DNA from: a virus
DNA: 44,018 nt
IMG/VR virus record: IMGVR_UViG_3300049460_000211
Location: 1-44,018 of that record
Strand: one strand, 5' to 3'
A program made the translations under genes and the position numbers. Under the pieces are notes generated by a model, which saw only the letters and a program-made list of their open reading frames with translations, had not been told where the DNA came from and made no database searches. This document shows, piece by piece, positions 1-44,018 of this stretch. The first letter of the stretch is position 1, and each line of letters starts with the position of its first letter.

Positions 1-119
1 CCAGTAATTCGCAACAAACCTTTTATACCTTCTGCAGCAAACACAGAGACGTTACTCTGCGTGAACACTTCTTCGTCCCCAGTGTAAACAGGCCTTTCAG
101 TATTTTTTGTACCTGGCAT
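1..119 (-). CDS. Partial leftward gene, unknown product
   Basis: An ATG at 119-117 on the minus strand opens a frame that stays open to the window edge, giving at least 39 residues that start MPGTKNTERPVYTG. A good ribosome binding site, GGGAG, lies about ten bases upstream, which supports the start. The visible part has no membrane segment or motif I recognise. It is probably cotranscribed with the small genes at 262-417, from the promoter near 539. The rest of the gene lies outside the window, so no function can be given. Confidence 0.6.
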   Translation of the reverse strand, partial: MPGTKNTERPVYTGDEEVFTQSNVSVFAAEGIKGLLRIT

Positions 120-261
120 GATGATACTCCCGATCCAACGTTAAGCCTTTCGGCCACAAAGTTCAAACAACAAAGTACTACAAGGACAACAACCGCTAGT
201 GAAGCTTTTTGTTGCCCCCCGCGAGAGGCTCTCAGTCCACTCTAGTCAATTGACTTTGTTA

Positions 262-417
262 TCAGTGTCGCCCTTCTCTCGAAACTAGAAGCGCCGAAAT
301 GAGGATCCCTCCAATAACAACGCCAGCTGAGTGAAACAGCTCCTTAAAAGCGTTGCTAAAGAGTTGATTCGATTTTTCCGGAACTTGCTCCTCATGAATG
401 GGTTTAGACTGAAACAT
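262..417 (-). CDS. Small single-pass membrane protein, 51 aa
   Basis: The minus-strand frame starts at ATG 417 and stops at TGA 264-262. A strong Shine-Dalgarno sequence, AGGGAG, sits seven bases before the start. The N-terminal 30 residues are polar and charged. A hydrophobic helix (about residues 32-44, sequence AGVVIGGILISALLV) follows, with a short basic end (SREGRH). That layout suits a single membrane-spanning protein with a cytoplasmic tail. An early-type promoter lies about 120 bases upstream. Many phages have such small early membrane proteins and their roles are mostly unknown. No function is assigned. Confidence 0.6.
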   Translation of the reverse strand: MFQSKPIHEEQVPEKSNQLFSNAFKELFHSAGVVIGGILISALLVSREGRH

Positions 418-514
418 GGCAAACTCCCTAGATTATGACCTTCCAACTAATAAGTCATTAAGTTGACGCTATCGCTATTAGATTTTTGATACCTGCGATA
501 GGCGAAACGTACAA

Positions 515-537
515 AAGTATATCTGTACAATATACTT
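515..537. promoter_or_regulatory. Perfect 8-bp inverted repeat overlapping an early promoter
   Basis: AAGTATAT (515-522) and ATATACTT (530-537) form a perfect inverted repeat around the 7-base centre CTGTACA. It overlaps the -10 element at 535-543 and extends into the first transcribed bases of the leftward unit. It could be an operator for a repressor dimer or a hairpin at the 5-prime end of the mRNA. The sequence cannot tell which. Confidence 0.45.
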
Positions 538-543
538 ATACCA
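535..543 (-). promoter_or_regulatory. Early-type promoter, TGGTATAAG
   Basis: On the minus strand this reads TTTTTGGTATAAGTATAT, an extended -10 element. It lies downstream of the 568-602 terminator and upstream of the leftward genes at 262-417 and 1-119. It is one of twelve near-identical sites in the window. Confidence 0.75.
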
Positions 544-567
544 AAAATCCAGGTCTGCCTTGAAAGA

Positions 568-602
568 CTAAAAAAACCGGTCGGGGGGGATCCGGTTTTT
601 TA
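568..602. terminator. Bidirectional intrinsic terminator
   Basis: AACCGG and CCGGTT form a GC-rich stem flanked by a seven-A run on one side and a six-T run on the other, so it can act in both directions. It ends the leftward gene at 650-976. Confidence 0.8.
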
Positions 603-649
603 GGCGACGATGAGGAGGATCAGTTTCCTGACCCTACCCCGGCACTGCT

Positions 650-976
650 TTACTCCGTGATCTGCGGCATGTCCTGCGTCGAACCAACTGCAGTGCGGTT
701 CATGCGCTTTTGCACCAACACGGTACCGCCGACGCCTGCTGCAACGCCGACTGCCATTGCTGCTGCGCCAACCCACATCGCACCCATACGGCTCACGGCA
801 CGCTTGAAGCGACCTTGCGGATCGCCGTAAACTTCATGATGATGAACCGTGCGTTCGACGGTATCGGCATGACCACGTGCATCACGAATCTGTTCTTCGT
901 GGATGTCCGTCGTTTCACGGACGTCGTCCGATGATCGGGCCGTTGCGCCTTGTCCTGCTTGTTTTGCGGTCGTCAT
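650..976 (-). CDS. Small membrane-anchored protein, 108 aa, unknown function
   Basis: The start at 976 is supported by an AGGAGAG ribosome binding site. The first 60 residues are hydrophilic and rich in Asp, Glu and His. A Gly/Ala-rich hydrophobic helix follows at about residues 67-89 (GAMWVGAAAMAVGVAAGVGG), then a short polar tail. This predicts one membrane span with a glycine-zipper pattern. Two tandem early-type promoters (1103-1111 and 1026-1034) precede it and a strong terminator follows, so it is a monocistronic and probably highly expressed early gene. No family is recognised. Confidence 0.7.
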   Translation of the reverse strand: MTTAKQAGQGATARSSDDVRETTDIHEEQIRDARGHADTVERTVHHHEVYGDPQGRFKRAVSRMGAMWVGAAAMAVGVAAGVGGTVLVQKRMNRTAVGSTQDMPQITE

Positions 977-1025
977 GATTTGCTCTCCTAGGAGGTTTGA
1001 AAAATGTATGTTTAACTACACAGCA

Positions 1026-1034
1026 CTTATACCA
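1026..1034 (-). promoter_or_regulatory. Early-type promoter, TGGTATAAG (proximal copy)
   Basis: The minus strand reads CTTGGTATAAGTGCTG, 50 bases before the start of the 650-976 gene. This copy and the next one upstream share a similar upstream block (ATTCAATTTT followed by GCAT), so the pair looks like a local duplication. Confidence 0.75.
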
Positions 1035-1102
1035 AGCTTGATGCCAGAAAATTGAATCACGCTTTGGATGGCCAAAAACGATAATTGTTTCCCGGTACTT
1101 TA

Positions 1103-1111
1103 CTTATACCA
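1103..1111 (-). promoter_or_regulatory. Early-type promoter, TGGTATAAG (distal copy)
   Basis: The minus strand reads AATTGGTATAAGTAAAG. It is the second of two tandem promoters, 77 bases apart, that point at the 650-976 gene. No open frame lies between them. Confidence 0.75.
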
Positions 1112-1164
1112 ATTCCTATGCTAAAAAATTGAATTTTTCCTATCTTGACCTAAACTAGAGGTCA

Positions 1165-1178
1165 GTTTAAAATACGGG
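1165..1178 (+). promoter_or_regulatory. Late-type promoter, TTTAAAATACGG
   Basis: The TAAAATA core is at 1168-1174, 27 bases before the portal start codon. It matches the element found before most rightward virion genes. It would drive portal, the next small gene and RNAP beta. Confidence 0.65.
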
Positions 1179-1200
1179 TATCTAACAATCTGGTCAAGAC

Positions 1201-3102
1201 ATGTCAAATAACGGTTTTTACACGCCATACCAACCTCCTCCGATTCCAGGAACATCTGGACGACTACCAGGGGATAACACGCTAGCAACTGCAAGTAGCC
1301 CGTGGTTTTCAGTCTCGAATCAATTTCTGCCTAGAAATCTGCATGACGTAATTCGTTGGGCTAAGTACATTACCGTTCAATCTCCGGTAACGACCGAAGT
1401 CATCCGTAAATATGCTACGTATCCGATCACGGACTTTGTTATCAAAACTAAGTCTGAGGCTACTAAAAACAAGTATGAAAGCATTTTCAAAAGCTTCAAG
1501 CTTAAATCTGCTTTGCATAATATCGGTTTTGAATATTACACAGTTGGTAATGTATTCGTTTCGATTTATTTCCCAATTCATAGAACTCTGTTCTGCCCGC
1601 ATTGCAACGGCAACGTTACTGCAAAGAATGCTGAATTTACGCAATTCAAAAACTACAATTTCGTAGGCGATTGCCCATTCTGTGACTCTAAAGGCGTTAC
1701 GTTTACACGTCGTGACACGAAGTCGATGAACATCGATGATATGAATTTGATTCAATGGGATCCAATCAATATCAACGTTAACTTCAATCCGATTACAGGT
1801 GAATACGAGTACTACTACAAGATTCCGAATGACGTTAAACGTAGAATTCGTGAAGGTGACAAGCTTTTTGTTAATTCGGTTCCGTGGGGCTTTATCGAGG
1901 CTGTAAAGAATAATCAGGATTTCAAGTTTGATCCGAATAACATATTCCACTTGAAGAACCTGTCGGCAGGACAACAGATCAACGGCGTGGCTGTGCCCCC
2001 GCTTGTTTCCCTGTTCTACCTTGTGTTCTATCAAGCAACGCTTCGTAAAGCCAACGAATCTATCGCTACTGACTTTATGTCTCCGCTTCGTGTGATTTTT
2101 CCACAAGCACAGACTGGAAACAGCGATCCGGTATCAAGCATCAGTCTTCGTAACTTCGTTGAACGGATGCAGGCTAACCTTGTCAAGCACAAACAGGATA
2201 ACAATCACGTTGTTGTAGCACCGACACCGATTGGCTACCAAGCCATTAGTGGCGAAGGTAAGAACCTATTAGTTGCTACGGAAATCCAACAAGCTGAAGA
2301 TTCGATTCTTCTAGCGCTTGGCGTTTCAAGAGAATTGCTTGCAGGTACGACGAACTGGACCAGCTCCACGACTGGACTTCGCTTGCTTGAAAATACGATG
2401 CTTTGCTACACCGGACAGATTACCGAGCTTATTTCGTGGATCATGTCCCGCGTTTCCAAGTATCTAGGCATCGAAACGTGTGAAGTAGACTTGACTCCGT
2501 TTAAACTTACTGATGATCCTAATTTGCAACAGATGCTTCTGCAAACTGTACAGACAAATAATGGTTCTCTGTCGAGTCTGTACGAATCGTTCGGTATGAA
2601 ATTCGGTACTGAATTGGACAACATGCGTGAGGATGCTGTAGCCCGTGCTGTTAATGAAGTTAAGACCAAGCTCGAAGTGGATCAAAGTACGTATTTGGCT
2701 GCTAAAGAAACAGGCGATAGTTTTGACCGGAACAACGATTATAAAGTGGCCTTGGCTAAGGCTCAGCAAATCGCTGAACAGCTTTATACCGCTGATGATG
2801 GCACAAAACGTGCTATACTTAACCGTCTAAAATTAGAAGATTATGCAATGTACATGCTGGTCGGAAAGCTTCTGGAAGAATATGCAGAAGAGCAAGCCTC
2901 TCAAGTACAGCAAGTCGGACCTGATGGTAAGCCGATTCCAGGTCAGCCTGGCCAACAAGGGCAGCCTGGACAACCGGGGCAAAGCGGTGGTGGTGCAGAA
3001 CAGGAAGAAGCCACTAACGGCGCTGGTTCTGCAGAAAGTCAAAACGGATCGGGTGAAGAAAAGCAGGAAGAAACTGCTGGTGGAAACCCCGGTCAACAGT
3101 AA
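1201..3102 (+). CDS. Portal protein
   Basis: This 633-residue protein is predicted to form the dodecameric ring at the capsid vertex through which DNA is packaged and ejected. The length and organisation fit portals: an alpha/beta core, then the segment around residues 375-400 (LGVSRELLAGTTNWTSSTTG), which matches the conserved portal region, and a long helical C-terminal part. The last 60 residues are low-complexity, rich in Gly, Pro, Gln and Glu. An unusual insertion carries two CxxC pairs (C132/C135 and C158/C161) that look like a zinc knuckle. It is the first gene of a rightward block that continues into RNAP beta. The call rests on sequence resemblance and position, not on a database match. 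Confidence 0.8.
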   Translation: MSNNGFYTPYQPPPIPGTSGRLPGDNTLATASSPWFSVSNQFLPRNLHDVIRWAKYITVQSPVTTEVIRKYATYPITDFVIKTKSEATKNKYESIFKSFKLKSALHNIGFEYYTVGNVFVSIYFPIHRTLFCPHCNGNVTAKNAEFTQFKNYNFVGDCPFCDSKGVTFTRRDTKSMNIDDMNLIQWDPININVNFNPITGEYEYYYKIPNDVKRRIREGDKLFVNSVPWGFIEAVKNNQDFKFDPNNIFHLKNLSAGQQINGVAVPPLVSLFYLVFYQATLRKANESIATDFMSPLRVIFPQAQTGNSDPVSSISLRNFVERMQANLVKHKQDNNHVVVAPTPIGYQAISGEGKNLLVATEIQQAEDSILLALGVSRELLAGTTNWTSSTTGLRLLENTMLCYTGQITELISWIMSRVSKYLGIETCEVDLTPFKLTDDPNLQQMLLQTVQTNNGSLSSLYESFGMKFGTELDNMREDAVARAVNEVKTKLEVDQSTYLAAKETGDSFDRNNDYKVALAKAQQIAEQLYTADDGTKRAILNRLKLEDYAMYMLVGKLLEEYAEEQASQVQQVGPDGKPIPGQPGQQGQPGQPGQSGGGAEQEEATNGAGSAESQNGSGEEKQEETAGGNPGQQ

Positions 3103-3111
3103 GGATAAATA

Positions 3112-3402
3112 ATGGCAGCGTCTAATGGAGTTACAAACTCCGTAACAAGTAAAGAAGAGAGCATGTTTCCGGGCTTCGGCCCGAAGAAGGTCGATGAAAA
3201 CGACTTCAATAACTATCATGTTAGATATGCTCAAATCGATATCATGGATCCAGGCTCACGAGCAGAGTTGGAAATCATCGAAACTAGAGCAATTAAAAAT
3301 CAAGGTGTGGTTATCCTGACTAAAGATAAGTTCACCTTCATGGACAAATACTATATGGTAGTGAGCTACCTGGAACTAGATACAAATGCCGACACCCGCT
3401 AA
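3112..3402 (+). CDS. Conserved-looking small protein, 96 aa, unknown
   Basis: The start has a ribosome binding site, AAGGAT. The gene follows portal by nine bases and overlaps the start of RNAP beta by 17 bases, so beta is probably translated by coupling. The protein is mixed charged with a beta-rich C-terminal half (for example GVVILTKDKFTFMDKYYMVV). No signal peptide or membrane segment is seen. Its position between portal and beta could suggest a virion or RNAP-associated role, but nothing in the sequence shows this. Confidence 0.65.
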   Translation: MAASNGVTNSVTSKEESMFPGFGPKKVDENDFNNYHVRYAQIDIMDPGSRAELEIIETRAIKNQGVVILTKDKFTFMDKYYMVVSYLELDTNADTR

Positions 3403-6400
3403 TAACCTTCAACTAATCTTTTCGTCACCACGGGAAATTAATACCCGTGTTGATGGTTCGCTTATGCAGGGTATTCTTTCCCAGTTTCCGATCGAAGGCA
3501 AAAACTACATTTTGACCATTTCGGATCTTAAGGCTGAACCTAAAGAATTTACCCACGCCGATGAAAAGGATGCGATTTTGAAATCCAAATCGCTATCATA
3601 TCCTATCAAAGGCCATATCAAGTTGATTGAAAAGGCAACGGGTAAAGTCGTTGACGAGAATAAGAACTTTTCGTTGATGGACGCTTTTTACATTACACCG
3701 AAGCACACAATGGTGTATAAAGGCAACAACTACTCAGTTGCCAACCAACTCCAGTTGAATCCTGGGGTATACACACGTAGTAAAGAAACAGGTGAACTTG
3801 AGTCACACTTTAACACGGGCTCTGGCCGAAGCTTTTCGATCACGCTTGATCCGCAGACATTCCAGTTCTCGGTTCATCCGGCAAGCTCATCTTCGTCAAT
3901 TCCCCTTGGTCCGCTCGTGTCTAAGGTTTTCGGCATTGGTCTTAAAGAAGTAAGTCAATACATTCCTGCACAGGTATGGGAAGCTAATCTTGCGGCTTCG
4001 GCAGGCAAGGAAGCTAAGATCGTCAACGATCTATACTCTAAACTCGTGTCGACGGGTAAACAGAAGCCTGCAGCATCACTTGAAGAAAAGATGATGCAAT
4101 TGCGTGAATCGATGGAAGCTTCGTCACTTTCTCCGCAAACGACTTTGGTTACACTTGGTAAGTCGGTTAGCTCAGTTAACTCTGATGCCATCCTTCGTGC
4201 TATGCAAAATCTTGTTAAAGTCCATGCTGGCGATAAGCCTGAAGATAACCGAGATTCGCTACAATTCAAGCGTGTTCAGAATCTGCCTGACTTTATTACG
4301 ACTCGTTTTAACAAACACGAAATGCTGCCTAGCATTCGTCGTAAACTTCTAGCTAATTTGGATAAGACGAAAAATCCGTCAATCCGTGATGTGGTAGTAA
4401 GCAAGCCTTACAACAAGGTGATGTCAAACTACATCATTGAAAGTAACCTGGTTTCAACTCCATCGGAAACGAACCCTATCGAATCTTTGGAAAGCGTTGG
4501 TAAAGTAACAGTTCTTGGAGCCGGTGAAGGCGGTATTGCTTCTGATCGTGGTGTGCCTATGTCTGCCCGAGATATTGATCCTTCGCATCTTGGCATTATC
4601 GATCCGAGCCGTACACCGGAATCGGGTCACGCCGGTATCGATCAACGTTTCACTATTTCTGCTCGTCGTGACGACAGCGGTAATCTATACGCTCGTGTTA
4701 TCGACAAGCAAGGTAAACAGCACTATCTGTCCGTGCAGGAAATGATGACGCATACCGTCGGATTCCCGCATCAAGAAGGCAAAAAGATTGTTCAAGCTCA
4801 GGTTCACGGCGACCTGAAAGAAGTACCGGTTGGCCAAGTTGATTACTGGCTTGGCGACACGACCGACATGTACACGATTACGACTAACCTCGTACCGTTC
4901 CTGAATAGTAACCACCCGGGTCGTCTGACGATGGCGGGTAAAGCTATCCCTCAGGCCCTGTCTCTGGTCGAGCGTGAAAAACCGCTTGTCCAGACCGTTA
5001 ATGGTGCTGGAACGAGTTTCGTCAAAGCTGTAGGCCAGGTTGTAAGTACTGTCGCTCCCGTAGCAGGCATAATTTCGACTATTAACAAGACGCAGATTCA
5101 CATCAAGGATGCCGACGGTAGAACCCACAAGGTTGACCTCGTTAAGAATCTGCCATTCAACATGAAAGGTTTCCTTGACGATGAAAAGCCTTTGGTGAAG
5201 GTTGGCGATAAAGTGGATATGAATCAGCCTATCGCCGATAACAACTACACGGTTGACGGGGAACTTGCGCTTGGTAAGAATCTTGAAGTAGCTTACATGC
5301 CGTACAAGGGCTACAACCACGAAGACGGTTTAGTTATCAGCCGTTCATGTGCTGATAGTCTGAGCAGTCACCACGCATACAAGGTCGACTATTCGGTTCA
5401 GCCGATCTCGACAATGAGTAAAACCCTGGTTGTGCGTCACTTCCCAGGTAAATTCACGAAGGATCAACTGAACAACCTCGACGATCAAGGCTTCGCTAAA
5501 GTCGGTTCTATCATCAAACACGGAGACCCAGTCTACACTGTGCTTGAAAAGCGTGAACCTACGGCTGAAGATAAAATGTTGGCTCGTTTGCATAAATCGC
5601 TAGTTAGCCCGTATCGTCTTGCTACAGAACTGTGGACCCACGAAGAGAATGGGGAAGTGGTTGATGCGCATACGGAAGGTAAGAATATTCGTATTCTCGT
5701 CCGTTCTATCAAACCGCTTGAGATTGGTGACAAATTGACCGGGCTTCATGGTAACAAAGGTATTGTTTCGAAGATCCTCGAAGATCACGAAATGCCTTAC
5801 AAGAAAGACGATGGTAAGCCAGTTGACATTCTACTGAATCCGGCTTCTGTTACTTCTCGTATTAACTTGGGCCAGTTGATGGAAACTGCTGCTGGTAAGA
5901 TCGCAAAAGCTAAGGGTACTCCTTACTTCGTGCATAACTTTAGCAAAGGCAGCAACGTAAGCGATCTAAAGAAGGAACTTGACAGTATTGGTATTAGCGA
6001 TACCGACATGATGGTCGACCCGAAGACAGGTAAAGACCTTGGACGTATTCTTACGGGTCCACAGTACTTCCTAAAGCTTTATAAAACGACTGACCAGAAC
6101 TGGTCTGCACGTAACGTTGGTAGCTACGACAACGTGCTGCAACCGCAGAAAGGCGGCGAAGAAGGTTCGAAGTCTGTCGGCTACATGGAAATGCTTGGTC
6201 TGCTTGGCTCGAATGCCCGTAAGAACCTGAAGGAAATCGCAACGCTTAAGTCTCAGGATAACTCGGAATACTGGACTCGTTTTAAAATGGGTCACGCCCT
6301 TCCGAAGCCGAAGATGACTTTTGCTACACAGAAGTTCTTCGATTATCTGAGCGGTTCGGGGATTAAGACTAGCATCAAAGACGGTAAACTTACAGCTTCT

Positions 6401-6763
6401 CCTTTGACTGACCAGGATATTATCGGAATGTCGAACGGTAAGATCGAGTCTCCAGAATTGCTGAGTGCCAAGAATCTTGAACCTGAAAAGGGCGGTCTGT
6501 ACGATCCGGCAACTACGGGTGGACTGAGAGGCAATAAGTGGACTCATTACGAATTGGCCGAAGCTCTACCGAATCCTGTGTTTGAGCGTCCGATCAAGAG
6601 TCTGCTAGGCTTGAAGTCAAGCGAATTTGACGGAATCGTTCAAGGTACTATCGGTGTTAAAAACATGGGTGACGGATCTTTTGCTTTGCATAATACGTCT
6701 GACGGTAAGCATATTAAAACCATTAAGGTGAATAGCGCTAATGTAGCAGATGCAGGAGATTAA
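3386..6763 (+). CDS. Multisubunit RNA polymerase beta subunit, fused to a beta-prime N-terminal clamp segment
   Basis: This 1125-residue protein is a divergent RpoB homologue. Around residues 100-130 it has a GNNYSVANQLQLNPGVYT segment like the beta lobe motif that ends SPGV. NHEDGLVISRS at about 642 matches the bacterial FEDAILIS motif. GDKLTGLHGNKG at about 780 keeps both catalytic-site lysines (E. coli K1065 and K1073). Next come the SRINLGQLMET and GSYDNVLQPQKGGE stretches of the beta C-terminal part. Residues from about 1005 onward instead align by eye with the beta-prime N-terminus: LTDQDIIGMSNGKI, then LEPEKGGLYDPATTGGL, then THYELAEALPNPVFERPIKS. These match the E. coli ASPDMIRSWSFGEV, FKPERDGLF and GHIELASPTAHIWFLKSLP segments, with the four-cysteine zinc ribbon missing. 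The enzyme would transcribe phage genes in the host cell or from the virion. Confidence 0.92.
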   Translation: MPTPANNLQLIFSSPREINTRVDGSLMQGILSQFPIEGKNYILTISDLKAEPKEFTHADEKDAILKSKSLSYPIKGHIKLIEKATGKVVDENKNFSLMDAFYITPKHTMVYKGNNYSVANQLQLNPGVYTRSKETGELESHFNTGSGRSFSITLDPQTFQFSVHPASSSSSIPLGPLVSKVFGIGLKEVSQYIPAQVWEANLAASAGKEAKIVNDLYSKLVSTGKQKPAASLEEKMMQLRESMEASSLSPQTTLVTLGKSVSSVNSDAILRAMQNLVKVHAGDKPEDNRDSLQFKRVQNLPDFITTRFNKHEMLPSIRRKLLANLDKTKNPSIRDVVVSKPYNKVMSNYIIESNLVSTPSETNPIESLESVGKVTVLGAGEGGIASDRGVPMSARDIDPSHLGIIDPSRTPESGHAGIDQRFTISARRDDSGNLYARVIDKQGKQHYLSVQEMMTHTVGFPHQEGKKIVQAQVHGDLKEVPVGQVDYWLGDTTDMYTITTNLVPFLNSNHPGRLTMAGKAIPQALSLVEREKPLVQTVNGAGTSFVKAVGQVVSTVAPVAGIISTINKTQIHIKDADGRTHKVDLVKNLPFNMKGFLDDEKPLVKVGDKVDMNQPIADNNYTVDGELALGKNLEVAYMPYKGYNHEDGLVISRSCADSLSSHHAYKVDYSVQPISTMSKTLVVRHFPGKFTKDQLNNLDDQGFAKVGSIIKHGDPVYTVLEKREPTAEDKMLARLHKSLVSPYRLATELWTHEENGEVVDAHTEGKNIRILVRSIKPLEIGDKLTGLHGNKGIVSKILEDHEMPYKKDDGKPVDILLNPASVTSRINLGQLMETAAGKIAKAKGTPYFVHNFSKGSNVSDLKKELDSIGISDTDMMVDPKTGKDLGRILTGPQYFLKLYKTTDQNWSARNVGSYDNVLQPQKGGEEGSKSVGYMEMLGLLGSNARKNLKEIATLKSQDNSEYWTRFKMGHALPKPKMTFATQKFFDYLSGSGIKTSIKDGKLTASPLTDQDIIGMSNGKIESPELLSAKNLEPEKGGLYDPATTGGLRGNKWTHYELAEALPNPVFERPIKSLLGLKSSEFDGIVQGTIGVKNMGDGSFALHNTSDGKHIKTIKVNSANVADAGD

Positions 6764-6766
6764 ACG

Positions 6767-7126
6767 ATGCAGAATCCTAATCGGTTTATCAGGGGACTAT
6801 CTGATATTTCAGATATTGTAGATATTCCATGTAATGACGGGCCTGAAGTAATACATAAAACAACCGTTATTCCCTTGGTGGTGCCGTCCCCTGCACCTTC
6901 TACGGTAACTTCGATCGCATCTTTGACTCAATTTGAACAAACTCTTACCATAGACGGCGCTCAGATTTTATCCATAGGGGAAACCCCAGGATCCAATTCT
7001 ATGTTATTTATAAATGGGTTTATTCAATCGAAAACATCGTATGATACTAGCGGAGATTCTCTAATTCTCCCTTCTTCTTTGAATTTGTTTGCGGGAGACT
7101 TGATAATATTTCTATATTTGAAATAG
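6767..7126 (+). CDS. Tail fibre-associated protein, 119 aa
   Basis: An AGGAG ribosome binding site precedes the start and the gene follows RNAP beta by three bases. The C-terminal 70 residues (FEQTLTIDGAQIL, then MLFINGFIQSK, then DSLILPSSLNLFAGDLIIFLYLK) resemble the end of the fibre protein at 7211-8308, which also reads LFLNGMLLEPG and then GDKLRAYYWK. The shared pattern of a short beta-strand tip suggests a fibre tip or a paralogous adhesin domain. The N-terminal 50 residues are proline-rich and unlike anything I know. Confidence 0.55.
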   Translation: MQNPNRFIRGLSDISDIVDIPCNDGPEVIHKTTVIPLVVPSPAPSTVTSIASLTQFEQTLTIDGAQILSIGETPGSNSMLFINGFIQSKTSYDTSGDSLILPSSLNLFAGDLIIFLYLK

Positions 7127-7138
7127 TCTGTTGCGGAT

Positions 7139-7148
7139 TCTAAAATAA
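7139..7148 (+). promoter_or_regulatory. Late-type promoter, TTCTAAAATAAT
   Basis: The TAAAATA core at 7141-7147 lies 64 bases before the fibre gene. A terminator-like hairpin (7160-7189) lies between it and the gene, so transcripts from here would meet a possible attenuator. Confidence 0.5.
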
Positions 7149-7159
7149 TAGATGTAGCT

Positions 7160-7189
7160 AAGGCCCGGCTAATATAGGGCCTTTCTTTT
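7160..7189 (+). terminator. Intrinsic terminator or attenuator before the fibre gene
   Basis: AGGCCC (7161-7166) pairs with GGGCCT (7177-7182), followed by TTTCTTTT. It could end transcripts of the RNAP beta unit. It could also attenuate transcripts from the late-type promoter just upstream. Confidence 0.7.
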
Positions 7190-7210
7190 AAAAACAAAGG
7201 AAAGCCTTAT

Positions 7211-8308
7211 ATGGCCCAATCTCTAATTCGTGGCTCGACACAGATAATGGCCGGGACAATCCCGGCTTCAGCTTTTGTGTCGAGCCTTAATCTTCCCACT
7301 TCACAACTTCAAGACGGAGCAACGTTTATTCGTTCGACCGGTTCAGTTGCGATGGGAGCTTCGCTCAGTATGGGCGGATTTACAATCACAAACCTCGGTA
7401 CCCCTGTCAACGGAACCGATAGTGCTACAAAATCTTATGTTGATGCTCTGGCAAATGGCCTTAGCTTCAAGAATGCTGTACGTGCTTTAGCTGCTGCAAA
7501 CGTTACGCTTACTGGTACTCAGACCATCGACGGCGTAGCTCTCGCTGTTAATGATCGTGTGCTTCTAACTGCGCAGACAACAGGCTCACAGAACGGTCTA
7601 TGGACGGTTCAGACGGGCTCGTGGACTCGTCCTTCAGACTGGGCTGCAGCAACGACACAAAAGGAAGGAGCGTACGTTCTCGTCGATCCTGATGGCACTA
7701 CGTACAAGAATAGTAAATGGTACTGTACTAACACCGGCACAATCACGGTTGATACAACTTCTACAGCCTGGGTTCAGGATACATCAGGCGCTTCATATAG
7801 TAATGGCCAGGGTCTTTCGCTTACAGGCTCTACTTTTGCTGTGAAGCTCGGTAACGGTATGACTTTCGATGGTTCGAACAACGTTACGCTTTCTCCTGCT
7901 ACTGGGGGGTTGCTAACTGTTGCGGCTGGCGGAGTAGGTATTACCAACTCTTCTTCTGCGGCTCAGCTAATTATTTCCAACGCTTCAAACCAGGCTGCAT
8001 GGGTTAGCGCAAGTGGTGACGCAACTATCTCGAATGCTGGCGTTTTCACTGTTAACAACACTGCTGGTACTGGTTTCACGAAGTACACGAATATGGTTAA
8101 CAACGAAACTCCTGGCGGAACGATTAACGGTGCGAACACTGCATTTACGCTTGTCAGCACTCCGCAGGTTTCATCTCTTGAGCTTTTCTTGAACGGTATG
8201 CTACTTGAACCGGGATCAGGAAACGATTATACTATTAGCGGAACAGCCATAACTATGCTGTTCGCTCCGCTGAGCGGGGACAAGCTAAGAGCATATTACT
8301 GGAAATGA
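7211..8308 (+). CDS. Tail fibre protein
   Basis: This 365-residue protein has a ribosome binding site (AAGGAAA) and features common to phage fibres. LGTPVNGTDSATKSYVDAL near residue 65 is the repeat typical of many tail fibres. A beta-rich region follows (VALAVNDRVLLTAQTTGSQNGLW, in two parts) that occurs in numerous phage fibre shafts. Gly/Ser/Thr-rich repeats come next, and the C-terminal tip is LFLNGMLLEPG to AYYWK. The C-terminal tip probably contributes to receptor binding. Its stop overlaps the start of the 79-residue coiled-coil gene (ATGA), implying coupled translation. Confidence 0.8.
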   Translation: MAQSLIRGSTQIMAGTIPASAFVSSLNLPTSQLQDGATFIRSTGSVAMGASLSMGGFTITNLGTPVNGTDSATKSYVDALANGLSFKNAVRALAAANVTLTGTQTIDGVALAVNDRVLLTAQTTGSQNGLWTVQTGSWTRPSDWAAATTQKEGAYVLVDPDGTTYKNSKWYCTNTGTITVDTTSTAWVQDTSGASYSNGQGLSLTGSTFAVKLGNGMTFDGSNNVTLSPATGGLLTVAAGGVGITNSSSAAQLIISNASNQAAWVSASGDATISNAGVFTVNNTAGTGFTKYTNMVNNETPGGTINGANTAFTLVSTPQVSSLELFLNGMLLEPGSGNDYTISGTAITMLFAPLSGDKLRAYYWK

Positions 8309-8544
8309 CAAATAATACAAACGTAGTACCTGAACAAGACGCCTGGCTCGGAAAGATGCAAAACGAGCTGGGCGTTTTATATTCTAACGTGTGGATGTTG
8401 GAAATTCAAAAGGAGCGCCTGACTAATCGTGTTCTTCAAGATGCGGAACTTATTGCCCATCTTAAGGAAAGAATTCTAAAATTAGAGCAGGCTAATACAG
8501 AGCTAAAAGAGACTATTCAGCCTGAACGACGAAAGAGAGAATAA
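8305..8544 (+). CDS. Small coiled-coil protein, possibly fibre-associated
   Basis: The 79-residue protein starts at the ATGA overlap with the fibre stop. From about residue 25 it shows a strong heptad pattern rich in Leu, Glu and Lys (IQKERLTNRVLQDAELIAHL, then KERILKLEQANTELKETI). That predicts a long coiled coil, probably a trimer or dimer. Its position between fibre genes suggests a fibre linker or a fibre-assembly chaperone, which is an inference only. Confidence 0.65.
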   Translation: MTNNTNVVPEQDAWLGKMQNELGVLYSNVWMLEIQKERLTNRVLQDAELIAHLKERILKLEQANTELKETIQPERRKRE

Positions 8545-9075
8545 ATGGCACGTACACAGATTAATCTTGGAGCCCAAGGCGCTGACGGAACTGTATTAAG
8601 AGCAGATCTGAATACCACGACCGCAGGAAGCGCTGTTATTACAAAGGTGCTGGCTGGAACTGGTATTTCAATTTCAGCGTTCACTGGTGCTGATTCTGGT
8701 ACTGGCGATGTAACTCTAGCTGCAGGCCTTCCGGGTACGCCCTTTGATATAATTCTCTTCATTCAAGGCGGTTTTGCAAATGCCGAAACACTTACTTCTA
8801 TAAATACTAGAAGAACATTCTCGTTACCGGCAAACCTTACTGGGAGTGTAGTAGACGCTAAAACTGCTGCTACTGCATCGACAACTATTACGTTCACAAA
8901 GAACGGCACATCTATCGGAACTGCCGTATTTGCAGCAAGCGGTACTGCAGCTACTCTTACCTTTTCATCAACTGTAAGTTTTGCAATCGGTGATATCTTC
9001 GAAATCGTGGGACCAGCTACGGCAGATACTACGCTTGCAAACGTACGATTTAACCTAGTAGGAACAAGAACGTAA
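8545..9075 (+). CDS. Beta-structured tail or fibre protein, 176 aa
   Basis: It starts immediately after the coiled-coil gene stop. The composition is rich in Thr, Ala, Gly and Ser with few charges, as in fibre and adhesin domains. Around residues 95-160 it shows alternating strands (TTITFTKNGTSIGTAVFAAS, then VSFAIGDIFEIVGPATADTT) that look like a beta-sandwich head domain. The FAIGDIFEIVGP stretch resembles the FxIGDxxxIxGA unit repeated in the tail sheath at 36464. It overlaps the next gene by one base (TAATG). A receptor-binding or fibre-tip role is likely but unproved. Confidence 0.6.
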   Translation: MARTQINLGAQGADGTVLRADLNTTTAGSAVITKVLAGTGISISAFTGADSGTGDVTLAAGLPGTPFDIILFIQGGFANAETLTSINTRRTFSLPANLTGSVVDAKTAATASTTITFTKNGTSIGTAVFAASGTAATLTFSSTVSFAIGDIFEIVGPATADTTLANVRFNLVGTRT

Positions 9076-9707
9076 TGGGTACACTTACTGGATCTATTGC
9101 AGTACTTACTGGCACTGAAACTTTCAGTCTGGTGAGTCCTGTACAAACTGACTGGATTGAATTTGCACAAACTCTTACTTACAATAGAAAGAGCGGAGGA
9201 GGTTCCACTATAAGTTCCCCGACATTGCTAGGCACTGGCGGAACTATTAGCGGGTTCGGATTTGGTTTGGGATATACCTGGACCGGAGGCACTCCAGTAG
9301 CTTCTGGAACAGCTGTTAGGGAAGGGATCGGAGTAGATCACACTACGGCAATAGTCGGTCAGGGCCTTAGATTCACTATGCCTGCGGATATGACTTCTCG
9401 TACTGCTGTAATCTATTGGGGAACGTATAGTGGTGCGGGTCGATTAACTGCTACTTTGCTAGATGGCAGCGCACAGCCTTTTATTCAAAATGAACCTGCT
9501 ACCAGTCCAGGCGGGCAGTCTACATACTATTCTTCAACTCTTACTTATAACGCAAACTCGCCCAATCAAAAATTGCAGATAGATTTAACGCTTACGCAGA
9601 TAGGCCTTGACAATGATGGAAACGTGTGGATAGGGGCAGTTAAATACCTAAACGGTACAGCATCTAAAATTCCACGAGTAAGACGAATTTTGACTATCAG
9701 CTCTTAA
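9075..9707 (+). CDS. Beta-sandwich virion surface protein, 210 aa
   Basis: The start overlaps the previous stop (TAATG). The protein is rich in Gly, Thr and Ser with the aromatic-and-glycine pattern of a jelly-roll or carbohydrate-binding domain (ISGFGFGLGYTWTGG, RTAVIYWGTYSGAGRLTATL, KLQIDLTLTQIGLDNDGNVW). It is the last gene of the fibre group, so a saccharide-binding adhesin is a reasonable guess. No catalytic motif is visible. Confidence 0.6.
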   Translation: MGTLTGSIAVLTGTETFSLVSPVQTDWIEFAQTLTYNRKSGGGSTISSPTLLGTGGTISGFGFGLGYTWTGGTPVASGTAVREGIGVDHTTAIVGQGLRFTMPADMTSRTAVIYWGTYSGAGRLTATLLDGSAQPFIQNEPATSPGGQSTYYSSTLTYNANSPNQKLQIDLTLTQIGLDNDGNVWIGAVKYLNGTASKIPRVRRILTISS

Positions 9708-9710
9708 ACG

Positions 9711-9720
9711 CTTTAAAATT
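9711..9720 (+). promoter_or_regulatory. Weak late-type promoter, CTTTAAAATT
   Basis: This site has TTAAAATT in place of TTAAAATA and ends six bases before the start codon at 9727. No Shine-Dalgarno sequence is present in between. It resembles the sites at 25942 and 34610, which are also almost touching their start codons. Confidence 0.4.
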
Positions 9721-9726
9721 AAAACC

Positions 9727-10890
9727 ATGAATAAACCTAATGACACAATTGATACAGATAGCCTTGCGGTGTCTGGCGATGCTTTGCACCAAATGCTTTC
9801 TACGATTGACGTAGATGCACAGATTAAAGCTTTGAAAGCGGAAATTAAAGAAACCAAGTCCCCATCTAAAAAAGACGCAATCGTAAAGAAGATCAAATAC
9901 CTTGCAGGTTTGCAGAAAGTGGATCTACGTCCTGAAACTGCCTACGTCATTCACAACGTTCCAGTTACTCCTCCGCTAGTACGTCCAAGTATTCCGATGG
10001 GCGGTAATCGTATTGAATTCGCTGACGTTAATACGCTTTACCGTGACCACATGCTTGTTAATAACGGCTTGAAAGGCAACGTAGACATATTGCCTCACGA
10101 CATGCTGATCAATGAACGTAAAGATGCCTACAACGGCCTTAAGGCTGTGTTCGGTCTTGGAGACGCAGTATCAGGTGGCGCTCGTGGAAAGGAGTTGAAG
10201 GGATATATCCAGCAAATCGCTGGTGATACTGGCCCTAAAGGGGGTTTCTTCCATAACAAGCTACTGAAGAAGAAGCAAGACTTCTCTGGCCGTGCAACGA
10301 TTTATGCTGAGCCTAATCTCGGCTTTAACGAAGTTGCTGCTCCGAAAGACATGCTTTGGACGATGTATGAATTTCATATTATTCGTGACCTGGTCCGTAA
10401 CGGTTACGATATGATGGCTGCACGAAAAGCTGTTGCAAATCGTGATGTTGGTGCGACGAATAGCTTTAATAAAATGATCAAGCAGGTTCCGGTCATTCTT
10501 AACCGTGCTCCGACTCTGATGAGAACGAACATTACTGCTCACTATCCTGTGCCTATTGAAGGTAAAACGCTTGGTATTAATCCATTGCACTTGCCCATGT
10601 ATGCAGGCGACTTTGACGGTGACGCCTTGACTTTGCACGTTCCTATGACCCCAGAAGCTGTTGAAGAAGCTAAGCAAAAGCTCCTACCACAACAGCACAT
10701 TTACGATTACCGTAAAGGTCAAGGTGCTTCGATGGTTGCTCCAGGTCACGAAGCAGTTATTGGATCTATGGCTTTGACTGAGCCAGATATGGATCAAGCT
10801 CCGAGAACATTCGCTTCTGAAGCTGAAGTACTGGCTGCGCTTGAGCGTGGCGAGATCAACGATAGAACGCCTATTAAAATCGGAAGCTAA
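9727..10890 (+). CDS. RNA polymerase beta-prime, middle part with the catalytic aspartates
   Basis: This 387-residue protein aligns by eye with E. coli beta-prime from about residue 175 to about 580. It starts in the rudder-proximal helices (ALHQMLSTIDVDAQIKALKAE, then KKIKYLAGL). VTPPLVRPSIPMGGNRIEFAD matches the PPDLRPLVPLDGGRFATSD segment. KKKQDFSGRATI matches GKRVDYSGRSVI, and VILNRAPTLMR keeps the LNRAPTL motif with R260. GDFDGDA at 294-300 keeps the three metal-binding aspartates D295, D297 and D299. The residue equivalent to E. coli N458 is alanine. It ends at ALERGEINDRTPIKI, before the bridge helix. The N-terminal clamp is missing here but is fused to beta, and the C-terminal part lies at 18413. 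No Shine-Dalgarno sequence is visible. Confidence 0.92.
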   Translation: MNKPNDTIDTDSLAVSGDALHQMLSTIDVDAQIKALKAEIKETKSPSKKDAIVKKIKYLAGLQKVDLRPETAYVIHNVPVTPPLVRPSIPMGGNRIEFADVNTLYRDHMLVNNGLKGNVDILPHDMLINERKDAYNGLKAVFGLGDAVSGGARGKELKGYIQQIAGDTGPKGGFFHNKLLKKKQDFSGRATIYAEPNLGFNEVAAPKDMLWTMYEFHIIRDLVRNGYDMMAARKAVANRDVGATNSFNKMIKQVPVILNRAPTLMRTNITAHYPVPIEGKTLGINPLHLPMYAGDFDGDALTLHVPMTPEAVEEAKQKLLPQQHIYDYRKGQGASMVAPGHEAVIGSMALTEPDMDQAPRTFASEAEVLAALERGEINDRTPIKIGS

Positions 10891-10928
10891 AAAAGAGGAG
10901 ATACGCCCTGGAGGGGGACGTACTCCTC
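10889..10928 (-). terminator. Leftward intrinsic terminator overlapping the beta-prime stop codon
   Basis: On the minus strand GAGGAG (10928-10923) pairs with CTCCTC (10900-10895), with extra TACG/CGTA pairing inside, and six T residues follow. It ends the leftward unit of the 11000-11773 gene. Confidence 0.7.
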
Positions 10929-10934
10929 AACCTC

Positions 10935-10992
10935 CTCGGGCAGCGGAAGCGGAACTCGGGGCCGAATCCGCCTTGGTGAACCGCTGCCTGAG
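10935..10992. other. GC-rich nested stem-loop between convergent genes
   Basis: Positions 10935-10946 pair with 10981-10992 in a 12-bp stem with one G-T wobble. Inside it GCGGA (10949-10953) pairs with TCCGC (10967-10971). The element sits between the leftward gene stop at 11000 and the terminator at 10889-10928. It may reinforce termination, protect an mRNA 3-prime end or belong to a structured RNA. Confidence 0.6.
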
Positions 10993-10999
10993 AGCCACC

Positions 11000-11773
11000 T
11001 TAATTTTGGCCGAATGCTCTGTGAAGTTCCTTGTACAGGTTGTAAGCCTGCGTCACAGTCAGAACTTCCGATCGTTCTCCGAATTCGAAGAACATGTAAG
11101 CTTTCGGCTCAAAGTCCTGTCCGTCTTTGGCGACCACTTTCTTAGCAAGTTCACGCGCCGTCTTTCCAAAATGCGGGCTGTCAGGATCCAGCGCTGCCAT
11201 GCCCTGAATGAACTCAAACTTTCCAAATTTCCTCTGAGCCTTCGGCGTGACTTTAAGGTTCGCATCTTGAGGTTGAACAGGCTGCGCCTCGGTCGATACG
11301 GTAACTTCCTTCTCGGGCTCGGCACCATCGACTTTCTCCAACGGAAGAGCTTGCTGGGTTTCGACGAGGGCCAAAGCAGGTTTTACTCTCGTCATGCGAC
11401 GGATTGCCTTCTGGGCTTTCACGTCATTAGGTGCGATCTTTCGAGCGACCTTGTGCGTCAGCTTTCGAGGTTTGTACTCGACGTCTTCGTTGATGAAATA
11501 CAGCTTGTGACCTCCGCCCCCAGCGCTGATCTCTGCACGGATAAATCCATTGTCTTTCAGATGAAGCAAAGCGTTGTCAATCGCCTGTTCTTTGATGTCG
11601 GACTTATCATGAACAAGCCCGGTGCAAAGATCCGAACGGGACAAACCACCGCCGTACTTCTGAAGCAACTGATACACGGCGTGAGAGTTCGTTACGTATT
11701 CAAGCGATTCCACATTGACCACCTTCGGCTTGCGAGCCTTCATAACTTGTTGCTTGGCAATAGAGGTTGACAT
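11000..11773 (-). CDS. Winged-helix-like protein, 257 aa, possible transcription regulator
   Basis: The start at 11773 has a GAAGGA ribosome binding site and an early-type promoter 70 bases upstream. Residues 25-85 look like a winged-helix domain: a helix (SLEYVTNSHAVYQLLQKYG), a helix-turn-helix (LSRSDLCTGLVHDKSDIKEQ) and a recognition helix with wing (AIDNALLHLKDNGFIRAEI, then GGGGHKLYFI). The middle (about 110-180) is Lys/Pro/Glu/Val-rich and probably disordered. The C-terminal 75 residues form another domain I do not recognise. It could bind DNA and regulate transcription, but this is inferred from secondary-structure pattern alone. Confidence 0.6.
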   Translation of the reverse strand: MSTSIAKQQVMKARKPKVVNVESLEYVTNSHAVYQLLQKYGGGLSRSDLCTGLVHDKSDIKEQAIDNALLHLKDNGFIRAEISAGGGGHKLYFINEDVEYKPRKLTHKVARKIAPNDVKAQKAIRRMTRVKPALALVETQQALPLEKVDGAEPEKEVTVSTEAQPVQPQDANLKVTPKAQRKFGKFEFIQGMAALDPDSPHFGKTARELAKKVVAKDGQDFEPKAYMFFEFGERSEVLTVTQAYNLYKELHRAFGQN

Positions 11774-11839
11774 TATTGGTCCTTCGAAAAAGGTATAGTT
11801 AGAATAGCGTAAGGAATAAATCTATTTCCTTACAATTTT

Positions 11840-11848
11840 CTTATACCA
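11840..11848 (-). promoter_or_regulatory. Early-type promoter, TGGTATAAG
   Basis: The minus strand reads AATTTGGTATAAGAAAATT, upstream of the 11000-11773 gene and just after the ligase stop codon. No terminator is seen between the ligase gene and this promoter. Confidence 0.75.
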
Positions 11849-11858
11849 AATTTAAAGG

Positions 11859-13220
11859 TCAAAGATGGACTCGGTCAATTTCTCCGTCAGCGAATCCGTT
11901 ATACACAGGGAATCTAATCTGGCCTCCGGGTACGCTTGGCGGATAAGCTCTAACCTGGATCAGTTTGCCGTCGAACATCTCTGGATGTTTACGTGCATTG
12001 ATTCGTGTTTCTCTGTCAAATCCCGTTCCAACCTTTCCAACCATTTTTCCTGAAGCATCGTATAGATACAAAGCTCCCATGCTGTCTTTAGGATTTCCCT
12101 TAATATCGATTTCCTGCTGCTGACCTTGGGCTCTCAAATTATATGTCACATAGTTTTTAACTTTGTAACGTACTGATTCTGTTTCAGGCTGTGCATAGTC
12201 AGCCACAATCAAGCCTTCGCCTTTATCTCCTTTGATCTTATCGAGATACTTGTTGATGTTCTCGACACCGTGTTCTAGATGAGGTGCGAACATTACTTCG
12301 CTATTTCCAAAGTCCTTCTCAAACTTTTTCAAATACTCAATCTTATCTTTATACGTAGCAAGATCGGGATTCTTGACATCGATAAGCACAGCTCTAACGG
12401 GGCCTTTCTCGGCTTGAGTTGCGATTGCACGAGGCGCAAGCGAATTCAGAATACCCGAAACAGTTGGGTGTGATTCTGTCTCAGACTTGGCCAGTCCGGT
12501 ATGAATCAATTCAACGGCAAACTGATTACCGACATAATCAGGCATTTGTTTTGCAAGATGAGGTAATTGAGATGAACGTTCTGGGTATCCGCCCTTAACA
12601 CTCTCTCTACGTGAGTGAAATGTAAGAGAAGCGTCAGGCTGAACTGTCAAAATGAAATGAGCACCGTCCCATTTCTTTGATGCAACTGGATGTTCAAGCT
12701 TGGTCCAATCGCCTTCAACGTATTTGTGACGTTGGTAGTTTTCAGCTGAAGCTTGTTTTTGAATTTGACTCAGATATGGATTGACGCCTTCGACAAATAG
12801 CTGACTTCCAAGTGGACCGATTCCACGAAACGTTTGAATTTCAGCACGAATCTCTTCAGGCGTACGGCTATCGATAAGATTACCAATCGTTCCGTATTTC
12901 TCTTTTAGATGCCTTGCTTGTGCAAGCATCGTCGTAGCTGTGGATTCATCGAATCGGCCATAATGTCCTTTGACCAGGTTGTCACGAAGATTCTCCCAAC
13001 CAGCTGATTCAACAGCTTCAGGTGAGTGGAACCCCTGTTCTGCCATATGTTTTGCAGCCATACCTGCTACAGAACGCTGAATAGGTCTAGAAAAAAGAGT
13101 CACCGCTGTAAGCCATTTATACAGTTCCTTTTCATCGCCCTTAGACAAGTCAAAGCCAAGCCCCTCAGGGCTAGCTGGTTCCTTAAGTTCGGTTGCTACT
13201 TTTTCTAGGTACTTGTTCAT
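11859..13220 (-). CDS. Tagged ATP-dependent DNA ligase with an N-terminal HhH-GPD-like domain
   Basis: This 453-residue protein begins with the tag MNKYLEKVA. Residues 30-148 resemble a helix-hairpin-helix base-excision-repair fold (YGRFDESTATTMLAQA, then YGTIGNLID, then FRGIGPLGSQLFVEGV), without the catalytic lysine of endonuclease III. The ligase core follows: motif I KKWDGAHF with nucleophile K183, motif IV EGLIVAD and motif V YKVKNY. An OB-fold domain ends the protein (MGALYLYDASGKMVGKVGTGF). This matches the nucleotidyltransferase-OB layout of LigD-type ligases, which seal nicks with ATP. It is last in an operon with a LigD-like phosphoesterase and a helicase, and its start overlaps the previous stop (TGATG). 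The fusion and the tag are both unusual. A linker at about 147-157 carries NPYLSQIQKQAS, a possible protease site. Confidence 0.88.
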   Translation of the reverse strand: MNKYLEKVATELKEPASPEGLGFDLSKGDEKELYKWLTAVTLFSRPIQRSVAGMAAKHMAEQGFHSPEAVESAGWENLRDNLVKGHYGRFDESTATTMLAQARHLKEKYGTIGNLIDSRTPEEIRAEIQTFRGIGPLGSQLFVEGVNPYLSQIQKQASAENYQRHKYVEGDWTKLEHPVASKKWDGAHFILTVQPDASLTFHSRRESVKGGYPERSSQLPHLAKQMPDYVGNQFAVELIHTGLAKSETESHPTVSGILNSLAPRAIATQAEKGPVRAVLIDVKNPDLATYKDKIEYLKKFEKDFGNSEVMFAPHLEHGVENINKYLDKIKGDKGEGLIVADYAQPETESVRYKVKNYVTYNLRAQGQQQEIDIKGNPKDSMGALYLYDASGKMVGKVGTGFDRETRINARKHPEMFDGKLIQVRAYPPSVPGGQIRFPVYNGFADGEIDRVHL

Positions 13221-13438
13221 CAGTGATCTCTTTGTTTGATAGCTGCAACAGCAGCCTCAAATTTAGCCCTGTGTTGTTTTTCTTCTGGTAACGCAAACTT
13301 CAACGCTGCGACGAGTTTCGGATTTCTGGCTTTCTTCAATTCTTCGGAGTACTTCTTCACATCATCGTTTTCGTCTTTTTCATTCTTCTCTGCCGTAGCT
13401 AGGTCAGAAGCAATTTTGGTTAGGTATTTATTAGTCAT
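13220..13438 (-). CDS. Tagged small helical protein, 72 aa
   Basis: It starts MTNKYLTKIASDL, a variant of the shared tag. The rest is highly charged and helical (EKNEKDENDDVKKYSEELKK, then KFALPEEKQHRAKFEAAVAA), with no membrane segment. The start overlaps the helicase stop (ATGACTAA) and the stop overlaps the ligase start (TGATG), so all three are translationally coupled. It could be an adaptor between helicase and ligase or simply a packaged small protein. No family is recognised. Confidence 0.75.
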   Translation of the reverse strand: MTNKYLTKIASDLATAEKNEKDENDDVKKYSEELKKARNPKLVAALKFALPEEKQHRAKFEAAVAAIKQRDH

Positions 13439-14888
13439 CTTTCTTCATCAAATCTTTAACTTCGTCAAACAGGTCCTGCTTCGTATCAGAATTCTCTGAC
13501 AGATACTTGTCGATACTGTACGGCGTCTTACCCCAAAGCGGCTTAGGATGTACGCTGTGAAAATGCTCAACTTCTACTTTGCGTTCTTCTTTGGGTAAAT
13601 GGTCATGGCTTCCGAAACGAACTGCACGGCCAACTACTTGATTGATTTTGCTCTTGTTAAAGTGAGGCTCAAGAATTTGTACACGCTTGGTGCCTTTACT
13701 GTCAAGTCCTTCTGAACCAGACGAAGAGATCAACAGAATCTTCTTCTTACCGGAATTGTACTGCTTAACTAATTCATCCTTCTCTTTTCGTGACAACGAA
13801 CCATCATAAATAGCATGATCGATCTTTAATTCTTGCAGTCGTTTTGAATAATCCTTCAGACCTGCATCGAGATAGTTTGAATACACGAGAGCCTTGAAGT
13901 TCTTATCCGTCTTCAGACCGTCCTGGAGGCTCGCTACGGCCTTCTGGATCTTAGGTGAGTACTCACCCTTGCCATCAGCCTTGAGGTGCTTGTAGCCGTT
14001 GGAAACCTGTCTCACGCCTGTCGAGAAGGCATTGAGACTCGACTTTTCTTTCTTGTCCAACGGAAGGTTGTGACGAATCTTCATTCTGAGCAGGAACGGA
14101 ATTTTACCTTCAGTAAACTTGTAATACTTCAACTGTTCCGGGGACATTTCTACATCCACGTTCTTTTCAGTCTTGGAAGGGAAATGATCTTTAGCTTCAG
14201 GATCATCCTTGCTATCGTAATAGCTCACATACCGCTGAAGCGCTTCTTTAAGTTCCTTACGACGGTCAAGTGTTTTAACAGCTTCAGGTTTAGCACCAAG
14301 AAGCCGTTCTTTAAACCCAGGCTTGACAATTTCGTCCTTAGTGTAACGCTCTTCCATCTTCTTAGAATCTTCAGGAAGAACATTGTCATTAGCAGCGATG
14401 TTAACGAGCGCTGAAATATCAGACAGCTTATTGTAGTTACCCGTAGCGGTAGCTAGAAGACGTCGATCCGCTCCGCTGATAATGTCACGAAGCTCTTTGG
14501 TACGTTTAGTATTCGTATTGCGAAGTCTGTGAGCCTCGTCGGCAACTACGATCGAGTAATCGTTCTTGCGAAGATTATGAGCTTCGTTTACTGCCTTCTC
14601 GTAGCTCATGACGTCAAGCCTATTCTTGTCAAGGTTGATCTTGTGCTTGAGCAATTCCTTGTCAACGTTAGTAACAAGGCTCGCCGGGGCAATAACCAAC
14701 GCTCGTTTCTTCGGATTTTCGTTCTGGTAATGTTCCACAGCTTTAAGGAACGTTTTTGTCTTGCCACTACCAAGGCTATGATGAAGGACAACGCCTTTCT
14801 CTTTTTCAAGATGTTCAAGTGCGTCAATCTGGTTTGGCCGAAGGTCGCTTTTCTGTTTCCGGGCTATTTTTTCTAGATACTTATTCAT
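13431..14888 (-). CDS. Tagged SF2 (SNF2/NPH-I-like) helicase
   Basis: This 485-residue protein starts with MNKYLEKIA. It has all core helicase motifs: Q-like LRPNQIDAL at 16-24, Walker A HSLGSGKTKT with K43, Walker B DEAH at 117-120, motif III ATATG at 146-150, motif V SSSGSEGLDSKG and motif VI QVVGRAVRFGSHDHLP. The GRAVRxxSHxxLP form resembles poxvirus NPH-I and D6-type ATPases as well as phage SNF2-like helicases. It probably translocates on or remodels double-stranded DNA using ATP. The tag predicts entry into the prohead. It is followed by the small tagged gene and ligase in an overlapping operon. No obvious leftward promoter lies directly upstream, so it is probably read from the promoter before the phosphoesterase gene. 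Confidence 0.9.
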   Translation of the reverse strand: MNKYLEKIARKQKSDLRPNQIDALEHLEKEKGVVLHHSLGSGKTKTFLKAVEHYQNENPKKRALVIAPASLVTNVDKELLKHKINLDKNRLDVMSYEKAVNEAHNLRKNDYSIVVADEAHRLRNTNTKRTKELRDIISGADRRLLATATGNYNKLSDISALVNIAANDNVLPEDSKKMEERYTKDEIVKPGFKERLLGAKPEAVKTLDRRKELKEALQRYVSYYDSKDDPEAKDHFPSKTEKNVDVEMSPEQLKYYKFTEGKIPFLLRMKIRHNLPLDKKEKSSLNAFSTGVRQVSNGYKHLKADGKGEYSPKIQKAVASLQDGLKTDKNFKALVYSNYLDAGLKDYSKRLQELKIDHAIYDGSLSRKEKDELVKQYNSGKKKILLISSSGSEGLDSKGTKRVQILEPHFNKSKINQVVGRAVRFGSHDHLPKEERKVEVEHFHSVHPKPLWGKTPYSIDKYLSENSDTKQDLFDEVKDLMKKDD

Positions 14889-14905
14889 TTGCCTATATGC
14901 TAAAT

Positions 14906-14914
14906 TGGTATAAG
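14906..14914 (+). promoter_or_regulatory. Early-type promoter on the plus strand, TGGTATAAG
   Basis: TAAATTGGTATAAGTAATG is the only copy of the early-type element on the plus strand. It points at the 27-residue gene at 14940 and lies antisense to the leader of the helicase gene. Confidence 0.75.
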
Positions 14915-14939
14915 TAATGTACTAAACCTGGAGGTTATC

Positions 14940-15023
14940 ATGTCACTACTTCAAATTCTATTACATCATCCTATAGATGTAATAATAACGATTGCTATAT
15001 TGGTATTAATATGCTGGAATTAA
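14940..15023 (+). CDS. Tiny hydrophobic peptide, 27 aa
   Basis: The frame reads MSLLQILLHHPIDVIITIAI and then LVLICWN. A strong ribosome binding site (GGAGG) lies seven bases upstream, an early-type promoter 26 bases before that, and an intrinsic terminator eight bases after the stop. This complete set of signals argues that the gene is real although it is very short. Residues 10-26 would form one membrane helix. Such small peptides in phages sometimes target host membrane proteins, but no role can be assigned. Confidence 0.65.
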   Translation: MSLLQILLHHPIDVIITIAILVLICWN

Positions 15024-16288
15024 TCCTTGAGAACATCGGTTAACGCCGACGATGTTCTTTTTAGATGAGCTGAAAGAGGGTTAACCCCTAGTTTGTAAGC
15101 TCTATTTTTTAACTGTGAAATACGACCTTCAGATTCCACTCCAGCTTTAATCGGTTTCTTGATAAATTGATTATTCAACATATCAACCACTTTCTTACCG
15201 TACTTGTTATTAGCCACCTTTTTACTAGCCATAAGATTCTTGGCTGTATTTAAACTACCCGCAGCGGGGTCGATAGCAAAGCTTGCAACTGCGCCCGTCA
15301 AACCTGGTTTTGCAGTAAGATGTCCCGGTACAAAATGCTTACCCTCTGGCTTTGCACCTTTCGTAATATTGGTTGCAATATTGGAAAGCAACGGATGGGT
15401 TTTGTCTTTCCATAACTTAGCCACATCATCGGCTTTACTCATAACATGGTCAAGTGAAGGTAGACCGAGATGTTTGCTGACATGGTTATGAACTGCTTGT
15501 ACCACAGGGTCTCTATGCAAATCGTATTTTTTTAGATCGTTGAACCGACCTTGCGTAAGCATTCTAACAGCTACTCGTTGACGAGGAGTTGCATGGGCAG
15601 TAAGTCCACCTACGGCACGACCTAGATCATGCATTGACTTATGAGCCACGGAGATATCTGGCAGAGTTGCGCCAAGTGCGGTACGCAGCGCTCTAGCCTT
15701 GATGCTATTATCTACGACACCGCGAGCGCCCTGGGCAAACGAATTGGCCAGATAGCGTGACACACGACGTTTTCCCAAAGCCACATTTGTAGCTACATTT
15801 TGAAGTAAGTGAGTAGCGATTGCACCGCCGATAAACGATGCTTGCTTGTCCATACCTTCTTCTATTTTCTTAAGGTAAGGGTTCTGACTTTTACCCATTC
15901 CCGTAATGTTCCTGAAAATCCATGATTTTTCATTTTCTTTAGTCGGAGATTTCTTAAGCAGGAACTTCTGACCATCTTTGGTGAATATAACCAGCGAGGT
16001 TTCTGTACTGTGTGGAGCTACCATTGCTTTTCTAACCCAATCTAAATGAGTAACGCCAGCGCCATACTGACCAGTAGGGATAACCACTTTCTTGCTTAGC
16101 GCATATGCTCTGTCATGAACAGGCTGTTCGTAGACTGCAATGATTTCACCTGGACCAGGCATGTCTTTGAGCGTTGCGAAGGAGTACGCCTTATCTCCAT
16201 GAACTAGTCGGAGATCGTAGTGCAGGCCCATTACATCAGCTTCGTGACGTTGCCGGGTGAAAAGGAATTCATCATTGGGTTGTAACAT
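15020..16288 (-). CDS. LigD-type 3-prime-phosphoesterase with a long helical C-terminal extension
   Basis: Residues 1-130 match the phosphoesterase module of bacterial LigD, which removes 3-prime phosphates and trims 3-prime ribonucleotides at DNA ends. The metal and phosphate ligands are visible: H15 in QRHEA, H23, D25 and R27 in GLHYDLRL, and H58 in QPVHDRA. VVIPTGQYGAGVTHLDW at about 67-84 matches the IPEGEYGAGT signature. The remaining 290 residues are helical, basic and of unknown family. They start with NPYLKKIEEGMDKQAS, which resembles both the shared tag and a linker in the ligase. The gene heads the helicase-ligase operon, so it supplies in a separate protein the activity that LigD carries in one chain. 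The last four bases overlap the convergent 27-residue gene. Confidence 0.85.
   Translation of the reverse strand: MLQPNDEFLFTRQRHEADVMGLHYDLRLVHGDKAYSFATLKDMPGPGEIIAVYEQPVHDRAYALSKKVVIPTGQYGAGVTHLDWVRKAMVAPHSTETSLVIFTKDGQKFLLKKSPTKENEKSWIFRNITGMGKSQNPYLKKIEEGMDKQASFIGGAIATHLLQNVATNVALGKRRVSRYLANSFAQGARGVVDNSIKARALRTALGATLPDISVAHKSMHDLGRAVGGLTAHATPRQRVAVRMLTQGRFNDLKKYDLHRDPVVQAVHNHVSKHLGLPSLDHVMSKADDVAKLWKDKTHPLLSNIATNITKGAKPEGKHFVPGHLTAKPGLTGAVASFAIDPAAGSLNTAKNLMASKKVANNKYGKKVVDMLNNQFIKKPIKAGVESEGRISQLKNRAYKLGVNPLSAHLKRTSSALTDVLKD
15031..15062 (+). terminator. Intrinsic terminator of the 27-residue gene
   Basis: GAACATCG (15031-15038) pairs with CGATGTTC (15050-15057), followed by five T residues. 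It lies inside the 3-prime end of the convergent phosphoesterase gene, so one sequence serves as coding DNA and as a terminator. Confidence 0.75.
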
Positions 16289-16309
16289 TCTAAAGTGCCT
16301 TTGAAAAGC

Positions 16310-16345
16310 TAAAAAAAGCCTAGACGCATTATACCACGTCTAGAC
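16310..16345 (-). terminator. Leftward terminator whose loop carries a promoter -10 element
   Basis: The arms CTAGACG (16320-16326) and CGTCTAG (16337-16343), with one more G-C pair at the base, form a stem followed on the minus strand by seven T residues. It would end the 16357-17541 gene. The 10-base loop contains the TGGTATAAT promoter of the next gene. Confidence 0.7.
16328..16336 (-). promoter_or_regulatory. Early-type promoter, TGGTATAAT, in a terminator loop
   Basis: The minus strand reads ACGTGGTATAATGCG, a perfect extended -10 element. It is the only early-type promoter seen before the phosphoesterase-helicase-ligase operon. Confidence 0.75.
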
Positions 16346-16356
16346 TATTTTAAAAC
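16345..16356 (-). promoter_or_regulatory. Possible late-type promoter, TTTTAAAATAG, before the repair operon
   Basis: The minus strand reads GTTTTAAAATAGTC, containing TAAAATAG, just upstream of the early-type element. It is the only leftward copy of the late motif noticed. If active it would let the tagged repair proteins be made late, when heads assemble. Confidence 0.4.
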
Positions 16357-17541
16357 TTAAGCTACAAAGCTCTGACGATACGAAGTCAGTTTTTCACGAA
16401 TCGTTTCATCCGAAGAACTCAGAACAAAGAAAGCAAAATCTTCCTTCTGGGAAATGTGTTTCTCAAATGCCTTCTTAACGATACCTACTGCTTCCGGTTC
16501 CGTAACTCCGGTAACTTCGGTAATGAGATCGTCGTTGTACTTGGCACGAATCATTTTGAGTTCTTTGAAGTTTGTAGAATCGGAGATCATGGACTTATGC
16601 GTATTCGGATTCCGTTCCTGCCAAAGCTTCATTTGATACTTACGGATGGTTTCAGGCAGAGTTTCGGGAGTATGTCTATGGTCAGCGTATTTCGTCTGGA
16701 TAATTTCGACGAGTTCCTTAAACAGCTTAGATCCATAATAATCAGCAGGGCCAATATAGTTATTGTCCTCGTCAATATCAAACGAAGACTTACTGATATA
16801 TTTCGAACCCATGAACCATTGGGCTATCTCCATCCTCGATCTGAAGTATCCATAGCTTCCGTAGTTCTTAGTTGAAGCGCCAAGAAGCTTAGTGATAGTT
16901 TCCATATTGGTAGTGTTTACGATGTAACGCTTATATTCCTCGTCTTCATCTTTAAGGACGAATTGGGTACGCCCCATGTAGTCCACATCAAAACCAAACT
17001 TTCTAAGAAAATGCTGAACCACTTTAAGGAATTCGCCTTCAAACCCGTTGAGCATTGAAATGATATAGTTTTCTGGATAGCATCCCACTTCACGGAATTC
17101 AGGACCAAAATTGTGAATTACAACTTTCACCCCTTTGAACATAAATTCAATTCTGTTGTTGTCATGACTCATTCTAGCCGTAAGCGTATCAAGCTTAAAA
17201 TGATCGATAATCAAACTCATGAATTCTATGGTTTGTTGTTTTCCATAGCTATAATAAGAAACTTCAAGGGAAAATGTAATAGTTTCTACGTAGCTGACAC
17301 CAGACGGATTATCTGTAAATCTATACAAAGGTCTGAGGTAAAATGAAAATCCAGATTCCTTAAAAGTCTTATTGATCTCCGAATGCATATCATTGCAAAG
17401 TTTTTCATAGTCCGCTTGAAATTTAGGAACGGGGACCCAGTGATTAACATTTGCAGCTAGAGGATTTACAGGAGCCGGAAGAACGGCTTTAGCAATTTCA
17501 GGCGCATCTTTATGCGTTGGTGCAGGTTTTCTAAAAGCCAT
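16357..17541 (-). CDS. Unknown early protein, 394 aa
   Basis: The likely start is ATG 17541 (MAFRKPAPTHK). A TTG four codons further upstream is also open. The protein is soluble, with no membrane segment. The first 40 residues are Pro/Ala-rich. An alpha/beta domain (about 45-190) includes ETITFSLEVSYYSYGKQQTI and GVKVVIHNFGPEFREVGCYP. The C-terminal half is helical and charged. I do not recognise the family. A single early-type promoter (17616-17624) and a terminator at 16310-16345 make it a monocistronic unit. Confidence 0.7.
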   Translation of the reverse strand: MAFRKPAPTHKDAPEIAKAVLPAPVNPLAANVNHWVPVPKFQADYEKLCNDMHSEINKTFKESGFSFYLRPLYRFTDNPSGVSYVETITFSLEVSYYSYGKQQTIEFMSLIIDHFKLDTLTARMSHDNNRIEFMFKGVKVVIHNFGPEFREVGCYPENYIISMLNGFEGEFLKVVQHFLRKFGFDVDYMGRTQFVLKDEDEEYKRYIVNTTNMETITKLLGASTKNYGSYGYFRSRMEIAQWFMGSKYISKSSFDIDEDNNYIGPADYYGSKLFKELVEIIQTKYADHRHTPETLPETIRKYQMKLWQERNPNTHKSMISDSTNFKELKMIRAKYNDDLITEVTGVTEPEAVGIVKKAFEKHISQKEDFAFFVLSSSDETIREKLTSYRQSFVA

Positions 17542-17615
17542 ACTATAATCCAATTACAGAAATGAAATTCCATTAACCTAAAAAAGTAAAAGAAAGGTAA
17601 ATGGGCTTTACATAC

Positions 17616-17624
17616 GTTATACCA
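17616..17624 (-). promoter_or_regulatory. Early-type promoter variant, TGGTATAAC
   Basis: The minus strand reads CTGTTGGTATAACGTATG. It lies between the terminator of the 17685 gene and the start of the 16357-17541 gene. Confidence 0.7.
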
Positions 17625-17643
17625 ACAGATCCTCGATTTACTT

Positions 17644-17680
17644 AAAAAAACGGGCTGGAGATTATTAGTCTCACAGCCCT
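17644..17680 (-). terminator. Leftward intrinsic terminator
   Basis: On the minus strand GGGCTG (17679-17674) and CAGCCC (17657-17652) form a stem extended by GAGA/TCTC pairing, followed by seven T residues. It ends the two-gene unit at 17685-18318. Confidence 0.8.
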
Positions 17681-17684
17681 TTCC

Positions 17685-18026
17685 TCAGATACGAGTGTTT
17701 CTCAAATACTGAAACTGTGCAGACGGAAAGCTTTTATGCTTTACCTTCTCCTTGTAGTCTTTGAGAAGCCCGAGATCAGCCGGGTGAAAGCCCTTCATGG
17801 TCGAAAGCACCGGCGTGGTTTTCAGGTCACGCAAAAACGTTTCGTGAACCACGACGATCTGCGACGTGCCTGCACGGACACGTTCCTGGTTGTGGTAGCA
17901 GGAAGTAAGACGTCGTTCGACTTCGTTCTTCAACTTGATCTGATCCGTGCTGTAAACACAGCCGTCATCGATCCAGCCAAAGCCCGGTTGATACTCTTCA
18001 ATCTGAATCCGATATACTGCATACAT
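17685..18026 (-). CDS. Small early protein, 113 aa, paralogue of the upstream gene
   Basis: A GGGGTGAG ribosome binding site precedes ATG 18026. The N-terminal 70 residues align with the neighbouring 88-residue protein: YRIQIEEYQPGFGWIDDGCV here against WRIEMTEVEHGWGPRPDGYL there. Both then have a helix rich in Glu and Arg and a beta strand ending near HETFL or AELHL. Tandem duplication is the simplest explanation. This copy has an extra C-terminal 40 residues. Function is unknown. Confidence 0.7.
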   Translation of the reverse strand: MYAVYRIQIEEYQPGFGWIDDGCVYSTDQIKLKNEVERRLTSCYHNQERVRAGTSQIVVVHETFLRDLKTTPVLSTMKGFHPADLGLLKDYKEKVKHKSFPSAQFQYLRNTRI

Positions 18027-18051
18027 AGCTCACCCCTATGTGTTACTGCGA

Positions 18052-18318
18052 TTAACCGACGATTGTCAAATCACCCTTTTTCTTGCCGACCGCCGTACTG
18101 ATACACACGGTTTCCATCAGATCCAAGTGAAGCTCTGCCGAGATGGGGATGAACTCCGCACGGCCAGCGAGAATGGTTACTCCCTTCCATTTAGTTTCGG
18201 TAAGCTGCTTTGCTCTTGCTTCAACAGCTTCCTTGGTTAAAGAGTACAAATAACCATCCGGTCTCGGACCCCAGCCATGCTCAACTTCGGTCATTTCAAT
18301 ACGCCATGCACCGTTCAT
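18052..18318 (-). CDS. Small early protein, 88 aa, paralogue of the downstream gene
   Basis: A strong GGGAGG ribosome binding site precedes ATG 18318, and an early-type promoter lies 43 bases upstream. The protein is soluble with an alpha/beta pattern (ARAKQLTETKWKGVTILAGR). It shares its N-terminal 70 residues with the next gene in the unit. No family is recognised. These small early proteins could be host-takeover factors, which is a guess from position only. Confidence 0.7.
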   Translation of the reverse strand: MNGAWRIEMTEVEHGWGPRPDGYLYSLTKEAVEARAKQLTETKWKGVTILAGRAEFIPISAELHLDLMETVCISTAVGKKKGDLTIVG

Positions 18319-18360
18319 GATGCCTCCCTAAAATGAGGTGGATATTATTTCCGTACTGTA

Positions 18361-18369
18361 CTTATACCA
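18361..18369 (-). promoter_or_regulatory. Early-type promoter, TGGTATAAG
   Basis: The minus strand reads TTTAATGGTATAAGTACAG and drives the 18052 and 17685 genes leftward. It is back to back with the late-type promoter at 18380-18386. Confidence 0.75.
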
Positions 18370-18376
18370 TTAAAGT

Positions 18377-18388
18377 CGCTAAAATAGG
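18377..18388 (+). promoter_or_regulatory. Late-type promoter, CGCTAAAATAGG
   Basis: The TAAAATA core (18380-18386) lies 27 bases before the start of the beta-prime C-terminal gene, the same spacing as before the portal gene. It diverges from the early-type promoter 11 bases away. Confidence 0.65.
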
Positions 18389-18406
18389 AGGTGATTTTTA
18401 ACCTCC
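18387..18406 (+). promoter_or_regulatory. Hairpin that pairs the only Shine-Dalgarno-like sequence before RNAP beta-prime C
   Basis: GGAGGT (18387-18392) is complementary to ACCTCC (18401-18406) with an 8-base loop. The ATG is at 18413, so GGAGG is about 21 bases away, too far for normal initiation, and it is hidden if the stem forms. This suggests translational control or a start that does not use this site. Confidence 0.5.
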
Positions 18407-18412
18407 GAAAAC

Positions 18413-20239
18413 ATGACTGAACAATATACAACGCCTGGAGCTATCAAGCTCAAATCCGAACTTCCAACTCAGGAAGCGCGGGACAATTTTGATCTGTATC
18501 GCCCTTTAGATAAAAAAGGTATTTCGGATCTGGTCAACGTCCTGCTTAAACATGGCGGTCCTAATTCTCACGAATCCATAAATGATCTCGGTAAAAAGTT
18601 CTTCAACAAGGCTACTGAGATTGGCGCAACCACGCCCTTAACTGACTACATCAACGAATCTGACGAACGCCAAGCAATCATCGATGAATTCCAGACAAAG
18701 GTTAATCAGATTTTCTCTAGGAAGCTGGCTAAAAAAGAAGAAAACGAAGCTCTTGGTAACCTAACTGGAGAGTACAATGGGAAGATTGAAAAACAAAATA
18801 TAGATCACCTTATGTCACGAGGCTCTACCGCAGCAAAGATGGCTAAGACGGGTGCTCGTGGTAATCCTACTCAGCTTGCAACTGGTACTTCAACGCCTCT
18901 TATGTCGATTAACTTGAAGGGCGAACTAGTACCGTTCGTTATTAAGCATTCTTTTGCCCAAGGTATGACTCCAGCTGAACTGATAGCGATGTCGTACATG
19001 GGACGTGGATCTACGGTTCTGTCTCAACTATCAACGGCTCTACCGGGCGCTCTATTTAAAGAGCTGTCCCCAACTGTATTCCACGAAGTTATCACTATTG
19101 ATGATTGCGGAACCACCAATGGCATTCTTCTTCCGATATCTGACAAAAAAGGTGCTATCGGTAGATACGAAGCGGGCACTAACACGCTTATCGACGAAGC
19201 TTACTACAAAGAAAAGGTTGCCTCTGGAGCCAAGAGCATAAAGGTTCGTAGTGTCCTTACCTGCGAAGCTCATCAAGGCGTTTGCAAGAAATGCTACGGT
19301 CTTATGGGGAATGGAAAACCTGCTGAAATTGGCGAAAACGTCGGCGTTATCGCAGCACAATCTGTGTCAGAAGTTCTTACGCAGTCTATGCTTGCAACTA
19401 AGCACAAAGCATCGGTAGGCGCTCGTAAAGGCAATTCGTATGAACAGGCTTCTAATCTTCTACGCAATCCGGCTGAAAACTTCAAGGACGAAGCTACTAT
19501 TTCGGGTATTAACGGAACTGTCTCTTTAATCAAGCAAACTCCTCTTGGTGACCATCAGGTATTTGTTAATGAACAGTCCCATTTCGTTCCGCGCATCCAA
19601 AACCTAAAAGTTTCAGTAGGTGATAAGGTTCTGAAAGGCGATTCGCTTTCTACTGGCGTTGTTAATCCCCGTAAACTCGTAGGTCTTAAAGGCCTTGGGG
19701 CAGGAAGACTTTATATGAGTCATGAACTTCGTGGTATTTACGGTTCAGATCTAGATCCTCGTCACTTCGAAATGATCGCAAAGAATCTGGTCAAGCACGT
19801 TGAAGTCGTAGATCCAGGTGAAACTGGCTTCCTACCCGGTCAAAAGATTGATGTAAACACGGTTCGTAAATACTTCTCTGATACACATGGTGACGTGCCT
19901 CTCGAAAACGCAGAAGGTAAGCTTCTGGCCAAAGGCGTGCATGAGCTTACAGCAGGTACGCTGCTTGACGGTAACCACATCCAGGAATTGCGTGAACGTG
20001 GTGTCACAAAGGTTCCAGTAGCATCGACCGGACTGAAAGTAATCCCTATCGTTCCTGGTCTTAAGACGGCTAAGTTGCTTGATGATAACTGGGTTTCGAA
20101 ACTGTCGTTCTCTGGTCTTAAGAATACGCTTCGTGAAAGCGCTGCAGTTGGTGCAGAATCAGATCTTCATAGCACTGAGCCTATTACCCCGTACATTATC
20201 GGTAATGAATTTGGCGAAGGTGAAGGAGGACAGTACTAA
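18413..20239 (+). CDS. RNA polymerase beta-prime, C-terminal part
   Basis: This 608-residue protein continues beta-prime from before the bridge helix to the C-terminus. KTGARGNPTQL at 145-155 matches SGARGSAAQI. The bridge-helix region is about 184-222. The second zinc site is complete: C232 in TIDDCGT, then C284, C291 and C294 in LTCEAHQGVCKKCYG. GVIAAQSVSEVLTQSMLATKH at 311-331 is the trigger-loop region, keeping the equivalent of H936 (H331). Residues matching E. coli M932 and R933 are leucine and alanine. The C-terminal part has HELRGIYGSDLDPRHFEMIA, and KLSFSGLKNTLRESAAVGAE matches the SFQETTRVLTEAAVAG segment. It acts with the beta fusion and the middle beta-prime protein. Its stop overlaps the transglycosylase start (TAATG). 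Confidence 0.92.
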   Translation: MTEQYTTPGAIKLKSELPTQEARDNFDLYRPLDKKGISDLVNVLLKHGGPNSHESINDLGKKFFNKATEIGATTPLTDYINESDERQAIIDEFQTKVNQIFSRKLAKKEENEALGNLTGEYNGKIEKQNIDHLMSRGSTAAKMAKTGARGNPTQLATGTSTPLMSINLKGELVPFVIKHSFAQGMTPAELIAMSYMGRGSTVLSQLSTALPGALFKELSPTVFHEVITIDDCGTTNGILLPISDKKGAIGRYEAGTNTLIDEAYYKEKVASGAKSIKVRSVLTCEAHQGVCKKCYGLMGNGKPAEIGENVGVIAAQSVSEVLTQSMLATKHKASVGARKGNSYEQASNLLRNPAENFKDEATISGINGTVSLIKQTPLGDHQVFVNEQSHFVPRIQNLKVSVGDKVLKGDSLSTGVVNPRKLVGLKGLGAGRLYMSHELRGIYGSDLDPRHFEMIAKNLVKHVEVVDPGETGFLPGQKIDVNTVRKYFSDTHGDVPLENAEGKLLAKGVHELTAGTLLDGNHIQELRERGVTKVPVASTGLKVIPIVPGLKTAKLLDDNWVSKLSFSGLKNTLRESAAVGAESDLHSTEPITPYIIGNEFGEGEGGQY

Positions 20240-21021
20240 TGGCAAGTGGTGCAGTTACAGGTCCAGTAGTAGACAACTCTATTAAGCAGATTTGCTCTAC
20301 TACGATATCTCAACTCCTTAGCCAATATTTTGCGAACACTCTGGGAAAAGAGACCGATATCGTTAAACTGGTATTGGCTCAAATCCAATACGAAAGTCAC
20401 TTCAACGTTAATGCTCAAGGTCCAGCCTTGAGTGTTATCAATTCGTCAGGTGCTAGAGACTATATGAACTCTAGCGCAGTTCAAACTATTATCGGTAGAG
20501 GTATCAACCAACAATCTGTCAATGTTGATCAAGGTCTCAGAGCATGGGGTCTTCTTCAAACGATGGGTTGGAACCAGGTTAAAGGCGCATCTCAGAAAAC
20601 TGGTAAGTGCCTTATTGAAACAGCAAGGCCTGATCTTGTATCCGTGCTGTGTGTGAATCCAGGCGAAAGCCTTTCTGTAAAGTTCAACGGCTCAGCTACA
20701 GTTTCAAACCAGATCCTCGCAGGGCTGGTTGTTCTGGAATCCAAATATAAAGCGGTGAAACAATCAGGAAATCAATTCAGTATCGGGCAGTTCACGTATA
20801 ATAGTCGCATGGAAGCAACATTTCAGGCGTATATTGGACTTGCTACTACAGATAGAGGTAATGGGAGTTTGACATCTACCTATGTCGCCAGTATTTATTA
20901 TGGAGATGCCTTTAATAAGGCTAATGGATCAGGTGGCGTTGTGGTATCAAATCCGGGATCAACAAGTACAGGTGCTATTACAATAGCTTCTGGCGACAAT
21001 CAGCATCCGCCTGGGTGCTAA
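20239..21021 (+). CDS. Lytic transglycosylase-like virion protein, 260 aa
   Basis: It has a strong ribosome binding site (GAAGGAGG) inside the end of the beta-prime gene. LAQIQYESHFNVNAQG with candidate catalytic E52 matches the transglycosylase first motif. LRAWGLLQTMGW near residue 95 matches the GLMQ motif, and SIGQFTYNSRMEATFQAYIG resembles the later AYN motif. Such enzymes cleave the glycan strands of peptidoglycan during DNA entry or lysis. No signal peptide is seen, which favours a virion-borne enzyme. The C-terminal 40 residues are Gly/Ser/Thr-rich. Start and stop are well supported; the family call rests on motifs. Confidence 0.7.
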   Translation: MASGAVTGPVVDNSIKQICSTTISQLLSQYFANTLGKETDIVKLVLAQIQYESHFNVNAQGPALSVINSSGARDYMNSSAVQTIIGRGINQQSVNVDQGLRAWGLLQTMGWNQVKGASQKTGKCLIETARPDLVSVLCVNPGESLSVKFNGSATVSNQILAGLVVLESKYKAVKQSGNQFSIGQFTYNSRMEATFQAYIGLATTDRGNGSLTSTYVASIYYGDAFNKANGSGGVVVSNPGSTSTGAITIASGDNQHPPGC

Positions 21022-21051
21022 AATCAGCGTAGACTAAATATGGCTTATTCT

Positions 21052-21063
21052 GCTAAAATACGT
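21052..21063 (+). promoter_or_regulatory. Late-type promoter, TGCTAAAATACG
   Basis: The TAAAATA core (21054-21060) is followed by CG and lies 38 bases before the 21099 gene. It is a full match to the late consensus. Confidence 0.65.
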
Positions 21064-21098
21064 GCATAATTAAGCTCAATTTCAAAGGACTGTTATAA

Positions 21099-23054
21099 AT
21101 GGATTTCTCCGACATCGCTCTTGCAAAACTGCTTCAAACCGTTCCGGAGCTAGGAAATTACATTATCACGTTTAAGGACGTTTCTGAAGAACTCCAAGAT
21201 GACACTGGCATTCAGGTCGGCGTTTTCGTACTGAGAGTCGGTACTGAAATCTTCTTCATCCCTGTCGTTTCAAAGAACGATAACGTATACCCTATCGACT
21301 CTATCTTCTTTGACTCGGAAAAGCGGTTTTTCCCGCTGACAAAGAAAACGGTCATGCTCGTCACTTCGTCGAGCCAAATGGACCAAGGTAAGCCTACTGA
21401 CATTCCTAAGACTGTCGTTGGTAATCCTAGCGTTGCGGACATGATTAATCCGCCGCGTACAGGCAAGCATGTTTACGCCAGCTCAAGTCGTCTTACTGAG
21501 TTCATGGCCGCATTGCCTGACTATCTTAAACAAGCAACAATGGAGAAAATCGCTGCCGAAAAATCGGTATATGATTCCCTTGATGAAATGTATGGACTCA
21601 AGGCCATTTTCGACGTACTTAAAAACCGTCCGCAAAGCTTGGCCGCTGTTACTAATGCTGTACCTATTTCAGTTGTTACGGATGCAAATCCGGCAATGAC
21701 CCAAGATCAGATCTCCTCAATCCTGAACGACGGTTATCACGTATCGGGCGAACAGCCTTATGCGCGTGTTGCCGTTGCAGTGCAAAATTTCAATACTTCA
21801 GGTACGTTCCGTAACGTTACAAATCTTGATGGAGATAGAGATTTTGAAATTATGCTTTCTAATGGTACGTCTCGTGAAGCATACATTCCTAAAATGTATA
21901 CTCTGGGCTCTCGCCCAAGAGGTGTGAGTGGGGATTACGACGCACCCCGTTCGACTCTGGCATTGTTTACAACTGGTGATTATGCTCTGGACGAAGGTTT
22001 TATCGCAGTAGGTGAAACTCTTGATCGTAGAACTGTTCTTAAAACAATGTTTGATTACAATCCGCCCCTTATGTTGAAAGACGTTGAGAGCGGTGATACA
22101 ATTGTCATCGTGCTAAATTCAGGTGAATTCCTTGGTCCGATTTCGGTAAGCCGAGTATCTCTGAGCAGCTACGGTGTAGAAGTAAAGGGTTCATCATATG
22201 ATTCTGGATATGGGGCATTGACTCTATTCGGGTATCGTAATGTTCCAGGCAATATCAATGTTTGTGGCACGTACGAGCGTAAGGAAATCTATATTCCTTT
22301 CAACTCAATCGTTATCAAGCTTAAGAAGAATCTGAGTTCCGAACTGGAAGTCAACGTTAATGCTGCAAGTCGTAAGCGTCATATCCATGACATTCAATGG
22401 CTCGGCGATGAAATGAACATCGGTTACGATGGTGTTGAATTCGCTATTAACGGCAAGACTGCTGGCGCTGAAGCCAATGTTATGAAACGTCTGGTTGTTG
22501 ATGAAGGAATCGATCCTGAAGTGGCATCGAGCTTTGTCAAGCAGGCTAAAGAAATCAAGTTCGTTAAGGTTTACATGACTAAACGTGCTGGATTTACGAA
22601 TGCCCAAGACGACGGTAACATGCCTCAGTATGGCGACGAAGACCAAACTGGTATTGATCCTGATGAAGTTACGATGAACGGGGCTTATCAGCCTAACGGT
22701 CAGTTTATTCCTAACGTTCAGAATGCACTTGCTACTAACGACGCTCAGGTAACGGAAGCAACCATTATTTCGGAACTGCTTCAAGCTCCTGACATGTTCG
22801 AGTTGATCGAAGAATACCTTCCGGAAATCGAACAAGCCATTGACAAGCTGGGCCGTACTCTGTTCATGGCTCGTGTTCACGTTAGTCGTCTTGCAGAAGC
22901 AAACGACGCAGATCAGGTTTATGCATTCCTTGCAGGTCTGAAGACTGTATATCGTCTGCTAGGTGATAACTACATCAAGCTCAAGGAATATGCTGCTACT
23001 GCGGACTCTATCGACACTGAGGCACCGGGCAAACAAATGGCCGTCAAAGAGTAA
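21099..23054 (+). CDS. Large virion-type protein, 651 aa, unknown
   Basis: The start has an AAAGGA ribosome binding site. The first 130 residues are beta-rich. Residues 130-165 are helical and contain KQATMEKIAAEKS, similar to the KxA motif common in head proteins here. The central part (about 200-420) is beta-rich, with no membrane segment. The C-terminal 100 residues are helical (ISELLQAPDMFELIEEYLPE, then EQAIDKLGRTLFMARVHVSR). I recognise no family. Its place before the head cluster and its late-type promoter suggest a structural or assembly protein. Confidence 0.7.
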   Translation: MDFSDIALAKLLQTVPELGNYIITFKDVSEELQDDTGIQVGVFVLRVGTEIFFIPVVSKNDNVYPIDSIFFDSEKRFFPLTKKTVMLVTSSSQMDQGKPTDIPKTVVGNPSVADMINPPRTGKHVYASSSRLTEFMAALPDYLKQATMEKIAAEKSVYDSLDEMYGLKAIFDVLKNRPQSLAAVTNAVPISVVTDANPAMTQDQISSILNDGYHVSGEQPYARVAVAVQNFNTSGTFRNVTNLDGDRDFEIMLSNGTSREAYIPKMYTLGSRPRGVSGDYDAPRSTLALFTTGDYALDEGFIAVGETLDRRTVLKTMFDYNPPLMLKDVESGDTIVIVLNSGEFLGPISVSRVSLSSYGVEVKGSSYDSGYGALTLFGYRNVPGNINVCGTYERKEIYIPFNSIVIKLKKNLSSELEVNVNAASRKRHIHDIQWLGDEMNIGYDGVEFAINGKTAGAEANVMKRLVVDEGIDPEVASSFVKQAKEIKFVKVYMTKRAGFTNAQDDGNMPQYGDEDQTGIDPDEVTMNGAYQPNGQFIPNVQNALATNDAQVTEATIISELLQAPDMFELIEEYLPEIEQAIDKLGRTLFMARVHVSRLAEANDADQVYAFLAGLKTVYRLLGDNYIKLKEYAATADSIDTEAPGKQMAVKE

Positions 23055-23063
23055 CCATGAGCA

Positions 23064-23789
23064 ATGAGACCAAATCAACGAGAGCTTCATATTCGTAACA
23101 ACGTCAGAAACGTAGACCCCCTTGTAGATATAATTCTCTCGGGGGTTGAAGGGCCTGAGCGTGACGCCTATTTACAGGCGTGTCCTATTAAAGAATCGAA
23201 ATTAAAAAAAGGATACGTAGAAGCTAGTCTTCTATGTACCAACGATTTCGAAGCTATCTCCCACATCCTAGAGCTTCCAGTGGAAGTAATCCGGATGTAT
23301 TCTGCTATCTTCTATGACGTCACTGAATGCGATAAGCTTACAAAAATGGAGCTTCTCGACGTTCGTGATAAAAATGAAGCTAATCTGAAACTCTGGGCTC
23401 TATCGCAAGGCCTGGAGTTTATTGCTTGGAGAATGGGAAAAGCCGTTCAAGTATCTCCTGTCGATGGACTTGTTGATCTTTTCACTACTTGTCTTTATAA
23501 ATCCCGTGAAGCTATGTTCAGCGGAAACGTTGCAGAAGCATCTAAGGAAGCTACAAAATGGGTCAAATTAAGCATGGACATAGCTCGACTGTTGAAGGTA
23601 TGGACAACGGACGCAGGCGCTGCTAAGAAGGATCTAGAGATCGCAATCCGCGAAGTTGTACCTGACTTCCAGGGCTTCGATAGCTTGGACAACTTCGATA
23701 TCAAAGAGCTTACAGACCTACCAGCACGTGATCTAGGTCAAGACTTAGACGATAGAGAATCAGAACCGCCATCTGAAGAAAATGAATAA
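23064..23789 (+). CDS. Helical protein, 241 aa, unknown, possibly DNA-packaging or head related
   Basis: Of two nearby ATG codons only the one at 23064 leads to a long frame; the one at 23057 stops after 13 codons. The protein is almost entirely helical, with a possible helix-turn-helix around NDFEAISHILELPVEVIRMY (residues 56-75). The C-terminal 40 residues are acidic. A small-terminase-like role could be considered from the helix-turn-helix pattern and its place near head genes. The evidence is thin and I do not assign it. Its last codons overlap the next small gene. Confidence 0.65.
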   Translation: MRPNQRELHIRNNVRNVDPLVDIILSGVEGPERDAYLQACPIKESKLKKGYVEASLLCTNDFEAISHILELPVEVIRMYSAIFYDVTECDKLTKMELLDVRDKNEANLKLWALSQGLEFIAWRMGKAVQVSPVDGLVDLFTTCLYKSREAMFSGNVAEASKEATKWVKLSMDIARLLKVWTTDAGAAKKDLEIAIREVVPDFQGFDSLDNFDIKELTDLPARDLGQDLDDRESEPPSEENE

Positions 23790-23934
23790 ATACCTAGAAA
23801 AAATAGCTGCTAGAAAGAAAGGAGGCCAGCTCCAGGTACGGGCTGGTCAGAAGCCCCTTAAGGTTCCGAAGAGTAAGCCTTTCATGAGTCTCAAGACTAA
23901 AATAGTGAAGACCAGTAAAGGTCGTAAAGGATAA
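23782..23934 (+). CDS. Tagged highly basic peptide, 50 aa
   Basis: The frame starts MNKYLEKIAARKKGGQL inside the last three codons of the previous gene and ends at TAA 23932-23934. After the tag, the 41-residue remainder holds about 14 Lys and Arg and almost no acidic residues. It would bind DNA or RNA nonspecifically. T4 and other phages pack small basic internal proteins with their DNA, and this peptide fits that picture. The exact tag at its N-terminus is the main evidence that this short frame is translated. A late-type promoter for the next gene lies inside it. Confidence 0.75.
   Translation: MNKYLEKIAARKKGGQLQVRAGQKPLKVPKSKPFMSLKTKIVKTSKGRKG
23896..23906 (+). promoter_or_regulatory. 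Late-type promoter inside a gene, ACTAAAATAGT
   Basis: The TAAAATA core (23898-23904) is followed by G and lies 34 bases before the 23939 gene, which has an AAAGGA ribosome binding site. It sits within the small tagged gene. Confidence 0.5.
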
Positions 23935-23938
23935 AAAC

Positions 23939-25039
23939 ATGGCAAATATCAGCCCTGAACAACTCCGAGATATCTCGATCAGCGCGGTCGAAGACTTCTT
24001 GAATAACAAAGTTCCACTAAGCGTCGGCTTGGCTAAACAAGCGGCAGCTTATGAACTGAATGAAGAACAGGTTAAACGTGCTGTTGAATCAACAAACAAC
24101 ATCGCTTATCTGAAAGTACTGCAGTTGAGCGAAGACCGTACGGTAGAGTTCCCGCTTGCAAAGTACGCTGAAGTCATGGCTTCGGCTACGCTTCCTGATA
24201 ACTTCCAGGAAAAAGTGGCAGCAACTATTAGCGTCGAAAATAAAAACATCGAAAAGACAGCTTCTGCATATCAAATGCGTGAACTGGAATTCGGTGAAAA
24301 GATTACTTACTTCGTAAAAGAAGCTTCCGCTAATAAGGAATCACTTGAACGTCTACAAATCGAAAGCATTACTGTTGTTGATACTCTTGTCAAGACGGCT
24401 AAGGCTATTGGCAAAGATGAGAAGTGGATGGATAAGCTGGCTTGTGTAACTAGTGAACAGGAATTCAAAGAATTGTCGGTCCTTGTTTCAGGCTCAGTTC
24501 AGAAGTATCGTGACCTCGCAGGTGTTGGTCTTTTCAAAGAAGCCCAACTGAAGGACGTTACTAATTTCTCGAATCTATATAAGCAAGCTCGTGAACTTGT
24601 TCGTGAACAACGTGAAAGATCGAGTCTTCAAAAGCAAGCTGCAGAAACGACTCAAGGCATCAAAACCAATTCATTCGTTAACACGATGAATAATGTTAGT
24701 GCCGGTGCAAAAAACGTAGTTAACAAAACTATTGGTGCTCCTGGCTATGCAGCGGGTTACGTAGCTGGTAGAGTTGCAAAGACTCCTATTGAAGCGGGTA
24801 AAGCCGTCGGAAATGCAGCAATCAAAAGTGTTAAAACGAATACCCAAGCTATTATTGGCGCTGGCGAAAAGTCACAGGCGGTTGCAGTTACCAAAGCTGT
24901 TGGCAAGACTTCAGGTTCTGCTCTAAAGGGCGTATGGAAAGCAGCTAACCCAGTTATGGACGCGGCTCTGTATGACCCAGGTACAGATTCACATACCGGA
25001 AGAAGCAATGACGTATGGTCAGCTCTTCAACGTGATTAA
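23939..25039 (+). CDS. Head-cluster helical protein, 366 aa, probable core or internal protein
   Basis: The start has an AAAGGA ribosome binding site. The first 230 residues are helical and repeat the short pattern K-x-A many times (AKQAAAYE, EKVAATIS, EKTASAYQ, VKEASANK, FKEAQLK, YKQAREL, QKQAAET). The part from 240 to 340 is Gly/Ala/Val-rich with stretches such as GAPGYAAGYVAGRVA that could insert in a membrane. Its place just upstream of the capsid protease suggests a prohead core or ejection protein that is cleaved at several places. No family is recognised. Confidence 0.65.
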   Translation: MANISPEQLRDISISAVEDFLNNKVPLSVGLAKQAAAYELNEEQVKRAVESTNNIAYLKVLQLSEDRTVEFPLAKYAEVMASATLPDNFQEKVAATISVENKNIEKTASAYQMRELEFGEKITYFVKEASANKESLERLQIESITVVDTLVKTAKAIGKDEKWMDKLACVTSEQEFKELSVLVSGSVQKYRDLAGVGLFKEAQLKDVTNFSNLYKQARELVREQRERSSLQKQAAETTQGIKTNSFVNTMNNVSAGAKNVVNKTIGAPGYAAGYVAGRVAKTPIEAGKAVGNAAIKSVKTNTQAIIGAGEKSQAVAVTKAVGKTSGSALKGVWKAANPVMDAALYDPGTDSHTGRSNDVWSALQRD

Positions 25040-25064
25040 TTAAAGTAAACAAAGGACAATTCAA

Positions 25065-25604
25065 ATGTTAGAAAAAGTTAAAGAGCTAGGTCTTGAAAAA
25101 TTCGCTGGCAATGAAGATCTCGCCGACCAATTCGTAGCAGGCTTCATCACTCATGTTTTGATGGAAAAAGAAGCACTTCTGGAAAAAGAAGCGGCTAACC
25201 CACGTTCAGAGCAAGACATCAGCCGTGAATTTACGGACAATATCGCTGGCCAACTTGGTAAGGGTATTGGCGGTATTGTTTCTCATGGTGCAGTTGGTGG
25301 TGCGATGATTGGTTACCGTTTCGTAACTGACCAATTTAGATACCAACGCTTCCTTAAGTCCTTGCAACATGCTATTGCTTCGTCATCATTCCTTCGTGAT
25401 CAGAACCCTGCTAAGGTTGAAAAGTATGCCGATACGATTTACAGATTTGCTCCGCTGGTTGCAGTGGATCCGAATCTGCTACAATCGATCCTTACGAACG
25501 CAGTTCAAGGTGACGGTATCGATCTGATGACTATTAAGAGTCTTACGGATCTTGAAGGCCGCTATCGTGACAACGGTTCGGTTAATCCTAAAGCGTTTGT
25601 TTAA
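25065..25604 (+). CDS. Head-cluster protein, 179 aa, with a Gly-rich hydrophobic segment
   Basis: An AAAGGACA ribosome binding site precedes the start. The N-terminal 65 residues are helical and acidic, with MEKEALLEKEAANP carrying two K-x-A motifs. Residues 66-87 (GKGIGGIVSHGAVGGAMIGY) form a glycine-zipper segment. The C-terminal 90 residues form a helical domain (YQRFLKSLQHAIASSSFL, then ADTIYRFAPLVAVDPNLLQS). It could be an internal or ejection protein. It is followed by a tagged gene after two bases. Confidence 0.65.
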   Translation: MLEKVKELGLEKFAGNEDLADQFVAGFITHVLMEKEALLEKEAANPRSEQDISREFTDNIAGQLGKGIGGIVSHGAVGGAMIGYRFVTDQFRYQRFLKSLQHAIASSSFLRDQNPAKVEKYADTIYRFAPLVAVDPNLLQSILTNAVQGDGIDLMTIKSLTDLEGRYRDNGSVNPKAFV

Positions 25605-25606
25605 CC

Positions 25607-25927
25607 ATGAATAAGTACCTAGAGAAAATTGCCAGTCTAAGTGAGTTCGGAAAGAGCTTCGCTAAAGGCTGGAAGAGAAGTTCAACAACCTCCAAGATTG
25701 GTCTAGGTATGTCTGCTACCGGTCTTGGGCTAGGTGTTGCGAATCTAGCCAATGGTATAGAGAGCAAACATCGAGGAAATCACATGGCGGATGTGGAAAG
25801 TAAATCTTTAGATCAATTGAAAGATATCGCAGAGGCTTTGAAGAAACGACAGAGCGTTAATGTTCACGTTAAGTTGCCCGAACAAGAGAAAGCTGCTGGT
25901 ACCCAAAACAAATACATTCGTATTTAA
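25607..25927 (+). CDS. Tagged glycine-zipper protein, 106 aa
   Basis: It begins MNKYLEKIASLSEF two bases after the previous stop, without its own clear ribosome binding site. A hydrophobic glycine-zipper helix (IGLGMSATGLGLGVANLANG) spans about 36-55. A helical part follows (SLDQLKDIAEALKKRQ) and the end is basic. The tag plus a membrane-active helix fits a packaged protein that could act on the host membrane during DNA entry. No family match is known to me. Confidence 0.75.
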   Translation: MNKYLEKIASLSEFGKSFAKGWKRSSTTSKIGLGMSATGLGLGVANLANGIESKHRGNHMADVESKSLDQLKDIAEALKKRQSVNVHVKLPEQEKAAGTQNKYIRI

Positions 25928-25939
25928 GTAGTAACTGCC

Positions 25940-25950
25940 TGTAAAATATA
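25940..25950 (+). promoter_or_regulatory. Late-type promoter adjoining a start codon, TGTAAAATATA
   Basis: The TAAAATA core (25942-25948) ends five bases before ATG 25954, and no Shine-Dalgarno sequence is present. If transcription begins six or seven bases after the core, the mRNA would be leaderless. Confidence 0.5.
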
Positions 25951-25953
25951 AAT

Positions 25954-27459
25954 ATGCTAACAAAACTGATCGATACCTCTTCTTTTTACCAAGACGAACC
26001 CCAGGTTACGATTCTTGACAACAGAGACCTTACAGGCAGTCTCATCAAACAGGCTGCGGATTCTCGTATTCAACAATTCGCATCCAAAATCACTCCTATT
26101 CATGGAAAGACATATCTGCACATCCTCGCTATGGGCGCGGGTGAATTCTATGGTGCCAACCGTAACGCAGACTATTTCCCTGAATCGAATCTCATTGATT
26201 ATCACAATACCTTTGAGACTTCACCCGCCCATATCTTCCGCAACCACGTAAACAAGAACCCTGAAATTGCTATCGGGCGTGTTATCTATTCCGTTTATAA
26301 CGATAGAATGCATCGTGTTGAGCTTATTGCCGAACTGTGGAATGACAAGGCCCCTGACATCGTCGACAAGATCGAAAGCGGTGATTGGCCTAAGACTTCT
26401 ATGGCTTGCCGTACTCCATTCGACGTTTGCAGTATTTGCAGTAACAAGGCTAAGACTCGTGAAGAGTATTGTGAACACTTGAGCGAACAGCTTGGCAGAA
26501 TTTATCCAGATGGCCGCAAGGTTATGGCGTTGAATCTGGCTCCGCTTAGATTCTTCGATATCTCTATCGTATTCCGCCCTGCCGACGTAACGAGTTCTGT
26601 TCTACAGAAAGTTGCATCAACAGCTGAAGTTGTTGGTTCTGTAGATGAAGCCATGATGGCTGGCCTATCTGAAATTACGATGCACAAAGCCGCGTCGTTA
26701 AAGAAGCTATCAGAATTACTAAAAGAGGTCGATGGTGATGTTGTATCTGCTGATCCTAGTTTTGATAATCTTGTATCACGAGTTTCTGATCCGAAAGGTG
26801 ACGTTATCGACGTTCTTAGAAACTATAAGCTTAATGAAGTTCTTAGCACCTTGGGTCATCTTGGTATTAGCCCTTCATTGGGTTTTCTGGCAGAACTGAT
26901 TGGTCGCAAGATCCTCGGTGACGAAGCTAAGGGCATCGGCCCTATGGCTGCTGCTTATGTGAATAAATCAGGTACTTCTGCACTGATGGACTTTGATCGT
27001 GACTTCGGTGAAATTACAGAACCTAATATAGGAATTGTGCATGCGCTTCTTCCACACATGGAAGATTCTTCGTATCTGCCGGATTATGTAGAAAGCCGTG
27101 TAGCTATGAATAAGCAAGCATCGATGTATGGATATATGCAAGGTACAAACGTAGGGTACAGCGGAAATGGTCCTCATATCGAACCGACGGTTTATGAAAG
27201 GTTCAGAGAACAGAATCTGGCTAACGCTCCACAAAAGTCTGAACTCTTGCGTGTGTTCAATGCCATCGTAGCAATCGGCGGTGCTGCTCTCGCTGCAAAG
27301 TGGTTCATTACTCAAGTAATTGAGAAGAAAATGAAAGAGCAGGAATTGAACAAGCTTTCAGATGGTGTTAAAATACCTTTAGTTAAATCTGCTTCTGACT
27401 ACAAATTGACTTACAAATTAGCCAAGTCGGCAATGCTAAAGTTGATTCAGAATAAATAG
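25954..27459 (+). CDS. Capsid maturation (prohead) protease, 501 aa
   Basis: Residues 50-180 resemble HK97-type prohead serine proteases. H93 or H98 in AHIFRNHVNKNP is the candidate catalytic histidine. IGRVIYSVYND to RVELIAEL is the GRV-strand region, and IESGDWPKTSMACR with S149 is the candidate nucleophile. A cysteine group follows (C152, C159, C162, C173, with H175) and may bind zinc. The C-terminal 300 residues are helical with K-x-A motifs (QKVASTAEV, HKAASLK, NKQASMYG, VKSASDYK) and a hydrophobic helix near 421-438. That region may be a scaffold-like part that is removed. The enzyme would cleave head proteins after assembly. Confidence 0.7.
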   Translation: MLTKLIDTSSFYQDEPQVTILDNRDLTGSLIKQAADSRIQQFASKITPIHGKTYLHILAMGAGEFYGANRNADYFPESNLIDYHNTFETSPAHIFRNHVNKNPEIAIGRVIYSVYNDRMHRVELIAELWNDKAPDIVDKIESGDWPKTSMACRTPFDVCSICSNKAKTREEYCEHLSEQLGRIYPDGRKVMALNLAPLRFFDISIVFRPADVTSSVLQKVASTAEVVGSVDEAMMAGLSEITMHKAASLKKLSELLKEVDGDVVSADPSFDNLVSRVSDPKGDVIDVLRNYKLNEVLSTLGHLGISPSLGFLAELIGRKILGDEAKGIGPMAAAYVNKSGTSALMDFDRDFGEITEPNIGIVHALLPHMEDSSYLPDYVESRVAMNKQASMYGYMQGTNVGYSGNGPHIEPTVYERFREQNLANAPQKSELLRVFNAIVAIGGAALAAKWFITQVIEKKMKEQELNKLSDGVKIPLVKSASDYKLTYKLAKSAMLKLIQNK

Positions 27460-27481
27460 ATTGACTGAAGATTTTCAAAAG

Positions 27482-27490
27482 GCTACAATC
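27482..27490 (+). promoter_or_regulatory. Weak late-type promoter, GCTACAATCC
   Basis: This differs from the late element before the sheath gene (GCTAAAATACCAG) at two core positions, and the flanks match (GCTA and CAG). It lies 32 bases before the 27522 gene, which has an AAGGGA ribosome binding site. Confidence 0.3.
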
Positions 27491-27521
27491 CAGTGGCCTC
27501 GTTCAAAAAGGGATATTAGTC

Positions 27522-28739
27522 ATGATGAATCTAAGTCTTGATGATCTCATCCAGGATCTTGAAAAAAGCGCCGGTCTTACTAAGTCCGCCAGCGAAAAGT
27601 CAGAGAAGGATGAAAAGAAAGATGAAGAAAAAGCCGAGACGGCAGTTTGTAAAGCGGATGAAGAACTAGATACTGCTTGCAAAGCCGACCAAGCTGCTAA
27701 GAAAGAAAATGCCGTCGAACAAAAAGACGACAAGAAGAAAGACGACGAACAAACTAAGGAAGCAGCTGCAAAAGGTGCCGCCTTGGCTAAAGAAGTAATG
27801 CAAAAAGTTGCATCCATTAAACTTGATCAAGTTAATACAGAGGATACTATGAACAAACAAGCTGCTGACGCAGGTAAGGCTCTGGCCGAAGCTCTTCTTG
27901 AGAAGCTGGCTTCAGTCGGTGACCAAAACACCATGAATGGCATTGCCAGTGGTGTTCCGAACAAGACCCAGGTAGACCTGGCTGCTCAAGTAGCAGAACA
28001 AGATAGCATTATCCAAAACCAACCGGGTACGGATGGTCGTGGTAATGGTGGTACTATCAACCAAATTTTCGATTCAATCGTTTCAGACGCTATGGCTCAT
28101 GGTGCTGCTCCGGTTGATCAAAACCCCGCTGCTGGCGTTGCTAAGGAAGAAGGCGCACAAGTTGCTGCTCAGACTCCTAACCAAGGTGGTGTTACGGGTT
28201 GGGTCGATGCTGACCAGCAAGAAAAGGCAGCAGCTGTTTCTGAACTCGTTAGCCAAGGCTTCGACTTCGACGCCGCTGTGAACCTGGTTAAAGAAGCTGC
28301 GTTCGAACTCGAACAAGAAGAAGAAACGCAAGTCAAGCAAGCCGCTTTCGACGCTTTCATCGAACAAGGCTATGACTTCGAATCAGCTGTTGAACTGACA
28401 AAGATCGCTTCGGTTGCCGGTATGGCTGCTCGTGCTGGCCGCAAGGTAAGCGTTGCTGCAGGTCGTACTGCACAAGCTGCAAAGAAGACTGCTAATGGCG
28501 TAGCGTTTGACGCTAACCGCGTTAAGGCTCAAGCTACCCAAGGCTCGTTCAAGGCTCTGGCTAACAACAAGGCTGTCCAACTAGGTGCTGGTGGCGCTGC
28601 TGCCGGTGCAGCCGCTGGTGCATATGCTGTTGGCCGTGAAAAGAAGGCTGCTCTTGACATGCTCATCGCTAACGGCGTTGACTTCGACAGCGCAATCGAA
28701 ATGGTTAACGCTAAATCGACTCAACTGTACGGCTATTAA
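27522..28739 (+). CDS. Acidic head-core protein with three GxDF helical repeats, 405 aa
   Basis: The N-terminal 100 residues are extremely charged and Lys/Glu/Asp/Ala-rich, as in scaffold or core proteins. Many K-x-A motifs follow (LTKSASEK, QKVASIK, NKQAADAG, EKLASVG). Three copies of a repeat of about 26 residues occur at 28221-28302, 28329-28413 and 28639-28720. Each has the form A-A-x3-[LF]-x3-G-[FYV]-DF-[DE]-x-A-[VI]-x-[LM] (for example SQGFDFDAAVNLV and IEQGYDFESAVELT). A Gly/Ala-rich segment lies before the last repeat. It probably acts in capsid assembly as a core or scaffold component. The repeats look a little like UBA-type three-helix folds, but I cannot confirm that. Confidence 0.65.
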   Translation: MMNLSLDDLIQDLEKSAGLTKSASEKSEKDEKKDEEKAETAVCKADEELDTACKADQAAKKENAVEQKDDKKKDDEQTKEAAAKGAALAKEVMQKVASIKLDQVNTEDTMNKQAADAGKALAEALLEKLASVGDQNTMNGIASGVPNKTQVDLAAQVAEQDSIIQNQPGTDGRGNGGTINQIFDSIVSDAMAHGAAPVDQNPAAGVAKEEGAQVAAQTPNQGGVTGWVDADQQEKAAAVSELVSQGFDFDAAVNLVKEAAFELEQEEETQVKQAAFDAFIEQGYDFESAVELTKIASVAGMAARAGRKVSVAAGRTAQAAKKTANGVAFDANRVKAQATQGSFKALANNKAVQLGAGGAAAGAAAGAYAVGREKKAALDMLIANGVDFDSAIEMVNAKSTQLYGY

Positions 28740-28761
28740 TCCGTAGTCTGACTTAAATTAA

Positions 28762-28800
28762 GGCCCCGCTCTGTACAACATTACGGGCGGGGCTTTTTTT
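28762..28800 (+). terminator. Strong intrinsic terminator
   Basis: GCCCCGC (28763-28769) and GCGGGGC (28787-28793) form a seven-pair stem followed by seven T residues. It ends the 27522 unit. Confidence 0.85.
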
Positions 28801-28814
28801 CTTGGAGAAAATAA

Positions 28815-29225
28815 TTGAATAAATATTTGGAAAAAATTGCAGGAATGGCTTTTCCGAATTTGGCATCCAGGGGAGTCGGCGCAAGACTTGGCAAAGTTGC
28901 GAAACCATCTAAAGTTGTTTCACCAGGTTCAAAATTAGTTCGCGGGGATAAAACTCTTCTTAGCGCAGCATTACATAAAGCTGCTCAAGAACAGGAATCT
29001 AATTGGAAACACGACGCTATTGATACTGGAATAATCGGAGGTATCGGTGCAGGTACAGGTTTTGGAGTGCAAAAACTCTCTCCCAAAATTATAGGGGAAG
29101 GTGCAGGACATATGCATAATGCAAAACTTTTGGCATTGACTGGCGCTACAAGTTTGGCTGCTGATTTCGCCGGTGTTAAACTAAATAAAGCGATCAACAA
29201 ACATGTCGAAAAACAAGTATCTTGA
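28815..29225 (+). CDS. Tagged protein with a TTG start, 136 aa
   Basis: The frame opens with TTG at 28815, preceded by GGAGAAA, and reads MNKYLEKIAGMAF. The tag itself settles the start because no ATG is available there. A Gly-rich hydrophobic segment lies at about 70-88 (DTGIIGGIGAGTGFGVQKL) and a second at 109-120 (ALTGATSLAADFAG). The rest is basic. Its last 23 bases overlap the start of the next tagged gene. It fits the group of tagged, membrane-active small proteins. Confidence 0.75.
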   Translation: MNKYLEKIAGMAFPNLASRGVGARLGKVAKPSKVVSPGSKLVRGDKTLLSAALHKAAQEQESNWKHDAIDTGIIGGIGAGTGFGVQKLSPKIIGEGAGHMHNAKLLALTGATSLAADFAGVKLNKAINKHVEKQVS

Positions 29226-29655
29226 AAAGGTAGCTGAGTCGTATTCGATGGCTCCGCATCCCGATGATAAGAGTTGGTATGGTGTCGATAAGCTCCATTT
29301 GAATCGTGAAGAGTTTGCAAAACTTGAAAATGCGGAAGGTATCCATCCGGTTCAAACTGCAGCGTGGGCTCTAGGTGGAGCTACGCTAGGCGGAACGGCA
29401 GGCCATTTTTATACGAAGGCAACTATGCTTCCGTATTTGGCTAGTACCGCTGCAAATGCGCATTTGGATCCGTCCATTGCAACCCATGCATCAAGACTGA
29501 CAAATATTGGAAAGTCACGGCTTTTCAAGAATAAGTTTCTCGGTGCAGTGCTTGGACTAGGCCTCGGTGCCCGTATCGCTAACACCAAAGATTACAATAG
29601 ACGACTCGAAAATGCTGGATTCAGCAGAGTCCACAGTGAAGACGAAAATGACTAA
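29203..29655 (+). CDS. Tagged protein, 150 aa
   Basis: It starts MSKNKYLEKVAESY, with the tag shifted by two residues, and overlaps the previous gene by 23 bases. The middle is hydrophobic and Gly-rich (AWALGGATLGGTAGHFYTKA at about 52-71 and GAVLGLGLGARIANT at about 113-127). Both stretches could enter a membrane. The C-terminal end is acidic. The stop overlaps the start of the next gene (ATGACTAA). The 23-base overlap between two tagged genes implies tight coupling. Confidence 0.75.
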   Translation: MSKNKYLEKVAESYSMAPHPDDKSWYGVDKLHLNREEFAKLENAEGIHPVQTAAWALGGATLGGTAGHFYTKATMLPYLASTAANAHLDPSIATHASRLTNIGKSRLFKNKFLGAVLGLGLGARIANTKDYNRRLENAGFSRVHSEDEND

Positions 29656-30244
29656 ACTATCCTCAATTCTTATGCAACACGCGGAAGACGTTCGTCTTTC
29701 GACCCCGGAAGCAGTTGCTGTAGAACATCTTAAACAAGCTGGCTATAGCGATAAAGACGCACGATATCAAGTAGCTCAGCACATCATGGAAAAAGAAGCC
29801 GCTTCAGCTTTGGCCATGAAAGGCATCGACCACGAAGACGCTGTGAAATTGGTCAAGGCTGCTAACCTTAATATTTCAGAACTTACGAGCTTTGCACTTC
29901 CAGATGAATCGAACCCTACTGTAGAACTCCTGCAGAAGGCTGCTGAATATATCGAAGCTCTTGAGACACAAATCGCTGGCCTTAAGGGCGATATCGAAAA
30001 ACAAGCTTCGGTACATCAGTCAGAACTCGATCACATCGAAGCTGTGGCTCATATGCCTGAACAGCTTAACAAAATTGCTTCTGCTGCTCAGTTTACCCAA
30101 GAAGATCTCGCTGAACTACAAAGCGTTTCACCCGAGCTTCTGATGAAGGTTGCATCGGCTATCGAAGAACCCTGGGGTATGGGCAATGGCGTAGGTGTAG
30201 CACGTCCTAAGACTGATCCCCTTCTTGAATTCATGCTAAGTTAA
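29648..30244 (+). CDS. Head-cluster helical protein, 198 aa, with GxDxxxA repeats
   Basis: I choose ATG 29648 (MTKLSSILMQHAEDV) because it overlaps the previous stop as ATGACTAA, the same junction seen elsewhere in this genome. A start 27 codons upstream is possible but lies inside the previous gene. The protein contains two copies of the repeat also found in the 27522 protein (LKQAGYSDKDARYQV and LAMKGIDHEDAVKLV). It also has many K-x-A motifs (EKEAASAL, VKAANL, QKAAEY, EKQASVHQ, NKIASAAQ, MKVASAIE). A coiled-coil segment lies around 104-135. It is probably a companion of the core protein. Confidence 0.65.
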   Translation: MTKLSSILMQHAEDVRLSTPEAVAVEHLKQAGYSDKDARYQVAQHIMEKEAASALAMKGIDHEDAVKLVKAANLNISELTSFALPDESNPTVELLQKAAEYIEALETQIAGLKGDIEKQASVHQSELDHIEAVAHMPEQLNKIASAAQFTQEDLAELQSVSPELLMKVASAIEEPWGMGNGVGVARPKTDPLLEFMLS

Positions 30245-30246
30245 AC

Positions 30247-30726
30247 ATGACAAACAAATACATTGAAAAAATCGCAAGCCTTGCCGATATCGCATCGAAG
30301 GCAGTGGGTGTTGCAAAGCAGGTTCCGGGGGTACTTCGCACGGCTAGTGGTACAGAACTGCGGGGTCTTCAGTCGCAGCAAAGCCGTGCTATGAATCTTG
30401 CAGGACGTGCAGAGGGCAAAGCTAAAACTTTCGGTACTCAAGCTGCTATGAAACCTACTTCGAACCAAGCTGGTTATGCCTATACCAAGGACTTCCAGAA
30501 CAAGGTTCACGCTACACCACGTATGCAAACCATTGCCGATCACAATGCATCCCGATCTGAAAAGCTTAAGGCTCACGCTGCTGGTATGCAAGGAAGTATT
30601 GATAGTACTGAACTCGCTACTCGCCGCGCTCGTTCTACGGTCGGTAAAGTAGGTGCTGGTGTGGCTGTTGCAGGTATTGGTGCTGCTGCTCTTAGCAAGA
30701 AGGATGATTCACAAGGTTATTATTAA
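30247..30726 (+). CDS. Tagged protein, 159 aa
   Basis: It starts MTNKYIEKIASLAD two bases after the previous stop. The body is basic and rich in Ala, Gln, Thr and Gly, predicted helical. One hydrophobic Gly/Ala helix lies near the C-terminus (VGAGVAVAGIGAAALSKK). The net charge is strongly positive, which suits contact with packaged DNA. No ribosome binding site of its own is seen, so coupled translation is likely. Confidence 0.75.
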   Translation: MTNKYIEKIASLADIASKAVGVAKQVPGVLRTASGTELRGLQSQQSRAMNLAGRAEGKAKTFGTQAAMKPTSNQAGYAYTKDFQNKVHATPRMQTIADHNASRSEKLKAHAAGMQGSIDSTELATRRARSTVGKVGAGVAVAGIGAAALSKKDDSQGYY

Positions 30727-30727
30727 A

Positions 30728-30988
30728 ATGTCAAATAGATATCTTGAAAAAATCGCCATTCTTGGAATGATATCTGGTTACGCCGGTTCTAAAAAAGGCG
30801 ATAAACTTGGGGGAACCCTTGCAGGTGGAGTTGCTGGAACGGCAACAGGATTACTTGCAATGGCTGCAGGTGGACGTGTCGCTGGTCCTGCTGGGGTAAT
30901 AGCAGGTGGTTTGGCGGGAGAAGCGGCTGGTGGATATTACGCTGGTAAACTATATTCTCATCTGAAACACCGCAGCGAAAAGAATTAA
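30728..30988 (+). CDS. Tagged glycine-zipper protein, 86 aa
   Basis: ATG 30728 gives MSNRYLEKIAILGM, so the tag decides the start. The body is a continuous Gly/Ala zipper from about residue 27 to 73 (KLGGTLAGGVAGTATGLLAM, then AGPAGVIAGGLAGEAAGGYY). Two membrane helices with GxxxG spacing can be drawn. The C-terminus is basic. Proteins with this pattern can oligomerise in membranes and form pores. In a tagged protein this suggests a role in DNA passage through the host envelope, which is inference. Confidence 0.75.
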   Translation: MSNRYLEKIAILGMISGYAGSKKGDKLGGTLAGGVAGTATGLLAMAAGGRVAGPAGVIAGGLAGEAAGGYYAGKLYSHLKHRSEKN

Positions 30989-31025
30989 GAAAAATAGCCT
31001 TTTTCCCACACTGCATTTATCACGC

Positions 31026-31036
31026 ATTAAAATAGG
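31026..31036 (+). promoter_or_regulatory. Late-type promoter, CATTAAAATAGG
   Basis: The TAAAATA core (31028-31034) is followed by GG and lies 87 bases before the 31121 gene. It drives the decoration-like and capsid genes, which end at the 32499 terminator. Confidence 0.65.
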
Positions 31037-31120
31037 AATGTTGTGAACAAATTTAGAGCCGAGTTAAACAATGATTTTACTTGGCTTATTTAAAAAAGAA
31101 ACATATACAAGGAAACAAAT

Positions 31121-31543
31121 ATGTTAATGGAACGTAACGCAGAAATCATCCGTGGCTGGCCGTACGATGGTTCTCTAGAGCGCGTCGAACCGATTACAGC
31201 TGCTGCTACTCTGCAAAATGGTGACTGGATTACCAAACAGAGCGATAACACTGTTAATAAAACCGGTGCGTCGGCGTCAAACAATGTAGGCCTGGTAATC
31301 GTCGGTAATGGTGATAGTGGTTCGGCAGCATACGCAGGTAAGGCAGTTGTTCTTTGGGGTAACTTCCTGGCTAAGATTTCGAACTATGCAGCTGGTGCTT
31401 ATGCTCCTGGCTCGCCGCTGACGGTGAAGAGTGGTCAACTGGCACTTGCTAACGGTACTACTGACCCGGTTATTGGTTTCGTACTTGACGTTGTGGCTGG
31501 CGCTACGACGGAAACCGCTCACCTTACAATCAAAGTAGCGTAA
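31121..31543 (+). CDS. Capsid decoration-like protein, 140 aa
   Basis: An AAGGAAAC ribosome binding site precedes the start. The protein is beta-rich and rich in Gly, Ala, Thr and Val (GLVIVGNGDSGSAAYAGKAV, then VLWGNFLAKISNYAAGAY, then VIGFVLDVVAGATTETAHLT). Small beta-barrel proteins of this size directly upstream of the capsid gene are often head decoration or stabilisation proteins. It shares a promoter with the capsid gene and lies 14 bases upstream of it. The call rests on composition and position. Confidence 0.65.
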   Translation: MLMERNAEIIRGWPYDGSLERVEPITAAATLQNGDWITKQSDNTVNKTGASASNNVGLVIVGNGDSGSAAYAGKAVVLWGNFLAKISNYAAGAYAPGSPLTVKSGQLALANGTTDPVIGFVLDVVAGATTETAHLTIKVA

Positions 31544-31557
31544 TAGGGATAATTAAA

Positions 31558-32451
31558 ATGAGCGCATATTCGACAGAAACCGTAAACGTACAATTCCTGA
31601 ATCAATCTTTCCTCGACAAGATTGACCAAGGTCACACTAAAGAAGCTTCAGCTGCTATGTCAGCTTTCGTACGTCAGAAGCTTCGTGAAGACGGCTTTAC
31701 CCGTAAGATTCTTACCCCGGTTCAAATCACAGCTTCAGAGCTGGATCGCCAACTGACGGAAGAGCCGACGGTTATCGTTGAAAAAGAACCGGATTCGGTT
31801 GCAGCTACTGCTCCATTCCTGGGCCGTCCGGAAATTCGTTACTGGAAAACTTCACGTTATCCGGTGACTTTCCAAAAGATCATGTCGCAAGATTTCCGCA
31901 AGAGCAAGTTCGAACTCGCTACGTATCGTACCGACATTCGCACGATCCTGCAGGAAAACAGCGTTAAGGATATCCAAGAGCAAGAAGACGTAAACTTTTA
32001 CAACAACATTCTGTCAATCGCTACGGCGAACAGCAATGTTCACACCATCGGTGGCGGCTTCACGAAAGCTAACCTGATGGCTGGTATTAAGTTCATGCTT
32101 CTGAATAAGCTGCCGGTTGGTTGTATCCTTATGACGCAATCGATGTATGCTGATCTGCTGACTTTTGCCGCAACTGACGTGGGTTCGCCTGCCGCTTCGG
32201 ATCTGTTCCGTGGTGAAGGTACGCTCGATACGTTCTTCGGTTACAAGATCATCACGACGAACAAGGCTAACATCCTCCCGACGAACCAAGCACTTGTGTT
32301 TGCTCCGCAGAACTACCTAGGTCAGTTCTATGAGTTGCAAGCTCCTACGGTCTTCCTGAAGACTGAAGCAGACATTATCGAATTCCACGCATACGAAGCT
32401 GTAGGCGCAGGTATCGGTAACGTGAACGGTGCAGTTGTTCTAAACTTCTAA
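31558..32451 (+). CDS. Major capsid protein
   Basis: This 297-residue protein has the size and order of a small HK97-fold capsid protein: N-terminal arm (1-50), a spine-like region with charged strands (EIRYWKTSRYPVTFQKIMSQ) and a peripheral domain (EEQEDVNFYNNILSI-like helix around 140). The final strands are YLGQFYELQAPTVFLKTEAD and VNGAVVLNF. GYKIITTNKANIL is typical of a capsid A-domain strand. It follows the decoration-like gene and precedes a strong terminator. The N-terminal arm carries FLDKIDQGHTKEASAAM, which resembles the tag and the K-x-A-S motif, so it may be cleaved near residue 30. No scaffold delta domain is seen. Confidence 0.75.
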   Translation: MSAYSTETVNVQFLNQSFLDKIDQGHTKEASAAMSAFVRQKLREDGFTRKILTPVQITASELDRQLTEEPTVIVEKEPDSVAATAPFLGRPEIRYWKTSRYPVTFQKIMSQDFRKSKFELATYRTDIRTILQENSVKDIQEQEDVNFYNNILSIATANSNVHTIGGGFTKANLMAGIKFMLLNKLPVGCILMTQSMYADLLTFAATDVGSPAASDLFRGEGTLDTFFGYKIITTNKANILPTNQALVFAPQNYLGQFYELQAPTVFLKTEADIIEFHAYEAVGAGIGNVNGAVVLNF

Positions 32452-32495
32452 ACCCAGTGTTTGGAAGCCTTCGAGAGGAGGTGGTCCTATCTAAG

Positions 32496-32524
32496 ACGAG
32501 CCAGGTTAAATGCCTGGCTTTTCT
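32496..32524 (+). terminator. Intrinsic terminator after the capsid gene
   Basis: AGCCAGG (32499-32505) pairs with CCTGGCT (32513-32519), followed by TTTTC. Confidence 0.8.
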
Positions 32525-32537
32525 CATTTCTGGAAGC

Positions 32538-32566
32538 TAAAAAAAGCCCACTGTACTAGCGGGACT
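32538..32566 (-). terminator. Leftward terminator for the small membrane gene
   Basis: On the minus strand CCCGC and GTGGG form a short stem around TAGTACA (one G-U pair), followed by GC and seven T residues. A similar block (CCCGGCTAGTACAGCGGG) recurs at 32918-32937. Confidence 0.6.
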
Positions 32567-32578
32567 TTACCTTGCTTA

Positions 32579-32746
32579 CTAGAGTCGTGTAATTATGGCT
32601 CTTGTATTTCTGGAGTCCAAGTACGCAAGGGTAATAATACTTATGCAAAGTAAGAGTGTTCCTGAAATGAGTCCTGCGGCGAAAGCCTTTGTATTTTCTT
32701 CGGCAACCGTCTGACGAATATCTCTCATATCTTCTTGCGTCAGCAT
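32579..32746 (-). CDS. Small single-pass membrane protein, 55 aa
   Basis: ATG 32746 (MLTQEDMRDIRQTV) has a strong GGAGGAGG ribosome binding site, so I prefer it over starts further upstream. Residues 25-47 form one hydrophobic helix (KAFAAGLISGTLLLCISIIT, then LAYL). The N-terminus is charged and the C-terminus is short and basic. It is the last gene of a three-gene leftward unit read from the promoter at 33259. Function unknown. Confidence 0.65.
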   Translation of the reverse strand: MLTQEDMRDIRQTVAEENTKAFAAGLISGTLLLCISIITLAYLDSRNTRAIITRL

Positions 32747-32756
32747 ACCTCCTCCT

Positions 32757-32885
32757 TTATTTAGGTGTCGAGGATTTATTGTCTTCATCTTTTTTCTCTT
32801 CTTTCCTGCCGAATAAAGCAACTAGCAATATGATTCCGAGAATACCCATCAAAACGCTGTGATCCCCACTTTTCTCGTCAGTCAT
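32757..32885 (-). CDS. Small single-pass membrane protein, 42 aa
   Basis: ATG 32885 (MTDEKSGDHSV) has an AAGGAGAG ribosome binding site. A hydrophobic helix (VLMGILGIILLVALFG) spans residues 11-26, followed by a highly charged tail (RKEEKKDEDNKSS). It is ten bases upstream of the 55-residue membrane gene. The two may work together, since small adjacent membrane proteins in phages are sometimes paired. Function unknown. Confidence 0.65.
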   Translation of the reverse strand: MTDEKSGDHSVLMGILGIILLVALFGRKEEKKDEDNKSSTPK

Positions 32886-32906
32886 AATACTCTCCTTATT
32901 TACTTG

Positions 32907-32938
32907 TAAAAGGCAATCCCGCTGTACTAGCCGGGACG
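32907..32938 (-). terminator. Weak leftward terminator-like hairpin
   Basis: On the minus strand TCCCG and CGGGA form a short stem around GCTAGTACAG, with TTTT eight bases further on. It may partly end transcription after the 32945 gene. Confidence 0.4.
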
Positions 32939-32944
32939 GGTCTC

Positions 32945-33214
32945 TCACGCTGATTTCTTCCTATTGTCAGCCAGGAACATAACTACTTTAGATTCCATCT
33001 GTTTTCTATTTACCAGATACCGTTTTTCTACATAGTCAAACAACTCTTCTAACAATGCCTTTACAACTTTATCCCCGTAGTTCATACTCAACGCACGATC
33101 TACCGCTACTATCTTCCTCTTTATCTCTGGATCTTTCTCCCCCCACCTGTCTATGGACACGACCATAGGCCAAGGCGCTCTGCTTACAAAGTTTGTCATC
33201 TCGCTAATCTTCAT
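32945..33214 (-). CDS. Small early protein, 89 aa, unknown
   Basis: ATG 33214 has a CAGGAGAG ribosome binding site and an early-type promoter 45 bases upstream. The protein is soluble and helical (EIKRKIVAVDRALSMNYGDK, then VVKALLEELFDYVEKRYLVN) with a basic C-terminus. No membrane segment or catalytic motif is visible. It interrupts the rightward virion block together with two membrane-protein genes. Confidence 0.65.
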   Translation of the reverse strand: MKISEMTNFVSRAPWPMVVSIDRWGEKDPEIKRKIVAVDRALSMNYGDKVVKALLEELFDYVEKRYLVNRKQMESKVVMFLADNRKKSA

Positions 33215-33258
33215 GGTCTCTCCTGGAAGAGTTATAGACTACGGGTGTTTCTATACTT

Positions 33259-33267
33259 CTTATACCA
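33259..33267 (-). promoter_or_regulatory. Early-type promoter, TGGTATAAG
   Basis: The minus strand reads GAAATTGGTATAAGAAG. It drives the 33214-32579 unit and diverges from the late-type promoter at 33292, only 24 bases away. Confidence 0.75.
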
Positions 33268-33288
33268 ATTTCATTGGTTCGTCTTCTC

Positions 33289-33313
33289 TGTTAAAATACG
33301 TCTGTAAATTACA
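33289..33313 (+). promoter_or_regulatory. Late-type promoter followed by a 5-prime leader hairpin
   Basis: TGTTAAAATACG has its TAAAATA core at 33292-33298. Next comes the inverted repeat CTGTAAATTACAG (33302-33314), which would form a small hairpin at the start of the mRNA. The 33324 gene follows. Confidence 0.6.
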
Positions 33314-33323
33314 GGAAACCAAC

Positions 33324-33632
33324 ATGGCAGGTAAATTTAATAGATACCTATCCAAGACTATTAACATGCTAGATTCGGTACATGGCAAAACGTCCAAAGA
33401 ATGGGCTACGAAGGCACGTGTGCTTAATGAAGCTAAAGTCACAGGTCTAACGGCTACCCGCGCCTCGCGTAAGGCAAAGGTCAGCAATGGCAGGACATTT
33501 CAGAATCGTGTAAAACTTGGTGTTGGTGGAGGTGTTGCTTTGACTGGAGGTCTTCTAGGCTTGCATAAATACATGCAATATCAGAACAATAAGATTCTGG
33601 CCAGAATTGACAAAATGTACAATAAGCAATAA
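33324..33632 (+). CDS. Divergent tagged protein, 102 aa
   Basis: ATG 33324 has an AGGAAAC ribosome binding site. The N-terminus MAGKFNRYLSKTINML keeps the N-[KR]-Y-L-x-K core of the tag but ends differently. The body is basic (KVTGLTATRASRKAKVSNGR). One glycine-rich membrane helix lies at about 73-88 (LGVGGGVALTGGLLGL). It resembles the tagged glycine-zipper proteins of the head cluster and may belong to the same functional class. Its tag is the weakest of the set. Confidence 0.65.
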   Translation: MAGKFNRYLSKTINMLDSVHGKTSKEWATKARVLNEAKVTGLTATRASRKAKVSNGRTFQNRVKLGVGGGVALTGGLLGLHKYMQYQNNKILARIDKMYNKQ

Positions 33633-33661
33633 ACTACAAACTCTTAAGAAAGGAATGACAA

Positions 33662-34108
33662 ATGTCAAAAGTCGTATTCAAGAATTTTTACCTCGTTAAC
33701 AAACTGGCTACCGGTCTGGTTCTGAAAGCGGGTTATATTTCAATCAAGGTTGGCGGCTACGCCAAAATCATGGAATCGGATCTGGAACATCCAGATGTGA
33801 TCGACGCAGTTAACAAGGAATGGGCTGAAGTCCATTCGTCGGAACCGGACGTAAGCTCGTTGCCTAAAGCCCCGACTCCGATTATCGAAGTGGACTCGTA
33901 TCGCGGTATGACTGCCGATGAATTAAAAGAGTCAACTGACGCTCCGAAAGAGAGCACTTCACGTACGGAATCAATTGGCCGTAACGCAGAAGTAGAAAAG
34001 TCAGGCGAAGCAGTTTCGGTAGCAATCGGTAAGACTGCAGAAGAAGCAAATGGCGTAGCAAAGAAGGGCCGCAAGGCGGCAGATAAGGCAGCAGACGCTG
34101 CGGAGTAA
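33662..34108 (+). CDS. Virion-type protein, 148 aa, with a low-complexity C-terminus
   Basis: An AAAGGAATG sequence upstream supports the start. The first 60 residues form a beta-rich domain (VVFKNFYLVNKLATGLVLKA, then YISIKVGGYAKIM). The rest is Ser/Glu/Lys/Ala-rich and probably disordered or helical (EANGVAKKGRKAADKAADAA). It lies directly upstream of the connector genes, so a head or head-fibre role is possible. No family is recognised. Confidence 0.6.
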   Translation: MSKVVFKNFYLVNKLATGLVLKAGYISIKVGGYAKIMESDLEHPDVIDAVNKEWAEVHSSEPDVSSLPKAPTPIIEVDSYRGMTADELKESTDAPKESTSRTESIGRNAEVEKSGEAVSVAIGKTAEEANGVAKKGRKAADKAADAAE

Positions 34109-34112
34109 TTAA

Positions 34113-34562
34113 ATGTCGGTATCCATGCCTCAAGTTCTCACCGCTCAAGAAGTGAGAGAATATACGTCAGACTATGCTGACAACAATTACCTTATTGAAG
34201 GTGAGGAAATGACGGATACCTTCATAGAATTATGCATGACCTTTGCAGCTGATTCGTTTAACTCTATTCCGCCTATGGGTAATATGGGCGTGCAAAATTT
34301 CCCTTCAAAGGCTGTACTTCTGTGGGGTACACTTTGGCACGCGTATAATGGTAAGGCTCTCTTGCTAGCTAGAAACACTATGGAGTATAGTGATGGAGGT
34401 CTCCAGATCCCTATTGAAGAACGTACCCAGTTGTATCAAAGCCTGGCGGCTAACTTTCAGCAACAGTTTATGGAAGCGGCTACGAAGCTGAAGATTAATC
34501 TGAACATGGAATCTGGTTGGGGTCACGTATCCTCGGATCTGGCTATTATGCCAATTTGGTAA
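34113..34562 (+). CDS. Head-tail connector-like protein, 149 aa
   Basis: The gene starts five bases after the previous stop. The protein is mostly helical with a pattern seen in small connector proteins of tailed phages: an N-terminal helix-rich part (TAQEVREYTSDYADNNYL, then EEMTDTFIELCMTFAADSFN), a loop and a long C-terminal helix (RTQLYQSLAANFQQQFMEAA). The position before the neck and sheath genes supports an adaptor role. A terminator lies 20 bases after it. The call is moderate because it rests on layout. Confidence 0.55.
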   Translation: MSVSMPQVLTAQEVREYTSDYADNNYLIEGEEMTDTFIELCMTFAADSFNSIPPMGNMGVQNFPSKAVLLWGTLWHAYNGKALLLARNTMEYSDGGLQIPIEERTQLYQSLAANFQQQFMEAATKLKINLNMESGWGHVSSDLAIMPIW

Positions 34563-34582
34563 AGTCTAACGACTTCATAACG

Positions 34583-34606
34583 AGGCCTCCTTCGGGAGGC
34601 TTTTGC
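34583..34606 (+). terminator. Intrinsic terminator after the connector gene
   Basis: GCCTCC and GGAGGC form a stem with a TTCG tetraloop, followed by TTTTGCTTTT. The T-rich tail runs straight into the late-type promoter at 34609. Confidence 0.85.
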
Positions 34607-34608
34607 TT

Positions 34609-34618
34609 TTAAAATAAC
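34609..34618 (+). promoter_or_regulatory. Late-type promoter adjoining a start codon, TTAAAATAAC
   Basis: The TAAAATA core (34610-34616) ends five bases before ATG 34622, without a Shine-Dalgarno sequence. It is one of three such close placements. Confidence 0.5.
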
Positions 34619-34621
34619 ACC

Positions 34622-34894
34622 ATGAATAAGTATCTTGAAAAAATAGCCGAACTTTCTGATGACAGTGCATTAGGAATCGTTATGGACCTGACTCACAAGC
34701 ACTTCGATTCAAGCATGAAGCCCGATCACGCATTTTTTCCAAAAAACCGTCAAACCAAAGCTGCAACTACTATCGCTGCGCAGAGATTGGTAGCGGCTAT
34801 AGAAAGCAGATTTGGAAAAATCAAACCTGGCGATCATCACAAACTTACAACTCCTCGTAAAGTAGCCGAGTACTTTAAGAACGACACTCCTTAA
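34622..34894 (+). CDS. Tagged protein, 90 aa
   Basis: It begins MNKYLEKIAELSDD. Unlike most tagged proteins here it has no hydrophobic segment. The body is soluble, helical and rich in Lys and His (SSMKPDHAFFPKNRQTKAAT, then AAQRLVAAIESRFGKIKPGD). It sits between connector and neck genes, away from the head cluster. No ribosome binding site is visible and a late-type promoter almost touches the start codon. A packaged soluble protein is a fair guess, but no function is known. Confidence 0.75.
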   Translation: MNKYLEKIAELSDDSALGIVMDLTHKHFDSSMKPDHAFFPKNRQTKAATTIAAQRLVAAIESRFGKIKPGDHHKLTTPRKVAEYFKNDTP

Positions 34895-34896
34895 AT

Positions 34897-35784
34897 ATGG
34901 CATTCAACTTCTCAGTCACCCCGGGGTTCCTCATTCAGACCCGCCAATTGCCCCTAGAAACGGCTAGGAGAGCTTCGGCTATCCATGTCAAGGTGTACCC
35001 CCAATGGTTTAAACAGGTGACCGTGGAGTGGTCGGTACCGGCTTCCTTTGGCAATTGCATATTCGACGTTTATTTCTCTCCTGTCCAGGATACGGGTTTC
35101 GTAAAACTTAACTCTACACCTCTGACTGGAACAACGTTTGCTGATACCACAACATCTGAGTACAGTAAATATAATCGTGGATATTACGTTGTAGAAGCTA
35201 TCCTTCAGGATAAAAATAATGTTGCTCTCAGATCTGATCCTGTCACATGGAACACATATCAGCGAGATTGGGTCACTTTGCGGGCTATCGAAATCCAACG
35301 CAGGGAATACTGGCTCCTTAGTCGTTTTGCAGGTATCAGCTCTTACCTATTCCGCAAAAAGACTTATGGAATGCGTTGCACTCGCTGCTGGAATCCTACT
35401 ACTGAACAGGTAACTGACGATCACTGCAGTGTATGCCTAGGTACGAGTTTTCAAGGTGGATTTTTTGATCCCGTACGGCTATATCTACAGTACGATCCTA
35501 CGCCGAATCAAGAGGTTAAGAACTATATCGGCCACGACGAAGAAAATACAATCGGAGCATGGACCATATCGATGCCTGATGTACGCTTAGGAGATGTATT
35601 AGTCAGAACGGGAAGCTGGGATATTTACGAAGTCTCTAACATAAAAACAACTGAACTCCAAGGTAACGTGGTAAGGCAAATGCTGACACTTATACAATTA
35701 AGCCGTGGGGACGTCGAATACCAACTTGTAACCCGTAACCTACCAGACTTCCCAACGCAATATTTGGAGCCTTACCCAGCATGA
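34897..35784 (+). CDS. Neck or tail-assembly protein with an FN3-like domain and a zinc ribbon, 295 aa
   Basis: Residues 30-120 look like a fibronectin-type-III beta-sandwich (VTVEWSVPASFGNCIFDVYF, then YNRGYYVVEAILQDKNNVAL). Residues 160-182 hold a four-cysteine zinc-ribbon pattern (C161, C164, C177, C180). The rest is beta-rich. Proteins of this layout occur in the neck of some myoviruses, but I do not have a firm family name. It lies between the connector and the probable tail terminator and overlaps the next gene by four bases (ATGA). Confidence 0.55.
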   Translation: MAFNFSVTPGFLIQTRQLPLETARRASAIHVKVYPQWFKQVTVEWSVPASFGNCIFDVYFSPVQDTGFVKLNSTPLTGTTFADTTTSEYSKYNRGYYVVEAILQDKNNVALRSDPVTWNTYQRDWVTLRAIEIQRREYWLLSRFAGISSYLFRKKTYGMRCTRCWNPTTEQVTDDHCSVCLGTSFQGGFFDPVRLYLQYDPTPNQEVKNYIGHDEENTIGAWTISMPDVRLGDVLVRTGSWDIYEVSNIKTTELQGNVVRQMLTLIQLSRGDVEYQLVTRNLPDFPTQYLEPYPA

Positions 35785-36386
35785 GCCAATTTTTTAGTCC
35801 CGTAGATCTAAGCTCTTTAATCCTCGGTCCTCTTCGTTATTTTTTTAGTACTTATACAGATCCTAGTCATTTCCACTGGGATCCAGACGAAAAGAAACGC
35901 TCGGTAGAGCTGGACTATTCTAATAATATGCACAAGATTCCTTTCAATGAGCGTCCTCGGATTCTCGTTGATAGAGGCTCTTACTCAGTAAATAAGTTTT
36001 CACTTACGGACAATATGTCGTCTGGCAAAACAATGTCTGAAACATTTGGTTTGAAAGATATCAAAAACTTCGTTATCTACTCAGGCCAGGCGTCTATAAT
36101 CATAGAAGCGGCCCAGCAAGGCAGCTGTGAAATTTTGACGGACATGGTTCAACACTTTTTGCTTTGGTCACGTCCGTATCTATGCGAAACACAAGGCTTT
36201 AAAGACTTCGCTTCTCCTCTATCGGTAAGTTCATGTGAATATGACGGATCTGAAACCAACGGTAAATTCAGGGTTTCTATTTCTGTACCCTACATGAAAG
36301 AAGAGGAATGGCAGGTTAAGAATGACAGTATCAAGATCAAGAGCTTCGTTATTAACATGCAAGCCGACGGCGTTAATTTAAGCTAA
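35781..36386 (+). CDS. Possible tail terminator or neck protein, 201 aa
   Basis: The start overlaps the previous stop (ATGA). The order connector, neck protein, this gene, sheath, tube is the usual place of the tail terminator in myoviruses. The protein is mixed alpha/beta (FVIYSGQASIIIEAAQQGSC, then LTDMVQHFLLWSRPYLCETQ, then VSISVPYMKEEEWQ). That fits the small alpha/beta fold of terminators, though it is longer than many. No decisive motif is visible. Confidence 0.5.
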   Translation: MSQFFSPVDLSSLILGPLRYFFSTYTDPSHFHWDPDEKKRSVELDYSNNMHKIPFNERPRILVDRGSYSVNKFSLTDNMSSGKTMSETFGLKDIKNFVIYSGQASIIIEAAQQGSCEILTDMVQHFLLWSRPYLCETQGFKDFASPLSVSSCEYDGSETNGKFRVSISVPYMKEEEWQVKNDSIKIKSFVINMQADGVNLS

Positions 36387-36390
36387 AATA
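36381..36390 (+). promoter_or_regulatory. Late-type promoter for the sheath gene, AGCTAAAATACC
   Basis: The TAAAATA core (36384-36390) includes the stop codon of the previous gene. The sheath start lies 73 bases downstream. Confidence 0.65.
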
Positions 36391-36415
36391 CCAGCATAAT
36401 GTGTCAAGATTCTCG

Positions 36416-36438
36416 CCTGTAGCCATGTGGCTGCAGGT
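36416..36438 (+). other. Leader hairpin before the tail sheath gene
   Basis: CCTGTAGCC and GGCTGCAGG pair around the loop ATGT with one T-G wobble, a nine-pair stem without a T run. It lies about 25 bases after the late-type promoter, in the sheath mRNA leader. It may stabilise the transcript. Confidence 0.6.
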
Positions 36439-36463
36439 AACAAAATCCTTTTAGGAAACAAAT

Positions 36464-39100
36464 ATGTCATATGTAATTCCATCAGTACTCGTTTATCAAC
36501 AACTCCAAAGTTCCGGCGGTGTTGCTAACGTTACGCCTGATCTGGAAGTATGCCTTATTGGACCTGCTTATAACGTAGTTAGCTACGTCGCTGGTTCGAC
36601 GGCATCCCTTATTCAAACTGCAGCCGTCCCTGCATTGAATGCAATTGGTAGCATGACGCTTGGTTCTGCAGTGGTTACTTTTACCACTCCGGTTCCTTTC
36701 GCTATTGGCGACGTTCTACTTATCCCAGGGGCTTCCACGACAGGTAGTACTCTTAGCGCAACTGTCCTTTCTGTGTCTGGCTTCACAGCTACGACAGACA
36801 CTGCTGCAGGCACTACTGTAAGCAATGTTACTGTTACGAAAACTGCTGTTATCAGCAACTCCGGTGTAGTTAACGCCTTTGGTATTCCTGGTTCACTGCC
36901 AGGCCAAGTTGTGGATCCGACTTCTGTACAAGTCTACCTGAACAACGCAAAAATCGAAACGCTGGTTAGCGGCTTCCTGGGTTATTCTGGTTCTAACGAA
37001 CTGGATATTTCAGCTCCTGTAGGTACGGGTACGACTACGGTTGGCTCGGCTTCAGTTACGGCTGTTACCAATGCTACGCGTTTCGTTATCGGCGATGTCA
37101 TCGCCATTGCTGGCGCAGGCGCTAGCGGTGCTGCACTGACAGCTACGATCTCGAACATCTCGGGAACGACGTTCACGATTTCGGCTCAAGCTGGTACGGC
37201 TGTTACGTCAGGTGCTATCACGAAAGCAACAGTTTCAAACGTTAACCAAACGACTTCGACTCTTCTGGTTGAACCAGGCGATGCAATCGAAATCGACTAC
37301 ACGAATACTGCTTCTGTAGCAAAAACGTTTAATACGACTGTTACTGCAGTTGTGAACCCGACTTCAACTCTCATTACGCTGAACACGACTGACGTGCTTC
37401 CGGCTGATCTGAGTGTTCAAACGACTGTTCCAGGTACGCTGACTCAAGGTGCTACTTCGGTTACCGTTGCTTCTGCAACTGGCATTATCGTCGGTGACAC
37501 GATCCTTATTCGTGGCGCTGGTGCAAACAATGCTGACCTCGTAGCTACAGTGAGCGCTGTATCAACGAACACCCTGACGATTTCTCCTGCTGTCGGCACT
37601 GCCGTAAACGCTGGGGCTGTTGTAATTAAAAAGGCTCTGTTCACGGTTAAGACTCGCAAGGTTTACAATAATCAGCTTCTTCCGCAAACGAATCCTAGCA
37701 CGAGCACTTCTAACTATGATGCTTCGAATGCGCCTACGACTGGCCAGATTTCGATTGAACCTAATCCGTTCATCATCTACGGTCGTGTTGTGAGTGGTGA
37801 AGTTCACTTCGCATATCGTGCTCTTCGTACGGATCTGTCAGGTACTATCCAAGTTCTGACGACGACTGGTGACATCACAGGTATCCTTGGTGATACTTCT
37901 GATATGAATCCACTGGGTCTGGCTTCGGTTATTTGTATGGCTAACACGACGACGCAAATCAACGTTATCGCCGTGCCGAGCAATGATCTGATTGGTTATG
38001 AAACTGCGTTGGAACTGGCCGAAGGTCATCGTCTGTACGCACTTGTGCCGCTGACGCAAGAAACTGACATTCTGTCTGCATTCCAAGCTCACGTTGACCA
38101 ACTGTCGACTCCGCAAATGGCTGGATGGCGTGTAGCCCTGGTTAATACTGCAATCCCGACGACTCAGAACATCGGTCCTTACTCGTCAGGTTTCGTGAAC
38201 GCAAACGGTGGCAACAACACGATTACTGTTATTAATGGTAACTACGTGCTGACTGCATCGAATGCTACGTTCATGTCGGATGGCGTTGTTCCAGGTGACT
38301 CGGTTGTTGTTACGGCTGCTACTGGTAACCCGACGCAAGTTGGTTCGCTGCAAGTTCAGCAAGTGCTGAGCAATCAGCAAGTTGTTGTATCTGCTACTGG
38401 TACTGCTACTGCTGTTAGCTACTACGTTGCTCGTACGTTGACGAAGGCTCAAAAAGCTGCTGCTGTGGCTGGTGCTAGCACGACGTTCACCGACAAGCGT
38501 ATTACTCACGTTCAACCGGATACCGTTGGTATTACTGTGAATGGCGTGGTTAAGTATCTGCCTGGCTACTACCTGTGCGCTGCACTTGGCGGTATGGTTG
38601 CTGGATTCCCGGTACAACAAGGCTTTACTAACGTTGGTGTGGCCGGTATTGCGGATCTGAAGTTTAGTAACTTCTACTTCACGCGTGCTCAAATGAACAC
38701 GATGGCTGCTGCTGGTACGTTCTTGTTTGTTCAAGAAACGCAAGGTTCTATTCCTTTCGTTCGCCATGAACTTACTACTGATATGTCGGTACTTGAGTAT
38801 CGTGAACTACTAGTTGTGAAGAACTGGGATTGGTTGTCGTATGCATACCATGACGTTCTTGGTAGCTTTATCGGCAAGTGGAACATTACGCCGGATAGCC
38901 TGAACACTCTTCGTCAAACGATCATCTCGGCTTCTCAGCTGTACATGGGTCAAAAACTGCCGAAGATTGGCGCACCGCTTCTGGGTTACAAGATTGCGAG
39001 CCTTGCTCAAGATCCTAACAACAAGGATAGCGTGATTATCAATCTGAATATCTCGGTCGTTTATCCTATGAATTACATCAACCTGTATCTGATTATCTAA
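36464..39100 (+). CDS. Tail sheath protein, 878 aa, with repeated beta-domain insertions
   Basis: The C-terminal 300 residues look like contractile tail sheath proteins: THVQPDTVGITVNGVVKYLPG, then GYYLCAALGGMVAGFPVQQG, then HELTTDMSVLEYRELLVVKN and the final strand NLNISVVYPMNYINLYLII. The N-terminal start MSYVIPSVLVYQQL is also typical. At about residues 63-130, 188-258 and 324-390 there are three copies of a beta-domain with the pattern GSAxVT, FxIGDVxxIxGA, ATVSxVSGTTFT and AGTAV. These would decorate the outer surface of the sheath. It is the longest tail structural gene here, with its own promoter and terminator, as expected for an abundant protein. Confidence 0.88.
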   Translation: MSYVIPSVLVYQQLQSSGGVANVTPDLEVCLIGPAYNVVSYVAGSTASLIQTAAVPALNAIGSMTLGSAVVTFTTPVPFAIGDVLLIPGASTTGSTLSATVLSVSGFTATTDTAAGTTVSNVTVTKTAVISNSGVVNAFGIPGSLPGQVVDPTSVQVYLNNAKIETLVSGFLGYSGSNELDISAPVGTGTTTVGSASVTAVTNATRFVIGDVIAIAGAGASGAALTATISNISGTTFTISAQAGTAVTSGAITKATVSNVNQTTSTLLVEPGDAIEIDYTNTASVAKTFNTTVTAVVNPTSTLITLNTTDVLPADLSVQTTVPGTLTQGATSVTVASATGIIVGDTILIRGAGANNADLVATVSAVSTNTLTISPAVGTAVNAGAVVIKKALFTVKTRKVYNNQLLPQTNPSTSTSNYDASNAPTTGQISIEPNPFIIYGRVVSGEVHFAYRALRTDLSGTIQVLTTTGDITGILGDTSDMNPLGLASVICMANTTTQINVIAVPSNDLIGYETALELAEGHRLYALVPLTQETDILSAFQAHVDQLSTPQMAGWRVALVNTAIPTTQNIGPYSSGFVNANGGNNTITVINGNYVLTASNATFMSDGVVPGDSVVVTAATGNPTQVGSLQVQQVLSNQQVVVSATGTATAVSYYVARTLTKAQKAAAVAGASTTFTDKRITHVQPDTVGITVNGVVKYLPGYYLCAALGGMVAGFPVQQGFTNVGVAGIADLKFSNFYFTRAQMNTMAAAGTFLFVQETQGSIPFVRHELTTDMSVLEYRELLVVKNWDWLSYAYHDVLGSFIGKWNITPDSLNTLRQTIISASQLYMGQKLPKIGAPLLGYKIASLAQDPNNKDSVIINLNISVVYPMNYINLYLII

Positions 39101-39109
39101 TCAACTCAC

Positions 39110-39147
39110 AGCTAAAAAAGAGCCCAGAGAAATCTGGGCTTTTTTAT
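39110..39147. terminator. Bidirectional intrinsic terminator after the sheath gene
   Basis: AGCCCAGA (39121-39128) and TCTGGGCT (39133-39140) form an eight-pair stem, with A residues before it and six T residues after it. Confidence 0.85.
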
Positions 39148-39158
39148 TTCTAAATACA

Positions 39159-39170
39159 ATTAAAATACAA
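39159..39170 (+). promoter_or_regulatory. Late-type promoter for the tail tube gene, AATTAAAATACA
   Basis: The TAAAATA core is at 39161-39167. The leader then contains GTACAG and CTGTAC separated by 14 bases, another possible hairpin. The tube start is at 39233. Confidence 0.65.
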
Positions 39171-39232
39171 CCGTAGAGTACAGTGTCGTTCGGCTACCTG
39201 TACCAAGAATTCACATATTAAGGATTATTAAC

Positions 39233-39910
39233 ATGGCAGCAGATCCGACAAACGATCGTCTAACAACCGTCCAAGAAGCCGGATTCGGCCTAGGATGGGA
39301 CTGGAAAAATGAGTACATGAGCAAGCTCAACCAAGACGGTTACGAGCGTTTCTCACAATTCTCAGCATCTCCAGACACAACCGCCCTGTTCGCAGGACCG
39401 GCACGTTTTACCGGCCTTTCAGGTGGTGTGGGCGACCTCATCCCTATCGGTCTTACAGATAACATTCAAATGAGCGCAGACGCTGGTCTTGCACGTTTAT
39501 TTGAAATCGGTTCAAACCGTTCGTTCTTCACGCGCGGCAAAACCCAACACGCAATTTCACTTTCAAAGTTCCTGGCTGACCAGGGCAACGTTCTGTTTGC
39601 GCTTTCGCAACAAGCTTATCGTCCTGCAATGGACAATGGCGGGTTTAGTTCGGCTGGTGCTGATTCTCCGAATACTTACATCCAGATGAACCTTGACTCG
39701 GAAACATTCGCAGTTCCGTTTGGTCTTCTGATGGTGTTCAAGACTCGTGGCGGTGGTTCAGATGGTTTTGGTCAGGCTCTAGCTGGTCTGTACCTTGAAT
39801 ACTGTATGTTCCAGAACTACAGTTTTGCAGTGGCAAGCGCACAGCCAGTCATTGCTGAAAACGTCTCGATTCAGTTCGATCGACCAGTTCCAGTAAGCTT
39901 CAACAGCTAA
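39233..39910 (+). CDS. Tail tube protein, 225 aa
   Basis: It follows the sheath gene, as in most myoviruses, and has its own promoter and terminator, which suits high expression. The sequence has the tube-like pattern of a beta-sandwich with a helix: DNIQMSADAGLARLFEIGSN, then GKTQHAISLSKFLADQGNVL, and the late strands FAVPFGLLMVFKTR and NVSIQFDRPVPVSFNS. The protein would stack as hexamers to form the DNA channel inside the sheath. The call is supported by position and by fold pattern. Confidence 0.78.
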   Translation: MAADPTNDRLTTVQEAGFGLGWDWKNEYMSKLNQDGYERFSQFSASPDTTALFAGPARFTGLSGGVGDLIPIGLTDNIQMSADAGLARLFEIGSNRSFFTRGKTQHAISLSKFLADQGNVLFALSQQAYRPAMDNGGFSSAGADSPNTYIQMNLDSETFAVPFGLLMVFKTRGGGSDGFGQALAGLYLEYCMFQNYSFAVASAQPVIAENVSIQFDRPVPVSFNS

Positions 39911-39943
39911 AAAAAAGCCCGGTTCAAACTGGGCTTTTTTCTT
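39908..39943. terminator. Bidirectional intrinsic terminator between convergent genes
   Basis: GCCCGG (39917-39922) and CTGGGC (39929-39934) form a stem with one G-T pair, flanked by eight A and six T residues. It ends both the tube gene and the leftward 39957 gene. Confidence 0.85.
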
Positions 39944-39956
39944 TTCTGCGAAGTCT

Positions 39957-40301
39957 TTACGCCCACAGGTATTTCACCTTGTTCCACAGACAGATGTACA
40001 TGTACGTAGCTGCGGCCATGAAGACAATCCACGCCAGCACGGTGACTTGAGCCTTAAGACCCATACAGATGAGCAGAATCATTACCACGAAGTTCATCGA
40101 CAGGAAGAACCAGGGCTGAACGAAGATAGGCCCGTTGTGAATAATCTGCCTTGATACCTCCAGAACATCGGGGTTACTGTAGGCTTCCTTCTGGAAAGCC
40201 GCAAGTTCAGGATATTTGTGGGCCAGGAATTTCTGGGTCACAAAATGCAAAAACATGATAACGAGATAGCCGTAAAAGCCGATTTCGCAAAAGAGTTTCA
40301 T
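39957..40301 (-). CDS. Multi-pass membrane protein, 114 aa
   Basis: I choose ATG 40301 (MKLFCEIGFYG) because GAGGA lies nine bases upstream; a TTG five codons further is possible. Three hydrophobic helices are visible: residues about 6-24, 64-83 (FVQPWFFLSMNFVVMILLIC) and 86-104 (QVTVLAWIVFMAAATYMYIC). A polar, helical loop lies between the first and second. It is a monocistronic early unit with its own promoter and terminator. Holin or envelope-modifying roles are possible for such proteins, but nothing here decides. Confidence 0.65.
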   Translation of the reverse strand: MKLFCEIGFYGYLVIMFLHFVTQKFLAHKYPELAAFQKEAYSNPDVLEVSRQIIHNGPIFVQPWFFLSMNFVVMILLICMGLKAQVTVLAWIVFMAAATYMYICLWNKVKYLWA

Positions 40302-40352
40302 GGTCGTAGTCCTCAAAGATAGTTATGAAAAGAGGTATATTCCTCTACCATA

Positions 40353-40361
40353 CTTATACCA
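40353..40361 (-). promoter_or_regulatory. Early-type promoter, TGGTATAAG
   Basis: The minus strand reads AGACTGGTATAAGTATGG, 52 bases before the 39957 membrane-protein gene. Confidence 0.75.
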
Positions 40362-40380
40362 GTCTAGACCTCAGGAATTT

Positions 40381-40410
40381 AAAAATAGCCCGATACTTTG
40401 GGCTATTTCA
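40381..40410 (-). terminator. Leftward intrinsic terminator
   Basis: AAATAGCCC and GGGCTATTT pair around GATACTTT, followed on the minus strand by TTTTTAAA. It ends the 40417 gene and is followed by the next early-type promoter. Confidence 0.75.
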
Positions 40411-40416
40411 ATATCT

Positions 40417-40761
40417 CTACTGAACGGTCATTGCAACCCTTCTTTTAACCGTCGGACGATGTTTTAGAACTTCAATAGTACTATGGGTGAGTAATGTATC
40501 CATGTACCTCTTGACCTGTTCTAATGCATCTATTCGAGGTTTTGAATAACGTGCTCCGGCGATTTGCGCCATCTGCATATCGATAGCGTACTTTGCGGCG
40601 TGGACGAGATTCTCAATGGAATGCTCAGGTCTTTCTCCGAACGCCTGCAAAGGTTTCCCTTCTTCCTGCAACAACTGAAGAGTAACCCCAGGTATCTCAA
40701 ACGAGATTAATTTGGCTCGGCCATCAGTACTCACCCTTACTTTTACATATGGAGCCAACAT
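40417..40761 (-). CDS. Small early protein, 114 aa, unknown
   Basis: ATG 40761 has a strong AAGGAGGG ribosome binding site. The protein is soluble: a beta-rich first 40 residues (YVKVRVSTDGRAKLISFEIP) and a helical remainder (IENLVHAAKYAIDMQMAQIA, then LEQVKRYMDTLLTHSTIEVL), with a basic C-terminus (HRPTVKRRVA). No family is recognised. It has its own early-type promoter and terminator. Confidence 0.7.
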   Translation of the reverse strand: MLAPYVKVRVSTDGRAKLISFEIPGVTLQLLQEEGKPLQAFGERPEHSIENLVHAAKYAIDMQMAQIAGARYSKPRIDALEQVKRYMDTLLTHSTIEVLKHRPTVKRRVAMTVQ

Positions 40762-40807
40762 CGTGTTCCCTCCTTATAACAAGTAAACTACTGGTGTTAC
40801 TATATAC

Positions 40808-40816
40808 CTTATACCA
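40808..40816 (-). promoter_or_regulatory. Early-type promoter, TGGTATAAG
   Basis: The minus strand reads ATTTTGGTATAAGGTATA, 47 bases before the 40417 gene and directly after the terminator at 40830. Confidence 0.75.
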
Positions 40817-40829
40817 AAATTAGGCAGTC

Positions 40830-40858
40830 TAAAAAAAGCCCGTCGTACTGACCGGGCA
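40830..40858 (-). terminator. Leftward intrinsic terminator
   Basis: On the minus strand GCCCGG and CGGGC pair around a ten-base loop, followed by seven T residues. It ends the 40864 gene. Confidence 0.75.
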
Positions 40859-40863
40859 TTTCT

Positions 40864-41109
40864 TTAGCCGACGAAGTGTCGACGTTGGTATTCTGCTTTC
40901 CATTTCTGGAAAACATCTTCACGATGCTCTACCGCGTGATTGATGCCTCGAATACACCACACTGCGATCGATACGTAAGCCGCTCGAATAGCAGCGTGAA
41001 TGTACAGGTGTTCCAGGAAAGCCACGAGTCCCGTGTACAGATAGAACATCGTATAGACTATTAAGAGAATCATAGCCCAGCGTTCACGGTTATTCATTGT
41101 AAACCCCAT
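40864..41109 (-). CDS. Small membrane protein, 81 aa (77 aa if the second ATG is used)
   Basis: Two in-frame ATG codons at 41109 and 41097 are possible; GGGG between them could serve as a weak ribosome binding site for the second. Two hydrophobic helices are seen (WAMILLIVYTMFYLYTGLVA at about 11-30, and AAIRAAYVSIAVWCI at about 39-53), followed by a basic amphipathic end (EDVFQKWKAEYQRRH). The upstream region has TGTTATAGT at 41154-41146 on the minus strand, a degenerate early-type element. Function unknown. Confidence 0.6.
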   Translation of the reverse strand: MGFTMNNRERWAMILLIVYTMFYLYTGLVAFLEHLYIHAAIRAAYVSIAVWCIRGINHAVEHREDVFQKWKAEYQRRHFVG

Positions 41110-41145
41110 GTTAGTGTGTTAAAATTCGAGTACATTCTTCAAAGA

Positions 41146-41154
41146 ACTATAACA
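41146..41154 (-). promoter_or_regulatory. Degenerate early-type promoter, TGTTATAGT
   Basis: It lies 37 bases before the 40864 gene and differs from TGGTATAAG at two positions. It is the only candidate there. Confidence 0.35.
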
Positions 41155-41165
41155 ACTTCCGCTTC

Positions 41166-41393
41166 TCAGTTGTTTCGCTCCTTTCTGCTGAGAATTCGTC
41201 CCGGTGCAATGCCGGGATTTTCTTTTTCAAGAGCTTCCAATTTAACGATGTCCGAGTAGGCTCCCATCAAACCTTCCCCTCGATACAGCTTCCCGAACAT
41301 CAGTTCAACCAATTCGTCTCGACTGAACGTGAAGACTGACTTCATCGGGGACATCATCAATTCTTTTACGATTTCATCACAGAGTCTGGACAT
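41166..41393 (-). CDS. Small helical protein, 75 aa, unknown
   Basis: ATG 41393 follows the previous stop directly (TAAATG) and AAAGGTGAG supplies a ribosome binding site. The protein is helical and charged (DEIVKELMMSPMKSVFTFSR, then SDIVKLEALEKENPG). It is the last gene of the unit that begins with the metallophosphoesterase. No family is recognised. Confidence 0.6.
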   Translation of the reverse strand: MSRLCDEIVKELMMSPMKSVFTFSRDELVELMFGKLYRGEGLMGAYSDIVKLEALEKENPGIAPGRILSRKERNN

Positions 41394-41840
41394 TTACTCA
41401 CCTTTTGTTGATTCAGCAAGTTTCTTTACCTTGCGTTCCGCCAGATCAATTTTCCCTTCTTCGCTGTGTGCGTAAGTCCATTGTCTAGACCGCACCTCCA
41501 ACTCCCTCAGATAATCAATGGCTTTACCATAGCCATATGCATGAATACCCGTCTCCCATTTCGTGACGTCATCCTGAGTAAGTCCACGTTCCCAAAATTC
41601 GAAATCGTCATAACTGAATGTCGATCTAAGACGCATTTTAGTGTCTGACCAATCGATGTTAATAACCCGTTTGCGCCAGCCGATCTTGACTATGCCGAAA
41701 TCAGTTGCGACAAGCCACCACGGATCACTTTTGATCTCCTCGACATACGCTTTGGGCCAGTACTCATTCTCTGTTTGGATAAGGGCTTTATACTCCACAT
41801 TCGCCAGCAGGAAAATCGCCTTAACTTGGTCTTCGGTCAT
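41394..41840 (-). CDS. Unknown early protein, 148 aa
   Basis: I choose ATG 41840 (MTEDQVKAIFLLANVEYK). The longer frame upstream would run through two other genes and has an implausible basic, Cys-rich start. AAAGAGAAAAAG upstream is a weak ribosome binding site, so coupling is likely. The protein has an alpha/beta first half (WWLVATDFGIVKIGWRKRVI) and a helical second half (AIDYLRELEVRSRQWTYAHS). Its function is unknown. Confidence 0.6.
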   Translation of the reverse strand: MTEDQVKAIFLLANVEYKALIQTENEYWPKAYVEEIKSDPWWLVATDFGIVKIGWRKRVINIDWSDTKMRLRSTFSYDDFEFWERGLTQDDVTKWETGIHAYGYGKAIDYLRELEVRSRQWTYAHSEEGKIDLAERKVKKLAESTKGE

Positions 41841-41946
41841 TCTTTTTCTCTTTATCGGATTTTGGTTGAGGTAACTGTTCTCTAAGCAACTTACGGATAC
41901 GCTTCTTTTCACGCGTCTGTTTTGGTTTCGGCTCCGGGTTTGACAT
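41821..41946 (-). CDS. Small basic peptide, 41 aa
   Basis: ATG 41946 has a GGAAG ribosome binding site and the frame ends at TAA 41823-41821. It overlaps the end of the 70-residue gene upstream and the start of the 148-residue gene downstream. The peptide holds 14 Lys and Arg among 41 residues (KPKQTREKKRIRKLLREQLP), so it would bind nucleic acid. Overlap at both ends is in line with tight packing in this unit, but the gene could also be chance. Confidence 0.45.
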   Translation of the reverse strand: MSNPEPKPKQTREKKRIRKLLREQLPQPKSDKEKKNDRRPS

Positions 41947-42121
41947 TCACTTCCTGTGCATAAATCAGGGTTCCAAGAGGCCACGCATGGGGATTTCGAT
42001 TGAACCAATTAACGCCGTTCTCTCTGACTTCCCCTATTAACACGAGTTTCCCTTGCTCCAGGAGATCCCAATCGAATTGGGTAACTCCACACTGATAGCA
42101 AAAGTTTTCTTCTTTCGCCAC
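41909..42121 (-). CDS. Small protein with a CxxC pair, GTG start, 70 aa
   Basis: The start is GTG 42121, supported by a GAGGTG ribosome binding site six bases upstream. A CYQC pair at residues 8-11 is the only metal-ligand-like motif, and no second pair is seen. The middle is beta-rich (GKLVLIGEVRENGVNWFNRN). It begins 12 bases after the metallophosphoesterase gene. Function unknown. Confidence 0.6.
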   Translation of the reverse strand: MAKEENFCYQCGVTQFDWDLLEQGKLVLIGEVRENGVNWFNRNPHAWPLGTLIYAQEVNVKPGAETKTDA

Positions 42122-42133
42122 AATACACCTCGG

Positions 42134-42973
42134 TTATTTAAATTGGTCTTCAAATTCATTCCAGATGTCAATCACTGAACGGTGATCCTTATCAACGGTA
42201 GTCAGATCATCAGTATTAATCAAAAACTTAGGATCAAAACCAGTAGTCATTTCACCATACGATTTATAACCCATCGGGTTGCGAATTACCCGGGTATTCC
42301 CCAATCTGCGATCCATCTTCATATGGCTGTGGCCGTGGATCCAAACTTCTGGTGCCCACTCAGCTTCCAGGATATAATCCAGGTTGCTTTGATAGCCGCA
42401 GTTCGCAGTATCAAACTTGTAGAAATCATCGACAGCTTTAAAAGAAGGGCCGTGATGCGTAACAACAATCTTCTTTAAGTCTTTCCACTGCTCCAAGTGT
42501 AGACACTGACGAATATACTCAACAGTTTCTTCATGCTTGTCATTCGTGAAGTCGGTGGTGAGACCGGGAGATCGAACGAAGTCACGCATGTAGTGTCTGA
42601 TCATGTTTGCATTGATCGGATTCCGCAGATTCGTCCAAAGGGTTCCTCCGAAAATAACCACATCGTCGATAACGACGTGATCGTTCTCAAGGACTTTCAC
42701 ATGAGAAAAGTGCTCAAGCTGTTTCTTGAACCAAGGGATGAATTCTTTGCAATTGACGTCGCCCCAATATTCGTGATTACCAGCCACTATATAGAAGGGC
42801 TTTGAGGTCTGTCCTACGAAGTCTTTCAGCAGTTGGATTTCTGCATGTTCGCAGGTGTCCCCTGCAAGGATGATAGCATCCGCCTTGGGGTTGATAGTGT
42901 TCTCCATCACCTGTTCAAGGTGCATCTCGTTGAGACAATCGAGGTGGAGGTCAGAAATAGGTTGTATGATCAT
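42134..42973 (-). CDS. Calcineurin-like metallophosphoesterase, 279 aa
   Basis: All five metal-binding blocks are present: D8 and H10 in ISDLHLD, D39 in LAGDT, N66 and H67 in AGNHEYW, the HHGP block (IVVTHHGPS) and GHSH (IHGHSHMKM). This fits class-III metallophosphoesterases that hydrolyse phosphomono- or diesters with two divalent metals. The substrate may be a nucleotide, RNA, DNA or protein; the sequence does not decide. It is the first gene of a leftward early unit, with its promoter at 42994 and a ribosome binding site, AGGAG. Confidence 0.88.
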   Translation of the reverse strand: MIIQPISDLHLDCLNEMHLEQVMENTINPKADAIILAGDTCEHAEIQLLKDFVGQTSKPFYIVAGNHEYWGDVNCKEFIPWFKKQLEHFSHVKVLENDHVVIDDVVIFGGTLWTNLRNPINANMIRHYMRDFVRSPGLTTDFTNDKHEETVEYIRQCLHLEQWKDLKKIVVTHHGPSFKAVDDFYKFDTANCGYQSNLDYILEAEWAPEVWIHGHSHMKMDRRLGNTRVIRNPMGYKSYGEMTTGFDPKFLINTDDLTTVDKDHRSVIDIWNEFEDQFK

Positions 42974-42993
42974 AATAAAGTTCTCCTATAATA

Positions 42994-43002
42994 CTTATAC
43001 CA
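42994..43002 (-). promoter_or_regulatory. Early-type promoter, TGGTATAAG
   Basis: The minus strand reads CGTTTGGTATAAGTATTAT, 20 bases before the metallophosphoesterase gene and back to back with the rightward spike gene. Confidence 0.75.
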
Positions 43003-43018
43003 AACGAGGTTATAAATA

Positions 43019-44018
43019 ATGTTTAACAATCCGTCAAGAATTGATTCCAACTTTGACGAAGGCTTTGTCACTGAAGTTGACGTGACCAGAGGTTTCTGCA
43101 AAGTAAAAACTGTTCGGGGCCAGAACTTGGATCAGGTCCAATGGGGCCAGCCATCCGGTGGTTCCAGCAGAGCTGGCGACCGTGTTACACCCGTAATGGG
43201 AGATCGTGTTGCTGTCATGTACGGCCTCGGATATCCGGTGATTATTCTATTCATGTCAAAGACTCAGACAGTAGATAGTGCATTTCCGAAGCATATCGAT
43301 TCCGGAGATCCCGTCGCTGATACTGGCAACTTTAGTCCTGAAGGCATCAATGCAATTAATGACATTAACAAGCCTGGAGACATGGCAGTTGGCGACAGAA
43401 TTCTAGGTTCAAGCGGCGGAGGCATGTTAGCTATCCTACGCGGTGGTTCTCTGCTTCTTCGCAGCTCACGTTTGGCTGAAATCTTCATCTCCAAATGGGA
43501 CGACGTTGTTCGTATCGTTTCCAGAAACTTTGAACACTTCACCGATGTAAGCTCTGACATCATCAAGAACATCAAAGGTAGAGTGTACCGCTATACAGGC
43601 TATGCAGCAACTTCTTCCGCAGCGCAGATTGAAAATTACGGATATAACCTGTATTATGGAGATGTTGCACTTGCACAAGCAGTAAAGACTAATTATCAAA
43701 GTGTCACATCTTTGCCATCTGCTTCATCTATCATATTCCGGGAAGAAGTCCCTGCCGGGTCTATGTCACGTACTGTAGATGGGGGTAGTGGGGCTGTCAT
43801 TCAAATAGTGGGTCAAACAAAGGTGTACCAGGACGGGACAAAAGTCACAGTTGATTTTGGTGGAAATCATATTGCCACATGGGATGGATCTCAAATCACC
43901 CTCGACTACGAAGGGCAACAAACTGTTACACTCAACGCAAGTGTCATTGACCTAAAACATAGTAGTGGTGCTGAAGTAACTCTGGATAGTAATGGGGTAA
44001 ATGCAACCTATAGCGGTC
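43019..44018 (+). CDS. Baseplate spike protein, gpV/gp5-like, incomplete at the window end
   Basis: ATG 43019 has a GAGG ribosome binding site, and the frame is open for 333 codons to the end of the window. Residues 10-85 look like the OB-fold of phage baseplate spikes (FVTEVDVTRGFCKVKTVRGQ, then MGDRVAVMYGLGYPVIILFM). Residues 120-170 (GDMAVGDRILGSSGGGMLAI, then LLLRSSRLAEIFI) match the linker. The visible C-terminal part has short alternating strands (TVDFGGNHIATWDGSQITLD, then QTVTLNASVIDLKHSSGAEV) that would form a triple-stranded beta-helix. The protein pierces the host outer membrane on tail contraction. No late-type motif is seen directly upstream. Confidence 0.75.
   Translation, partial: MFNNPSRIDSNFDEGFVTEVDVTRGFCKVKTVRGQNLDQVQWGQPSGGSSRAGDRVTPVMGDRVAVMYGLGYPVIILFMSKTQTVDSAFPKHIDSGDPVADTGNFSPEGINAINDINKPGDMAVGDRILGSSGGGMLAILRGGSLLLRSSRLAEIFISKWDDVVRIVSRNFEHFTDVSSDIIKNIKGRVYRYTGYAATSSAAQIENYGYNLYYGDVALAQAVKTNYQSVTSLPSASSIIFREEVPAGSMSRTVDGGSGAVIQIVGQTKVYQDGTKVTVDFGGNHIATWDGSQITLDYEGQQTVTLNASVIDLKHSSGAEVTLDSNGVNATYSG

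Follow-up and report, generated by a model that had tools for sequence, protein, structure and literature searches.

In the capsid targeting sequence (CTS) of bacteriophage T4, residues 4 and 7 serve targeting and residues 8 and 10 serve processing (PMC9026906). Among the N-terminal propeptides reported for phage SPN3US, two are 20 and 24 residues long and the others 111–254 (PMC10052503), and gp53 and gp54, identical over their first 15 residues, provide a shared leader described for this phage (PMC5694885). The DNA analyzed here is a viral stretch of 44,018 nucleotides (IMG/VR record IMGVR_UViG_3300049460_000211, positions 1 to 44,018; hereafter designated the window), in which a first-pass annotation had noticed the peptide MNKYLEKIA at the start of at least ten unrelated proteins, likened it to the T4 form MKTYQEFIAE and proposed that it directs proteins into the prohead. 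T4 IPII and IPIII do begin MKTYQEFIAEA, and a T4-like prohead address is supported by the confinement of the tag to the head region, the match of its second half to a site in head proteins, its likeness to T4 and the Arash virion homologues of tagged proteins, from all of which we infer targeting. It is quite probable that MNKYLEKIA serves as a capsid-targeting propeptide which the prohead protease removes by cutting after K-x-A, a way of working that resembles the T4 CTS but uses a different sequence and site.

All ten ORFs named in the window carry a variant of the tag at the N-terminus, as claimed. For three minus-strand ORFs the low end had been given; the start codons of the ligase, the 72-aa protein and the helicase lie at 13220, 13438 and 14888, respectively. 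On this strand, MNKYLEKVA (13194–13220) begins an ATP-dependent DNA ligase-like ORF (11859–13220; ligase phrog_114, E 3.4e-16), MTNKYLTKIA (13409–13438) a 72-aa ORF (13220–13438), and MNKYLEKIA (14862–14888) an SNF2/DEAD helicase ORF (13431–14888; PF00176, E 1.6e-19). On the plus strand, MNKYLEKIA begins a 50-aa basic ORF (tag 23782–23808, ORF 23782–23934), a 106-aa ORF (25607–25633, 25607–25927), a 136-aa ORF with a TTG start codon (28815–28841, 28815–29225) and a 90-aa ORF (34622–34648, 34622–34894), while MSKNKYLEKVA (29203–29235) begins a 150-aa ORF (29203–29655), MTNKYIEKIA (30247–30276) a 159-aa ORF (30247–30726), and MSNRYLEKIA (30728–30757) an 86-aa glycine-rich ORF (30728–30988). The supposed divergent form (MAGKFNRYLSKTINML) of the plus-strand ORF 33324–33632, which starts MAGKFNRYLSK, shares N-R-Y-L-S-K, but T-I replaces I-A after the lysine; tag-like without K-x-A and with FN[RK]YLSKT kept in its orthologues, it was not counted as a tag, though it was among the 44 proteins scanned further. 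In six frames of the window, N[KR]Y[LIV]xK[IVL] had one further match only, the ligase-internal INKYLDKIK at 12254, and a degenerate DNA pattern of the tag gave 10 matches versus 0 for its reversed control. That the peptide is conserved while its codons differ was borne out by the five window copies reading exactly NKYLEKIA, which have five DNA spellings; the mean DNA identity was 0.83 versus 0.80 expected from independently drawn codons, and that of the flanks was 0.27 and 0.25. The bodies are likewise unrelated, the helicase, ligase and glycine-zipper bodies having nothing in common and the ten window proteins, with the tag masked, falling into nine clusters. One single-linkage cluster joined the helicase to the 72-aa body, probably because they are fused in other records.

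In related phages, the tag was found at the starts of 149 ORFs, which come from 24 records of a single phage family and represent 59 clusters of dissimilar bodies, a count that leaves out one cluster (cluster 25, an 806-aa protein of record G001 with an internal NKYLGKLS) dropped as chance and lying 113 kb from the capsid gene. As with a T4-type capsid targeting sequence, a short N-terminal peptide is shared by unrelated bodies. In DNA scans of whole records, which reach 193 kb, the tag was confined to the surroundings of the genes for portal, RNA polymerase, protease, scaffold and capsid, and the reversed-pattern control gave 0 matches in 29 further records too. The records G012–G029 were chosen with a narrower form of the pattern, so that their matching the broad one is by construction, but the number of matches, 1 to 11 per record, is not. 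At start codons in the scanned stretches of 21 records, 143 places agreed with NKYLEKIA in 6 or more of its 8 letters, versus 0 for the reversed word and three other reorderings. Residue conservation, taken as leave-one-out counts over distinct starts so that the counted residue was not presupposed, was 137/142 for N, 137/142 for Y4, 134/139 for L, 136/141 for K7 and 131/144 for A. The residue after this alanine was weakly kept (of 137 distinct starts, 32 had S, the commonest, 23 A and 15 G), and glutamate, giving I-A-E as in T4, followed in 19 of 137.

The N-[KR]-Y-type tag was absent from the cultured phages Arash and D69, both scanned whole, and from the 40-kb portions of G008 and of G009 that were scanned, and the DNA scan of the whole G008–G011 records gave 0. 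At a looser cut of 5 of 8 letters, Arash had one match and D69 three, none with N-x-Y, and G008 had one loose look-alike, MQAYVEKVAAK. Leaders with an early K-[LIVMQE]-A site in the distant lineages G008 and G009, for example MNYLDAFIDELTKLAADDD, amounted by eye to no single common tag. The related helicase of Pseudanabaena phage PA-SR01 has an annotated start without the tag. No relatives of the capsid protein were found in the genome contigs or plasmids searched, and a text and title search of the published literature found no description of NKYLEKIA.

By sequence, the second half of the tag, L-E-K-I-A, matches the consensus of phi-x-K-x-A, a site that recurs at various places in untagged head proteins, which is a new observation. 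In head proteins, tagged ones included, this site was seen 38 times versus 5.9 expected in Arash (z 13.4), 36 versus 6.9 in D69 (z 11.2), 43 versus 13.4 in G001 (z 8.6) and 44 versus 9.4 in G005 (z 11.7), whereas the control motifs phi-x-R-x-A and phi-x-E-x-A stood at 0.6 to 1.5 and 0.6 to 1.0 times expectation, respectively. Moreover, once the tagged proteins were taken out, an unbiased pair scan placed K-x-A first of 1,600 possible combinations of residue pairs and offsets (pooled, 216 versus 104.8) and first in each of the four phages separately, including the tagless Arash and D69. Examples of the site in Arash are LVKEA in Gp226, LTKQA in Gp222 and MEKQA in Gp100. The scan gave the consensus [L/M/I]-[E/V]-K-x-A-[S/A], from which the N-x-Y letters are absent in the same phages. 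K-x-A was unenriched in the remainder of the four genomes (870 versus 921.9 expected). Counting against the reading, in the motif counts the reversed motif A-x-K-phi was also mildly raised (1.2 to 2.05 times), and the remainder of the G005 genome stood at 1.46 (z 3.8). As a positive control, the known site (L/I)-x-E was recovered in seven T4 core proteins (34 versus 16.3, z 5.0), in which phi-x-K-x-A was seen 4 times versus 4.0 expected; the reversed word E-x-(L/I) was raised in 21 T4 tail and other proteins (z 3.5), so that such shuffles are an imperfect null.

The putative prohead protease (25954–27459, plus strand; phrog_18299 head maturation protease, E 2e-6) has T4 gp21 as its best structural match (5jbl; Z 8.5 over 137 residues, 3.6 Å), followed by herpes proteases and the next rows at about 4. 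The gp21-type fold was obtained from a weak model (pLDDT 62.5, Foldseek E 0.1). H98 and S149, invariant in 21 aligned homologues, presumably form the catalytic pair. Its phi-x-K-x-A sites start at residues 30, 217, 243, 385, 476 and 489, and K219 and A221, invariant in 21 aligned, lie in a low-confidence linker after the protease domain. The major capsid protein (31558–32451, plus strand; phrog_2522, E 3.5e-13; HK97 fold) carries the site HTKEA around K28, which is invariant in 21 aligned capsid proteins; the structure match did not locate the start of its mature part. Four further untagged head proteins on the plus strand have 10 sites (23939–25039), 4 (25065–25604), 7 (27522–28739) and 6 (29567–30244), the first and third being scaffold or core candidates. 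At the level of sequence, the scaffold candidates, the protease and the capsid protein all bear the motif with which the tag ends.

Tags also occur within fused proteins. In the window, a two-domain ORF (15020–16288, minus strand) joins a LigD-type phosphoesterase domain (PF13298, E 2.7e-6, below the cut-off) through the junction SQNPYLKKIEEGMDKQAS to an Arash-Gp100-like domain. In 11 of 13 internal tags, K-x-A lies at most 25 residues upstream, and some internal copies have no start codon nearby; for 12 non-redundant tags counted as N-terminal, the start codon falls inside a longer reading frame that has K-x-A shortly before it, and these tags could be internal. Among the homologues of a single body, four carry leaders that differ from one another, and each of these leaders ends in K-x-A.

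These observations suggest the following mechanism. Of the two parts of the tag, the N-x-Y half, possibly helped by K7, would attach the protein to the prohead core, and the L-E-K-I-A half would serve as the recognition site of a gp21-like prohead protease, which may cut once the head is built; the cut is placed after A because conservation stops there. Any protein gaining the tag would become head cargo, and the predicted cargo comprises the SNF2 helicase, the DNA ligase, proteins resembling ADP-ribosyltransferases and numerous small proteins, among them some with glycine zippers, which may leave the head together with the DNA. The same phi-x-K-x-A site, lacking the N-x-Y half, is present in the scaffold candidates, the protease and the capsid protein, and multi-domain fusions with junction tags, found in some members, could be split by the protease inside the head.

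Alternatively, the tag might stay uncut and act as a peptide that docks onto the scaffold, the portal or the virion RNA polymerase; its likeness to the K-x-A sites would then reflect a shared binding surface. We regard this as unlikely: the position of the N-x-Y half outside the general site and the adjacency of several tagged genes to RNA polymerase genes would fit it, whereas the end of conservation directly after A, the K-x-A sites that follow the protease domain and lie near the start of the capsid protein, comparable to the cut positions in T4 and SPN3US, and the occurrence of K-x-A and the tag at domain junctions all speak against it.

The propeptide reading draws further on the virions of Arash, in which the three clear homologues of tagged bodies, Gp217, Gp96 and Gp100, are all virion proteins by mass spectrometry, with 38, 15 and 9 unique peptides, respectively (PMC10585845). 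All three are untagged. Arash virions contain the homologous helicase, untagged (1148 spectra; PMC10585845); the tag is thus not the sole route into the head. On cleavage, the published virion table offers coverage only, and the coverage values were left unused because some rows show 100% coverage from two unique peptides (PMC10585845). With 2 of its 116 rows (xxxxx and Gp225.1) left out for having no gene in the GenBank list, the association between virion detection (at least 2, 5 and 9 unique peptides) and phi-x-K-x-A near the N-terminus varied with the cut-off over six combinations: p was 0.65, 0.20 and 0.50 when the site had to lie within 20 residues of the start, and 0.085, 0.003 and 0.034 when it had to lie within 40. 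The untagged Arash helicase would suit a tag that is a cleavage site only, head entry being left to the bodies or their partners; this appears improbable, for N-x-Y would be superfluous for cutting, yet each of its two positions is kept in 137 of 142 starts, and the other sites of the same phages do without it. It is scarcely credible that the tagged proteins arose as paralogues and then diverged, or that the tag marks some element of the DNA or of translation, many tagged proteins being small and clustered but the helicase, ligase and glycine-zipper bodies sharing nothing, the codons varying like independent draws and internal copies lacking a nearby start codon.

With the tag read as a cut capsid-targeting propeptide, it would offer a sequence rule predicting head cargo in an uncultured phage family and turn dozens of ORFs into candidate injected proteins. 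The predicted specificity of the prohead protease would be new, phi-x-K-x-A in place of a glutamate site, and could be tested directly in the cultured relative Arash. We see an even chance that the tag works as a portable module, both address and cut site, in a polyprotein system that operates inside the capsid. In this reading, N-x-Y-L-E-K-I-A would bring single gene products, or several domains fused in one chain, into the head, and a prohead protease with a lysine/alanine site in place of the glutamate site known from T4 and phiKZ would separate them there. The phage would in this way inject an exchangeable set of repair enzymes, effectors of the ADP-ribosyltransferase-like kind and peptides active on membranes. 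The ADP-ribosyltransferase-like assignment of cluster 17 is suggested by an HGTS stretch seen by eye and a PF00644 match in one other tagged protein (E 3e-4, below the cut-off), and a check of a cluster 17 member and Arash Gp96 gave no Pfam and no PDB match.

Like the tag, the T4 CTS comprises about ten N-terminal residues on otherwise different proteins (IPI, IPII, IPIII and Alt), has Y at position 4 in IPII and IPIII (F in IPI) and, as proposed for the tag, ends in the prohead protease site of the phage, which the T4 scaffold and capsid proteins share. T4, however, cuts at (L/I)-x-E (I-A-E in IPII and IPIII), whereas the general site here is phi-x-K-x-A and a cut after glutamate at (L/I)-x-E was not found as a general feature; T4 also tags few cargo proteins, in contrast to the 59 body clusters over 24 records and the tags within fused proteins seen here. 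With phiKZ and SPN3US, whose head propeptides are cut by gp175 and gp245, respectively, a virion RNA polymerase, ejected proteins, head propeptides and C-terminal self-cleavage of the protease are points of probable likeness, but the cut there follows glutamate (S/A-x-E, A-x-E). Bacillus phage G differs in having no NKYLEKIA tag at the starts of the 28 proteins listed, but its gp19 is a homologous protease (35% over query residues 62–228), and in eight proteins from gp19 to gp27, phi-x-K-x-A was seen 12 times versus 3.7 expected, 7 of them in gp19. The homologous genes of the actinophages Stormageddon and Pupper are likewise annotated as capsid maturation protease. The findings point to a second and independent set of components by which phage capsids may be loaded with proteins.

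Ten ORFs of the window, 44,018 bases of a single virus record, begin with a variant of the peptide MNKYLEKIA (hereafter designated the tag), as the first-pass annotation had reported; three of them are encoded on the minus strand (start codons at 13220, 13438, and 14888), and the reversed pattern gave no match in the window. The divergent copy also reported at 33324 shares N-R-Y-L-S-K with the tag and lacks the rest, and was rejected as an eleventh copy. The five copies with identical peptide have five DNA spellings, with no more similarity than expected of independently drawn codons, and random DNA flanks, so that selection acts on the peptide, in agreement with the earlier claim that the peptide, and not the DNA, is conserved. 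The phage encodes a candidate head maturation protease (25954-27459, +), the capsid protein (31558-32451, +), a homologue of the portal of Salmonella phage Arash, tail-like proteins (sheath and tube labeled by eye), and RNA polymerase beta and beta-prime. The latter is split into two ORFs (9727-10890 and 18413-20239, +), in which Rpb1 domains 1-2 and 5 were found (Pfam), separated by about 7.5 kb of genes mostly on the opposite strand; in two cultured relatives, Arash and D69, the match to the first part lies at the far end of the ORF for beta. Only the part of the sheath-like protein (36464-39100, +; 878 residues) that starts at residue 446 aligns to a 706-residue protein of Arash, and a calcineurin-like metallophosphoesterase lies at 42134-42973 (-; PF00149, E 3e-11).

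The first-pass annotation had proposed searching related phages for the tag. With the capsid protein as query, 30 distinct loci were found in IMG/VR. Its relatives among named phages are in Arash (55%) and in three phages of Vibrio (50%). The tag's DNA pattern, searched against the viral collection without using the capsid protein, gave 54 stretches, counted as 30 contigs, 12 known from the capsid search and 18 new. The new contigs had 1 to 11 matches each with a broader pattern and none with a control pattern; 14 encode relatives of both the capsid protein (55-80% identity) and the protease, and the other four, fragments of 36-47 kb, carry tagged ORFs similar to those found in family members. 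In whole-record scans, using a DNA pattern that misses some tag variants, matches were confined to one region per record (30.6-53.5 kb of 181 kb in G001, 124.9-141.4 of 170 kb in G005, 36.8-77.0 of 185 kb in G015, 101.5-129.1 of 168 kb in G024, and 61.2-76.9 of 193 kb in G028), and the distant records G008-G011 had none. Within the stretches examined, tags lay at most 30 kb from the capsid gene in the 15 records where that gene was placed; one internal match in G001 beyond this distance was dismissed as chance. The distant relatives G008 (36292-74683) and G009 have other N-terminal leaders ending LxK[LI]A, e.g., MNYLDAFIDELTKLAADDD and MNAYEALLAQLEKLANVK. A literature search found no paper naming the peptide NKYLEKIA.

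Counting the window, 157 ORFs in 24 records carry the tag (26 labels, two records being split in two; G006, with the same ten tags as the window, was left out), 149 of them at the start. With the tag masked, the bodies fell into 60 clusters (blastp, E 1e-4), one of them a chance match, in line with the earlier description of unrelated bodies; the records are partly dependent, near-identical entries being common to G001/G002, G014/G023, and G015/G026. The bodies include a SNF2-type helicase and an ATP-dependent DNA ligase, and PF05433 glycine-zipper proteins made up 5 of 44 scanned proteins (representatives of 43 clusters, helicase and ligase not among them, plus ORF 33324). The ligase, the helicase, and a LigD-type 3'-phosphoesterase domain adjoin at 11859-16288 (-), possibly an injected kit for DNA end repair. 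ADP-ribosyltransferase-like tagged proteins (L127:1446-2114 and the PARP-like L167:11169-12479, the latter matching PF00644 at E 3e-4, below the cut-off), with a HGTS stretch seen by eye, call T4 Alt to mind. In leave-one-out counts, over starts agreeing with five or more of the seven remaining letters so that the residue was not presupposed, N was kept in 137/142, K3 in 117/139, Y in 137/142, L in 134/139, E in 110/141, K7 in 136/141, I in 114/141, and A in 131/144, and the following residue was spread (S 32, A 23, E 19, G 15 of 137). At least six of the eight letters were present at 143 starts, and reordered control words at none.

A site phi-x-K-x-A (phi, hydrophobic) with flanks varying between phages was also seen close to the N-terminus in head proteins without a tag. 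With shuffled versions of each protein as the expectation, it occurred in the head block 38 times (5.9 expected) in Arash and 36 times (6.9 expected) in D69, and, tagged proteins included, 43 times (13.4 expected) in G001 and 44 times (9.4 expected) in G005, with rest-of-genome ratios of 1.00, 1.08, 1.06, and 1.46, respectively (genes, here and in the pair ranking below, by annotation for Arash and by a simple longest-ORF rule for the others). Replacing K by R or E gave ratios of 0.6 to 1.5. The reversed motif was also raised, 1.2 to 2.05 times, so that part of the excess reflects composition or a helix pattern. When residue pairs at offsets 1-4 (1,600 possible) were ranked without a preset motif and with tagged proteins removed, K-x-A came first both in the pool (216 versus 104.8 expected) and in every one of the four phages; L-x-K and M-x-K were next in the pool. 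The surrounding consensus is [L/M/I]-[E/V]-K-x-A-[S/A], which, at the level of sequence, the tag's L-E-K-I-A fits. As a control, seven T4 core proteins showed the phage's known site (L/I)-x-E 34 times (16.3 expected, z 5.0) and 21 tail and other proteins a z of 1.6, with no excess of phi-x-K-x-A in T4; the shuffle null is imperfect, since the reversed word reached z 3.5 in the tail set (1.0 in the core set). Arash proteins with at least four sites were all in the virion proteome (9/9, two very long, versus 114/251 overall). In Bacillus phage G, the protease homologue (gp19, sequence L193) has seven sites and the portal (gp14, L193) has MAKQAA at residue 16. The site may be common to phages far beyond the tagged family.

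Both the capsid protein and the protease contain a site with an invariant lysine. K28 of the N-terminal HTKEA in the capsid protein (aligned with 20 of 24 distinct relatives, an identical copy and three fragments being left out) is invariant down to 28% identity. In the capsid model (pLDDT 82, HK97 fold), a break separates helix 6-23 from the following helix, which has K28 at its start. The alignments to HK97 chains begin at model residue 27 (3qpr, 3e8k), at 31 or 38 in some rows, and at 1 or 14 in others (2fs3, 1ohg, 8fqk), and those to encapsulins at about 19; a short propeptide before K28-A30 is therefore plausible. In the protease (aligned with 20 of 26 distinct relatives, after removal of close duplicates and one 1371-residue protein), both K219 and A221 are invariant and lie in a low-confidence linker, 202-266, after the protease domain, where self-cleavage would be expected from phiKZ and SPN3US. 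H98 and S149 are also invariant. Although weak (pLDDT 62.5), the model of the protease has T4 gp21 as its best PDB match (Foldseek rank 1, E 0.1; Z 8.5 over 137 residues); herpesvirus proteases score near Z 4.

Tags within proteins bear on the reading of the tag as a pure N-terminal signal. Thirteen matches lack a start codon within six codons upstream, and 11 of these (G002 repeats G001) have K-x-A at most 25 residues upstream, once as the preceding tag itself; the other two include the chance match in G001. In G016, three tags occur in one 385-residue ORF, and G001, G002, and G007 encode fusions of the phosphoesterase domain and the tagged helicase whose junctions carry both motifs. The window's ORF 15020-16288 contains the phosphoesterase domain, a tag-like NPYLKKIEE, and, behind DKQAS, a domain found with four leaders: its homologue starts with the tag NKYLDKVA in G027, with MEKQA alone in Arash (Gp100), and with a different leader ending LKKEA in D69. 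The leader K is the first of 24 invariant columns in the alignment of this domain. Internal tags are explained by a putative cut site, and not by a pure N-terminal signal.

Virion data were taken from the Arash report, which lists 116 virion proteins (PMC10585845). Three tagged bodies have clear homologues in Arash, all of them in that list: helicase Gp217 (E 2e-124; 38 unique peptides and 1148 spectra), Gp96 (E 2e-13; 15, 816), and Gp100 (E 3e-9; 9, 471). At least nine unique peptides are recorded for 45 of 251 genes. Among weaker matches, Gp4 (0.005) is in the list and Gp198 (7.6e-4) is absent from it; a D69 helicase matches a tagged body at 1.2e-5 over 82 residues. Gp217 has no tag, and related cargo can therefore enter by another route, perhaps together with RNA polymerase. 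The Arash authors allow for carry-over of abundant enzymes (PMC10585845).

From these sequence-level findings, docking, cleavage, and ejection are the most likely course for the tagged proteins. After translation, they would dock on the core through N-x-Y; the shell would close and the protease become active, presumably cutting phi-x-K-x-A in the scaffold, the protease, the capsid protein, and the tags, so that cargo would be freed inside the head and later ejected with the DNA. The cut bond probably lies after A, although it may instead lie between K and x-A. The tag would thus work like the T4 capsid targeting sequence, a removable N-terminal peptide of internal proteins, as the first-pass annotation had likened it; that family, however, has a glutamate cut site, which the tag as a rule does not share.
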